Below, piece by piece: positions 1 to 64,000 of a stretch of DNA of 64,000 nucleotides. The DNA comes from Echinometra lucunter (Eukaryota > Echinodermata > Echinoidea > Camarodonta > Echinometridae), in the NCBI GenBank assembly GCA_029962745.1, contig CM057157.1, forward strand, positions 1,846,835 to 1,910,834. Direction: 5' to 3'. Both the position numbers and the translations under genes were made by a program. Under the pieces are notes generated by a model. The model was not told the DNA's origin, made no database searches, and saw only the letters and a list, made by a program, of their open reading frames with translations. Within the stretch, counting starts at the first letter, position 1. Every line of letters begins with the position of its first letter.

Positions 1-794
1 TGGGCAGCTCGCGGGCAGCGAAAAATAAGGAATGTTTATTTATAAAATACAAATATTTCTTGAGTTTCAGACTCTCATTCCCAAACCAGTTATTACCGCT
101 GTTGATATAAAAGTATAAGAGAAATAACCTATATGTCTTAGCGACGTTTAACCCTCCAGCAAGTAATTGTGATGAATTTTGATTATCCTCCCATCAGTTT
201 CCCATAGAAAACGGAGCAGTCTGTATTTACAGGCCCGTAAGTACGATGCCAATTCAACACGTATGAACTTCTTCCATATTTCCCTTTATTGCAACTACAA
301 TATTTATTGAAATCATTTAAAATTTATTCGTTAATGAATTAATGTCAAAATTTCGATCGCAGAATATACCAATTCAGTATCTTTCAAAAATTAAAACAAA
401 ATATGGGTCTGCTTTCAACACTTTGTCAATTACGGTGTCCTCTTAATTACAAATCTAAATTCGCAAAGCGCCACAGCAGCTTTTTGTTTATTAACTTTAG
501 AAATTCTCATATGTCACAATTAATATAGTTTTTCACGTGAATGCAACGTTTGTATTATGTTTATCAAATCCCATTGATGTTTTCTATACTTTTCCGACAC
601 TTAGAGCTTAGTTGAGTCTAAATTGTTTTGGAATGATTGATAATAAACCCAGTGATGGATCAAGGCTATCTTTTTCAGCCGATAGTATCGATATCTTGGA
701 TTTGTGAGATGTCAGGCTTTCGTGAAACACTTTGTCAGGTCCACGACATCTCCGTAGATCATCGACAAGAGATATGACTGTCATGGAGTTGATT
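1..794. other. Non-coding stretch left of the duplication
   Basis: I see no supported gene here. The only open frame of note (608-805, minus) has no recognisable domain. The sequence does not resemble the stretch left of copy B at 46.0-46.79 kb, so the detectable A/B homology starts near 795. If receptor A is built like receptor B, this stretch is part of its long first intron and its signal exon lies outside the window. Confidence 0.5.
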
Positions 795-989
795 GATCTA
801 AGCAAATAATCCAGTTTTTAACGATATCGGGCGTCAAACATGGAAGAAATACTGATTTGAAAATCTGTTAAAATTTTAAATAATATAGGAATTTGATTAT
901 AATGTACTCTATGTGTACTGCTATAATAAATGCAGTAGCGTGCGAGCTTTCAAAAAGAAAAGGAGAAAAAAAATTCTCAGTTGCTTCAG

Positions 990-1733
990 TTCGACCGGCC
1001 GGAAAACCACTCAGCACCGCTCAAATCAACCAGATTGATTCTGTTGTCCAGAAGGCAGTCGCCGCAGCAATGGAGAGAGAGCGTCAGAAAATCAGCGATG
1101 ACTTCGAACGGCGCGAAGCCCGTCTGCGTGATATCATGGATGAAAAAATCGCATCTCTTCATGATCTTGAAGTTGCCATAGACTCCAAATTAAAAGATCT
1201 CCGTAGAATCGAGTCAACAGTAGATTCCAACAAAGTCAAAGTAGATGAATTCTCTGATCGTATGGATTTAGCTGAACAATATTCTCGACGAAATAATATT
1301 CGGCTTTTGGGAGTTCCCTTGACCCCTAATGAAAAACACTGATGCTATAGTATGTGATGTTGCGAAACAGATTGGGGTCGACATCAGCGTCAACGATATT
1401 GATCGATCACACCGTGTCTTCAGCCGTCAGTCTCGTGATGATACCAAGGGCAGCAAGTCACAGACAGGAATGCAGTCTCCAGGTATCATCGTCAAGTTCG
1501 TTTCATACAGGGCCAAGTTCAAAATGATGAAAAACAGAAGGAACTTGAAAGGTAAAGGTATAGTGATTGTCGAAGACCTGACTAAGAAAAATCTGGATCT
1601 CCAAGCTCAAGCATCCAAACGACCAAACATCACAGCGACATGGACCTGGGATGGTCGTGTCTTTGCCATGGTCAAGCATGAGGATGGACGCACTGCAAAG
1701 AAACTCGTCAAAAAACTATCAGACTTGAAATAG
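990..1733 (+). pseudogene. LINE ORF1 remnant (coiled coil plus RRM-like)
   Basis: The first part (to about 1326) encodes a charged coiled coil ending in EQYSRRNNIRLLGVP, a signature of LINE ORF1 nucleic-acid chaperones. The second part (1329-1733) is in another frame and continues as an RNA-binding-like basic domain, with VIVKF-type and SDLK-ending segments. The reading frame shifts by one base near 1325. The apparent methionine at 893 lies in the host flank left of the insertion point, so the true start was lost by 5' truncation. Family ORF1 proteins bind element RNA; this copy is broken. Confidence 0.75.
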
Positions 1734-1965
1734 AACAGCTTGTGTATTCGCCAGACTGTATATACATTAACTGTTTAAAGACATATTACTAAATGCATGG
1801 ATTCGTGCTGACAAAAATGTCATTTATCTGTGAAGTAAACTTTACCTTCTATTTTTCAGATTGTCAAACTTGTTATTAATAATAAACTCCTGGTGGTTCT
1901 TTTAAACTGTACTCTCTGTACACTCTCCTTGTTATCCTTGTTTTTGCTTATTTTTTTTTGTTTTT

Positions 1966-4900
1966 TTGTGTGTACTCTGTTTTGTAAATGTTTTAAATAT
2001 GCCTGATGTTGAGTTATATAGACAAGCAATGAGTAATGATAATTTTATTCATATATCCAAGTTTTTATCTCCAATTGATAATGATGAACATAATTCTTAT
2101 GGTCCCCAACTAAATTGTTTTATGCCAAATGAATTTAACACGTTTCTGCATGAAGAACAATCTAACATTGATTTGCGAAAAGGATTTTCTTGTCTACATG
2201 TTAATTGTAGAAGTATAAAGAAGAACATTGATAATCTTGTTACCTTTTTACATTGTCTCGATTTTAATTTCTGTGCAATAGGTGTAACAGAGACATGGCT
2301 AAAATGTAATGATCCTTGTTATAATATTAATGGATACAATTTCATTGGTAACTCCCGCCAAGATCGCCGGGGTGGTGGCGTAGGAGTTTTCATCAGAAAT
2401 GATTTTTACTTTGTACATAGGTGTGATCTAGATTTTTTTTCGGAATTTATGGAATGTATTTTTATTGAAATTAAATCATCTTTTAAAAATGTAATATTTA
2501 GCGTAATTTATAGACCGCCAAATTCATCATTGCCTAATTTTTTAGAATCTCTTACTACAGTACTAAATAAAGTTTCCAAAGAAAATAAATTATTGTATGT
2601 TTGTGGTGATTTTAACCTTAATTTATTAAATGCCGATTCTTGCCCACAGGTTAGTGAATTTTTAGATGTATTTATAACCAGATCGATTTATCCAGTCATT
2701 CATATTCCAACTCGAGTATCCAGACAAACTACTACTTTAATAGACAATATATTTACAAATGATATAAACAATATCTATTCTGGTATTTTTTTAGTTGATG
2801 TAAGTGACCATTTCCCTGTTTATTGTATTCATAGTCATTATATCAGCAAAAAAAATACAGTATCTACGAGGCGCAAAATAAATGATGTTAATATAGATGA
2901 TTTTATTATGAAATTAGAAAGGATTGTATGGAATTTTGATAGTAGTGATCCAAACATTATGTACAATACTTTTTCAAATCAATTCTCAAATTTATATGAT
3001 GAATGTTTTTGTAAAACTAATGTCAAATGTAAACGCCGTAAAGATAAACCATGGTTCAATGATGACTTGAGAATTATGTGCACTAAAAGATATTTGTTAT
3101 ACAAGAAATTTATCAAAAATCCTACTACATATAGAAAAAATAAATACAAGTCTTATCGTAATAAAGTTAACTATAAAATAAAATGTATAAAAAATGAGTA
3201 TTATAGAAAGTTATTTTTGGATGCCAAATACAATCTTAAAAAATCTTGGAATATTATTAATACAGCAATGGGTAGAGTGAACAATAAAATTGTTATTGAA
3301 AGTATAAATGTTAACAATGATAAAGTAGTTGGAGATTGTGATATCGCTCAAGCATTTAATGATCATTTTGTTAATATCGGTTCAACTCTTTCAAATAGTT
3401 TGCAGTCAACTACCTGTACTAGACAGAATGATTTTGTGCAATATTTGAATAGAAACAATAACACTGCTTTTTTTAATCCCATCATATGCACTCCGGATGA
3501 AATTATTAAAATTGTGTGTAATTTTGATAGTAATTCTGCTGCTGGGTATGATGAAATTAGTATGTTAGTCATTAAGAAAGCAATTCACATTCTCTGTTAT
3601 CCCTTGTGCAATATTTTTAATTCTATTTTAACTACTGGAATATTCCCTGATAATCTTAAAATAGCACGTGTTGTTCCAATTTTTAAAAATGGATCAAAGT
3701 CAGAATTATCTAATTACAGACCTATATCAATCTTGCCAGCATTTTCTAAAATTATCGAAAAATGTATATATAATCGCCTTTCTGATTTTTTAGATAAACA
3801 TAATGTAATGACACCGTCCCAGTATGGATTTCGTCCGGGGCATTCCACATCCCATGCTCTAATTGATTTGGTTTATAAGGTTTCTCATGCTTTTAATTCT
3901 CGATTCTTTTTATTTGGTTTGTTTTTAGACTTAAGTAAAGCTTTCGATACGCTTGATCACTCTATTTTGTTAGTTAAGTTAGAAAGTTATGGTATTCGTG
4001 GAATTTTGTTAAAAATGTTTGAAAGTTATTTGGCTGATCGAAAACAATTTGTAACTGTAAATAACTCTAAGTCTGAATTGAGGAAAATCGGATGTGGAGT
4101 GCCTCAGGGATCTATTCTGGGTCCACTTCTTTTTCTTATTTATATGAATGATATTTGTAATGTCTCAGATAAGTTACAGTTTATTCTATATGCCGATGAC
4201 ACTAGTGCTTTCATGAGCCATGATAATATTAATACTTTATGTTTGAATTTTAGTATTGAATTGCAGAAAATCAGTAAATGGCTAATCTTTAATAAATTGA
4301 TTTTAAATGTAAAGAAAACACAGTGTATGATTTTTACGAATAAGAAAATTGATTATAACGATTTGAATATTAAGATGAACAATGAAAATATAAAAGTTGT
4401 ACAATCTCTAAAATTTCTTGGCGTACTTATTGATTCTAAATTAAATTGGCATGAACATATTAGTGAGGTCTGTAATAAAGTTTCAAAATGTTTAGGTGTT
4501 TTATATAAATTAAGATTTTTTCCTAGAAACATTTTATTCATGATATATAATGCTATTGTTACTCCGCACCTAAATTATTGCAATGTTGCTTGGGCATCTT
4601 CCACCAATTACTTGATGTTAAGATTATTTCGTTTGCAGAAAAAAGCAGTTCGTATTGTCTTTCATGCCAGTTTTCTTGCCCATACATCACCTATTTTTCA
4701 TGAATTAAAATTGCTGAATATATACGATTTGAATATTTTAAATACAGCTATTTTAATGTATTTAATATCTAAAAATGTTGTACCTATATCTCTCATGTAT
4801 AAGTTCACTCTGATTTCTGAAATAACTTCTTATGATATGCGAAACCAGTTAAATTTTTATTTACCTCTTTTTAAAACAATGTTGGCATAAATTCAGTTTT

Positions 4901-5012
4901 TTATAAAGGACCAAAAATTTGGAATGCTCTGTCAGAAGAAATGAAATTAAGCCCTTCGTTAAATGTTTTTAAAAAGAATTATAAGAAACTACTATTACGA
5001 AATTACATGTAA
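1966..5012 (+). pseudogene. LINE ORF2: APE endonuclease and reverse transcriptase
   Basis: About 974 codons are open from the Met at 1966. Residues about 75-285 form an exonuclease/endonuclease/phosphatase domain: TETWL near 105, RRGGGVGVFIR near 135, YRPPNSS near 180, GDFNLNLL near 213 and VSDHFPVY near 279. The reverse transcriptase follows: SNYRPISILP, FLDLSKAFDTLDH, GVPQGSILGPLLF, then the catalytic YADD near 742. The frame breaks near 4875, and the usual C-terminal WNALSEEM-type segment continues in another frame to a stop at 5010-5012. The protein nicks target DNA and reverse-transcribes LINE RNA; this copy needs only one visible ORF2 frameshift to be inactive, and its ORF1 is also damaged. 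Confidence 0.9.
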
Positions 5013-5885
5013 ATTATCAGGCTCATTTTTATCTTTGTGTCTTTTGTTATGTCTGTTTAGGGTTTGTTAGGTTTTGTAAACTGCTTAATTTATTTTATAT
5101 GTATCATTTTGTTATTCATTTGAAATATGCTCTCTTTTCTTTTGTTTGTATATTACTTGGTTTTAATTGTTTGTATTATTGGTGGCAGCATTTTATAAGA
5201 CTTCAATGTTCTTCCTAGCTGTCTCCACATTCTATTTTATTTATATATATTTTTACCTTGTAATTGTTTTTAATTTTGAATGAAATAAATTGAAATTGAA
5301 TTGAATTGAATTTAGGGGCGATGCTCCTTCCTTTAAAGTTGGGGGAATTAGCCCCTCCTACTCCATGCTCCACTCCCTCTCACAGTATAGTGGCATCGAC
5401 ATAGATTCTGGAAGGGCGAGATAGGGCAGTTAGCCGATTTGTTTTGTAGGCCTCCACGCCATGGCGGAAGAGCGCCCATCAGCGTCGGGTAGGTAAACTG
5501 ACATGTGACTGTGTACAAGCTGAAATTACATGGGAAAAATGGCCAAAGGGGATGAAATACTGTACAACAAGAAGGAAACTAGGGGTATCTATGAATTTTA
5601 AAAAACCCACCCTTTTTGAACAGCAGTATTTCTTCTTTTTGAATCTGATAATTACCACTTTTTTACATTAAACTCCCTTTTCCCTTCTGATAGGTGTCAT
5701 TTTTTTATTGCAAATAAGGGCCCCTTTTTCTTTCTAGGACTTTCCCCCTTTTCCGATACGGGCCCTTCTAAATTCTGATAAGTGTCCTTTTTCCTCTCTT
5801 ATAAGTGTCTCTCTCCCAACTGATATGAGTGTCCCATTTCAAATATGATAGTGCCACTTTTTAGTTCGGATATCGGGGGGGGGGG

Positions 5886-6048
5886 GGTTCATAAAGCTGT
5901 TCGTAAGTTACGAACGACTTTACGCACGATTGGTGATACCTTCTTGTGCTAAATGTAAATGAATGAGAATCTGATTAGCACCCAAGAAGGTATCACCAGT
6001 CGTTCGTAAAGTCGTTCGTAACTTACAAACAGCTTTATGAAACACCCC
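5886..6048. mobile_element. Palindromic MITE (TTCATAAAGCTGTTCGTAA family)
   Basis: The left arm reads TTCATAAAGCTGTTCGTAAG and the right arm is its near-perfect reverse complement ending CTTTATGAAACACCC. About 60 bp pair on each side around a short loop at 5950-5985. The copy B counterpart at 47567-47683 has lost most of the right arm. Family members also enclose the nested elements at 16735-17411 and 53995-54806. Confidence 0.75.
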
Positions 6049-8055
6049 ACAGGTGCCTTTTTACCTCTTGAACAAAATGCTGCGGCCTTCCTCTTCTTAT
6101 GAATGCCCCTTTCACCTTAAATAAGTGCATCCCTTTCACCTAATATTTCCCACCTTTTCTTACAAAAAGAGCTTTAACTGACTAGCAAAGAACCGAAGCG
6201 GTTTTATCTAGTAATAGATAGTGAGACTACCACTGAAAAAAGGCAGGGGAGCTAGAGTCAAGAGGGGCACAATGCCCCCCCCCCTCTTCCAAAGCAAAAA
6301 ATATGTCATTTCATTTGATAGAATATGCCAATGATTTAATGTAAATAATGACAATATTTTCTCAAAATAATTAGAAATAGGCACTTTTCGAGCACTTTCA
6401 AAGGGGGAGGAGGCACTGGGCCCACTACACCCCGAGGGCGCCGTCTGCGTGTGTACGGTAGAGTACCTACATAAAGAGAGTAGCGACAACTTGCGCATTG
6501 ACGCCATTTTGTTTCACTCGCCCGGTCTACCGCACGCGCGCGCAGTGCATGCATAAACTTTGAAGTGCATATACTGTGTTGTGTCGGCCACATTTCAAAC
6601 ACAACTGTGCGAGCCAGAAAGCAACTCACGCTATTGTTTATATTGTATCTCAACACCCCCCCCCCCCCCCCTATAGGGAAAAGTGGGAGGGGGCTGTATG
6701 TCCATATACAAGCTAACCTTGCAGCCCTAAAACCAAAGTTTTGCTGCTCATAAGAGGGGTGGGGTGGGGGGGGGGGGGTTAATCAGCATGCAACCATAAC
6801 CCACATTATAAAATAAAGACATCACTGGCAAAAACAATCCAACCCATCCCCCCCCCCCTCCCTTTCCATAGACAATGCCCAGCTTGCTCATAAAAATGGG
6901 GGGGAAAAAATAAAAAAATCAAAAAAATCCATGCAATACCTTTACAAACATTATAAACATATCCTCTCATACATCTGTTTACTCACAATTCCAGACACAG
7001 AAGTATACCACCCCCCCTCCCCTCGACACACACACACCCCCCCCCCCCCACACACACACACACACATAGAGCTCCGAGTATAAATTTCACACAAAGTAAC
7101 TTTGAAATTCGGCAATTCATTTGTTTGTTGCTTTTTTTCTTTCAATTTATTTCATGTCATAATACATATACATTTTTCTTCTCGAAAAGACATCCTTTTT
7201 GACAATACATAATGGGTATGGTATTAAGATATGTAAGAAAAAAAAGGGGAGCAATGTAGACAATGATATACGTATTTCCCCATGAAAATCATGTCATATT
7301 ATCCTTGCCCAGTGTCACAACTTTACCTGAACATTAATGTACTTTAGTTTTATCTACACGTAGTGATTCATTTTAAACTTAGAATAGAAAATCTGAATAC
7401 CATTGCACATCTTCTTCAATTCCAGATACTGCACAACTTCTCCCATATCATTCCAGTATAGACATACATTGTGCCCTTTTTAAAAAAGTGGTATAAAATA
7501 TGCTCGCCCTGCATCAACTTGATTTTCTCCAGGCAAGCTCCAAACTCAAGTCTACATGTATATCCCTGACATGACAAAACAACTTAAAAATTTGGAAATT
7601 CAGACATTACACAATGGGACTGTCAGGATCATCAATTACTAAAATTTTTACCAAACATAACAAACTGGAATGTGATGGGTATCATTATTTATCTGAAATG
7701 TACAATTCAACTTTGCTTAAACAAGCAAATATACATAATCATGAATTATGCAACAAAACACATGGGCCTAGTGCAATTTGCAAGCAGACTGTCAGCTCGA
7801 GCTCGTTTGATATCACAATCGCGGTATGCTGCGGAGTGAAACAAAATGGCGCCAGGAGTCACGTGACCATCAAATTCCGGTCCCCCTATGTCGCTACTCT
7901 CTTTATGTAGGTACTCTAGTGTACGGGAATGTCAGCACTGACTCCCTTGTGTGTGTGTATTTGTTTAAAATATTGTCTGTTGAATATTTCCCCTTTCCTT
8001 TTTTCTGTACTTATCAAAAGGTTTCAAGCTCCTTCCCCATTTTTCTGATTTATAC

Positions 8056-8178
8056 ACACTAAGAAAGAAAGGTTCAATTTTGCACCCTAAATGCAACACT
8101 GGCAGCAGCTTTTTGGGTGCAATCTTGCACCCTAGATGAAAGAGATGCAAAAATGCACCCTTTTGTGCTTGTTTATAC
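8056..8178. repeat. TGCACC-rich dispersed repeat, copy 1
   Basis: It starts TACACACTAAGAAAG, followed by GGTTCAATTTTGCACCCTAA and several GGGTGCAA/TTGCACCC words. Related copies lie at 19966-20130, 48230-48580 and 63356-63470. The family looks like a small palindromic mobile repeat. Confidence 0.6.
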
Positions 8179-8477
8179 CCGGAAATTCAGAAATTGCGCG
8201 TACTACAAATGAAAGGGGGTACTTATCAGAACTAAAAAGGAGTCATGTACGAGATTTAGAAGGGAAGAGCACCGCTAAAAGGGAAATTTGCACTTATTAG
8301 GAGTGAATAAGGGGCACTTGTCAATTTAAAAAAAAAAGAGTGGGGGGGGGGGGGCGGGGGAATAAGTGCAAGAAGAATAAGTCCGAAGCAAGGACTTTCA
8401 TCGACATATAATAGACCAGACGCAGAGAGGTGCACAGCTGTTAATGTTCTTTATTATTTACCTCTCAATCTTTGCAG

Positions 8478-8816
8478 CTGATGCGAACTACTTAACCACC
8501 ATAAGCCGAGGGTTCACGAGCACAGAGAGTGGTAATCCATACTTTGAGTGTTACACGGAACCAGACAATTCTAATGCTGAGATCGCAACTGGGAGATATG
8601 CTTATACCAGGAATATTTTTGACTCTCCATCACCACAAAATCAGCCTCCACCTTCTCCAGAGATGATCATCAACGAGGACCCACCGTCGATTATCTACAG
8701 GACAGAGTTAAACACCATTCAACCAAACGGATACGGTTCCTATGGTGTCTTCTACTGCTCGTCGTCAGTAGATGGAATGAGAACCGTAGTGCCAACAATG
8801 TTTCTGAGATCTGACG
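8478..8816 (+). CDS. Receptor A exon: Ig1
   Basis: The acceptor is CTTTGCAG before 8478 and the donor GTAAGC after 8816; the exon is phase 1 at both ends. It encodes DANYLTTISRGF and continues to VFYCSSSVDG, with one cysteine near the start (YFECYTEP) and one near the end, the usual Ig pair. It resembles the first Ig module of Tie. Compared with copy B it has a six-residue insertion in a proline-rich loop (PQNQPP region). The upstream methionine at 8444 lies in the intron and is not the start. Confidence 0.85.
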
Positions 8817-11800
8817 GTAAGCATAAATTATTTCTTGTGTGTAAGTTAGATCGCCTGGTCATGATCTATTGCTATTTCAAGTTCTTGATCTCGATTTAAA
8901 AAAAAAAAAACCTCCAAGATTTTAGTTCAAACCTTCAAAAGAAATCAGAAGATATAATCCTTGAAACTTGAGTTTCCAAACTTTTTTAAGGAGTTTTTAT
9001 TCGGGAAGCAAATAATTTCGCTGATCTATGGTGGCCTGAAGTACGCTCGACAACAGGTCATGTGCGACGTGAATTTCGCATCCCAGGGTCCTGAACTTTG
9101 CATCCCAGTCCTGAATTTCTCACCGCGGGTCGTGAATTTCACGACTTGGGATGCAAAGTTTGCGCCACGTGTCATGAATTTCATGACCTCGGATGCGAAG
9201 TTCAGGACCTGGGATGCGAAATTCCCGTCGCACATGACCTGTTGTCGAGCGTACTTCAGGGCCACCATACTGTTCAGCTGACGGTGTCACAGCGCACAGT
9301 GGGCCAGGGCGAAACCAAAGTGCGCCAAAAGTCATTTTGGGCAATTTAATTTTTTCAATTTTTGTCATGCCCTATTGAAAGACAATACTTTGAAGAATAT
9401 TTCAGTAAAATATTGAACTCCGCTATGTACATTAAGGGTGTGAATTTCCTACTTCAAACCGCAAAATTGGACATATTGTGCGTTTCAGTGCAAACAGTGA
9501 CCAATTTAATAAATAAGTTATTTCAACATGAGGTTTTTAACTTATAGATCTAAAATTGCTCCCACATATTCCTGATAGTTCATTTGACTGTATGAATGGG
9601 TTAAAATGGATAGAAACGCAATCTTCGTGAATATGATAGGGTAAATATCGAACAAAATAGACTGATTTTCCGTGCTTTTTTTTTTTTATAAATCCATAAG
9701 AAACGTTTAGATTTCCACGGATTTCTAAATCAATTTTATCACCAGCATTTGCCTTGATGTCTCAGCTCTAAGTTGATACCAAATTGGCTGCCACCTTCTG
9801 CCACTTTTTTATGTTAAAGCCGATTTTCCTTGGCACATTACCCGGAAAATGAGGTTATTTTGGGCCGCGCGACTGCTGAAGGATTCTCCGTCATTATACA
9901 GCGGCGCATGGGGGCGCGCATGACTGTTTACACGCGATGCCGTATAGGTAACAACATGGCGCGTTTTGTTTGTACGTTAGGCAAGCACAATATGCAAAAG
10001 AAATGGCGCCATGTTGTAACCTAATGATACCGAGTTGGCCAGACGCTCTCTATAGTGGTACTGTTTACACAGCAAGGTCCCATAAACACAATAAGAAGTA
10101 AACAATACTTTAAAATATCATTACAGGACTTGATATTTTAGTTGCTGAAAAAACCCCTCTTCCAAAGGTTAAGGGGTACTAAAAACTTTCACCTGCGATA
10201 TATGTATGGTGCATGATTTCCATTCTACACTTCAAAGCTAAAAGGTGACGATTCACATGGTATGGATTCCTAAAACTTATTCATCAATTCGTTTATTATA
10301 TTTATTTCATGCAATTTTTCATACAACTGAAACCCTTTCTTAGTTGCTTAATTATTTACCTTTCATTTTCCTTTTCCTAATCTGTTTTCATTAGTAGTAT
10401 TCAAAAGAAAGCACATAGTTCAAGGTGTTGAGCTCATGATTGATCGATTCGATCGATTTATCTTTTCATCTACCTATCTATCTACAAGTATCCCTTTTTA
10501 TCTATCTATCCATCTATATCCATCCATCTATATCATCTACATTAATTATCTGTCTATCTATGATCTATCTACACGATTCCTATCTCTATCCATCCTTCTA
10601 TCCATCCGCCTATCTACGCGTATCCTTCTGTCTATCTATCCATCCATCCATATCCGTAGTATTCCTCTATCTATCTATCTATATCCTATTCATCCACATA
10701 TCTATAGGTATCTTTCTGTTTATCCATCCATCTGTCTCATAGTCATCAATCTCTTTACTCCTGTGATTTACACACATTTATATACATCTATCTGTCTATA
10801 TATCTATCCATCTATCAATCAATCTATCTATCTGCATTTACCCTTCTAGGTAATTCTTCGGAAATAATTTCGAAGACTCTTCGAAATAATGCATTCTTCT
10901 GACATTATGAACAATATAGGCCTACGAAAAATGGGCTGAAAGAATGTATGGACTTCATCCGTCAGTATCATGTGTTCGTTAACTCCATGATACCTGAAGA
11001 ATTACTTTATACATCCATACTTATAAAAAGACTTTCTGTAAATTATACTGAGATATGTAGAGGGGAAAAAGCAATGACATAATGTGCAAAGTTTATTGAG
11101 AAGAACTTCGAATGGCTCATAGAGACATAAGCTCTCACTGATTTCGGCAGCCAATCAGAAATCAGTGTTTAAATGACGTCACATGTGTTTGAAATTGGCG
11201 CACTTTGGAGCTATCCTGGCCCACTGTGCAGCGGTGTCTCCTTACCTTGGGTGTCAGTCTGTTCAATTTATCCAATCGGCTAAGGCAGACAACACAGCGA
11301 CAACGAACAACGTTAACAGCTTTATCATTCTGCGAATGCTTTGGACAACAAGAAAATGATTTTAAGCCCATTATTTACAGTTGATATAGATGGAAATATC
11401 AAGAATTTAATGGTAATACTAGCTCTGTTGAAACTAATCTAATTATAAAGTCAAGACTAAATTTCACTCCGGTCTCGATATTCTCCCAATAACCTGCTTG
11501 GATCTTTTCGGAATCTACCATCTTAAAGTGATTACACAATGGCAAACAAAATTTTGATATATGATCAAGAATAGAATTTTAAGAAGAATGACATTAAATA
11601 TATGATGATTTTCAATCGAAATCAATGCATTTTGGCTAATTTTCTCATGAAAAGTTATGAGCTGACCAAAAAAAAAAAAAAAAAATGAGTATGAGGTATG
11701 ACGTAAAAGTGGGTACCCAGCTTCGCGCATTGCAGTTGTGCTACGCGCTAGACTGTACAACATGTATTATACCTTGCGCGCATTTTGCTAGAAGTGCGCG

Positions 11801-14800
11801 ACAAGGTACCCACTTTGACGTCATTTTGACGTCAAAGTGGGTACCTAGTTGAAACTGGGTCACAGCTGAGGGGTCAGAAATATCCTGAAATCTTGCCACA
11901 TGTGGGGGTTTCCCTGGCAACAGGACTTTCAGAAAAACTTTGGACAAATGATTTTCTGCTAATAAAATCATGCTCTTTTAAATGAACTAACATTGTTTCA
12001 GCATTGGGTACCCCCTTTAATGTCCCATTTACAGCGTATTTTATACCTTCTGGAGGGAGGTTCACACAAACCGTAATAGCAGGAGAGGTTAATGTGTCTA
12101 TCCAGTTTGATCGAATCTACCCATCTCAAGAAAGGGACAACCGTTGGCGATTTAATGGCACGACAGACCCAGACAATTATTTCTTGAGGGCTCCAGACAT
12201 TGTGTATACCATCACTGATCCCATCTATACATCACAAGAGGGCATTTACGAAATTCACGTAAATAACCTAAGATACCAAGCAAGAGGTGGACTAATGAGG
12301 CTCATCGTCAAGGGTAGGTTTTGATAGTGTGCTCCATACTTCGTACATATTTCAGGTATCTCCATTTGCACCATGAGATGTATACCCCATTGTCACAGAA
12401 AAAGCGGAACGGCAGATTTTCAGTACTTTGCCTTCTTGATGTATATCTATACTTTTTTTTTACATCGTTGAGTAAAGCATCTTCTACCCCTACCCAAGAG
12501 AATGATACCAAGATCATTGAAAATGGTTAAGTAATTTTGATTCTATGCCCTTTTCTTAAAATACGGCCATTTTCAAATTTCGCATGTTTTTGGCGAGCGA
12601 TTAGAATTGGGAATGACCTTTCATTATTATGACGAGTACGATGTTGTGGGAAGCCCATTGATGCGTGTCAACATAAAAAGCATGCCGTATGAAAGGCCAT
12701 TCTCGACACAATTCTACTCTCATCCATGCTCATCGGTCGCAAAAGAGCATGCGAGTTTTGAAGACTGCTGTAGTTTAAGAAACGGGCATAGAATCAAAAT
12801 TACTTAACCAACTTCACTGATCTTAGTACCATTCTCCTTGTTCAAAGATGTTTTACCAATGATCTAAAAAAGTTATATTTTGTAGGCAAAGTATATTGAA
12901 TATTCACCGTTCCGCTTTTTCTGGGACACCCGGTATATATGAATTTATGATGAACATGAATGCAAAACAAATTGTTTGAACAAAGTAAAGATGAAATCTG
13001 CTTATTTTGGAGCCACTATAATACTCAACGCCACTCATGAAGAAAAAAAAAGCAACAACAAACAAGAGGCTAAGCAAAACCAAACCAAAATGATAACCCC
13101 CCCCCCCCCCAAAAAAAAAAATTGTAAAGAAAAACAGACACCACTACAACAGACAACGTAATTTCATTTTTTTCTCGCATCCACGAACTGTTTGGTTCTG
13201 CCTCTTCTATACATTCGACCCTCCAAATGATTTTTGTTTAAAATCAAATTATAGAAGATGAAATAAAATATTTATTGAGAATTTTACCCACAGGACTCTA
13301 TTAAAACCGGAAGAAAAAAAGTAGAATACTGAATGAGTACTCCCATTTTTGTTTAGAGTGTCCGAAGGGTCGATATAACTCTTCATCAGGGTGTCTTCAG
13401 ACCTGTTCTTGTTACAACGGTGGGATCTGTGATGATGAAACAGGACGATGTATCTGTGCTCCAGGTTTCAAGGGAGAAACATGCCAAGAAGGTATAGTCT
13501 AGAAGCATGTTCAAAATGGCATGTTTCTATATTACGATGAATCGTGAGCTTTCGAAAGAAGTTCATGTTCTTTGTATGATCATTATTTTAAATTCTGAGG
13601 CGTTATGCAGGTTCCTTTAAAACTGATTTCTCAGCCAAACGGCACGTGCCTATCGGCACAAAGCAATACACACAAATCAGCGGAGGGTTTACACTAGAGT
13701 CCCCAGTTTTCCGCGATACGGAAAACGCGATACGGAAAACGGAAAAAGTTCACGGAATTCGAGAAGAACACGGAATTCACGGAATTTCACGGAAAATGCG
13801 ATTTTCAGGTTAAAAAATCTGAATTACGAAGAAACTGAGTGAAAATCATGAAAATCAAAGCAAAATCCAATAAAGCAAAATCGTGCATCAGTGCAAAATC
13901 TGCCGATCAAACCTGTTCTCACTATTTAGCATGTGTTCGCCAAGCTTGATCTGCATATTACAGAGCGAATAAATTAAAGAAACTTGCGTTTTTCTAAGAT
14001 TTCCACTATTTATAATTGCTTTATCATATGTCTCGTACATGTCACCGAAGAAGACGGAATTTGAAGTTTAGAACATCGAAGAACACGGAATTTGCATTTT
14101 AGAAAACGGAAAACTGGGGACTCTAGTTTACACCATTGGCGTAAATCACCGGGGGGGGGGGGGTGGGGATGGGGAATGTATCCACACACTTTTTCGAGAG
14201 GGGGAATGGCGTGTACAAATCCCACTTGTTAAGGAAGAGATGATATTTTTATCAATCAGTAAAATTTGATAACCTGTCATAAACGACCATCATATTTTAG
14301 AATTTATATTTGAAAGTGCGATTAAAAACCAGAAAAAGGGTTTATATTGGCTCGCTCGCTTCGCTCGCTCGCTTGCATAATAAAAATAAAAATGTGTGTA
14401 AGAGGGTATGTGCGAATGGGTGAAAGTGTGTGTTTATTATGTAAGTGTGAGTTCGACTGAAAAAAAAATCGGCAAAAAAAGTCCATCATCCCCCCCCCCT
14501 ACTCCTCAAAGTGGATTTACGCCGGTAGTTTACACTGTTTAATCAAAATAAGATGGAACATTGCCTATTGCGGGGCTTGATTAGATGTATGGCAAGACTT
14601 CAGATACCCTGTGTATAGAGCCATTTCCTACTGTAACACTTTGATAATCCTATATGCCTATGGTAATTCTCTCTACTGAGAAATACAGTGATGCGCAGAG
14701 GAAATCGTGAGAAATGGGCTCTATAATGATTCCTTGGTCCTTATATTCATCTAGACATATCGTCATGTCAGAAAAATGGTTGTAGATGAATAATCATAAT

Positions 14801-17800
14801 CTTACGTGTATATACGTACACAGAGAAAGGTAAACGGGAGAGGAATATTCATGGGGAAAATAAAAAGCAGAATTAGAACAAAAATAATTCATACACGAAA
14901 CATTGTGCACAAGTTGAAACTGAGATAAGTAATAAAAAGCGATGCTTTTTAAAGAGTAGCATATCCTCGAAACGGGTGATGTTCGTTATTCCGAATTTTC
15001 GTTATTCCGAAGGTTTGTTATTCCGAAGGTTCGTTATTCCGAAACACGCAAACTGCGTATACCCAGATGTTCGTAAGTCCGAAAATGAAAAAGGGTTCGT
15101 TAATCAGAACATTTGTTGTGTTATTCCAAAGGTTCGTTAGCATGGTTAGTCCGAAGGTTCGTTAATCCAAAAATGAAATAAGGTTCGTTTTTCCGAAGGT
15201 TCGATAGTCCGAAAATGAAATAAGGTTCGTTTGTCCGAAAACCACTAACGAACTAATGAACCTTATTTCATTTTCGGATTAACGAACCTTCGGAATAACG
15301 AACCTTATTTCTTTTTTCGTATTAACGAACCTTCGGAATAACGAACCTTTTTTCATTTTCGGACTAACGAACCTTCGGACTAACGAACCTTCGGACTAAC
15401 GAACCTTATATCATTTTCGGACTAACGAACCATCGAAATAACGAACCTTCGGACTAACGAACCTTTTTTCATTTTCGGAATAACGAACCTTCGGAATAAC
15501 GAGCTGTAAACCCTGTTAACACAGCTTTGGAATTCCACCATGATACAGGTTGTGGTGGTAATCGATTCGGACGATCATGCGAATATCGATGTAATACATC
15601 CATTGATGACGAAACAGCATGTAGAGGAGTTCAGATGTGCCTACCAGATCCGTATGGGTGTTCCTGTGCACCAGGATATAAAGGCTTGAATTGCACCACG
15701 GGTAAAGTTAGAAAAAGCTGTACTGATTCATCTTCGAGTCTTACTTGAAATCTTTAGCTCGACGCTTGAGCTTATTTATCGTGCAATCTTGACCAGTGTT
15801 GAACTCATTCATAACGGAAAAAAAAGTGTTAACAGAATGTTTATAGGAATGATTGCTAAAGATCGTTTTTTCATTCATAAATCATTACCACGATTAATTC
15901 TGTAGCATAATGCAGTCAAACGTATTCAATTTCTACAAATCTTATAGTATTTAATTTTGAATGTTGATTATTTGTTGTTTGTTCGAAACACTTGTTTGAG
16001 TAAAAATAATTTCCCAGTGAAATTACACATTTGATAGATGGAGGCATGGACTTAAAACTCATAATACCTAATGTAATTTGGTATTATAATTTCTACAAAT
16101 CTTATAGTATTTAAATTTGATTGTTGATTGTTTTTGGATTGTTAGAAACACTTGTTTGAGTAAAAAGTAATCTTCTAGTGAAATTAAACATTTTGTAGAT
16201 CGAGGCATGGAATTAAAACTAAGAATACTCGATGAATTGGTATCATTATTATTATTGGTTCAATCCCTATGTTTCTTTCTTTTATATCTTTTGTGGCGAT
16301 AGAGTGTGACGGAGGTGAGTTTGGTGCTAGTTGTACTGAGACATGTCACTGTGTGTCAGGAGAGTGTGATCGGTTTACTGGAGTCTGTACAGGAAGCTCT
16401 ACTCAATGTGAACCAGGATGGACAGGGAATAGCTGTCAAGGTCAGTTAGCATTAGAGACACCATTGTTGACATTGAAAGGTGCACAAATCTTTGTGGGAA
16501 AATATAAAAAATGGCCTTTTGACTTGTTTCAGGGCAAAAAAAAGCATTGAGTGTTAAAAAGAAAAGGGAAGAAGAAAAGGGGGAGGAGGAGGAGAAGGAG
16601 GAGGAGGAGGAGAAGAAGAAGAAGAAGAAGAAGAAGAAGAAGAAGAAGAAGAAAATGAAAAGAAAGAAGAAGGAGAAGAATAATTCAGCAGCAGTCTGGG
16701 ACTGATTACCCCGGAGATTTTCGATGTGACCTGAGCGTGTTTCATAAAGCTATTCGTAAAGTTACGAATGACTTTAAGAACGAATTGAATATGGTAAGCC
16801 GAATGGCATTCTCATACTGCTTTCACACCAAGGTACGGTCGCTGCGAGCGGTCGCTGCGACCGATGAAATCATAATGTGAAAGCATTTCATCGGTCGCTG
16901 AGTACGGTCGGTGAGGTACTTCAGCGACCGATCGCGACCGATGCAAGCTAGATGTGAAAGCACATCGTACTCAGCGACCGATCGAAATGCAATGACCCCC
17001 ATACATGCCTACGCACTATCTCTACTTCCGCTTCCGGCTAGGTCAGCTATACAGCGACCGATCGCTCTGGGCCTGACCAAATTTTGACGGAGGTGTGAAA
17101 GCACGTCCGATCGGTCGCTGGGTACGGTCGCAGCGATCGGTCGCAGCGACCGTACCTTGATGTGAAAGCAGTGTAAGTCATTATGAACAGCATCAGTCAA
17201 AGGTCAAATATGCAGACGTAGATTAGCGTTACTGTTGTTTACACTCATTTTTATGGTGAAGTATATTTTTTGCCACAATTTAATTGATATTATGGGAAAT
17301 GTCACACTTTGTTAAAACATCAGAAAATCTTGGGGCATCCCATTTGGCAATTCACATTCAAGTCGTTCATAAAATCTTTCGTAACCTTAAGAACAGGTTT
17401 ATGAAACACGCTCCTGTTAACACAACCTATATCAACCGTCTGTCAGATCGCAACTCGACCGACCCCCAAGGCAAAATATTTAGCGACCAGAGGGGAAATC
17501 CCCCTAAACTCCCCATGGTCAGTCCGCCAGTGGGTGTACTTCGCATTTTTTTCTAAGTCTGCTTGATGGGTCAATTCAGGGAAAATGCCAAATAACAAAT
17601 TTCGTTTTATATAATATCAAAACGGTTCTTGCTTTTGCAGGTAATCTTATTCTTGATGTTAATTTTTCCTTATCCCGTGTGTGATATTGGTTTTTACAGA
17701 CATGTATACCAGATATGATTATTTAGGTCTGGGACCATAGGCGCTGGAAGCGGGGGAGGGGGGCAGGGGGGCAACTGCCCCCTCCCCAATCATTCGAGAA

Positions 17801-19146
17801 GGGGGGGGGGGGGCAAAATCGAATTTTTGCCCCCCAAGGGCTCCCTCGGAAGGATCATATACGACTATGTAAAAATGAGCATATTGCCATGATTAGTGCT
17901 CTAAAATGCAAACTTTCAGCATTAAAAAATGAAAATTTTCTTACTCGGTCGCTACGTATAGTAATGACAAGCAACGGGGCAGATGCTTGCTTCATTGGGG
18001 GGGATTATTCCCCCCCCCCCCCCTCAACCTCCTCAGTATCCTCATGTATTGGCATAACGGCCCCCGTATTTTTTCATATTTGGGCAATGCCGGAATAAGA
18101 AATTTCTGTACATCTTCACAACCCAAACTGTAAAAATTCTGCGCGCGGACAAAGTTGTGAAACTGAATAGTTGATTTTTGGGCAAAGGGTGTCGGCCCCA
18201 TCGCCAAAATCTACCAGTATGCCATTCATAACCCTCCCATTGCCATGCCAGGTCTCCCGAGTCTCTCACGCCACCCTAACATACTAAAAGCGGTGAACAA
18301 ATAATCATTTCAGTACTATTGATGAGAAAAGATGGGAAACAGTTTTTGATAATATCATCTTCTTAATTCAAAAAATTCTAAACTTGTCCTTTTATATATA
18401 AAGAAATATGTATAAAAAAGGGGGGGGGGGGGGAAGGATAAATGTGCTTGTTCGACTGCCGTCTCATTTCCCCCTATTCATGATTCATCTTCAAGTATTA
18501 CAAGTGAAAGGTGACTCTCTCGTTGCATATAATTAATATCATTTGGGGGCTGAATCCATTTTTGAAGTATCATTTTATATGATGTCCTAATTTCAGTGGT
18601 TTTCATTTCTCTAGTTATCACACTCATTGTGATTATATTGAAGATTTGTAATTCCGAAAATGGTTTAATACACGAAAAAGAAAAGGTTAAAAGAAAAAGT
18701 TATAGGATTCCAAATTCCAATAATTCCGATAATGTGATAGCGCCCCCTCCGCCTCCATTATAATGTATTACTGTCATTATTTTACAGAATGTGTAGCCGG
18801 ACGGTACGGCCAAAATTGTGCAGGTATGTGACTGAATATGAATACTCTCGATTCGAAGCAATTTTGTTAATGAAAATCAATTTATTGCGTAAGAAATGAA
18901 GACACGTTATTTTAGCTATAACACTGTCTTTTTAAATCCATTATACGCAATAATGCTGTTTCAAGTTCCAAGTTAAACATTTATTTCCAGTTATTCCAAA
19001 TCAAATGATAAACAAAATAATAAGGCAGCCATATGACATGCATGTATTTTAAAACAAAATATGACAAAAATAAATGTATATTTATGTCATCGTGGTTACA
19101 TAAATAATTTGAAGACACACCTCTAAAAGCAAACCCTTGGACATGA

Positions 19147-19201
<55 letters not shown>

Positions 19202-22200
19202 TTTGCGAGGGGACATCTTTCTTTATATATATATGTATGTATATATATTTGTACCATGTATATGAAAAGTCAAAGAAAGATTTGCACTCCTAAACTCTCC
19301 TAAACACACACACACACACACACACACACACCCATACAATAATAGAAAAAAAAAAGGAAAACAAACCTAAACCGCTGAGCTTGATCAGAGAGAAGAAAAG
19401 AAGGGGCAAAGTAGAATAGAGAAAGAGTAGGAGGTGTCAAAGAAAAGAAAGAAAAGAGAAATTCACGAAGAAACGGAAATAGACCCCAAGGAAGTTGGGG
19501 GAGTGTATAAATAAAGTTATTTGTAGGATGAATACTACGCAAGCCGTCTAACAATCTTATCTAGCTGTAGCACTTCAAATCATTATTCATAAACAGACTG
19601 TATACTCTCCTTTGTCTTTCCGTAGGTACATTTCAAGTCGAAAATACACCAAAGAATGAAGGCCAACCGGATATCCATTTCTCCTGTCGAAGAGATGGTG
19701 GAAGGCCTCTGTCGTCAGCACCATCGGTTGTAATCCTCCGCCGGAAAACCGAAGGGTCTGAAAGGTTCTCACATACCGGCATTATCAATTTAGGAAATAT
19801 TCAACACGAATCTTCTATTATCGAGTTTTTTAATGTTGATTATGTTACACCAGAAGATCTATTTGTCTGCATCATCTACGACGCCAATAGTTACATTAGT
19901 GCAGCAGTTCATGCTGACCTTAACAGTAGGTGTCTTTCTGTACATGTACTGTCTAAAAAAAAAAAGGAAGAAGCAATTTTGCACCCCAAATGCAACAATA
20001 GCAACACATTTTTGGGTGCAATCTTGCACCCTACATGAAAAAAAAAAGGTGCACAGATGCACCTGTTTGTACTTGTTTGTGCACAGAATTGCTTATCTTC
20101 ACCCTTAAAGGTGCAGTTATGCACCTTAAAGAAGAGCTTTTCCAGTCCCACGTGCTCATTGAAGCGTGAACTTTCGATTAAATGCCTCGAGATCATCGAT
20201 ACATGTACACCGGTCATGTAGACAAGCTAAAAATGTTATCAGTAAGATTTTAGTGCACACAAATAAGGCAGTAATTACTGGATAATTTCAACATGATGAT
20301 ATTTTGTTTTTATTATGTGTTCATTCAACCGTGAATCGTTAGATATCAATTGCAAAAGTTGCAAAAACCCTTCCAAAACATGAATTCCTCCGCATTAGAT
20401 CAAATTCACCGCGCAAAAGATGTCAAAACTGCAGTTTTTGCAATTTTTCACCTCTTGCTCACTCAAGTATGAAATTTGGCGCACAACTCATTTGGCATGT
20501 TTGGTAACGAATAAAATTTATGTTGCATGCTTTCAAACGCAGAAAAATTAAAGAATGTTCCGATATCACTGCATCAAAGTCATGGCACGAGGCTTGTGAA
20601 CTTCAAAAAATGACAATTTTGCATTTAGGTCGTGTTCACTGAAGCGTGACTGAAGGGTTTGCCCTGAATTTCCAGGAAATGTAGCTGAGAAGTGTAGCTA
20701 CATGAGTCTGTATTCAGATTTCATCAAAGGTTCCTGATGAAAAGGGGGGAACTTATTTTTTGTTTTGTGTTTAGTTTCCAGTATCGACATACCTGACGAT
20801 TTTGTTAAGAAGGTTGAAAAGATGATGTACGAGTTTATGTGGAAAGGTCCGGATAAGATATCACGGGCAACAATGTACGCTGATTATACAGAAGGTTCCT
20901 GATAAAAAAAATACAGGGATCTGTTTTAGGTTGAGCTTATTTTTTGTTTCGTGTTTATATGTCAAAATAAAAATTTATTCGATTAAGCCAGATAATGCAT
21001 AAACAATTCCGTAAGAGTAGCAAATATTCTCGTTTTTCTCTCTACGGATCCACTAGCAAAATATTAGTTATCACTTATTCTTTTTTTAAGTTTATATATG
21101 TCTATCTACCTCCATTACTGAATCTTATTCTTCCAACTTAATTCAAGTTTTACCAAGACTGTCAAGGTCACCTATCATTCAAGAGACTACTCCAACTACT
21201 ATAACACTGTCCTGGGACCGATGGATGGCCGGGGTAGATATAGGTGATCCTCCACTCATTGGATACAATGTATACTACATTGAAGCTGTCCCTGATTCGT
21301 CGTCATGGACCCGCCTTGAGCGAGGAAACGTCCTGGATGTTACTGAAGTGATTGGAGGTTTGTCTCCCGATACTGACTACGTGTTAGGTGTTGCTGCAAC
21401 CAGGGAAGGAGAAGGAGGGGAAGGACCTCTGAAAAACATTACGGCTAGTACTTCTTGTTTGCGTAAGTACATGCATGTCGGAGAACTTTCTCCCGGGCTA
21501 CCATGTCGAGCGAAGTAAAAGGCTGGATAGGCGAGGATTTCGAAGTTAGAATATTTATGGAAGTAGAACGCTTCACGGTACGCTAATTATTCTTTCTTGA
21601 AGATGAGTGTGGTCCTGAAAAGGTCCTTTCCAGGACCACACTCATCTTCAAGAAAGAATATTTGGTGTACCGAGAAGCCTTCTTCTTCAATACGTTCTAC
21701 CACCATCGAAATCATCAAGGAATATTTAGAATATTTACTATTTATTTAATTTTTGAAATCTTTATTGAGAAAATCATCACTTCTCGCAGAGAAAAGATTT
21801 TTTTTTTTTTTGTAAAATGTGACTGCTTTCGTAGGCCTGTTCAAGGTAGATTTTTTAATTGGTAATTAAATGATATCTGAACTATATACAGGAAATCTGA
21901 TTTGATTTAACTTTATGATTTTCTACAAATCTTGCTTACAAATAATCATAGGTATCATCAGTTCATTTGTCTCTTTGTTATAATTGTTGTTGTTTGTTTC
22001 TAAATGTAGCCCCTACAAGGGTACTTTCTCATGTGGCCGTCCATCAAGTGCCATCTCCTCAGCAGATACTTATTACGTGGCAGGTGAGATCAAGATGACA
22101 GTCCTGGTGTTCCCCAAGCCCCCAACCTTCCCCCTTTGCTCAAATACACGAAAATGGTGACAAGGCAGTTTCTTCTAAGTTATGAAAATATCAACATGTA

Positions 22201-24605
22201 GCTCATTTTGCCAAGTTTACAACCTTCCCTTCTATTGCTTTTCATGAGATATTTTCTGGACAGTGGAAAAATCATCTTTAACTATATTTCATACTCTATA
22301 TCGGGTAGTTGTCTGCGGGTAATTTACTTATTTTGTATGAAATAGTTGTCCGGGAAGCGATTATTTTTCCTGAACCTTTGGGGCCTCAACATGAATATCC
22401 ATGACTTGCGTCTTCGGAATAAGAGTACGCATGCGCGTAGACTTAGTTTATTTTATTGGGTGTGAATGTACTGTGTGGCTTGACTGAGACTGAGTGTCCG
22501 ACGAAGACTGCATGAGAGGGTGCATATGGGCACGCATGCTGTCTTTTCATTCGACTAGGTTCTATAGCTCTCCGAGACTGAGCTAAGTAAAACCGTGCTA
22601 AGGCCGAGGTACAATACAGTCAACTGGGTTTTATTGTTGGACCAATTTATTTATTTATTTATTTATTTCTAATCTTTTGTCAGGGTAGCCCATTCACCAA
22701 TAATTAGTGGTCTTTCATGGGGCCCTGAATGAACATATTTACACCAATATGCATAACGTATATACAAGAATAGTTAAGAATAAAATTCCATAACAATGTC
22801 AGATAGATATGCAGCGCTTAGAAACATTTGTATTAAGCGCTATATAAATGTTGCATATTATTATTATTATTATTAAATAATAGATGGGGCACAAACTAAT
22901 ACTTCGTTTGCAGAATAAACATAATCAGTAACTTAGTTCAGTTGCAGAACCAAAGAGGGAAATATTGATTAGCCCCAATGTGCATAAATCATGTTAATAT
23001 TTCAGAGTAAGCACGTACCTCGTAGCTATTCACAAGTTACAACTTTGTTTAAACAATCTCTTAAATGAAATAATGGAGGGAGCTTTTCTTATCGAATTGT
23101 CCAGCTTATTCCATTCAAATATAGAAGATACAATTGGGCTACACTTATAACAATCAGTGTGAAATCTTGGTACACGTAAGCATCCACTATCTATTTGCCT
23201 TGTATGATGCTCATGTACAACATTAGGCTTGATTAAGCCTGTCTGAAGGTAAGAAGGTGCTAAGTTATGAAAGCATTTATATATCATCATAACGCGACTT
23301 AATTCAAACCGTTTGTCTATACTCGTCCATTTCAGACTTTTGAACAAATCAGCCGACGGCGTGTCATACGTTTTGTTCAATATTATTCTTGCGGCCCTCT
23401 TTTGAATTTTTTGCAGCTTAGTTGTATGGGATTGAAATCTATTCGACCATACAACAGAGCAGTAATCAAATCTTGGTAGCACTAGACTGTTATAAAGTAG
23501 ATTCAAGGAATGTTTGGGCAAAAAACTCTTAGCTCTCTTTATTACGCCAATGCTTTTCTGAGTAAGTTTACATACGTTTTCGATTTGTTTAGACCATTTC
23601 AATTCTTCATCTATTAGAACTCCTAGGCATTTGGTGAATTGAACTCTGTTTTCCAATGAAAAGCTAAAAGTAAAACAAACAAACAAAAAACCCCGAAGTT
23701 CCTCAAGCCTCATGTAGCCTAACTGGAAACAGCGCTGTCGCGAAGTGACACGGCGTCTGGTCGACCGGAGCTGTGGTGAAGTCTTATTCCCAAGCCGCAA
23801 CTCATGAATAATCATATCAGGGAGAAGGGGAAATGCTATGTAAGTGATGTCCAGATGTAGGTATGCTTTGTTCAGGATATCTTACCCTTTCCCCCTTTTC
23901 GCAGTCTATAGCGTCCGACAGTGCTGGTGCAGGCTGTCGCAGTGGTTTCACTAATATCTCAGTCTACTACTCTTCAACGTCCGATGCGTCATCCAGAGGT
24001 TCGCTACAACTTCCCGTTAACACTACTGGAAGTTACTACCTCACGTCATTGCAGCCTGGCACTCAGTACTCGATTTATATGACATTGTGGAACAAAGATG
24101 CAGAGGGCCCTAGAAGCGAACCGTCCATTGGGATGACTTCCCAGACGAGTAGGTTAAGTTTAAAGGTCAAACTAATGTATTAAGTTACTGTTTGATAGTG
24201 AAATTTTAATTTCTCTTCATATATTGTGCCACCATTGAATTTATATTAAAAAAAAACTTCAAGACATGAATCATCATAACGTTTTCTGAACTCGGAGAAA
24301 AACGCCGCCAAGTACGGGGCCAAGTATGTAAGCAAATAATGATGTTTGTTCTTTTTCCTAGGCATCTCATGTTCCATCGTGCCATGGGCCTTGTTCGGTA
24401 TTACTTTTCTTGTTTGTGCCGTCGTCATTGTCGTTCTGATTTGCCAGTGGTAAGCCAGTATACACAGTAGATCGACTGACTTTTGAGCCAGATATGTTGG
24501 AAAAATTGGCATTTGAAAGATAATTTAGATCATATGTCTACGGACTGTGTACATGTATTTATTCAAACCCCTCAAAAATTCTTTAATTCAAGTTTGAGGG
24601 ATGAC

Positions 24606-24637
<32 letters not shown>

Positions 24638-26626
24638 GATCTATTTAAAAAAAAGGTTTAGCCTTCTTCACAATGATGTGCCATTTGCAGTGACTATGCC
24701 ATTATAGAATACGCAGTACTGCTAGATATAGAGTAAAGTCAACAGTGAAATGTTGCAAAATGCGTGGTTTTTAACATCGAAGTCTCCAGTTGTTTTCAAG
24801 ATGCAATGTTTTGAATGGAGACAAGGTGACACATTAAGTCTTGCCTGAACGTCAGAAGCTTATTGTTCTTTCTTTAAAAAGTGAAATTGGTTTGAAAGAA
24901 TGTTAAAGTGGTCATCGATGAACATGATGAAGTCCAAAAGGCATGAATGCTATGCCCTTTTGTTTGGAAGATGAAAGTTGCCTTAAATATTGTTTGTGTG
25001 AGTTAGAGCTGAAGCTTACTAAGTGGTTGTAAGATGTAAAGATGCCACAAATATCTAAAGGCCCAAGCAATTGAACAAATTCCAAGCAGGTGTATCCCAA
25101 ACAATGTTGCATCCTGATTTGGGGTGAGTGCAAGTACCATATCAAGACTGCGGGTGAAATTTCTTTAATCTGGGGAAGTTAAGACAGGCAGAGGAATGGG
25201 CGTCCAAAAGAGACGACAACGCGGTATTACACTGTTTGCATTTAGGAATCGAACGCAAACCGGCAAGAATCTCCGAGACGCATATGCAGGGTGATTCTGC
25301 CGAAGAAAAAGGGCTAGGCTCAATTATTCCAAACAGCTTTCATCCACGTGTGTAGATGAGAATGTGCATAGACCTCCGCGAAATTTCTTGAATGTTTAAG
25401 TTAAGACAGGCAGAGGAGTGGACGTCCAAAAGAGACAACGCCACGAGAAGATCGGTATATTACTCCGTTTGCATTTAGGAATTTAAGGCAAACTTTCATC
25501 CTTACGCATTAACATCTTTCAAATTAAATCCATTCTCCATACAAACAAGAATTCAATAGTGAAAACAATGAAATTTGCAGCATCTCATTTTGAGCTTGTT
25601 ATGTATATTCAGAAGAACCGAGAGGTCCATATTTGCATAAGCATTACAGATGACACATCATTGTGAAGAGAAATAATCAAGCCTTTGAACAAGACCAACG
25701 TATGAGGATGAAACAACAAGAGATATATTGCCCCTAAAACGTGAATTGCAGAACTTTTTGGAGGAGTTTATGTAAAGTTCAGGAATACTTTGTACATTGG
25801 ACTGTGGAGGATAATTCTTCATAATTTTGATAAAACTTGTTTCATAAATGAAACAAGGATAATGTCGCTACAGATTTTGTGTTTTTCGAGAAAATAAATG
25901 CTATTTTGAAGTTTACAACAGAGCCTACACCCACATCCAGCGACTATCTACATCTACATTGTGTTAGGCTGAGATCAAATCTTGTTATTGACACTAACTT
26001 TGTAACCAATTTCTTTACGTGCAATGCAAAATCTCTCTTTCCACGTTCCGGTATTCACCCTGTGTCTATCACATCGTTACATACACTTCACACACATACC
26101 TGTTTTTGCACCCACATGCCCGTAAACATCCCCTCAAATAACATCCCGCACCCCTCTCTCTCACTCCTTGCACCTCGTATACTACCAACTCAATGGAAAT
26201 TGATTTTTACAGTACGAGCTTTTAAAGACCTGATTTTAATATAGCTTTAATGAATTTATTTTGCCCTGTTCCTGCACCCACGTCCTCTTAAGCATCTATT
26301 TCCATATAACATACAACACCTCTCTCTTTTCTACTTTAAGTTTAATAGTCCATTAACTATAACGTGAAAAACGTGAGAATGAATAACTTTTGATAAATTC
26401 TGTTAATCAGAGTACAGACGGCAAGTAAGGAATCGGACTGATTTCTGTTTAACCACTGCAGACTTTTGAGTTTTTCTATATATTCTTTTACAGCAAAAGA
26501 CTGAAGGCAAATGCTCAGTCCTCCTCATCAAAAACCGATCCAAAAACAATCGACGACCAACCAGCATACGAGAACCCAGCCTTTGAATCTCCACCTGTAA
26601 ACGCCTATGAAAGCATAAGACATTAG
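8478..26626 (+). CDS. Receptor A: Tie-like ectodomain, TM, no kinase (multi-exon span)
   Basis: Twelve exons (8478-8816, 12035-12313, 13357-13491, 15525-15701, 16303-16440, 18788-18823, 19626-19925, 21148-21462, 22010-22083, 23905-24148, 24362-24449, 26494-26626) join into one open frame of 752 codons. The signal exon should lie outside the window. The order is Ig1, Ig2, EGF1-3, extra EGF start, Ig3, FN3, FN3, TM, tail. Known Tie hallmarks seen here are a cysteine-free Ig2 that leads directly into EGF1, CLPDPYGCSC in EGF2 and REGEGGEG in the first FN3. The exons have AG/GT borders and matching phases. Tie proteins have three FN3 modules and a cytoplasmic kinase; here I find two FN3 modules and a tail of about 43 residues with YENP and YESI. 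Inferred to be a single-pass surface receptor that signals by tyrosine docking, or a decoy. Ligand unknown. Confidence 0.85.
9025..9272. mobile_element. Near-perfect palindromic element
   Basis: Left arm TATGGTGGCCTGAAGTACGC and right arm GCGTACTTCAGGGCCACCATA are complementary with a one-base bulge, and the pairing runs on through most of the roughly 245 bp. Inner units GAATTTC/CATGAATTTCATG are themselves palindromic. Copy B has an uninterrupted GCTGATCAGCTGACGG at 50369-50384, so this is a clean insertion. No coding capacity; transposase source unknown. Confidence 0.8.
9289..11232. mobile_element. Non-autonomous DNA transposon, about 1.9 kb
   Basis: The left end CGCACAGTGGGCCAGG, with CAAAGTGCGCCAA further in, is mirrored by the right end TTGGCGCACTTTG and CCTGGCCCACTGTGC. 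GGTGTC flanks both ends (9283-9288 and 11233-11238), a candidate 6-bp target duplication; copy B has a single GGTATC there. There is no transposase frame. The interior holds a TCTA/TCCA tetranucleotide array (10440-10840), which produces meaningless open frames. Superfamily not assigned. Confidence 0.7.
10440..10845. repeat. TCTA/TCCA tetranucleotide array
   Basis: Roughly 400 bp of degenerate TCTA, TCCA and TATC units lie inside the DNA transposon at 9289-11232. The long Tyr/Ser/Pro/Leu frames over it are microsatellite translations. Confidence 0.9.
11524..12016. other. Copy A-specific insertion before the Ig2 exon
   Basis: Copy B passes from CTACCATCT directly to CAATGTTCTCTTTACAG (50685-50709). 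Copy A has about 490 extra bases here. They contain an A-run at 11669 and a small inverted repeat AAAGTGGGTACC/GGTACCCACTTT (11706-11850). The insertion adds a possible upstream acceptor (TGTTTCAG at 12001) that would extend the Ig2 exon in frame by 11 codons. Family unknown. Confidence 0.6.
12035..12313 (+). CDS. Receptor A exon: Ig2 (cysteine-free)
   Basis: The acceptor is CATTTACAG and the donor G|GTAGGT; the exon is phase 1 on both sides and 279 nt, the same as copy B. It begins AYFIPSGGRFTQTVIAGEV and ends GLMRLIVKG. There are no cysteines. That layout, and the ending just before the EGF cysteine, matches Tie Ig2, which also lacks the usual disulphide. An alternative acceptor at 12001 gives an in-frame N-terminal extension found only in copy A. 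Confidence 0.85.
12382..12937. mobile_element. MITE with GGGTGTCCCAGAAAAAGC-type ends
   Basis: CAGAAAAAGCGGAACGG at 12396-12412 is perfectly complementary to 12907-12923, and TACC/GGTA words lie just outside. Ends of this type with TA targets suggest a Tc1/mariner-like source, which is inference. It sits in the intron after Ig2, and the matching position of copy B has different sequence. Confidence 0.6.
13357..13491 (+). CDS. Receptor A exon: EGF1
   Basis: The acceptor is TTGTTTAG and the donor GTATAG; 135 nt, phase 1 at both ends. It encodes ECPKGRYNSSSGCLQTCSC then YNGGICDDETGRCICAPGF and KGETCQE, with eight cysteines in laminin/Tie-type EGF spacing. Copy B differs in only a few residues (K to M, S to T). 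Confidence 0.9.
13695..14125. mobile_element. hAT-like MITE, 431 bp
   Basis: The terminal inverted repeats TAGAGTCCCCAGTTTTCCG (13695-13713) and CGGAAAACTGGGGACTCTA (14107-14125) are perfect over 19 bp. An 8-bp direct repeat GTTTACAC flanks it (13687-13694 and 14126-14133). The 8-bp duplication suggests a hAT-type transposase. The interior has many ACGGAA words and no ORF. Copy B lacks it. Confidence 0.8.
14134..14526. mobile_element. Second palindromic element next to the hAT-like MITE
   Basis: GGCGTAAATCAC at about 14138 pairs with GTGGATTTACGCC at about 14510-14522, enclosing poly-G (14151-14162) and poly-C (14490-14499) runs. GTTTACAC occurs again just right of it (14527-14534). Absent from copy B, which lacks all of about 13520-14570. 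Likely non-autonomous; no ORF. Confidence 0.5.
14974..15517. mobile_element. Foldback built from inverted GGTTCGTTATTCCGAA units
   Basis: The left half (14984-15245) repeats GGTTCGTTATTCCGAA and GGTTCGTTAGTCCGAA with AAAATGAAATAA spacers. The right half (15246-15505) repeats the exact complement. The two halves could fold into one long hairpin. AAC flanks both ends. In copy B the words CCTCTAAACACAG (52921-52933) are joined directly, so this is an insertion, and it ends only a few bases before the EGF2 acceptor. Confidence 0.8.
15525..15701 (+). CDS. Receptor A exon: EGF2
   Basis: The acceptor is TTAACACAG and the donor G|GTAAAG; 177 nt, phase 1 on both sides. It encodes ALEFHHDTGCGGNRFGRSCE and later CLPDPYGCSCAPGYKGLNC. 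The CLPDPYGCSC block is the residue pattern I know from the second EGF module of vertebrate Tie receptors and is the strongest single family signature in the gene. Its polypyrimidine region was replaced by the end of the foldback element, so splicing efficiency may differ from copy B. Confidence 0.9.
16303..16440 (+). CDS. Receptor A exon: EGF3
   Basis: The acceptor is GGCGATAG and the donor GTCAGT; 138 nt, phase 1 on both sides. It encodes ECDGGEFGASCTETCHC then CDRFTGVC and CEPGWTGNSC. CDRF in the middle and PGW near the end match the third Tie EGF module. Confidence 0.9.
16561..16680. repeat. GAA/GGA purine tract after EGF3
   Basis: About 120 bp of GAAGAA/GAGGAG repeats. The same tract lies at the same place in copy B (53816-53935), so it predates the duplication. 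Minus-strand poly-Ser/Pro frames over it are not genes. Confidence 0.85.
16735..17411. mobile_element. MITE host with nested GC-rich palindrome (A)
   Basis: The outer element starts GTTTCATAAAGCTATTCGTAA and ends AGAACAGGTTTATGAAACACGC, the same family as 5886-6048. Nested inside (16816-17172) is a different element with ends ACTGCTTTCACACCAAGG and CCTTGATGTGAAAGCAGT, filled with CGACCGATCG/CGGTCGCTG units in both orientations. The nested element is absent from copy B, where the same outer element holds another insertion. Confidence 0.75.
17735..18455. other. Copy A-specific repeat block in the EGF3-Ig3 intron
   Basis: It begins ATAGGCGCTGGAAGCGGG and contains poly-G/poly-C runs. Copy B (55130-55404) has unrelated sequence between the same flanking words (GGGTTTTTACAG and CGACTGCC). 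No coding exon recognised; it looks like a degraded mobile repeat. Confidence 0.45.
18788..18823 (+). CDS. Receptor A exon: 12-codon extra EGF start
   Basis: A 36-nt exon sits between TTTTACAG and GTATGTGA, phase 1 at both ends, encoding ECVAGRYGQNCA. It looks like the first two cysteines of a fourth EGF module whose remainder is missing. Copy B has the same exon with only synonymous-type changes (55761-55796), which supports it being real. Too short to be called by an ORF search. Confidence 0.75.
19151..19196. repeat. AT microsatellite
   Basis: An uninterrupted TA run in the intron before Ig3. Copy B has a longer TA/AAT array at the same place (56291-56390). Confidence 0.95.
19626..19925 (+). 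CDS. Receptor A exon: Ig3
   Basis: The acceptor is TTTCCGTAG and the donor GTAGGT; 300 nt, phase 1 at both ends. It encodes GTFQVENTPKNEGQPDIHF, then SCRRDGG with the first cysteine, and LFVCIIYDANS with the second. It matches the Ig module between the EGFs and FN3s of Tie. It is clearly homologous to the Ig exon of the minus-strand mini-receptor (33790-34080): FSC, GG, VV, RK and FVC line up. The equivalent exon of receptor B is destroyed. Confidence 0.85.
19966..20132. repeat. TGCACC-rich dispersed repeat, copy 2
   Basis: It contains TTTTGCACCCCAAATGCAAC and complementary GGGTGCAA words, as in 8056-8178. It lies just after the Ig3 exon of receptor A in a stretch deleted from copy B. Confidence 0.55.
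21148..21462 (+). CDS. Receptor A exon: FN3-1
   Basis: The acceptor is AATTCAAG and the donor C|GTAAGT; 315 nt, phase 1 on both sides. It encodes LPRLSRSPIIQETTPTTITL, then SWDRW (the FN3 core Trp), GYNVYY and TREGEGGEGPLKNITAS. The GEGGEG turn is a Tie FN3 feature. Copy B keeps it with GEGVEG. Confidence 0.9.
22010..22083 (+). CDS. Receptor A exon: FN3-2, first half
   Basis: The acceptor is AAATGTAG and the donor CAG|GTGAG; 74 nt, entering in phase 1 and leaving in phase 0. It encodes PPTRVLSHVAVHQVPSPQQI and then LITWQ, ending at the core Trp strand. The module is split by an intron, unlike FN3-1. Confidence 0.85.
22647..23655 (-). mobile_element. LINE 3' fragment (reverse transcriptase C-terminus)
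   Basis: On the minus strand it encodes CLGVLIDEELKWSKQIENVC, then YNSLVLPRFDYCSVVW and KLQKIQKRAARIIL, the conserved region after the RT domain of CR1-like LINEs. The stop is at 23030 and the 3' tail is an AAAT repeat (22649-22672 on the plus strand). Copy B joins the flanking words TTTTATTGTTGGA and AAAAGCTAAAAG directly (58750-58783), so this is a 5'-truncated insertion unique to copy A in the intron of FN3-2. Confidence 0.85.
23905..24148 (+). CDS. Receptor A exon: FN3-2, second half
   Basis: The acceptor is TTTTCGCAG and the donor A|GTAGGT; 244 nt, phase 0 in and phase 1 out. It encodes GFTNISVYYSSTSDASSRGS, then SYYLTSLQPGTQYSIYMTLW, the YxI/Y strand of FN3. Only about five codons differ from copy B. 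Confidence 0.9.
24362..24449 (+). CDS. Receptor A exon: transmembrane
   Basis: The acceptor is TTTTCCTAG and the donor TG|GTAAGC; 88 nt, phase 1 in and phase 2 out. It encodes SISCSIVPWALFGITFLVC then AVVIVVLICQC. One uncharged hydrophobic helix with no basic or acidic residue, so there is no sign of adaptor pairing through a charged TM residue. Confidence 0.9.
26494..26626 (+). CDS. Receptor A last exon: short cytoplasmic tail
   Basis: The acceptor is CTTTTACAG. The first C completes TG|C after the TM exon, then come KRLKANAQSSSSKTDPK, TIDDQPAYENPAF and ESPPVNAYESIRH followed by TAG. YENP is an NPxF/Grb2-type docking candidate and YESI a hemITAM-like YxxI. There is no kinase. The polyadenylation hexamer present in copy B (AATAAA) is AATAGA here at 26711. 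Seven of nine codon differences from copy B change the residue. Confidence 0.85.
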
Positions 26627-28849
26627 TGAGACAAATGTGCCGACGACTATTATTTCAAACTATAAATAAGTAGAATATTTTAAGTATCTTTAAGTGCATA
26701 CTCAGATTGCAATAGAAATTATCGGAGAGTGGAAACATCTTTAAAGAGTGGAGCAGGTGTATGCTAGCTCCACCCAATGCGTGATATGCCACTGATATAA
26801 ATGTAATCACGTTTGCAAAGAGCTTCTGAAAAATCAACCCAGGGAAAAGTATGACAACAACGTATCATCTAATCCGAAGATGATTTTTTTCAAATGTAGA
26901 AGGATATGGAAATGGTCCTAGTTTTATTTTTTCTAAAGTCTTTTCGAACGGATTAATATATGTATTTTTTAAAATTAACCTCAACATCCAGAAATGACAA
27001 TAATTCTTAGACGCATTACAATTCCCTTTGACTCAAACGGAAATGCCCGACAGGTGACATCCACACGTGTCTTTTTCATTAACATGTATGTTCCTTTGAT
27101 GGGCCTTACTGAAAAAAAGAAAAAAAGGAGAGCTTCATTTGAGTATAATTCTATGAACGGTGCAAGAAAATAGAGAACATCGGTATAAGATCTGTTACGT
27201 GGGTATTAAATTGGAATTATCAAACTTTTTCTTTACGTACATCTAGTATGGTTGAAAGGTGAAGGGAAGATTGTAGATACTACTTTTGTCTGCATTTGTT
27301 TGTGTTATGAGGGTTGTTTCATAAACAGCACGTACATGTAGCATGGCACGTGGTATTACGAATCCTAACCATTGTATGCTTCCCCTGGCAAAACATTAAT
27401 GGCTACTCTTGATCCGTGTGAAATTAATTGGTATCCGATCGGAGGATTTTTTTTTTACTCAGTGAGTGATGGTTCGTGTAAGCTTGAAGAATAATATGTG
27501 AGGGGTTAATATTACACAGTACAGTAAATTTGAAAATTGCTGAGCAGTATTTATACATGTCTAACGATTATTAGTATACTAAAGTTATTGTGGTGTTTTA
27601 TGTGAAGTAACAATATTGTCACGAAATTGATTCGTTGCCATTGTAAACGTGTGGGTACTCGCGTCCTTAGTGCATGCATGCGTTGGGGATTTGGATACAA
27701 ATTGTGCGCGCGCGCATTATCATGGCAGTTGGTGTTGGCGATCATCAGGGAACGGACGTGTCGGGTAGGTAGCTCCGGGGGCCTGTAAAGTGCTCGTGCT
27801 TGTGAACGCTGTGTATTTGTTTAACGGAGTTAACTGGTTATTTTTTAAAGAGTCACCCAAATAATAAAGGCATTTGCCCACTGGAAGGTCAGAGATTCGA
27901 CTATTGTTTGGTTTTTGCGAGTAAATAGGTCGTGTGTGTCTGGTGCAGATATCTGTGGTAACGTGTTTCTGATCTGTTCCCGTGCAAGTGTGATTGTAAC
28001 TGTTAGAGCCTGAGAGAGCTTGAGTAGGCGACGGGAGCGAACCCAACACATTATTTTATTGTTTTGACATGTAACATTAACCCTTAGTGGGGAAAGTAGG
28101 TTTCACATTGTCGCACAAAAGGATCATATAAAATTTCTTTAAATATCCCAAGAGCAGCACGGTTAGGAGTTTACGGGGGCAGTTTTGAACCGGTGTCGGG
28201 ATAGGTTAATTTGAAACTATGAAACTTTGACCATTTACAAGATTCAAAATCTAAACAACATCAACAACAACAGGAACAACAACACTTTATGAGTATTAAG
28301 AAAACCAGTAGCAAGAATATCATCGGTCTTTTACTGAAATACATGTACATGTAGCTTAGATCTTCTGAAGAGAAAGAAAGGGAGAGGTTGCATGGAGATA
28401 AAAGAGTGGGGGGGGGGGGGGGAGGGTTTGGAAAAAGCAGAGAGAGAGAGAGAGAGATACGGATGGGTAGAGATAGGTAATATGGTGGCTAGAGATCAGG
28501 GTTTTTTTTTCTTAATTTTTGCAATATTTCCTTTTTGACCTTGCTTTTATATATATTATCTTTATTCGCCAAATAATACACATTATATATGGCACTTCTA
28601 TAAAAAGAACAGAAAAGAAAGTTGTAAGTATGAAATCATTACAAAATTAAAGGCAAAATACTCTGAGAAGAACAATTAATGAATAAGTAGGTGTATATAG
28701 GGAGAGAATATTGAATGAGTTGAAACTAAGAAACTCTACCACACGCATTCCAGTTATGATGCCAATACAAAGCTTCTCGCCTAAGAGGCTCAGCAATCTC
28801 ATTCCACCCAGGAATTCTTTTACTATTGTTCCCAAAACAAATTCCTTAT

Positions 28850-29821
28850 TCGATGGTTTGGTTTTAGGAATATACTGTTCTGAAGCTGATTTACATGCAC
28901 AAATAATATCCTGGTAAAGCATATAAATACCTTCTAAATGTTCCATACAGGCAGTATTTCTGCATGTCAATATTGATTTATCATACTGTAAATTTCTCAG
29001 ACTTTCATCAAGGATTGTTTTATACCTGTTGAGATATTTCACATCTGCCTTTCCCCATCATCAACTTCATCAAAACTTCATCAACACCACTTTTAACACT
29101 AAATGATCTCTCCCTATGTTCAAAATAATGAATATTTAGATCAAACTCAACCAAAAAGGGACAATGATCAGAAAAAAGAAGTTCATCAACAATTCCACAA
29201 CTAACCACTAATTTATTAAGCCCACTGATCAATCCTAGAAGTACTATAAGGCCATATGAATGTATAAGGCACTTTTGCAGTGTTTAGATCAATACAGACT
29301 GTCATATAAAAAAAAAAGTTCCACAAATTTCTAATCAGATCTGCATTAAGATCCCCACCACCAATATCATGCATAGGATTGAGACGATGAATAATTTGTG
29401 TAATTTCACTTTAAATATCATCGTAAACTTCATCAACACCACTACTATCACATAGCATGTACACATTAAAAAGTAGCATATCACATTTATTGTTAAAATT
29501 AAATAGTATTGCGTACAACCGATCGTCTATACATTTTACTTCTTGAAAGTTGCATGTCATACCAGAATGATATAACATAGCACACCCACCAAACGAACGA
29601 CCATGCAAAATAGTACTCTCATCCATTGAACTTTTACCAACTATTTCAATATCATCTAAACATTTTAGTTTGTATAACTGGCTTGAAAATACACCATGTT
29701 CTTGAAGAAAAAGAACATGAATTTGCAGCATAAGTTTTTGTATAAAGTCATATTCGGGTCCATTGTTCTTAAAATGTTTGCAGTTAAAACTAGCAATTTT
29801 AAACTGTCTTTTGAGGTCCAT
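28850..29821 (-). pseudogene. LINE endonuclease-domain fragment
   Basis: The minus strand starts MDLKRQFKIASFNCKHFKNN, typical of the first strand of APE-type LINE endonucleases. It continues with LFLQEHGV, FGGCAMLY, then GGGDLNAD (about 29340-29380) and LFSDHCPFLVEFDLN near 29165. Several stops and frame changes interrupt it. No RT follows, so the element is truncated at its 3' side, unusual for a LINE and probably caused by a later rearrangement. Confidence 0.75.
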
Positions 29822-30171
29822 GAATTCAGTGTCAGAGAAAAGTACTATTATTCAGAAGAACCGAGGGTTCTAATTTCTATTCCATTTTTTTCCCACTGCA
29901 CTTTGGAACAAAGATGGTTTAAACCAAATGAAATAATGCGATTAGAATCTACATATCGAAAATATTCATACATGTAATTGTTTGTTTGCTGCAATGACAT
30001 GTTTTTATTCAAGTGAAAGACCACAACATTTATCACCATAATCTGAATTCAGGAAGCTACTTTTCCGATTAACAAACTGCTAGAAGACTTTGATCGGGTG
30101 AATAAACTCTTTTTCGTCCTTACTAGGTCATCCAATCGTATCACACTGGGTGGACATGGATTGATATTAGT

Positions 30172-30690
30172 ACGGTGAATGGTCAATTTTTCAGGGGGGG
30201 GGGATGTTTCACAAAGACCAAGTTTGACTCAAATCGCTCTTAACTATGGCAGGCCATTGACGCCACTGTTTGCTTTCACCGTCGGTCCATCGGTCTCTAA
30301 AGGGATGCGCAAATCATTGTCACAAATTAGAAGAATTTACTTTTACGGTGAATGGTCAATTTTTCAGGGGGGGGGGGGATGTTTCACAAAGGCCAAGTTT
30401 GACTCAAATCGCTCTTAACTATGGCAGGCCATTGACGCCACTGTTTGCTTTCACCGTCGGTCCATCGGTCTGTAAAGGGATGCGCAAATCATTGTCACAA
30501 ATTAGAAGAATTTACTTTTTTTTTGTTTTCTCCATCAATGAACTATGAAAAAATGTCAATTCTGCAGATTTGTGGCCATGATTGCAAATCCTTTGAAACA
30601 TGGTGAGAGAAAACAGAGGCATGAATGGCCAGCCATAGTTAAGTGCGATTTGAGTCAATCTTTGTCTCTGTGAAGCACCCCCCAAATCTG
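30172..30690. repeat. Two direct repeats plus an inverted partial copy
   Basis: Units at 30172-30340 and 30345-30518 are nearly identical (GGTGAATGGTCAATTTTTCAG, poly-G, GATGTTTCACAAAG, GCAGGCCATTGACGCC). About 30545-30690 contains the inverted remainder (GGCCAGCCATAGTTAAG). It is likely a damaged palindromic element with one arm duplicated. Confidence 0.7.
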
Positions 30691-31086
30691 ATTTGTTCAT
30701 CAGCTTAATCAATAATTTGTATTAAGGATTTCGTGAAATAAGACTTCCATAGATGAAGTTGTACAACACAATTTTTCATGTACAAAGAAAGCAATGATGT
30801 TTTTAAAAAGTACACAAGATACAAATTTCAAAGCACCTTCTAAATTTATATATGTTTTGACGAGGGATGTAAGTCATATACAAAACGACTTTCATTATTG
30901 TAAGTTGCAAAATACATGCAAACAGTTACCTTACAAAACATATCAATTCAAGTAAGTTTTTATCTTTTTAACATAGGCATGAATGAAATTCATATAACTG
31001 TTTCTAGCATAGCAGTGATACTCCCTGAAAATTATATAAGGTCAATAACTTCTAGTCATTGACCTTGAAACCGTTTGTCAAAGTAG

Positions 31087-31234
31087 CACTAAACATTCGT
31101 CGAGCAATTATGAAGATGACTTTTCATCATTCAGTCGGCTTGACGATGTAGAAATTAGGAATGACTCATTCTTGTATGACAAATACAATGACAAACCTGC
31201 TGAATTTATTGACGAATCTTTCGGGACAGACTGA
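31087..31234 (+). CDS. Candidate alternative last exon, copy A
   Basis: A 148-nt open segment follows AAAGTAG. The first C would complete TG|C after the TM exon, exactly as in the known tail exon, then TKHSSSNYEDDFSSFSRLDD, VEIRNDSFLYDKYND and KPAEFIDESFGTD followed by TGA. AATAAA lies 42 nt after the stop. Copy B has the same length, phase, acceptor, stop and an AATAAA (63122-63269). The encoded tail is acidic, with tyrosines but no ITAM. Inferred to be alternative 3'-end usage. The polypyrimidine tract is weak, and expression is unproven. Confidence 0.55.
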
Positions 31235-31589
31235 CGAAATTAATGATTATTATTCTGTGTTTTTGAGACATGACGAATAAAAAAGACAAATTACAAAGAC
31301 GCTATAGAAACAAGAAGCCATCTTCGATATATTAAGACACATTTCCTCAATTAAACTGAAAAATACTAAAGCCATTTTCTTAGAATTTTGCGTTTGATTC
31401 TCCATTCTTAAAAAGAACTCCCTTTAAATAGAAATAACTTCCCTAGCATGTTGCTATGGTTCAACTTTTCATGCAAAGGTCTTGTAATTTTTGTCGAGCC
31501 ACCGAGGTGCAGCTAGACTTTCTTAGTGCAGTGGCGCCCGTCCGTCGTCGCTTATGAAATTTGAATGAAAATTTGCGACCATTTGTCCG

Positions 31590-31850
31590 TTTGTAACCAA
31601 ACTTGGGTGGTAGATGTTATATGGACCTCATTGTTATTTGGGGTCAAAGGTCATGTATATAGGTCAGGGTTAATTGAGGTCAAAATTTAATATTTACCAG
31701 CTAGTTTGTACTTGAGTTGGTAACTTGAAACATAGGTCCATTTGAAACCTAACTTGGATGGTATGCTTACAAGGATCTGAGTGTTATTTGGGGTCAAAGG
31801 TCATGTATATAGGTCAAGGTTAAATGAGGTCAAAATTTAATATTTACCTG
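31590..31850. repeat. Tandem repeat with GGTCAAAGGTCA words
   Basis: Two units of about 140-160 bp each contain GGGGTCAAAGGTCATGTATATAGG then GAGGTCAAAATTTAATATT. One or more units recur in copy B at 63745-63870. GGTCAAAGGTCA fits a DR1 nuclear-receptor element, but in a repeat this may be coincidence. Confidence 0.75.
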
Positions 31851-32298
31851 CTGGTTTCTCTGGATAAGACCAAAATCTAGACATCTTCTCTACTATATGC
31901 CAATTTGTAAAAAAAAAAAAAAATCCTATTGAACTCTCCGTCTTGGGAGACTGCTATAAATAGGCTATTGTGTTCTGAGTTCAGTATAAGGTCTGCAACA
32001 TTCCAGAAATTTTACAGGTAGGCTATATTCTAGTGGCTTGCAGAGACACAGAAACTGTTACGATTCATACAAATGAAATGTTGATATAACAAGACTTAGG
32101 CCTACATGTACAATAATCTATATATAAAATGCTCTTTCTTTAATGATTGGTACGATTCGTTATTTCCTACAAGAAATTATGAATAATGATTTCTCTTCTA
32201 GAAATGTCTGTGTTTACAAATACATAAAGAAAAATGGATATCACTTCCTTCAAGAAGATCTCTCCATTATTTAACAATCGTGTGAACATGTTTAAGAG

Positions 32299-32545
32299 TT
32301 AGACATGCTCCATCGTTTCCAGAATATTCTTCCTACCTCGTGGTCTATTTACAATATTGACATATTCCCTTGTATCACTCTGTTGTACCGATGTCAGTTC
32401 AAGTTCGTCATACACAGTACAAGTACTATCGTTGTTCATTGATTCGTAAATATCGTCACCTGTTTTAGGCGTTTCTGGGCATTTCTCCTCATAAGAGTTC
32501 TTCTCATTAACTACTTTTCCTGGCAGTCTGTCAGGAGATTTTCGC
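32299..32545 (-). CDS. Mini-receptor C last exon: tyrosine-rich tail
   Basis: The acceptor is TATCACAG (minus strand) and the first G completes CG|G. It encodes RKSPDRLPGKVVNEKNSYEE, then TGDDIYESMNNDSTCTVYDE, LELTSVQQSDTREYVNIVN, RPRGRK and a stop. YESM fits a PI3K-type YxxM, and YVNI a Grb2-type YxN. YESM to YDEL (8 residues between) and YDEL to YVNI (12 between) have ITAM-like spacing. The upstream methionine of the longer open frame lies in the intron. Confidence 0.75.
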
Positions 32546-32985
32546 CTGTGATATGATAACGAAACACAAGCAGCATAAATTGCCATCAGTGCGTATTTCA
32601 AACCGCTCGAATTTATAGTTATCAAAATGTTATTTACAATCAAACAGCAACGCTCTTGAGACCTATATGTAGTTCCTTTCATGGGCATACCAAATATGGT
32701 AATATTATTTTTCAAGTGAAACATGAAGGTCTTCCTGGACTGCTGAATGTATTATATTTTATTCGTATATGTACTTTTTAAAAAGGTAATAAACTTATTC
32801 TTATGTTATCTACATATTTTGATCGATTGGTATTTAATCAGCATGACCCGGTTAGCCCATTGGGCACCGTTAATCTTCCATAATGTAAAAACAATACTGT
32901 GCAGTTGAAAAGTACACAATCGGAGTAGCATAAAAAACCATTGTATTTGGTAAGGTAAAAATATTATAAAAAAGGATCTTCTTAC

Positions 32986-33093
32986 CGTCTGAACATTAAG
33001 ATGACGATTACAATGATAGAGAATAGAGCAATGACTGATGGGATGATACCAATGAGCAGAAGAGCGTTAGAAGAGCTTATCTTGTCACATCAT
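32986..33093 (-). CDS. Mini-receptor C exon: transmembrane
   Basis: On the minus strand the acceptor is TTATTCCAG and the donor CG|GTAAGA. The helix reads SSNALLLIGIIPSVIALFSI then IVIVILMFR, leaving in phase 2 like the TM exons of A and B. In the helix frame a TGA lies right after the acceptor, so the exon cannot be entered in that frame without a one-base correction. Splicing from the Ig exon in phase 1 gives NDVTR and a stop. Confidence 0.65.
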
Positions 33094-33239
33094 CTGGAAT
33101 AAATAGAGGATGATTTCAATATGAAACAAAATTGAAACATGGAGAAAGACAGATGATGGGAACATAAATTGTGAGCGTCTTTGTTATCAAAAAGACACCT
33201 GGCTGGAATGCTCCCCAGGGAGTGGAGAAGGTTTATCAT

Positions 33240-33600
33240 ATAGCCAATTGGTCTACTACCAGTTGGTCTAATTGCCATCGTTTAACACCACCATGGCTAG
33301 ACCCATTTGGTCTACTATCATTTTGGTCTAATTGGCGTTCGGTCCAATCATCACTTGGTGTAATACCCACTTGGAATAATTGCCACTTCGTCTACTTGGT
33401 TTTCCTCATTTCGTCTAATGACTTCGTCCAGTCAGGTGGTAGACCAAGTGGGTATTGGACGAAATGAGCATAGCCTAACTGGAAATTAGACAAAATGGTT
33501 ATTAGACAAAGTGGTTGTAGACGAAATGGGATTAGACAATGTGGGATGAGACCTAGCGGGCATTAGACAAAGTGAGAGTAGACCAAGTGGCAGGTGCATA
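33240..33600. mobile_element. Foldback of inverted TTGGTCTAATT units
   Basis: The left half repeats TTGGTCTA(C/A)T and CGTCTA words (33246-33415). The right half (33430-33595) repeats the complement TAGACCAA/TAGACAAA(G/A)TGG. It lies inside the intron between the Ig and TM exons of mini-receptor C and has the same design as the element at 14974-15517 with an unrelated unit. Confidence 0.75.
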
Positions 33601-33789
33601 CGTAGTTTCCGGTAAATCGATTAATATTTCTGTAAAACGTTTAGAGGCATCCGAGACTTGATGTATCAAGCGCTATATAAATCCATAATGATAATATCAG
33701 TACTAATAAAAAGAGAATGAATTACAAATTGTTTTGAAAACCACAGATTAATCAGTGATAGAAGATGGAAATTATGGCATTTTACTCAC

Positions 33790-34080
33790 TAAATTCTCCA
33801 GCGACTGTAATGGGCTCACTCCAAAAGTTGTTCACATCCGAGACAACGCAGACAAAGATTTCTCCAAATTTCACATCAAGTACGAGAAAACAGAATTTGG
33901 TATTTGGGAATGATCCCTCTCCAGTTGGTACAATGTTTTCTTGGGTAGAGCTTCCATTGCCAAACTTCCTGTAGAAATTGACGACTGGCCTAGCTGTGTA
34001 GACCAGATTCCCGCCTTCCAGGATACAACTGAAATTAGCGTAGTATCCCCTGTTCGGCTTGTCATATTCAACAGTAAAGG
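33790..34080 (-). CDS. Mini-receptor C exon: Ig3-like
   Basis: On the minus strand the acceptor is TCTAATGCAG and the donor A|GTGAGT; 291 nt, phase 1 at both ends. It encodes FTVEYDKPNRGYYANFSCIL and later EIFVCVVSDVNNFWSEP. The two cysteines and the FSC/FVC strands align with Ig3 of receptor A. The frame is fully open. Confidence 0.8.
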
Positions 34081-34438
34081 CTGCATTAGAAAAAAAAATG
34101 AATCGACTGCAGATGCAATCACAACATATCTCCTGAGGATGCATGTGACGCTTGTCAATGGGTCAGCATGATGGACATTAACTTATGTTGAATGTGCTAC
34201 CCTGGTGATATACAATAAACTGATTTTATAAAACCAATAAATAAACAAAATCATATATCCACAATGTTTCATTCTTGAAATATTACCATGTGTGGCCTAC
34301 CCATCAAAGAAACTAGGTCTCAAGAGAGTGTTGCTGTTTTACTGTAAATACAGTTAGATAACTACACACTTGAAGCCTTTTGAGCATGTTGCAAGCCATA
34401 AATATGCGTTGGTACTGTGTTTCCTTTTCATTTCATAG

Positions 34439-34678
34439 GCGAAAATCTCCTGGCGGATTGCCGGCAAAAGTATATAAAGAGGAAAAAAAAAAAAAAGCAT
34501 GGATGAAACGTAATCCCAAGAAAAGGCTGATGTAGATGAGGCAATTTACGAACCAATGAACAACGATGGTACTACATATGATTTTGTAGAGTTTGAAGTG
34601 GCATCGGTAGAACAGGGGGATAGAAAGGAATATGTCAATGTTGGAAGGAAACCACGAGGCAGGAAGAGTATATTCTGA
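34439..34678 (+). pseudogene. Decayed tail exon related to mini-receptor C
   Basis: The acceptor word is TTTCATAG, then GCGAAAATCTCCTGGCGGAT, nearly the same bases as the start of the C tail exon. After an A-run (34482-34496) the frame shifts. The 3' part reads EAIYEPMNNDGTTYDFVEF then EVASVEQGDRKEYVNVG and RKPRGRKSIF followed by TGA, matching C's YESMNND, YVNI and RPRGRK. It is on the opposite strand to C, with no TM or Ig exon beside it. Regarded as a relic of a further family member. Confidence 0.7.
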
Positions 34679-35630
34679 GAATGAGGGAGAATGTCTAACT
34701 GCTAAATATTTTTAATATGTTAACATTATGGGCGATAATCAGCTCTTAAATATTTCAAAAAGGTGGCGAGAGAAGAGATAATGATAAGACTTACACGATT
34801 GCCGAATTGCTGAGTTACCATGGTTGCCGGACCGCCCAAGCTCAGGAAAGCAAACCACGGGGATACGAAGATTTCCCACGTGAAATTCTACTGCAGAAAA
34901 GAGGCAAGAAAGGAGAAATTTGACAGCGAGTGAAGAAGGAGGAATGGATATTGTTAAGACATTTGAGAAAACAAGTTAATATTTGTATAGAAATTAGTTT
35001 GCATATCATAACAGTTGAATTGTAGAAGATGCAGTACTTGTTTTTTTTTCATGGATCTTTTCAACTGCCTTTAATACTATAGCACCTCACATACTGATTG
35101 ATAAGCTGAACCCCGTGCTTCTTTACATGTTCCTTTCTCTCAGCTAACTCTTTCCCCTCCCCTTTTTTCTCTCCTCCTCTTCTTCTTCCCTCTCTCTCTC
35201 CCTCATTCTTTCCCTCCCTTTTTTCTCTCCTCTTCTTCTTCCCTCTCTCTCTCCCTCATTCTCTCCCTTCTATTTCCGCCATCTCTCTCTTTCTTGCCTT
35301 TTCTCTGCTTTCCTTTCTCCCTCTCTTGCTCAGCTCTCTATCTCTCCCCTCTCTCCATCAGCCCACTTCATTGCTTTCTTACCCTCTCCTTTTGCTACCT
35401 CTCTTGCTTTTCACTGCACCTAATTATTATGCATATATATTCATTTTAAGTATATGTGTCTAAATTGTCTTCAATTGTCTTATACATGTATAGCCTTGAG
35501 TTACACTTCATTGTTCATTTTATTGTTCACTACAGAGTGTTTTCTGTATTAACACTGCCGGTGAATCAATAAAGGATATTAACTGAACTGAACTGATGAA
35601 CCTTTTCGACTTTTAAGAATTCATCACTTA
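34679..35630. other. Non-coding, with a CT-rich tract
   Basis: No gene seen. 35130-35350 is a CTCTC/TTCCC polypyrimidine tract with internal duplication, and an AATAAAGG word lies near 35570. Confidence 0.6.
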
Positions 35631-35859
35631 CGTCTGTACATAGAACATGGTACTTTTTAAGGTATCCATGCAGGTATTTGTTTCTTGTTACTTTCCTACA
35701 CTATTAATGAAGCTTTCTGTGAGGAATAAACCAGATCTGTTAATATATGGACCATTTTAGTCTGCGCCTATCTCTCTGATAAGATTGCATGGCTTGCATG
35801 TGACGGAAAAAGAATTCATTCATCTACCAAAAACACCTTGAAATAACCGAGGAAGAGGA

Positions 35860-37555
35860 AAGTGTAAGAATCATGAGAATGGAGCTCAACTAAAATGTCA
35901 TATCCGAATGATTCTTCTAGAAATTTCTTTATCTGAAAACAACCAAGAGGGAAGTACGTAAATGTATGAACATATGCGTAATCGGCCTTCACCCTGTTTT
36001 CCTTGAAAGTGCACTATGATGTTTTAAATAAGGAAGCCGTGTAATGTGTAACCTTTCCTGTTATTCATTTTTAATCACATGTCTGTCCAAACTCTGCATG
36101 TAAATATCACTTTCGTTATGCAGAAATAATGAAATTTCCTTGTTTACAACTGAAACATTGTCTATCTATAAAGTATACTCGTACATGTATCTTTGATCAT
36201 TTAGGCACGAACAAGTATTAAAAAACAACATATCATGAACATTAATGTCAGGTTTTTTTTTAATATAAACCTGTTAGAGTGTAGGACTTTAACATTAATA
36301 ATGCTGTCGAAGGCAGTCGCAGGCATTTTATTCTAATTTTGGTTTTGAACCTGTTAAAGGTATCTTTGTATTTTGTGATCTTGACAATAAACATTTCGAG
36401 GGTCTAGTGCGACAAAGGCTATCCGTGTTTTTGCCATTTTGAGAAAACTTATTAAACCGTGTAATATCTAACCTTTTTTTATGCATTTTTAATCACCTGT
36501 CTATCCAAACTGTGCATGTGAATATCACTTTCGTTATGCAGAAGTAAATGTCAGTTTCCTTCTTAGATATTGTCTGTCTATAAAATGTACTCGTATATTT
36601 AATCATTTAGGCACACAATGACAGGTATTAACCAACAATATATCATGAACATTAAATGTAAAGGGTTCTTAATATAAACATTGATAGAGTGTAGGAGTTA
36701 ACATTAATTAATTAAACTGATTAAGGACTTGTGTAAAATGTTCGATCCATCTAGCATTTTGCTCTTACATTTGGTCTTCCCATATTTGTCCTTTAGTGGG
36801 ATTGGACTTTGGTTTTGGTGCAACCTTCTAACTCTTTCATAATTCGGTAGAATGTTTTTGGCATCGTTCCTGCTTTTTGCTCCTTTTTCTGAAACCACGC
36901 TTTTGTTTTTTTCTTTGGTCTTTTTTGCAATGTTTCTTGACTCTCTTGTCGAGAACAGAGCTTCCACCATTTCTCTATTTATCTCTTTGTCCTTTGTTTT
37001 ACAGCAGTAATGTTTGGGTCAAGAACACAATGATTTTAATTAATATCCTATTGATTGGTAATGTTTTTTTTTTGTAATTTGCTAACCTGGAACAGAGAAT
37101 TTTTATGGCTGTTTTATGCTACTTCGATTGTGTTTTATATCTATTTAATTGTTGTAAGAATCATGAGAATGGAGTCCAACTAAAACGTCATATCCGAATG
37201 ATTCTTCTAGAAATTTCTTTATCTGAAGACAAACATGAGGGAAGTACGTACGTGTATGAACATATGCGTAATCGGCCTTCCCCCTGTTTTCCTTAAAAGT
37301 GCACCATGGTATTTTAAATAAGGAAGCTGTGTAATGTGCAACCTTTCCTATTATTAATTTTTGATCACATGCCTATCCAAACTGTGCATGTAAATATCAC
37401 TTTCGTCATGCAGAAATAATGATATTTCCTTGTTTACATCTCAGACATTGTCTATCTATAAAGTATAGATACTTGAGCGAGTGTTATGGCAATGAACAAA
37501 TCTATTTAATCATTTAGGCACGAAAAAGTATTAAAAAACGACATATCATGAACAG
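35860..37555. repeat. Three related direct repeats
   Basis: Segments near 35870-36250, 36445-36660 and 37160-37555 share words such as GTAATGTG(T/C)AACCTTTCC, TATCCAAACTGTGCATG and ATATCATGAACA. The outer two are nearly alike over about 390 bp; the middle one is partial. Open frames across them are not conserved (one copy has a stop), so I treat them as non-coding. Confidence 0.7.
36704..36970 (-). pseudogene. Possible LINE ORF fragment
   Basis: The minus strand encodes KKTKEKNKSVVSEKGAKSRN and SPIPLKDKYGKTKCKSKM, a basic linker followed by a P-L-D-x-x-G-K pattern seen between endonuclease and RT in RTE-like LINEs. It is short and has no catalytic motif, so the call is tentative. Confidence 0.3.
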
Positions 37556-37679
37556 CTTGAGCGAAAGACGCTATACCGTCTTCCCTCTTAAGCGTCTTCG
37601 AGGAGGCGAAACCACAATAACTCCTCTCAAGGTCGATGTATTTGCTAGGCTCAACGCAGTCGTTATTTCATAATTCCTG

Positions 37680-38130
37680 AAAAAGATTTTCACAAGAAAA
37701 TATGGATAGGAAACAAAAGATAGAAAAATCAAAGAACAACATAAGGATGACAGAAAGAATACCGTCTGGTAAAAACAAAGAATGATATAGGAAAATGAGG
37801 GAAAATTATAGCGTCAAACAAAGAATAACAGAAGGAAAAATAGAAAAAAAGTTAGAAAGAAGGAAAAACAACAAGTTAATTATGAAAGAGGACAGGAGAA
37901 AAGAACGAAAAAACATAGGGAAAGATAAAAAAGAAGAAAGGATAAAACAAAGAATAACATAAAAAGAGACTGAACGATAAGAAGATTGAAGGAATAACAA
38001 AAAATAACATGAGAAAAGATTTAAAGAAGATAGTAGGAATAACAGAATAACACAAGGAAAGATGGAAAGGATGATAGGAGAAAGGACAAGAAAAGATGAA
38101 AAAGAAAGGAGAAAACAAAGAATAACATAA
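37680..38130. repeat. Purine-rich degenerate tandem repeat
   Basis: Units containing AAAGAATAACATAAGGA with GAAAGGAAAA spacers repeat about a dozen times. The Phe/Ser-rich minus-strand frames are products of the repeat. Confidence 0.7.
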
Positions 38131-40379
38131 GAAACGTTATATTACTATTCTTAAGAAAGGAAATAGGTTTGCATCTTATCTCGCTATCCAAAGTTTATGC
38201 TATTGTTCTACTCATTAATTGTTAGTTAGAACTATATAACTGCAATGATTCCGGAGCGGCAAAGATGACCTAAAATAGATGATTATCAGGAAGTAATAAA
38301 GGCCTGTGACCATAAACCTATTCGTACCCACTGTGGGAACGGAAGATGCCTATAAATATCATTATACGTTACTAATTCACGAGAAGGGAGTAGTATATTG
38401 ATTCGTTTTCGCTGGAAAGGATGGTAATATTTTAAATTAAGGAACAACAATAAAAAAGAGCTGCAACATGTTATATTTCAAGGACTAGCGATAATGTGGC
38501 GTTTTATTATGACAGTGATATCGCCCTAGTAAGCAAATGTAAAGACTGTTTTTGGTATTAGTTGGCTTTATGAAGCTCTTTCTCCTAGGAATACGAAACA
38601 CCAATTATTTTTGCAATTATATCAGACTATCCTGTCTTAAGATTTATACATGTAAGTCTTAACCAGGGCTGGCTGGGTATACGTCTAAGTTTTCCTTGAA
38701 AATAATTAATTGGAAAAATCCAGCTTTTCCAGATTTTTGCACGATCCTCTTTAGCCCTCTTGGTCTCTATAATTCGACTACCAGAAGATGATCGCTCGTT
38801 ATTTCTTGAATTAACACTTTTATTTTCAATTTAATTCCAGGAATAAAACATGTAGTGGATGAGGATCAAGCAACTACACGAAAGTATTTAATTTCTAAAA
38901 GTGGTAGAAAAAAAGTTTTAAAAAAGTAATAAACATTTACTAATTGTAAATTGGACTGAACGTACTCAATGACATGTGTGATCATTTTGTGGTAAGTGTA
39001 TATACATGAATCCAATTTCTTGGCATTTCCGGGAAAATAACTTTATGAAGTAAAGGTTATAGCTTGGCTTTGAACGAGCCTATCTTTCCAAAAAAAGAGA
39101 ATCGTTTTCTTGTTTACCCTCCTTTACTGAAAAATGCACAAACATTGTATGACTTCTAACTTTTCGTTTGTCACACGTTTGTGTTACATTCAACTCAATT
39201 CAAACTCCTACCTGTCACATTTTATATTTCTGAAGATCCAAACAATCGCTTATAAACTACACTCTTAAATCAATTTTGAACCACTCTGAACCAACGTTGG
39301 GTCGTATGCTGTCCATGAAATATTTGGGCATTTATTGCCCAACTGCTGTTGGTTAATTGAATTACCCAAAATTGGGTAAATTTTCTTTACCCAACGTTAG
39401 GCGATTCCCATTGACCTATTTTTTAGCCAACGTTGGGCTGTATGCTGTCCATTGAACTTTTGGAGTGTTTTTGGAGTGTTGGTGGGAATAGGCCCAACAG
39501 TTGAGCAAAATATTTATTACACAAATTGGTGAAATGGTCTTTACTATATTTGGGCAAGATTTGCAAAGCTTTGGGCAAAATTCTAACCAACAGTGCGTTA
39601 CCAGGCCAAATTTACCCAATATTTCAAGCATATTTTACTCAAGGACACGACACAAGACATGCTAGGATGTTTCTTGCCGAGAAAACTATTTTATTCTCTC
39701 TTTAAGTCGTTAGGCATTCAAAACCGTAACCGTATGACAAATGATTCTGAGGGAAAGGCATCTCTCAGATCCCTCATCCCACCCATGGTGGAGGGGGGGG
39801 GGGTGTAAAGTAGGGGGGAAAATACCTGAATTTCCTGCCAATTCCCCATATCATGCTGGCATAAGAGTGGTAAAGCTGACAAAAAATGCATCGAACATAA
39901 TGATAAAAAAGATTGTTCGGCTATCAAAATCCTCTTGGATCCACTTGTAGTATAGTAAACCTATTAATCTGATTTTTCCAATGAAAAGGAAAATCACGCA
40001 TCGTCGACAAGGGGGACATAACATATAGCCTCTATCATGTTTTTAAAATATGTACAAAAGGTGCATGTTAGCTTCCTATGTAAGATTTCATTATAGTCAT
40101 ATTCTAGACTCCAGCTGGAGATTTTTTAGGGGGTAGTACTCAACGGGTTAAATGCTACTGAAAATAATACTGTTAAAAATGCGCAAATATCATTTTAAAT
40201 GTCATACATGTTATCGTTCGGATATCACGTTTCATTTTGACTCTATCATTGTCCATAATACACTTCCTTCTTCCTCAGTCATTTCAAGGTAATTCTAATA
40301 CTTAGAGGGGGTGTAAACCAGAAAACATCAATAAAAGTCGAGGAAAATTTAATCATTGGCAGTGAGAGTCTAATCCAGC
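38131..40379. other. Non-coding upstream stretch of receptor B
   Basis: No gene recognised. 39270-39600 contains several ACCCAACGTTGGGT-like palindromic words (ACCAACGTTGGGT, TACCCAACGTTAGG, AGCCAACGTTGGGC) of a dispersed repeat. A poly-G run lies at 39793. The promoter of receptor B should be at the right end. ATAAAAG at 40332 could serve as a weak TATA-like word, but this is not secure. Confidence 0.45.
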
Positions 40380-40431
40380 ATGGACTTCAAGTGGTTATTA
40401 TCTTGTGCTATGATTGTCTGTATACATGGAG
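40380..40431 (+). CDS. Receptor B first exon: signal peptide
   Basis: ATG at 40380 gives MDFKWLLSCAMIVCIHG and then a phase-1 donor GTAAGT. Joined to the Ig1 exon it continues ADANYL, with a plausible cleavage site after HG/A. It has the length and hydrophobic core of a signal peptide. It lies 9 kb left of Ig1, so the link rests on phase, strand and the missing start in the other exons. Receptor A's counterpart is not in the window. Confidence 0.6.
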
Positions 40432-41936
40432 GTAAGTTTTTTATTCTTTGAACATAATAGTTGGAATTCGATTTTTGAATTTATGCACGGATGCGTGGCA
40501 TATATCCCTCTTGTCGATATATTCTTTCAAATGTGGTAATATAGTTTTTTGTTCTATTTTCAAATGTAATTCATCTCTAGTACATTCATGCAATATCAAA
40601 CCTCATGAATAAAACAGGTGCAGCTGCAGTGTTTGTTTAACAAAATTATGGGGTTAACGACTGTTATTTGTTGAATGTAGCTCTTACGTTTTTATATGCC
40701 AGTTTTTATGTATATTTTCGTATATCTACATAACGGAAAGCATGCTGTTGCTTTTTTTAATGGCACAGGTAATATTTCTACTCAAGTTACGCTTCTGAAG
40801 AGATATTACCAACCTAGAGGGTAATGGGGACTTTGGGTATGATAAATCACAACAGATATGTTTTTAAAATTTACATTTGAATGTCCCGAGTTACATCGAA
40901 ATAGGGATGAAATTAAGTCACTATCAACTCATAGTTTTGTTCTTACTGGCCACGTCGCCGTGGTCTATAGTGGTAAAGGTATAGCGTTCATAGCCAAGGG
41001 CCCGTGTTCGATTCCCGGCGGAGACATTTTTTAACCTTTGCGAAAATTCAAGAATGGTATAGGCCAGCTCTGGGGAACTTTGATTCATACTACGCTATTA
41101 TTCTCTCAATTGATCTCACATGTGTTTATTTCTACCAGAGTTGTCAAAGCTGCTGTACATGTTATTTGATCCGAAATGTTAATTAATTCTAACATAAACA
41201 TGTATCCCAAAGAATTCGCTGGGATCCAGCTGAGGTGTGCGGCAGGTCATTGTTCAAAACTCATCTGCTACCAACAACGGAATTAATAAGTGAAGGTTGA
41301 AGATTTGTCAGTCTGTCAGTTAAGCGAATTCGGAGTCGCCGAAACCACTGGCCCGTCTCCGTGGTCTAGTGGTTAAGGCACTGGCGTTCATAGCCAAAGG
41401 CCCGGGTTCGGTTCCTGGCGTAGACATTTGACAACGTTTGCAAAAAATTCCAAAATGGTAGGCCCGCTCTGGGGAACTTCGATTCATGCTACGCTATTAT
41501 TCTCTCAATTGATCTCACATCTGCTACCAATTGATCTCACATCTGCTACTATGAACATGATTAAATGAAAAATAATTGCGTAGCTTCCCCACTGTTCCTT
41601 AGAGCTGTCACCCATTTTGAATCGATTGTCGAAAAAATGCCTCCGCCTGGAATCGAAACCGTTGACTGGCTTAGAACGCCAATGCCTTAAACACTAGACC
41701 GCAGAGGCGGGCCAGCTATTAGGCGTGACCGAATCCAATTGACCGACAGACAGATTGCCAACCATCTTGATCTTTTGATTCTTTGTTTTGGTGCTGATGA
41801 CAGCTCTGGGGAACATTCGGGAAGCTAGGCAATAATTATTCTCTCATTTTCATTTCTGTCCGTGTTTATTTTTATTTACAAGGCAGTTGCCAAAGTTGTT
41901 AGCAAATGTTAATATTTTTCAATATATATATATACA

Positions 41937-42002
<66 letters not shown>

Positions 42003-45000
42003 CATACATACATACATATGCATGCAAGTGATATATACCCTCCCGTGCCATAAGTATTGCAATATAGCCAATTTGCTTATGCATTTGTGAGTTATAAGCC
42101 TCTCTGTAATTTGTGATTTTTCGATTATAACAATAAAAGTTTGTCGACCATTTATGTATATCTTAAGAGAGAACTTGTCCTTTCTGTCCTGAGAGTGTAA
42201 AATATCTTGACCCGGTCATGTCTGGAACAATGGAGGAGACAAAAGGCCAAAGGAAAAAAATGCTTTTATTGGGAGGTAGGAGTTATGAGTGAACGAAATC
42301 ATGATACTCCCCATTCATAATTCTCCCCAACCTGTTTACCAGGTTTGTATACTCTATTCGCAAGGAAATAATGCCAGTGATTTATCCGGAAAAGAGGGGA
42401 GGAAAATAACCACGCCCAGAGAAGATAGATTTCTGTGGGCTGTTTGCCAAGCCGTTGCCAAGGAGGATGTGCGCCATAATCATTATCCAGCAAAATATAA
42501 TAAATGCGCTAATGATTCGCTAATGGCAGTGTGGTGAATATATCGAAATTTAATTTCATAAGCGAATTCTTCACAAAATTTCTATATTTTAAAACATAAC
42601 AATTGTGTCGCGCATCCTCTTTGGCAATGGCTTGATCACGGCCCACAGAAATCTGTCTTCTTTGGGTGTGGTCATTTTCCTCCGCTCTTTTCTGGATACA
42701 TTATGGGCATAAATTCCTTGCGAAAAGGGTTCCATGACATATGCTCCGCCGACAACTGCTCCGAAAATTCCGACAAGTGCTCCGCGACAATTGCTCCGCG
42801 ACAATTGCTCCGCCGACATTTGCTCCACCGACATTTGCTCCGCCGACATATGCTCCGCCGACATATACTCCGCCGACATTTGCTCCGCCGACATTTGCTC
42901 CGCCGACAATTGCTCCGCTGATATATCGTCCGAAAAAAAAAGACATTTGCTCCGCCGACATTTGCTCCGCCGAATTAATTAGAATCATCAATAAATTAAT
43001 GATAATTCCACTCTGCTGCGACAATTGATCATGCTTATATTGACAATTATTTTTTTCTACAATCATTTGGATATTTTTGTCATAAAAGCGCTCTACTCCT
43101 TCTCCTTCTCCTTCGTCTTCTTTCCCTTCGTCTTCTTCTTCTCCTTCTTCTTCTTCTTCTTCTTCTTCTTCTTCTTCTTCTCCTTTTCTTCTTCCTCTTC
43201 TTCGTCTTCCTCCTCCTCTTCTTCCTCTTCTTCTCCTTCTTCCCTTTTCTCTTTGTTCTTGTTCTTGTCCCTTTCTTCCTCTTTTCATCATCTTCTTTAC
43301 CATTTCCTTCCTCTCTTCCTTTTCCCTTTACACTTCTCATTTCCATTCATCTTCTGTCTACAAAGTTCATATGTTTTATGTTCCTACAATTATTGTGTTG
43401 ACTATTGTATATTATGATGTCTCTTTTAAACACGGTCAATGTTGTCTTCTTGTTACTTGCACTATTATGTATATATTTTGTAAAATCATTGGTAATTCAG
43501 CCTGCTGCATGGCTGCGATGATGATATGTGAGTAAAGACCATTATCATATTGTTATTCTCATATTTTCAAACATTGGAAATTCTTAATTGATTGAATGCA
43601 GATCATAACCACACAGTGAATCAATCTGCTTTTAATGTATTCTTTTGATAATCGCAGAGGTTCATGGAATTTTGCAATAACCAGATGCTCAGCTTGATAT
43701 GTGATTCCTGGTGTATAAACTTTATTGCAAGTTGTCAAATTTGTATTTGCAAATTTAGTTATTACAGCAAAGGATTAATTTCATTTACTTCCCCTGGGTT
43801 AATATTTCTCCCAAATCTTCACAAACTTGTTTTATTTATTTATTTTTTTTAAAACTATTTTTACGGGCATCTTCTGTACATTTAAAATTCAATCTTCATA
43901 ATTAATTTTTCACATCTAATTGCTCCTTGCATCTATATTATTTCAGTTTCCTTTTAACTCTTAATGTAATATGAATATTGTCTTATCTTGTAAATATGAT
44001 AATATGAGTCTTCGGACTTTTGCCATGTACCAATTATTTCCTTTTACAATAAAAACGGAATTGAACTGAATTGAACTGAATTTGAATTGAATAACAATGT
44101 AGATTGGTCAAAGGCAAGAAGCAACAAAAAAGAAATATTATGCGGTAAAAAAAAATCTTTAAAAAAAAAATCTCCCTACCGTGGGAGGGGGGGGGGGATT
44201 AACCCCCTCCAACAGCTCCCTCGCCTCGCGCCCCCCGCCCTGTTGAAATTCTTGGCTACGTCAGAGAGTATGCTCTCCAATTCATTTAATGTACCGATGG
44301 GGCAATTGTCACATTTCAAGTGTTGTGTCTTCGAAATTGATTCGGCAGATAAATTGCCGGAGAAATTGTCGGCGAGGCAGCTGTCACATTATTGTCGAAA
44401 TAATTTGGTATCGCTATCGGTACTGTTAGTGAGCTGTTAGCGCTAACAACGTTTCTGTGCGGCCGGTACAGAACGAAGAAGTAAAGCTACAAGCTTGAAA
44501 TATTTCAGAACTATCATTTTCAGTATTACATTATAGAGGAAACATAGGATGGTCATCATGTTGTTTTCAAAAGCACATATATCAGTCCAAGCTACTAACC
44601 TTTTATTCCTTATAAGTCTACCTGTGTTCTGCCCAAATTGTGAGTAAATAATATTCACTCATTCGCTTCCTGCCTGTTCATGTTCACATTCGTCAAACAG
44701 CATTTTATAAACATCGACTTGCAGTTACGGGGGTGGGGGGGGGGGGGGGTTCGCCTCAAAGATTGTCATAAACTTGGGCCCGTGTCAGAGATATTCGGAT
44801 GAAAAGGCACCCCTTGAAGTACGACAAATTTTCATTTCTTTGATTCAGTTTTTGTATATTATTCATTTAGGATTATTCATGTTTTTCCCTGTCAGAAAAT
44901 CTGGATTACAGTGAACGAGTGTGTGTGGCGATTTCGGTCCGCGGGTCGTGTCTTTCTTATATGATACTGACATATTATTCACATTCTATTTCATGAATAT

Positions 45001-45696
45001 GCTAAAAATCTGTTTTATTGGCATACCCTAAATACAAGAGCACTCATCTCTTTACATAGCCATGATAGCTGTGAAATTTCATATGTATATCGGTTGATAG
45101 TACTGCGTATTTATCCGTTTGTATTGAGAGATTTACGGTAACGGATTCCTAGATATAGGTTTTTTTTGGTATTGTTATTAGTTAAATATATAAACAGAAG
45201 AAACGTCTTGAAAATATAGCGAAATAAAATAGTGTAAGCAAACTTTGAAAACAGAAAAAAATACGAACTTTAACATACTTTCACCCAACATTGAAAATAA
45301 TTTTCTATATATTTTTTTTCTATCTTTACCGTGTTTCCATGGTTATAGGTAATTTTCCTTGCAGTTGTACGTGGTGGGTTGCTAAACGCTAATTACGTGT
45401 ACTTGGAATCAAATACAAATGTCCATTTTCACCATTCCAATCCATTGTAAAATAGTATTACTATTATGATCTTAACTTTTGTTTTTCATAATATGATATA
45501 GGGCTTAAATCATTTGTACATATCTTAGATGTATTATGATCGTGCATAAGCTTTGAGACGGCTTTTTGTTGACATTGTCTTCTCTATGAACATGATTTTT
45601 TTAGATGTATTGTTTTTTTATATTGATATCAATGATATTAAAATAATAAAAGTATTAATAATAATAATGATAATAATAATAATAATAATAATAATA

Positions 45697-45728
<32 letters not shown>

Positions 45729-48700
45729 GATAATAATAATAATACATGTAATAATAATATTGTTGTTATTCATAATGTGATGAGAATGGTAATGATTAAC
45801 AGTAACAATAATGAATATGTTAACTATGTCATAAAAATGCAACTTTCAAATTTTTAATACAATGTTTATTGATGTCTTCTTTCTTTTTCTCATCTTTCTT
45901 TTCTTTTTAGCCCTTATTTCAATCAATATCATGTGCATCTGATCAGGTATGGGGAGGAAGGTCTGCTTATCACAGTTATTAGATTAACTTTTTCCATACC
46001 GGATGCACCTACTATTTTAATATTTATTTATATTTTCTGTTGAGTTTGACTCAATTCCTGTTTGTTATGATGTTGTATTTTGTATAGGACTTGATTTGCC
46101 GAATAAAATAATCATAAAAACTGCGAGCGAGCGAAGTGATGCCATGATCAGCACCACATTTTAAAAGAAACTTTTGCCCTTTTTTGCCTCGATCATAACA
46201 AGAAAACTTGGGCATGATCATTCTCTCTAATTCCATAAGGGTAATTCTTATGCAGACCTTTAACTTGTGTGAAAATATTATATGATATAAATAGAATATA
46301 ATTTGGATAATGCTTGGAGCTATAGCGGTAACTCAAATTTCCGTTAATAACATTGAAAAATAAGGACATGGAAAATTAAGGATCATCTTTGCTCTTTTAT
46401 TGCACTCCTAGTGAGCAAAGCTAGATGAAATTATATTTCTTTTATTGTGCATGTTTTAATTTTTGTTCCGGCTCGTAAAAAGTTATCTTTGACCCTTTGA
46501 TTTATAAATGACATTGTGAAGGATGGTTATAGCAAGATTACAGTTCAGTGAATAATGGAATCAGTGGGTTTCAAAACATAATTAAAAACTGATTTTTTCT
46601 TTTCTTGGAAATATAGTTTATAATGTACATCATTGATGTAGTGCATTTCCATCAGAATACTTTTTCAAAGTATGCTAAAACCAAGACTTTCCTTTTCATA
46701 TATTTTGTTCAGTTTTAGGTACAGTTTCAGATTCTCCATAAAGGAGACATGCGACGATCAGATGTGGTAGCAAATGAATCTTCATATAGATTTAAGCAAA
46801 TAATCCAGTTTTTAACGATCTCTTGCGTCAAACATGGAAGAAATACTGATTTAAAAGTCTTTTAAAATTTTGAATAAAAATGGAATTTGATTATAATGTA
46901 CTTTATGTGTACTGCTATAATAAATGCAGTAAAGTGCGAGCTTTCAAAAAGAAAAGGAGACACAATTCCTAGTTGCTTCAGTTTAGGGGCGTTGCTCCTT
47001 CCTGTAAAGTTGGGGGGGGGGGGGGGGGGTTAGCCCCTCCTACTTCATGCTCCACTCTCCACACAGTATAGTGGCATCGACATAGATTCTGGAAGGACGA
47101 GATAGGGCAGTTAGCCGATTTGTTTTGTAGGCCTCTACGGCATGGCGAAAGAGCGCCAATTAGCGTCGGGTAGGTAAACTGACATGTGACTGTGTACAAG
47201 CTGAAATTACAAGGGAAAAATGGCCAAAGGGGATGAAATACTATACAACAAGAAGGAAACTAGGGGTATCTATGAATTAAAACAAAACACCCTTTTGAAC
47301 AGCAGTATTTCTTCTTTTGAATCTGATAATTAACCTCTTTTTACATTAAACTCCCTTTTTCCTTCTGATAGGTGCCATTTTTTTTTATTGCAGATAAGGC
47401 CCCCTTTTTCTTTCTATAGGAATTTCCCCCCTTTCCGATACGGGCCCTTCTAAATTCTGATAAGTGGCCCTTTCCTCTCTTATAAGTGTCTCTTTCCCAA
47501 CTGATATGAGTGCCCCATTTCAAATATGATAGTGCCACTTTTTAGTTCGGGGGGGGGGGGGGGGGGGTTCATAAAGCTGTTCGTAAGTTACGAACGACTT
47601 TACGCACGACTGGTGATACCTTCTTGTGCTACATGTAAATGAATGATAATCTGATCAGCACCCAAAAAGGATCACCAGTCGTGCCTTTTTACCTTTTGAA
47701 CAAAATGCTGCAGCCTTCCTCTCCTTATAAATGCCCCTTTCACCTTAAATAAGTGCACCCATTTCACCTAATATTTCCCACCTTTTCTTACAAAAAGAGC
47801 TATATCTGACTAGCAAAGAACCGAAGCGGTTTTATGTAGTAATATATACTGAGCCTACCAATGAATAAAGGCAGGGGAGCTAGAGTCAAGAGGGGCACAA
47901 TGCCCCAACCCCCCCCCCCCTTCCAAAGCAAAAAAAAAAAAATGTCATTTCATTTGATAGAATATGCCAATGGTTTAATGTAAATAATGGCAATATTTTC
48001 TCAAAATTATTAGAAAAAAGGCACTTTTCGAGCACTTTTAAAGGGGGAGGAGGCACTGGGCCCACTACACCCTGAGGGCGCCGTCTGCGTGTGTACGGGG
48101 ATGTCAGCACTGACTCCCGTGTGTGTGTGTGTGTATGTGTTTAAAATATTGTCTGTTGAACATTTCCCCTTTTCTGTGCTTATCAAAAGGTTTCAAGCTC
48201 GTTCCCCATTTTTTCTGATTTATACACACTAAGAAAAAGGTTCAATTTTGCACCCTAAATGCAACACTGGCAGCACCCTTTTGGGTGCAATCTTGCACCC
48301 AAAAGGGTGAAAGAGATGCAAAGATGCACCCTTTTGTGCTTGTTTATACCCGGAAATTCCCATCTGCACCGTTAAAGGTGCAAAGTTGCACCTTCAAGGG
48401 TGCAGAAATTTTTGCATTCAAAAGGATGCAAATTTGCACCTTTCCTAAACGGTACAACTCTGTTAATGGTGCACAACGTAGCTCACTGAATCCTTAAAGG
48501 TGCAAAATGCTTCTTAGGGTGCAAAGTTGTACCCATAAAGGAGCTCCAATGTTGCATTTGAAGGGTGCAAAATTAAACCTTTTTTTTTCTGATTTATAGA
48601 GTCCCCGCTTTCCTTCTTTTTTGCAGCATTTCATTCTCCTGGGTCATCTTCCAACATTATAGTTTATACAAAGTCATTCGTCAGTTTACCCAACGTTCAC

Positions 48701-51700
48701 CTGTACGCTGTTAGGCTCTTTCCCCATACATGGCAGGCGTTCCCATTTCCACAATCTTTGCTATCAATAGCGAGGGAATATATATCTACAATTATTCTTT
48801 GGTGCTCGGTATAGCTCTTTTGAGGAATGTAGAGCAGTTACTTGACATGGAAAAAGGGATACTTAACACAGGGGTAAATGGCATTACTAGAAAGGAAAAG
48901 GGGCACTTTTCAAAAAAACAAAACAAAAGGGGCCCTTATCAGAGGCGGAAAAGACAGTCACCGATAAGAGAATTGCACTCACTTAAAAAGAAAAGGGGCG
49001 CTTACTAGAGTTTAAAGGGGCATGCATCAGATATGACAAAGAGTACCTACATGCATGACATGACTTGGAAAGGGGCACTTATCAGAAAACAGAAATGCCA
49101 CTTTAATACCAGCGACACTGAAAGGGCTTTTATATCGCACAGTATTAGAAACAGAAATTGCGCGTACTACAAAGGAAAGAGGGTACTACTTATCAGAACT
49201 AAAAGGAGTCATGTACGAGATTTAGAAGGGAAGAGCACCGCTAAACGGGAAATTTGCACTTATTAGGAATAAATAAGGGGCACTTGTCCATGTAAAAAAA
49301 AAAAAGAATGGGGGGGGGCAGGGAACAAGTGCAAACCCTGGGTCCGAAGCAAGGACTTTCATCGACATGTAATAGACCAGACGCAGAGAGGTGCACAGCT
49401 GTAAATGTTCTTTATCATTTACCTCTCAATCTTTGCAGCTGATGCGAACTACTTAACCACCATAAGCCGAGGGTTCACGAGCACAGAGAGTGGTAATCCA
49501 TACTTTGAGTGTTACACGGAACCAGACAATTCTAATGCTGAGATCGCCACTGGGAGATATGCTGATACCAGGAATGTTGTTGACAGTCCTCCACCTTCTC
49601 CAGAGATGATCATCAGTGAGGACCCATCGTCGAAAATCTACAGGACAGAGTTAAACACCATTCAACCAAACGGATACGGTTCCTATGGTGTCTTCTACTG
49701 CTTGTCGTCAGTAAATGGAACGAGAACCGTAGTGCCAACAATATTTTTGAGATCTGACGGTAAGTGTAAATTATTTCTCTAAAAAACTGTTGATTAAAAA
49801 TGATTGGCTTAGTTACTATATGAACCCACGAATTGAGGCTAATAACAACAACAACAAAATGAATAAAATACATGTAAATTAAAAAATCCCCATATGATTT
49901 ACATACAATTTGTTGTAACCAACAGTTGGTCGGTTCACATAGTCCCCATTCCTATGATTTTTAACCAACTTTTTAGAGTGTAACTTCGACTGCCTGGTCA
50001 TGGTCCATTGCTAGCTCAAGCTCTCGATCTCGATAAAAAACCTTAAAGATTTGACATGCCCTGCAGAAGAAATGAGAAGAAGCAATTTTCCTACGAAGAA
50101 AGACACTTCACGGCATCTGTCAAGCCCGGCTGTCAAGTAAGGGGAATTTAAAGCAAAACTATGAAAACTGTCACCTCATTTTTTCAACGCTGACTTTCCT
50201 CCTCACTCTATTCTCTCTCTTGTTTGTTTATTCCACTATGTTGTACACCTTAACTGGTCATCCGATAAAAGGCGGGGTGAGAGGGGTGGGCTCTGAGCTC
50301 TGGGCTATATACCGATAGTGTTTTTTTTTCTTTTTCTTTGTAAAATATTCGTAAATCAGATAATCTCGCTGATCAGCTGACGGTATCACCTTGGTATCAC
50401 CTTGTATTGACATGAATGGCTGCCAGTATAGAAATCTCTTCAATTTATCACATTGGCCAAGTCAGAAAACACAGAACAAACGAACAACGATTAACATGTT
50501 TATCATCCCGTAAATGATTTGGACGACTAGACAAGATTTTAAGCCCTTTATTCACAGTTGATTTAGATGGGAACATCAAACATGTAACTAGCTCTGTTAA
50601 AACTAATCTAATTATAAGATCAAGACTGAATTTCAATCCGGTCTCGATATTCTCCCAATAACCTGTCGCGATGTTTTCGGAATCTACCATCTCAATGTTC
50701 TCTTTACAGCGTATTTTATACCTTCTGGAGGGAGATTCACACAAACCGTGATAGCAGGAGAGGTTAATGTGTCTGTCCAGTTCGATCGGATCTACCCATC
50801 TCAAGAAAGGGACAACCTTTGGCGATTTAATGGCACGGCAGACTGGGCGAATTATTTCTTGAGGACTCCAGAAATTGTGTATACCATCACTGATCCCATC
50901 CATACATCACAAGAGGGCATTTACGAAATTCACGTAGATACCATAAGATCCCAAGCAAGAGGTGGACTAATGAGGCTCATAGTCAGGGGTAGGTTTCGAT
51001 AGTATGCTTCATACTTTGTACATTATTTCAGATATGACATGTATGTTCAGTATATATATATAAACAGAATAAAAAAAGGAACTCCCCCTAATTCAAAATA
51101 GCATAACTTTTTAACGAAAAAGTTTTGAGCAAAATAATTTGGCAGGAATGTTCCTACAATAATTGACTACCTTTTGAGATCGATCCGTCAAGTCATGCAT
51201 GACTGAGCAAACACTAAAAGGCAAAAATGTTACCTTTTCAAAAGTCACAGAAACAAGCGAAATGACAAGCATAAATAAATGGTAAAGAACTTAGGGAAAG
51301 GAATAAATAAAATATCAGAACTAATATACTAAAAATAAGATTAAAAATTCAACGTTTTGAACTATTACCTGCTGGAGTTGTGAGCTGTGGCTTAGTATTT
51401 CCTGCTTGTGTGTGGGATCACGTGATGTGGTACGTCACACAAGCAAAAGTCACTGAACCATCGTGTGAATGCGGCGCCACCATATATTTATATATTGCCA
51501 AAGCTGTGAAATATATTATTTGATCACAAATACATGTATCCCAAAGCATTAGCTCGGATTCGGCTGAGGGGTGCGGCTGCTCATAGTTCAAAACTCATCT
51601 GCCACCAACAAAGGAATTAATAAGTGAAAGGGTGAAGATTTGTCAGTCTGTCGGTTAAACGAATTTGGAGTCACCGAAACCACTTGCCTGTCTCCGTGGT

Positions 51701-51913
51701 CTAGTGGTTAAGGCATTGTCGTTCATAGCCAAAGGCCCGGGTTCGATTCCAGGGGGAGACATTTTTCAGCCTTTGCAAAAATTCCCAAAATGGTAGGCCA
51801 GCTCTCGGGAACTGTGATTCAAGCTACACTATCATTCTCTCAATTGATCTCATATATATATATATATATATATCGTATCACGCAATTATTATTCTCCCAT
51901 TTTCATTTCTTTC

Positions 51914-51963
<50 letters not shown>

Positions 51964-54900
51964 TATGGAATTTTGATGAACATGACTGAAAAATGTTTTT
52001 TAAAAAGTTGACATGAAACCCTGATTATATGGGGCCACTTTTCAATGCCAACCTATAAAACATGATAAAGAAAAAATCCGGATAACCATGATGAAAAAAA
52101 AAACAAACACACAACAAAGGCAAAATGATATAAAAACGAAACTATGAACCCACCGAGAAAACACAGGATTACACATTCACAAATCATTTCTCATTGTCCC
52201 GTTTTGCGTATTCAACCCCCCCCCCCTTTCCCCAACAATTTTCTTTTCATCTCCCTTTGGAAGATACCATAGAAGAGTCATTTCCAAGTTCACCCGCAGG
52301 GTTCTTTTGATATTGGAAACAAAATACTGGAGTATAAAGTGAGTACCAGTCCTTTCCTTGTCTCTATAGAGTGCCCGATGGGTCGATATAACTCTACATC
52401 AGGGTGTCTTCAGACCTGTTCTTGTTACAACGGTGGGATCTGTGATGATGAAACAGGACGATGTATCTGTGCTCCAGGTTTCAAGGGAGAAACATGCCAA
52501 GAAGGTATAGTATAGAAGCACGTAAGATGCTTGATTTGTATGGCAACACTTCTGATACCCTGTATCGAGCCATGTAACACTTTGATAATCCCGTATGCCA
52601 ATGGTAATTCTCTCTAATGAGAAATACAGTATGGCACTGGGAATTCGTGAGAAAGAGGCTCTATAATGGTTTTCTACTTCTTATCATCTAGGCATATCGT
52701 GATGTCAAAAAAAATGATTGTAGATGAATAATCATAATCTTATGTGTATATATACACAAAGAGAAAGGTAAAATGAAAAAGGTGAATGAAAATTCATGGG
52801 GGAAAAAAAAGCAGAATTAGAACAAAAATTATTCATCCGCGAAACAATGTGCACAAGTTGAAATTAAGGGATGAGTACTAAAAAGCGATGCCTTTTCAAG
52901 AATAATTGTGTATAGCATATCCTCTAAACACAGCTTTGAAATTCCACCATGATACAGGTTGTGGTGGTAATCGATTCGGACGATCATGCGAATATCGATG
53001 TAATACATCCATTGATGATGAAACAGCATGTAGAGGAGTTCAGATGTGCCTACCAGATCCATATGGGTGTTCCTGTGCACCAGGATATAAAGACTTGAAT
53101 TGCACCACGGGTAAGGTTAGAAAAGCTGTACTTATGCATCTTCGAGTCTTACTTGACATTTTTAGCTCGACGTTTGAGCTTATATCGTGCAGTCTTGACC
53201 AGTGTTGAACTCATTCATTACTGAGATAAGTGTTAACATAATGTTTATAGGAATGATTGCTATAGATCGTTTTTTCATTAATAAATCATTACCCACGATT
53301 AATGTAGTAGTATAATACAATCTAACATATTCAATTTCCACAAATCTTATAGTATTTAATTTTGAATGGTGATTATATTTTGTTTTTTCGAAACACTTGT
53401 TTGAGTAAAAAAAAATAATTTCCATTTATTAGCTCGAGGCATGGAATTAAGGAATTAAAACTAAGAATACTCAGTGAATTGATATTATAGTTTTGTTTTA
53501 ATCCCTACGTATGCGTTTCTTTCTTTAATCTCTTCTTTGGCGATAGAGTGTGACGGAGGTGAGTTTGGTGCCAGTTGTACTGAGACATGCCACTGTGTGT
53601 CAGGAGAGTGTGATCGGTTTACTGGAGTCTGTGCAGGAAGCTCTACTGAATGTGAACCAGGATGGACAGGGAATAGCTGTCAAGGTCAGTGAACATGAGA
53701 GACACCATTGCGGAGTAAAAAATCAATGTGGTTGAAAGGTGCACAAATCATTGTTGGAAAATATGAAAAGGCCTTTTGACTTTTTTCAGGGCAAAAGAGC
53801 TTTGAGTGTTTAAAACAAAAGGGAAGAAGAGGAGGAGGAGGAGAAGGAGGAGGAGAAGGAGGAGGAGGAGGAGAAGAAGAAGAAGAAGAAGAAAAAAAAA
53901 AAGGGACAAAGAAGAAGAAGAAGAAAAATTCAGCAGCAGACTGGGACTGAATCAAATTAAATTAAATTACCCCGGATAATTTCGATATGACCTGGGGGTG
54001 TTTCATAAAACTGTTCGCAAAGTTAAGAACACTGATCTCACTGGTTTGTAGGTCGTACGCCTGTAAATATTTCCCCATAGGCCCCTGTGTTAAAAGTGGA
54101 ATTTGATAAATTCATGAAAAAAAAGTGTTTATAATGACACCATTGAAACTTTTGTCTGTAAGAGTTCATACATTATTCTTTAATTGCTGAAAATATGAAG
54201 GGGGGTTTTTTCAGCATTTTTTTGCGGTAGAGGGGCTGGATCTCAGACTAACAAAAACTTAGTCAAAGCTCCAGTAGTTGTAAGGCTTTTTGCCATACTA
54301 ATAAAGTCCCCTTAGAATCCACCTGGGACTAACTGCTGCTCTCTCATGGGACTGATCTAAACCAGTAACTATCCCTCTCTATGCACATAATGAAACACAG
54401 TGTTCAACCATGTATCTCTGATTTTATATGAATATTTTTTCAACTATGATGTCATCTTTGGGGTTGGAGGAATCTCTGAAAATGACCGGAGCTATTTACA
54501 GGCGTGCGGCCACGAATGACTTTACGAACGACTTGACTATGGCAAGCCAAATGGGATTTTCAATCATTATAAATTCTATCAGCTTAAGGTCAATAATATG
54601 CAGACGTAGATTAATGTTACTGTTTTTTACACCCTTTTTTTTTATTGTGAAGTATATTTTTTGGCCACAGTTCGACTGAAATTATGGGAAATGCAGTGAC
54701 ACTTTGTTAAAACATCCGGAAAACTTTGGGCATCCCATTTGGCAATTCATGTTCAAGCCATTCGTAAAGTCATTCGTAACTTTAGGAACAGCTTTATGAA
54801 ACACCCTCCTGTAAACACAACCTATATCAGGTATATCAACCGTCCGTCAGACCGGCCCTACAGGCAAAATATTTAGCGACCTGAGGGGCATCAACCCCCC

Positions 54901-56287
54901 CCCCCCCAATCCCCATGGTCAGTCCGCCAGTGGGTGTACTTCATTTGCATTTTTCTAAATATGCTTGATGGGTCAATTTAGGGAAAATGCCATGCAACAA
55001 ATTATATATAAATAATAAACGTTATATATAAATATTTAAGCTGTACGTACTTTCGCAGGTAATCCCCTGTGTGATATTGGGTTTTTACAGAACTGTATAT
55101 CAGATATGATTGTTTAGGCCTGGGATCGATCTTTAACTTCACCACCCGAAAGACATGACTCAGACGCGAACCTGGGTCCGATCAGAGTCAGTTTGTTGGA
55201 AAATACAAAGAGCTGACCGTTGACGTCATCGCTGGACCCATTGTTAAAGTTACCTTTAAGGTTATGATCTAAAAGATGACAGTACGAATTTCCAAGTGAT
55301 TTTCAGCTATGATCGGTAAAGTTTCGATCAGTTTAGATTCTCGTCAACTGCATAATATTATAGATTGTTGATGGAGAATTGCGTTATCACACCCGTCAAC
55401 GACTGCCATCTCATTTCTCCCTTAATACTTAAAATGAATCTTGAAGATTCATCTTAAGTATTACAAGTGAAAGGTGACTTTCGTTGAATATAACTAGTAT
55501 CACATGGCCTAAATCCATTTTTGAAGTGTCATTTTATATAAGGTCATCATTTCAACGGTTTTCTTTTTTGTCTGGTTATCACACGTATTGTAATTATACT
55601 GAAGGTTTGTAATTCCGAAAATGAGCCAGGGTTTCATATACAAAAAAGAAAAGGTTAAAAGAAAAAGTTAACGGATTCCTAATTCCGATCATTCCGATAA
55701 TGTGATAGCGCCCCCTTGTCTCCGTCTCTATTATGTGTATTAACTGTCATTATTTTACAGAATGTGTCGCCGGACGGTACGGTCAAAATTGTGCAGGTAT
55801 GTGACTGAATATGAATACTCTCGATTCGAAGCAAATTTGCATGTTTTCTAAATATGCTTGATGGGTCAATTTAGGGAAAATGCCATGCAACAAATTATAT
55901 ATAAATAATAAACGTTATATATAAATATTTAAGCTGTACGTACTTTCGCAGGTAATCCAATGATTTTTTATTTTTCAAATTTGATAATAAAAATCATTTT
56001 ATTGCGTAAAAAATGAAGACATGTTATTTTAGCTATAACACTGTCTTTTAAATCCATTATAATGGATTTCAAGACAGTGTATATATACACATTAATATTG
56101 TTTCAAGTTTCAAGTGTAAACATATTTATTTCCAGTATTCAAAATCAAATGATAAACAAGATAATAAAGAAGATAACAAAGCAGCAATATGATGTTCATG
56201 TACTTTTAAACAAAATAAGACAAAACTATACATTCACCGTGGTTAAATGAATAATTGGAGGACACACCTCTAAAAGCAAACCCTTGG

Positions 56288-56359
<72 letters not shown>

Positions 56360-57190
56360 AATATATATATATATATATATATATACGCGTATATCATGTA
56401 TATCAAATGTCAAAGAAAGAAAGAAACAAAAGCAACAAAAAAGATAGGCACTCATAACACTGCTTTTGTCTCTCTCTCACACACGCCCGCCCGCACATGC
56501 GCACACGCACGCACACATACATGAATAGAACAAAAAGAAAACAAACCAAGAAATGGAAAGATGAGTTCCCAAGGAGGGTGGGGGAGTGTATGAATAAAGT
56601 TATTTGTAGGATGAATAAGCCTACTACGTAAGGCATCTAACAATCTTATCTAGCTGAAGCACTTCAAATCATTATTCATAAACAGACTGACCCTCCTGAA
56701 CTCCTGAACCTATTGTCTTTTGATGTCAAGTACTGTATACTCTCCTTCGTCTTAGGTGCATTTCAAGTTGAAAATACACCAAGAATGAAGGCCAACCGGG
56801 TATCCATTTCTCCTGTCGAAGAGATGGTGGAAAGCTTTTGTCGTGTATATATATATATAGTGAAAATTAGTCTGCGTGGCATCTAGAAAATACAAGAATC
56901 AGAGTTGGTAGTAGAATGCCATAAAAGTAAAATCATAGATTTTAAAAGAAAACGGAGCATAGCTCTCAAAAATGAAAGGCGAAGTCACACTCTTCGTCAG
57001 TGCCCACGGTGTGACAAAAAGATGTAAATCAAAATCCATTTCTGAAACAGACGAATATATATATATATATGTCAAGATAAAAATTTATTCGATTAAGTCG
57101 AAATAATGCATAAACAATTCCGTAAGAGTAGCAAATATTCTCGCTTTTCTCTCGTACGGATCCAGTAGAAAATTACTTATTTTTTCTAAT

Positions 57191-57251
<61 letters not shown>

Positions 57252-60200
57252 ATCTAACTCAATGACAGTATCTTTCTTCAATTCTAATTCAAGTTTTACC
57301 AAGACTGTCAAGGTCACCTATCATTCAAGAGACTACTCCAACTACTATAACACTGTCTTGGGACCGATGGATGGCCGGGGTAGATATAGGTGATCCTCCA
57401 CTCATTGGATACAATGTATACTACATTGGAGCTGTCCTCGATTCGTCGTCATGGACCCGCCTTGAGCGAGGAAACGTCCTGGATGTTACTGAAGTGATTG
57501 GAGGATTGTCTCCCGATACTGACTATGTGTTAGGTGTTTCTGTAACCAGGGAAGGAGAAGGAGTGGAAGGACCTCTGAAAAACATTACGGCTAGTACTCC
57601 TTGTTTGCGTAAGTACATGCATGTCGGAGAACTTTCTCCCGGGCTACCATGTCGGGATGAAATACCTTAAGTCGGTCAACATCAAGCGAAGTAAAAGGTT
57701 GGATAGGCGAAGATTTCGAAGTTAGAATATTTATGGAAGTAGAACGCTTCACGGTCCTTTCCAGGACCGCACTCATCTTCAAGAAAGAATACTTAGTGAA
57801 CCGTGAAGCCTTCTTCTTCCATACGTTCTACCACCATCGAAACCTTCAAAGGATATTTAGAATATTTACTATTTAATTATTGAAATCTATATTGGGAAAA
57901 TCATCACTTCTCGCAGAGAAAAGACATTATTTTTGTAATATGTGACTCCTCTCGTAGGGCTGTTCAAGGTAGATTTTTAAATCGATAACAACGTGATATC
58001 TGAACTATATACAGAAAATCTGATCTGATTTATCTTTATGATTTTCTACAAATCTTGCTCAAAATAATCAAAGGTATCATCAGTTCATTTTTCCTTTTGT
58101 TATAATTGTTGTTGTTTGTTTCTAAATGTAGCCCCTACAAGGGTACTTTCTCATGTGGCCGTCCATCAAGTGCCATCTCCTCAGCAGATACTTATTACGT
58201 GGCAGGTGAGATCAAGAGGACAGTCCCGGTGTTCCCCGAGCCCCCAACCTTCCCCATTTGCTCAAATACACAAAATGGTGACAAGGCAGTTTCTTCCAAG
58301 TTATGAAAATATCAACATGTAGCTCATTTTGCCAAGTTTACAACCTTTCCTTCTATTGCTTTTCAAGAGTTATTTTCTGCACAGTGGAAAAATTATCTTT
58401 AATTATATTTCATAGTCTATATCGGGTAGTTGTCTGCGGGTAATTTACTTATTTTGTAAGAAATAGTTGTCTGGGAAGCGATTTTTTGTCCCTGAACCTT
58501 TGGGGCTTCATACATGAATATCCATGACTTGCGTCTTCGGAATAAGAGTAAGCATGCGCGTAAACTTCGTTTATTTTATTGAGTGTGACTGTACTGTGTG
58601 GCTTGACTGAGACTGAGTGTCAGACGAAGACTGGATGAGAGGGTGCATGGGCACGCATGCTGTCTTTTCATTCGACTAGGTTTTATAGCTCTCCGAGACT
58701 GAGCTAAGTAAGACCGTGCTAAGTCCGAGGTACAATACAGTTAATTGGGTTTTATTGTTGGATCAAGGAAAAGCTAAAAGTAAAACAAACAAAACCCCCG
58801 AAGTTCCTCAAGCATCATGTAGCCTAACTGTAAACAGCGCTGTCGCGAAGCGACACGGCGTCTTGTCGACCGGAGCTGTGGCGAAGTCCACGCGCATGCG
58901 CAGTTTTATTCCCAAGCCGCAACTCATGAATAATCATATCATTTAGCCCCAAAGGTTCAGGAAGAAAAATTTCGCGTCCGGGAAGCGTTGTTTTTACGAA
59001 TAATTCCCCTACTGGAGTAATTGAACGAAAATAGTTAATAGTCTGAGAGGTTATTTTCCCTGCGGCGCCGTTAGACGATTTAATGCACACCGCCCAAAAT
59101 AAGTAAGTGAAATAAATAAGTACAAAAAAGGGGAAACGAGAAAGACCACAGAAAGGGTTCCGTTTCCGTGGTACGGCGGAGCTACAGTGAGGCACAGGAA
59201 GATAGGAGGGGGAGGGAGAAGGGGAAATGCTATGTAAGTGATGTCAAGATGTAGGTATGCTTTGCTCAAGATATCTTACCCTTTCCCCCTTTTCGCAGTC
59301 TATAGCGTCTGACAGTACTGGTGCAGGCTGTCGCGGTGGTTTCACTAATATCTCAGTCTACTACTCTTCAATGTCCGATGCGTCATCCAGAGGTTCGCTA
59401 CAACTTCCCGTTAACACTACTGGAAGTTACTACCTCACGTCATTGCAGCCTGGTACTCAGTACTCGATTTATATGACATTGTGGAACAAAGATGCAGAGG
59501 GCCCTAGAAGCGAACCGTCCATTGGGATGACTTCCCAGACGAGTAGGTTAAGTTTAAAGGTCAAACTAATGTATTAAGTTACTATTTGATAGTGAAATTT
59601 TAATTTCTCTTCATATATTGTGCCACCATTGAATTTATAAACAAAACTTCAAGACATGAATCATCATAACGTTTTCATAACTCGGAGAAAAACGCCGCCA
59701 AGTACAGGGCCAAGTATGTAAGTAAATAATGATGTTTGCTCTTTTTCCTAGGCATCTCATGTTTCATCGTGCCATGGGCCTTGTTCGGTATTACTTTTCT
59801 TGTTTGTGCCGTCGTCATTGTCGTTCTGATTTGCCAGTGGTAAGCCAGTATACACAGTAGATCGATTGACTTTTGGGTCAGATATGTTGGAATATGGGCA
59901 TTTGAAAGATAGGTTGGGTTATATGTCTACGGACTGTGTACATGTATTTATTCAAACCCCTCAAAAATTCTTTAATTCAAGTTTGAGGGATGACGTTTTT
60001 TTGTTACTGATCTATAAAAAAAAAATAAAAAAAGTTTAGCCTTCTTCACAATGATGTGCCATTTGCAGTGACTATGCCATTATAGAATACGCAGTACTCC
60101 TAGATATGGAGTAAAGTCAACAGTGAATTGTTGCAAAATGCGTGGTTTTTAACATCGAAGTCTCCAGTTGTTTTCAAGATGCAATGTTTTGAATGGAGCC

Positions 60201-61844
60201 AAGGTGACACACTATGTCTTGCCTGAACGTCAGAGGCTTATTGTTCTTTCTTTAAAAAGTGAAATTTGTTTGAATGATGTTAAAGTGGTCATCGATGAAC
60301 ATGATGAAGTCCAAAAGGCATGAATGCTATGCCCTTTTGTTTGGAAGATGAAAGTTGCAGTGTTTGTGTGAGTTAGAGCTGTAGCTTACTGAGTGGTTGT
60401 AAGATGTAGAGATACCACGAATATTGAAGGCTCTATCAATTGGACATTTCCAAGCAGGTGTACCCCAAAACGATGTTGCATCCTGATTTGGGGTGAGCGC
60501 AAGTACCATATCAAGACTGCGGGTGAAATTTCTTGAATCTGGGGAAGTTAAGACAGGCAGAGGAGTGGGCGTCCAAACGAGACAACGCCGTGAGAAGATC
60601 GGTATATTACACTGTTTGCATTAAGGAATCGAAGGCAATCCCCAAGAATCTCCCAGACGCACATGCAAGAAGAAGAAAAAAGAACAATGGCTTGGCTCAA
60701 ATTCATTCCAAACAGCTTTCATTCACGTGTGTAGATGAGAATGTGTATGGACTTTCATCCTCATCGCATTAACATCATTCAAATTAAATCCATCCTTCAT
60801 ACAAACAGGAATTCAATAGTGAAAACAACGAATTTTGCAGCATCTCATTTTTTAGCTTGCTTTATATATATTCAGAAGAAACGAGAGGTCTTTAATTGTA
60901 TAAGCATTACAGATGACACATCATTGTCAAGAGCAATAATCAAGCCTTTGAATAATACCAACGTATGAGAAACAAAACAAGAAACAAGAGATATATTTCC
61001 CTAAAACTTGAATTGCAGAACTTTTTTTGCAGGAGTTTACGTAAAGTTCAGAAAGACTAATTGACATTGTACGTAGGAGGATATTTCGTTCGTGTATAGA
61101 GAAAATAAATCCTATTTTAAAGTTTACAACAGAGCCTACACTCACATCTACATTCTAAAGGATAAAACTTTCTTACACACTTGTCTGTATCCTAGTCTGT
61201 TAGGCTGAGATAAAATTTTGTTAAATATGGAGACTAATCTTGTAACCAATTTCTTTACGTGCAATGCAAAATCTCTCTTATCTCTTTCCACGTTCTGGTA
61301 CTCACTGTGTCTATCACATCTTTACACACACTACCTACACGTTTCCATAAACACCCCTCAAATAACATCCCACACCCTCTCTTTCATTCCTTGCCTCTCG
61401 TATACCACCAACTCCATGGAAATTGATTTTTACTGTACGAGGTTAGACCTAATTATAATATAACTTTTATGAGCTTATTTTGCCCTTTTCCTGCACCCAC
61501 ATCCTCTTAAGCACCCACTCCGAAATAACATCCAACACCTCTCTCTGTTCTACTTTCAGTTCAATAGTCCATTAACTGTAACATGAAAAACATGTGAGAA
61601 TGAATTTTTTGATCAATTCTCTTAATGAGAGTACAGACGGCAATAACGAATCGGACTGATTTCGGTTTTACCACTGCAGACTTTTGAGTTTTTCTATATA
61701 TTCTTTTACAGCAAAAGACTGAAGGCAAATGCTCAGTCCTCCTCATCAAGAACCGATCCTAAAACAATCGACGACCAACCAGTATATGAGAACCTAGCCT
61801 TTGAATCTCCACCTGTAAACACCTATGAAAGCTTGAAACAGTAG
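40380..61844 (+). CDS. Receptor B: Tie-like ectodomain, TM, ITAM-like tail (multi-exon span)
   Basis: Exons: 40380-40431 (signal), 49439-49759, 50710-50988, 52370-52504, 52934-53110, 53547-53684, 55761-55796, [56756-56845 broken Ig3], 57294-57608, 58132-58205, 59299-59542, 59752-59839, 61712-61844. Without the broken Ig3 exon they give a continuous frame of 663 residues, because the exon is flanked by phase-1 introns. All other splice sites and frames match receptor A. The tail carries YENL and YESL. There is no kinase. It may be a functional Ig3-less receptor or an early pseudogene; retention of every other frame favours the first, weakly. Confidence 0.75.
40954..41025 (+). mobile_element. 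tRNA-derived SINE copy 1
   Basis: GTCGCCGTGGTC starts and CGGCGGAGAC ends a tRNA-like body with B box GTTCGATTCCC. The A box region is TGGTCTATAGTGG. Related bodies lie at 41355, 41640 (minus) and 51690. Confidence 0.65.
41355..41425 (+). mobile_element. tRNA-derived SINE copy 2
   Basis: GTCTCCGTGGTCTAGTGG, then CGGGTTCGGTTCC and GGCGTAGAC. Its left flank (41160-41350) matches the flank of the 51690 copy, so a longer composite unit of about 350 bp was dispersed. The 3' acceptor arm pairs imperfectly, which argues against a working tRNA. Confidence 0.65.
41640..41708 (-). mobile_element. tRNA-derived SINE copy 3
   Basis: The minus strand reads GCGGTCTAGTGTTTAAGGC, GGTTTCGATTCCAGGCGGAG. Opposite orientation to the other copies. 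Confidence 0.6.
41941..42010. repeat. AT microsatellite with CATA end
   Basis: A run of TA followed by CATACATACATA. Open frames across it are artefacts. Confidence 0.95.
42345..42735. repeat. Inverted repeat with about 140-bp arms
   Basis: 42345-42485 (CGCAAGGAAATAATGCC, GGAAAAGAGGGGAGG, GATTTCTGTGGGC) is complementary to 42600-42735 (GCCCACAGAAATCTGTC, CCTCCGCTCTTTTC, CCTTGCG). A spacer of about 115 bp separates the arms. It looks like a MITE adjoining the 12-mer array. Confidence 0.7.
42741..42975. repeat. 12-bp minisatellite TGCTCCGCCGACA
   Basis: About 17 units of the TTTGCTCCGCCGACA/TATGCTCCGCCGAC type, mostly in 15-bp steps including variants and 12-15 nt spacing. The minus strand reads as repeated MSAEQ, a translation artefact. 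Sited between the inverted repeat and a CTT tract. Confidence 0.85.
43081..43360. repeat. CTT/CTTC polypyrimidine tract
   Basis: Long TTC/CTT/CCT repeat. Ser/Phe and Arg/Lys frames on both strands come from it. Confidence 0.95.
43361..46788. other. Intron 1 of receptor B, no gene seen
   Basis: A LINE-like tail AATTGAACTGAATTGAAC lies near 44060-44090, with poly-A/poly-G runs at 44147-44200 and 44710-44750 and an AAT repeat at 45657-45755. No domain or RNA gene recognised. Confidence 0.5.
45657..45755. repeat. AAT microsatellite
   Basis: AATAATAATGAT-type repeat of about 100 bp. Poly-Ile frames on both strands are artefacts. Confidence 0.95.
47290..49290. repeat. Long foldback with short tandem-repeat arms, copy B
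   Basis: Left arm 47290-47780 carries TTCTGATAAGTGGCCC-like units; right arm 48890-49290 carries GGGGCACTTATCAGAA-like units. The arms enclose about 1.1 kb that includes the truncated MITE (47567-47683) and a TGCACC repeat (48230-48580). It ends about 150 bp before the Ig1 exon of receptor B. Copy A keeps both arms but with a shortened right arm. Confidence 0.6.
48230..48580. repeat. TGCACC-rich dispersed repeat, copy 3 (longest)
   Basis: Same start TACACACTAAGAAAAAGG as copy 1, but with extra TGCACCTT/AAGGTGCA units up to about 350 bp. Aligned copy A (8056-8178) is much shorter, so units were gained here or lost there after duplication. Confidence 0.6.
49439..49759 (+). CDS. Receptor B exon: Ig1
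   Basis: The acceptor is CTTTGCAG and the donor G|GTAAGT; 321 nt, phase 1. It encodes DANYLTTISRGFTSTESGNP and later GVFYCLSSVNG. Same cysteine pair as receptor A, minus the six-residue loop insertion. The apparent Met at 49405 lies in the intron. Confidence 0.85.
50710..50988 (+). CDS. Receptor B exon: Ig2 (cysteine-free)
   Basis: The acceptor is CTCTTTACAG and the donor G|GTAGGT; 279 nt. It encodes AYFIPSGGRFTQTVIAGEVN and ends GLMRLIVRG. N-to-C identical in length to receptor A. Here the acceptor follows a good pyrimidine tract, with no upstream alternative. Confidence 0.85.
51500..51850 (+). mobile_element. Composite SINE-bearing repeat (includes tRNA body 51690-51760)
   Basis: The tRNA-like body GTCTCCGTGGTCTAGTGG ... 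GTTCGATTCC ... GGGAGAC is preceded by about 190 bp matching 41160-41350 (GAATTAATAAGTGAA, GATTTGTCAGTCTGTC). The two ends of the body pair well (GTCTCC/GGGAGAC), the least damaged of the four copies. An anticodon-loop candidate reads GTTCATA (UCA), not a normal amino-acid anticodon. Present in the Ig2-EGF1 intron of B only. Confidence 0.65.
52370..52504 (+). CDS. Receptor B exon: EGF1
   Basis: The acceptor is TCTCTATAG and the donor GTATAG; 135 nt. It encodes ECPMGRYNSTSGCLQTCSC then the same YNGGICDDETGRC as receptor A. Confidence 0.9.
52934..53110 (+). CDS. Receptor B exon: EGF2
   Basis: The acceptor is TAAACACAG and the donor G|GTAAGG; 177 nt. It keeps CLPDPYGCSC but has APGYKDLNC where receptor A has APGYKGLNC. 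That glycine is well kept in EGF modules, so the fold may be mildly affected. Confidence 0.9.
53547..53684 (+). CDS. Receptor B exon: EGF3
   Basis: The acceptor is GGCGATAG and the donor GTCAGT; 138 nt. All cysteines are kept; T-to-A and Q-to-E changes relative to receptor A. Confidence 0.9.
53995..54806. mobile_element. MITE host with nested element (B)
   Basis: The outer ends GTTTCATAAAACTGTTCG and AACAGCTTTATGAAACACCC match the A copy at 16735-17411. Nested at 54051-54511 is an unrelated element with ends GGTCGTACGCCTGTAAATA and TATTTACAGGCGTGCGGCC (two mismatches). Each paralogue has therefore taken a different insertion into the same host element. Confidence 0.75.
55761..55796 (+). CDS. 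Receptor B exon: 12-codon extra EGF start
   Basis: TTTTACAG and GTATGTGA border 36 nt encoding ECVAGRYGQNCA, identical in protein to receptor A with two silent changes (GTA/GTC, GGC/GGT). This is good evidence that the tiny exon is kept by selection. Confidence 0.75.
56291..56390. repeat. AT and AAT microsatellite
   Basis: TA run, AATAATAAT, then a second TA run before ACGCG. Frames over it are artefacts. Confidence 0.95.
56756..56845 (+). pseudogene. Receptor B broken Ig3 exon
   Basis: The acceptor CGTCTTAG is kept and the first 90 nt match the Ig3 exon of receptor A, but one A is missing after AATACACC, which shifts the frame. The match stops at GGAAAGCTTTTGTCG, where TGTATATATATATATAG follows. 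The remaining roughly 210 nt, the second Ig cysteine and the donor site are gone. Copy B resumes homology at 57068 (GTCAAGATAAAAATT), so about 1.2 kb of A-like sequence was replaced by about 220 bp flanked by TA runs. Confidence 0.85.
57294..57608 (+). CDS. Receptor B exon: FN3-1
   Basis: The acceptor is AATTCAAG and the donor C|GTAAGT; 315 nt. It encodes LPRLSRSPIIQETTPTTITL and TREGEGVEGPLKNITAS. It could join directly to the 12-codon exon (G|TT gives Val) without frame loss. Confidence 0.9.
58132..58205 (+). CDS. Receptor B exon: FN3-2, first half
   Basis: The acceptor is AAATGTAG and the donor CAG|GTGAG; 74 nt, identical protein to receptor A (PPTRVLSHVAVHQVPSPQQI). Confidence 0.85.
59299..59542 (+). 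CDS. Receptor B exon: FN3-2, second half
   Basis: The acceptor is TTTTCGCAG and the donor A|GTAGGT; 244 nt. It encodes GFTNISVYYSSMSDASSRGS; three residues differ from receptor A. Confidence 0.9.
59752..59839 (+). CDS. Receptor B exon: transmembrane
   Basis: The acceptor is TTTTCCTAG and the donor TG|GTAAGC; 88 nt. Encodes SISCFIVPWALFGITFLVC; a single change (S to F) from receptor A. Confidence 0.9.
61712..61844 (+). CDS. Receptor B last exon: ITAM-like tail
   Basis: The acceptor is CTTTTACAG and the phase fits TG|C. It encodes KRLKANAQSSSSRTDPK, TIDDQPVYENLAF and ESPPVNTYESLKQ followed by TAG. YENL and YESL with nine residues between and acidic residues in front fit the loose ITAM pattern (YxxL/I, 6-12, YxxL/I). 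AATAAA follows at 61946, about 100 nt after the stop. In receptor A the first motif is YENP. Confidence 0.85.
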
Positions 61845-62111
61845 TTAGACCAAAGTACCTACGACTTTTATTTGTATATCGAGGAGATTTGAAGCTATAA
61901 ATAAGTAGCATATTTTAAGCATCTGTAAGTGTACACTCAGATTGCAATAAAAATTATCGGAGAGTGGAAACATCTTTAAAGAACGGAGCAGGTGTATGCT
62001 AGCTCCGCCAATGCTTGATATGCCACTGATATAAATGTAATCACGTTTGCAAAGAGCTTCTGAAAAATCAACCCAGGGAAAAGGTATGATAATAACGCAT
62101 GAACTAATCCG

Positions 62112-62616
62112 AAGATTATTTTCATTTATTTATTTATTTATTTCAATTTTTTTTACCCAGAGTAGCCTGTTCAGTTTAATACAGAAAATTACATGAAATA
62201 CAGAATTCATATACAATAAAAATGAAATAGAAAAACATTTTAGAAAGTTACTGGTCTTCCACAGGGCTCTGCATTATACAAATACAAATATAAATACACT
62301 TCATGAACACAATCATAACATTATCTTAAAAATATTACAAGTTAATACACAACGTTTAATCATATGAAGAGAGAGAGAGAGAGAGAGAGAGGCGGTGGGA
62401 GACGGTGAGAGAAAAGGGAAAAGGGGGTGAAGATGATAATGAGAGCAGGATAAGAACAGACTAAAAGAGGAGAAAGGTGAAAAAAAAGATTTAGTAATAA
62501 GGGGAGGGAGAAAGAGAGTGAGACAGGGGGGGGGGGGATGTTTAGAGAACATCAAAAGCAATAAATAGACTAAAAAAATGCAAGATATACATACAAAGTT
62601 ATCAAAGTTATCAAAT
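62112..62616 (-). mobile_element. LINE 3'UTR fragment in copy B
   Basis: An ATTT repeat followed by ACCCAGAGTAGCC and CCACAGGGCTCTGCATT is related to the 3' end of the minus-strand LINE at 22647-23655 (CAGGGTAGCCCATTC, CATGGGGCCCTG). No RT remains. It is inserted after the B tail exon; copy A has no such block at 26890. Confidence 0.55.
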
Positions 62617-63121
62617 GCAGAAGGATATGGAAATGGTCTTAGTCTTATTTGTCTAAAGTTTTTTTTTCGAACGTATTAATATATTTATTTTTAAAAACTA
62701 AACTCATCATCAAGAAATGATAATTCTTAGACGCATTACAATTTCCTATGACTCAGAGGGGAAATGCCCAAAAGGTAACATCCATACGTGCCTTTTCATT
62801 TACATGTATGTTTCTTTAATGGTCTAACTGAGAAGAAAAAAAGAGAGTTTCATCTATGTATAATTCTATGAACGGTGCAAGAAAATAGAAAATATCAGTA
62901 TAAGATCTGTTACGTGGGTCATATACAAAACGACTTTCATTATTGTAAGTTGCAAAACACATGTAAACAATTAGCTTACAAAACATACCAATTCAAGCAA
63001 GTTCCGTTTATTATATTTAACATAATGTCAGGCATGAATGAAATTAATAAGGGTTTCTAGCATAACAATAATACACCCTGAAAATAACTTCTCATGCACT
63101 TGAAACTTTTTGTCAAAGCAG

Positions 63122-63269
63122 CACTAAATATTCGGCGAGCAATTACGAAGATAACTTTTCATCATTTGGTCGTCTTGACGATGTAGAAATTAGGAATGAC
63201 TCATACTTGCATGACAGGTATAATGACAATCCTGCTGAATTTACTGACGAATCTTACAGGACAGATTGA
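63122..63269 (+). CDS. Candidate alternative last exon, copy B
   Basis: It follows CAAAGCAG; 148 nt as in copy A. It encodes (C)TKYSASNYEDNFSSFGRLDD, VEIRNDSYLHDRYND and NPAEFTDESYRTD followed by TGA, with AATAAA 60 nt downstream. About 11 codons differ in residue and 5 silently from copy A, but there is no indel or stop, whereas the surrounding non-coding sequence has many indels. Confidence 0.55.
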
Positions 63270-63355
63270 CAAAACTAATGATGATTATTATTCCGTGGTG
63301 CGCAAGACGACTGTTTTGAGACTTGAGAAATAAAAGAAGACAAACTACAAAGACG

Positions 63356-63475
63356 CTATACACACTAAGAAAAAAAAAGGTTCAAGTTTGCACCCTAAAT
63401 GCAACACTGGCAGCACCTGTTTGGGTGTAATCTTGCACCTCACATGAAAAAGGTGCAAAAATGCACCTTATATTA
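63356..63475. repeat. TGCACC-rich dispersed repeat, copy 4
   Basis: TACACACTAAGAAAAAAAAG then GTTTGCACCCTAAATGCAAC. Copy A joins GACGCTATA to the following sequence without it (31300), so this is a B-specific insertion and shows the family's 5' boundary. Confidence 0.65.
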
Positions 63476-63744
63476 TATCTCCGATATATTAAGACACATT
63501 TCCTCGACTAAACCGGAAGGTACTAAAGCCAATTTCTTAGAATTTTGTGTTTGATTTTCCATTCTGAAATGGGACTTCATTTAAATAGAAATAACTCCAG
63601 TAGCATGTTACTGTTTCAACTTTTCCGTGCAAAGGTCTTGTAATTTTTTTCGAGCCACCGAAGTGCAGCGAGACTTTCTTATAGTGCAGTGGCGTCCGTC
63701 CGTCGTCCGTCCGTGACGCTTATGAAACTTGAATGAATTTGCGA

Positions 63745-63940
63745 CCATTTTTTCGTTTGTAACCAAACTTGGATGGTAGATGTTCTATATGGACCTCAAT
63801 GTTATTTGGGGGTCAAAGGTCATGCATATAGGTCAAAGTTAAATGAGGTCAAAATTTTACATTTACTTGCTAGTTTCTACTTGGGTTGGTATTTTGGAAC
63901 ATAAGTACATTTGTAACCTAACTTGGATGGGAGTTGCACT
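63745..63940. repeat. GGTCAAAGGTCA repeat, copy B
   Basis: Counterpart of 31590-31850. GGGGGTCAAAGGTCATGCATATAGG near 63808 and GAGGTCAAAATTT follow the same order as in copy A. The remaining 60 bases to the window end hold a CACTCTAAAAA word and nothing recognisable. Confidence 0.7.
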
Positions 63941-64000
63941 CTAAAAACAAATCAGTTAAAAATGACTAGATGAAAGGGTCAGCCGGGTGCAACTAGCTAC

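Follow-up and report, generated by a model that had tools for sequence, protein, structure and literature searches.

Genes A and B, which lie in tandem in the 64-kb window (the whole stretch of DNA that was analysed), appear from their sequence to be paralogues of a sea-urchin receptor with a Tie-type ectodomain and no kinase. Tie receptors are known as blood-vessel kinases. A and B belong to the Tie ectodomain family but, lacking the kinase, do not count as Tie receptors in the ordinary sense. The window consists of intron-rich DNA of an animal (37% GC) and was treated as echinoid, because its nearest protein relatives are from sea urchins.

Gene models and tandem duplication

The models of both genes were built by hand from acceptor and donor borders, intron phases and the conservation between the copies, and all internal borders in A and B were GT-AG and in phase (Table 1). 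The module order of gene A is Ig, an Ig without cysteines, three EGF repeats plus half an EGF, Ig, two FN3 domains, a transmembrane segment and a tail. All modules listed for A in the first-pass annotation were present with consistent intron phases, and the motifs CLPDPYGCSC, CDRF and REGEGGEG were found at the expected places. The transmembrane exon joins the tail exon in phase and gives a tail of 43-44 residues with its own stop; the annotated stop after about 43 cytoplasmic residues was thus recovered as the TAG that ends the A tail exon, and B ends in a homologous short tail. In-frame ATG codons at 8,444 in A and 49,405 in B lead into a hydrophobic leader. The start is uncertain, as the stretch ending at 8,477 in A also reads as a splice acceptor and a separate signal-peptide exon is possible, in which case the first exon in the table would run from 8478. 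No Pfam match up to E 10 was obtained for Ig1 of B or for any of the three Ig exons of A, so that Ig_Tie2_1 was not recognised on Ig1 of either gene; a weak match to this model (E 6e-6) was seen in a kinase form from Asterias.

Table 1. Positions of the three Tie-like loci and their exons in the window
Feature	Position	Strand	Remarks
Gene A	8,444-26,626	+	12 in-phase GT-AG exons, 766 aa
A, possible leader and Ig1	8444..8816	+	donor GTAAGC, phase 1; copy in B at 49405-49759
A, Ig2 without cysteines	12002..12313	+	aligns with Tie2 chain
A, EGF1	13357..13491	+	
A, EGF2 with CLPDPYGCSC	15549..15701	+	
A, EGF3 with CDRF	16303..16440	+	
A, micro-exon, half EGF (ECVAGRYGQNCA)	18788..18823	+	conserved in B
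A, Ig3	19626..19925	+	tblastn with L. pictus P0001 and S. purpuratus P0003
A, FN3-1 with REGEGGEG	21148..21462	+	Pfam fn3, E 7e-6
A, FN3-2 first part	22010..22083	+	
A, FN3-2 second part	23905..24148	+	fn3
A, transmembrane segment	24362..24449	+	ends in phase 2
A, short tail YENPAFESPPVNAYESIRH	26494..26626	+	stop TAG
Fragment C, third Tie-like locus	34,080-32,299	-	inverted, between A and B
C, Ig3	33790..34080	-	tblastn with P0004, E 2e-24
C, transmembrane exon	32986..33093	-	in-frame stop at 5' end
C, open tail exon	32299..32545	-	second urchin tail type (IYESM...YDEL...EYVN); tblastn with P0004, E 3e-4
Gene B	49,405-61,844	+	11 exons, 649 aa
B, possible leader and Ig1	49405..49759	+	
B, Ig2	50710..50988	+	acceptor moved into exon
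B, EGF1	52370..52504	+	
B, EGF2	52958..53110	+	
B, EGF3	53547..53684	+	
B, micro-exon, half EGF	55761..55796	+	
B, Ig3 exon remnant	56753..56844	+	truncated, 1-base deletion; Ig3 not encoded
B, FN3-1 (REGEGVEG)	57294..57608	+	
B, FN3-2 first part	58132..58205	+	
B, FN3-2 second part	59299..59542	+	
B, transmembrane segment	59752..59839	+	
B, short tail YENLAFESPPVNTYESLKQ (YxxL-x9-YxxL)	61712..61844	+	stop TAG

Gene B is a diverged copy. The second receptor that had been annotated stands as far as its homologous tail is concerned, but it lacks a usable Ig3 exon: of the 300 bp of this exon, no more than the first ~92 can be aligned with A, with a 1-base deletion, and the earlier reading of an Ig3 in gene B was rejected on these grounds. 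Because the neighbouring introns are in phase 1, skipping Ig3 keeps the frame open, and gene B would then read Ig-Ig-EGFs-FN3-FN3-TM-tail. In Ig2 the old acceptor was deleted and a new usable acceptor lies inside the exon, which leaves the domain 11 residues shorter, and the REGEGGEG claimed for this copy reads REGEGVEG. Having lost Ig3, gene B may be decaying.

Collinear blocks between A and B amount to about 12 kb in total and are scattered across a 26-kb part of A (5,311-31,761). The copies differ at 4.3% of the aligned exon positions (82/1902) and at 10.0% of the aligned non-exon positions (953/9492; Fisher p 1e-17), a count in which chaining left out a block at 15,512-16,055 (89.5% identical) that holds the EGF2 exon. 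Over 649 shared codons dN was 0.034 and dS 0.061, with a dN/dS of 0.56 (Fisher p 0.025). Judged from these alignments, A and B are a tandem duplication under moderate constraint and not chance open reading frames; for gene A, a chance frame or a pseudogene was rejected given its intact frames and splice borders and its constrained exons. Sea-urchin genomes are very heterozygous, gene B is without Ig3 and fragment C is broken, all of which would suit an assembly that placed two haplotypes of one gene next to each other, or genes decaying into pseudogenes. We regard this as very improbable in view of the lower divergence in exons than outside them, the many gap columns in the non-exon alignment, and the intact frames, splice borders and dN/dS noted above.

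The annotation of two tandem receptors holds for A and B but missed the third, inverted and broken fragment C between them. Fragment C is probably a relic, because an in-frame stop lies at the start of its transmembrane exon and no FN3 exon was found upstream of that exon.

Several repeats were also seen. A LINE-type retroelement at 992-5310 (+), whose ORF at 1906-4890 matches endonuclease and reverse transcriptase families, looks like an insertion in A only, because its flanks (792-991 and 5311-6458) adjoin each other in copy B. A fragment resembling the LINE ORF (23033-23881, minus strand; 32% over 130 aa) lies in the intron that splits FN3-2 of A, and most of it is covered by a stretch found only in A (22,646-23,653). 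Four copies of a dispersed repeat ('tgcaccctaaatgcaacactggcag' and similar) lie in or beside both genes, at 8051-8188, 19953-20131, 48219-48398 and 63320-63468.

Queries with the cytoplasmic portions of relatives (4 kinases and 6 phosphatases, then 7 and 6 more) found no exon for either enzyme in the 64-kb window, and the only matches were 15-34 residues long with E 0.033 or worse. The best of these, an 18-residue kinase match at 1640-1587 (E 0.033), lies upstream beside the retroelement ORF and was not credible. As a positive control, the ectodomains of five kinase receptors (from starfish, frog and amphioxus) were run in the same way and matched the EGF exons, in most cases at E 1e-3 to 1e-10; the kinase P0089 served both as an enzyme query and as a control. 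The missing kinase of the first-pass annotation is thus supported within the 64 kb. The short tail could in principle be one isoform of a kinase or phosphatase gene with enzyme exons beyond the window. Related urchin genes do carry phosphatases (P0164), and the search was confined to the window, so that it covered 37 kb downstream of A and only 2.1 kb downstream of B, up to the window edge. Such an isoform is nevertheless quite unlikely: the 37 kb 3' of the A tail held no credible kinase or phosphatase match while the controls were positive, the tail exon and its stop have been retained in both copies, and short, partial predicted proteins of two other urchins terminate in homologous tails.

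Identity of the ectodomain

When gene A was compared with solved structures, human Tie2 ectodomain chains came first (E 6e-43, then 6e-37 and 2e-35), against E 4e-5 for the SREC-type SCARF1. An echinoid-only profile, made from 11 sea-urchin relatives with no vertebrate row, also ranked Tie2 first (E 4e-51), with RPTP mu as the next family (5e-16). A second profile gave the same first rank; it contains two vertebrate Tie1 rows and hence is not independent. The Tie2 match extends to FN3-1, starting from Ig2 for gene A and from the end of Ig1 for the profile. Tie chains were thus ahead of other EGF/Ig/FN3 families by a wide margin, and the ectodomain is of the Tie type, as first annotated, and not of the MEGF/SREC type. 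A structure predicted for L. pictus P0004, from an alignment that held two vertebrate Tie1 rows, had a mean pLDDT of 73.9, a pTM of 0.48 and a disordered tail. Foldseek placed Tie2 4k0v first for this model (E 2e-27), with low TM-scores and with contactin and RPTP ectodomains close behind, so the predicted fold supports a Tie assignment but does not single Tie out.

Vertebrate Tie2 (TEK) and Tie1 and SpTie1/2 of S. purpuratus share with A the Ig1, the Cys-less Ig2, the EGF triplet with CLPDPYGCSC and CDRF, Ig3, the FN3 with a GEGGEG motif and the single transmembrane segment. Gene A fits the Tie order except that it has two FN3 domains where Tie2 has three (a number that also stands in structure entry titles), and B is without Ig3 as well. 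A and B differ from Tie2 and Tie1 in that no kinase was found in the window, in their short tyrosine tail, and in an Ig1 that is unmatched by any Pfam model. MEGF10, SREC and Draper also have EGF repeats, and Draper-type proteins have tyrosine motifs in the tail, as A and B do. An identity with this group was rejected: the match to A is much weaker, as the SCARF1 value indicates, and in the tree described below the rows of Draper, PEAR1 and MEGF type are separated from the remaining 146, on long branches and with a midpoint root.

A Tie-type EGF core with C..DPYGCSC was also seen in arachnid receptor phosphatases with an LCCL domain (P0136, P0138 and P0144-P0146, from ticks and spiders) and in the rotifer LCCL protein P0075; the motif is therefore older and wider than Tie receptors.

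Short tails and their tyrosine motifs

The ~43-residue tail has two tyrosine motifs, YENP/L and YES I/L. It ends in DDQPAYENPAFESPPVNAYESIRH in gene A and in DDQPVYENLAFESPPVNTYESLKQ in gene B, and its counterparts are STYENPVFDEPPVNQYESL in L. pictus P0002 and QPIYENPTFDGSPPVNAYESL in S. purpuratus P0003. The block YENPxF...PPVNxYES(L/I) is kept in A, P0002 and P0003, with L for P in B, and is conserved while the membrane-near half of the tail drifts. L. pictus P0001 and P0002 ('angiopoietin-1 receptor-like') and S. purpuratus P0003 (LOC105443864) have homologous ectodomain parts and the tail motif block in common with A and B, and differ from them in longer tails with extra tyrosines; these are partial models, P0001 being without a transmembrane segment and P0002 and P0003 without the N-terminal part. 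With the C-terminal region of A (residues 600-766) as a query, P0003 was the sole match, and the tail family is therefore known from few sequences. In the P0003 tail the YENPxF block is repeated twice, which suggests duplication of the tail exon. A second tail type is common to relic C, L. pictus P0004 and P0013, and reads Y-E, then Y(D/Q)(D/E)L, then Y(V/I)N.

Tyrosine motifs were counted in 24 short tails, namely 22 rows of the tree (A and B included) together with P0002 and P0003. YxN occurred 25 times compared to 7.4 in shuffles, and YxxPhi 30 times compared to 12.4, with 0/2000 shuffles reaching either count. When one tail was kept per cluster (14 tails), the counts were 14 compared to 3.6 for YxN (0/2000) and 16 compared to 7.0 for YxxPhi (1/2000); these statistics rest on related sequences. 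YxN is a Grb2-type and YxxP a Crk-type SH2 site, and YxxPhi is an endocytosis motif as well. Three of the 24 tails (starfish P0042, P0043 and P0129) are tyrosine-free, and such members could be decoys. The ITAM pattern YxxL/I-x(6-12)-YxxL/I, relaxed to L, I, V or M, was found in B, P0004, P0013 and P0032 among the 24 tails and not in A; a strict ITAM for both copies was rejected, as A has YENP.

On balance, the motifs favour A and B as docking receptors that would be phosphorylated in trans and whose tail tyrosines would be read by SH2 adaptors. Docking is preferred over a passive decoy because the tyrosine motifs of the tail are both conserved and over-represented, so that of the two roles first proposed, docking or decoy, the former is better supported. 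As passive decoys or ligand sinks, A and B would bind and remove a Tie-type ligand, and their tyrosine motifs would serve YxxPhi endocytosis only. This is unlikely: YES(L/I) does fit YxxPhi, no enzyme exon was found in the 64-kb window and some tails lack tyrosine altogether, but the enrichment of YxN matches that of YxxPhi in strength, and YENP, next to YES(L/I), is conserved as well.

Acting as docking receptors, A and B would bind a ligand or surface that is also bound by enzyme-bearing members of the family. Their tail tyrosines would be phosphorylated in trans by a separate kinase, which could be a Src-family member or the Tie kinase of urchins brought into the same cluster. Grb2-type SH2 adaptors (pYxN), and possibly Crk (pYxxP), could then dock on the phosphorylated tail, and a reader of two YxxL motifs might dock on the tail of gene B. 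Phosphatase-bearing siblings with similar ectodomains would reverse the phosphotyrosine mark. The family would thus consist of paired receptors, with one shared ectodomain and a kinase, phosphatase or docking output.

Kinase, phosphatase and short-tail relatives

Relatives were collected with gene A (76 matches) and with an Asterias Tie kinase, of which the ectodomain served as query (104 matches, scored among the best 7995 candidates, 8 of them repeats), which together gave 172 proteins. According to precomputed Pfam lists these include at least 56 kinases and at least 50 phosphatases. A HRDLAAxN-type motif was present in 51/56 kinases and HCSAGxGR(S/T) in 36/50 phosphatases. The 14 phosphatases without the motif include the cut models P0023 and P0041 and the Apostichopus protein P0018 (degenerate HCIDGASRS); therefore, not all proteins labelled as phosphatases need be active. 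When 14 proteins were checked by hmmscan, two Y_phosphatase stretches were found in P0164 (L. pictus), P0005 (Diadema) and P0109, P0116 and P0077 (starfish), one stretch in P0018 and P0020, the first third only in P0041 and P0023, and a tyrosine kinase in P0097, P0081 and P0021. A Tie-type core together with a C-type lectin domain was seen in P0011, P0051 and P0056, which are sea cucumber and S. purpuratus models (hmmscan for P0011 and P0051).

The kinase-labelled matches came from starfish, vertebrates and amphioxus, with no sea urchin among the matches listed by this word-limited search. Kinase-less relatives were annotated in other sea urchins, one sea cucumber and one feather star. These relatives agree with the kinase-less branch of the Tie family that had been proposed, but this description is too narrow, as kinase, phosphatase and short-tail forms occur on similar ectodomains. 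Phosphatases with a Tie-type core (P0164, Diadema P0005 and P0007, Apostichopus P0033, Holothuria P0038 and Patiria P0109) belong to the same ectodomain family as A and B and differ from them in the PTP domains of the cytoplasm, identified by hmmscan in P0005, P0164 and P0109 and by precomputed Pfam in P0007, P0033 and P0038; the P0005 and P0007 models have no clear transmembrane segment.

As in paired receptors, a single species may combine highly similar ectodomains with different outputs; this was found in the annotations of starfish, L. pictus, Holothuria and Antedon. Kinase and phosphatase ectodomains were identical at 698/865 positions (81%) for Patiria P0097 and P0109, at 722/899 for Patiria P0081 and P0116, and at 84% over the first 710 columns for Asterias P0053 and P0077. 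For short-tail and phosphatase forms, the numbers were 522/831 (63%) for L. pictus P0004 and P0164, 438/583 for Holothuria P0030 and P0020, 420/546 for Antedon P0035 and P0153, and 706/899 for Acanthaster P0123 (short by a hydrophobicity rule) and P0121. The best such pair in Diadema antillarum reached 55% in the EGF core. In 3/7 pairs (P0097/P0109, P0004/P0164 and P0053/P0077) the alignment reaches the membrane segment, and the membrane segment and cytoplasm then differ; in the remaining four the aligned part of one member or both ends sooner, short of the FN3-rich or linker region near the membrane. The gene models of the enzyme-bearing relatives were made automatically, and tandem arrays are prone to fused models. 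Records on equal-sized contigs (46,651,055 in Patiria and 21,203,961 in Asterias amurensis), a proxy only, suggest that the classes share chromosomes.

A tree of EGF cores was built from 174 sequences, namely the 172 proteins collected above plus the models of A and B, and 161 of these matched the core. After 12 were dropped for coverage below 75% or a score below 45 bits, 149 rows and 148 columns remained; 63/146 inner branches were left open and only starred groups were used. The rows were labelled as phosphatase (47) or kinase (42) from precomputed Pfam lists, and as short-tail (22) or without a transmembrane segment (38) by the hydrophobicity rule. A and B fell in a starred clade of 17 sea-urchin rows with 5 phosphatases, 4 short-tail rows (A and B among them), 8 rows whose models have no transmembrane segment and no kinase row. 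The kinase, phosphatase and short-tail labels require at least 26 changes on the tree, and the starred branches alone force at least 14 changes of the phosphatase label, at least 7 of the kinase label and at least 9 of the short-tail label. All four labels together needed 54 changes compared to 79.7 in shuffles (0/200 as low). Taken alone, the phosphatase label was hardly clustered (37 compared to 40.1; 60/500 as low), and the short-tail label needed 18 changes compared to 20.8 (17/500 as low). The weak clustering of phosphatases would be expected if outputs switched often or if models were mixed up, and fused or cut models may account for some of the changes.

In amphioxus (Branchiostoma), a kinase annotated as 'FGFR3' and a phosphatase annotated as 'PTPRA' (P0158/P0160) share 213/345 N-terminal residues (62%), with a Tie-type EGF core at about 210-345 in both. 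Kinase and phosphatase also group together, starred, in the tree (P0158, P0160 and P0162). This is a hint that the sharing of ectodomains between kinases and phosphatases predates echinoderms and may reach chordates.

Three papers describe SpTie1/2 of S. purpuratus as a receptor tyrosine kinase that is expressed in coelomocytes and the axial organ (PMC12113024, PMC6494969, PMC10396339), and a Tie-2-like kinase is reported for starfish coelomocytes in another (PMC13409769). In the open-licence literature, which is without most subscription journals, no paper was found that describes, for echinoderms, Tie receptors lacking a kinase, phosphatases with a Tie ectodomain or the set of kinase, phosphatase and docking forms. 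SpTie1/2 was reportedly the subject of Stevens et al. 2010, and Byrum et al. 2006 is said to be an inventory of sea-urchin phosphatases; some of the genes treated here may already be in one or the other.

We tentatively propose that echinoderms, and perhaps early deuterostomes, had a family with three outputs, in which receptors that share a ligand could write, erase and read one phosphotyrosine signal, A and B being the putative readers. The Tie-type ectodomain may in that case have been recombined repeatedly, at or before the membrane segment, with a kinase, a tandem phosphatase or a docking tail, a reading that we hold with equal reserve. SIRP and KIR families are paired activating and inhibitory immune receptors, with similar ectodomains, opposed cytoplasmic outputs and clustered genes, as in the echinoderm Tie-type set. 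In contrast to SIRP and KIR, the opposed outputs in echinoderms are enzymes themselves, a kinase and a phosphatase, in addition to docking tails, and an immune role is only putative; coelomocytes, in which the urchin Tie kinase is expressed, are immune cells. If transcripts confirm it, the kinase, phosphatase and docking set would be a more surprising result than the kinase-less A and B. If real, it would be a clean example of antagonism between enzymes that arose when a single receptor exchanged its cytoplasmic half. With such a set one could test how a Tie-type ligand acts through receptors that write phosphotyrosine, erase it or just present it, and how paired receptors evolve outside vertebrates.
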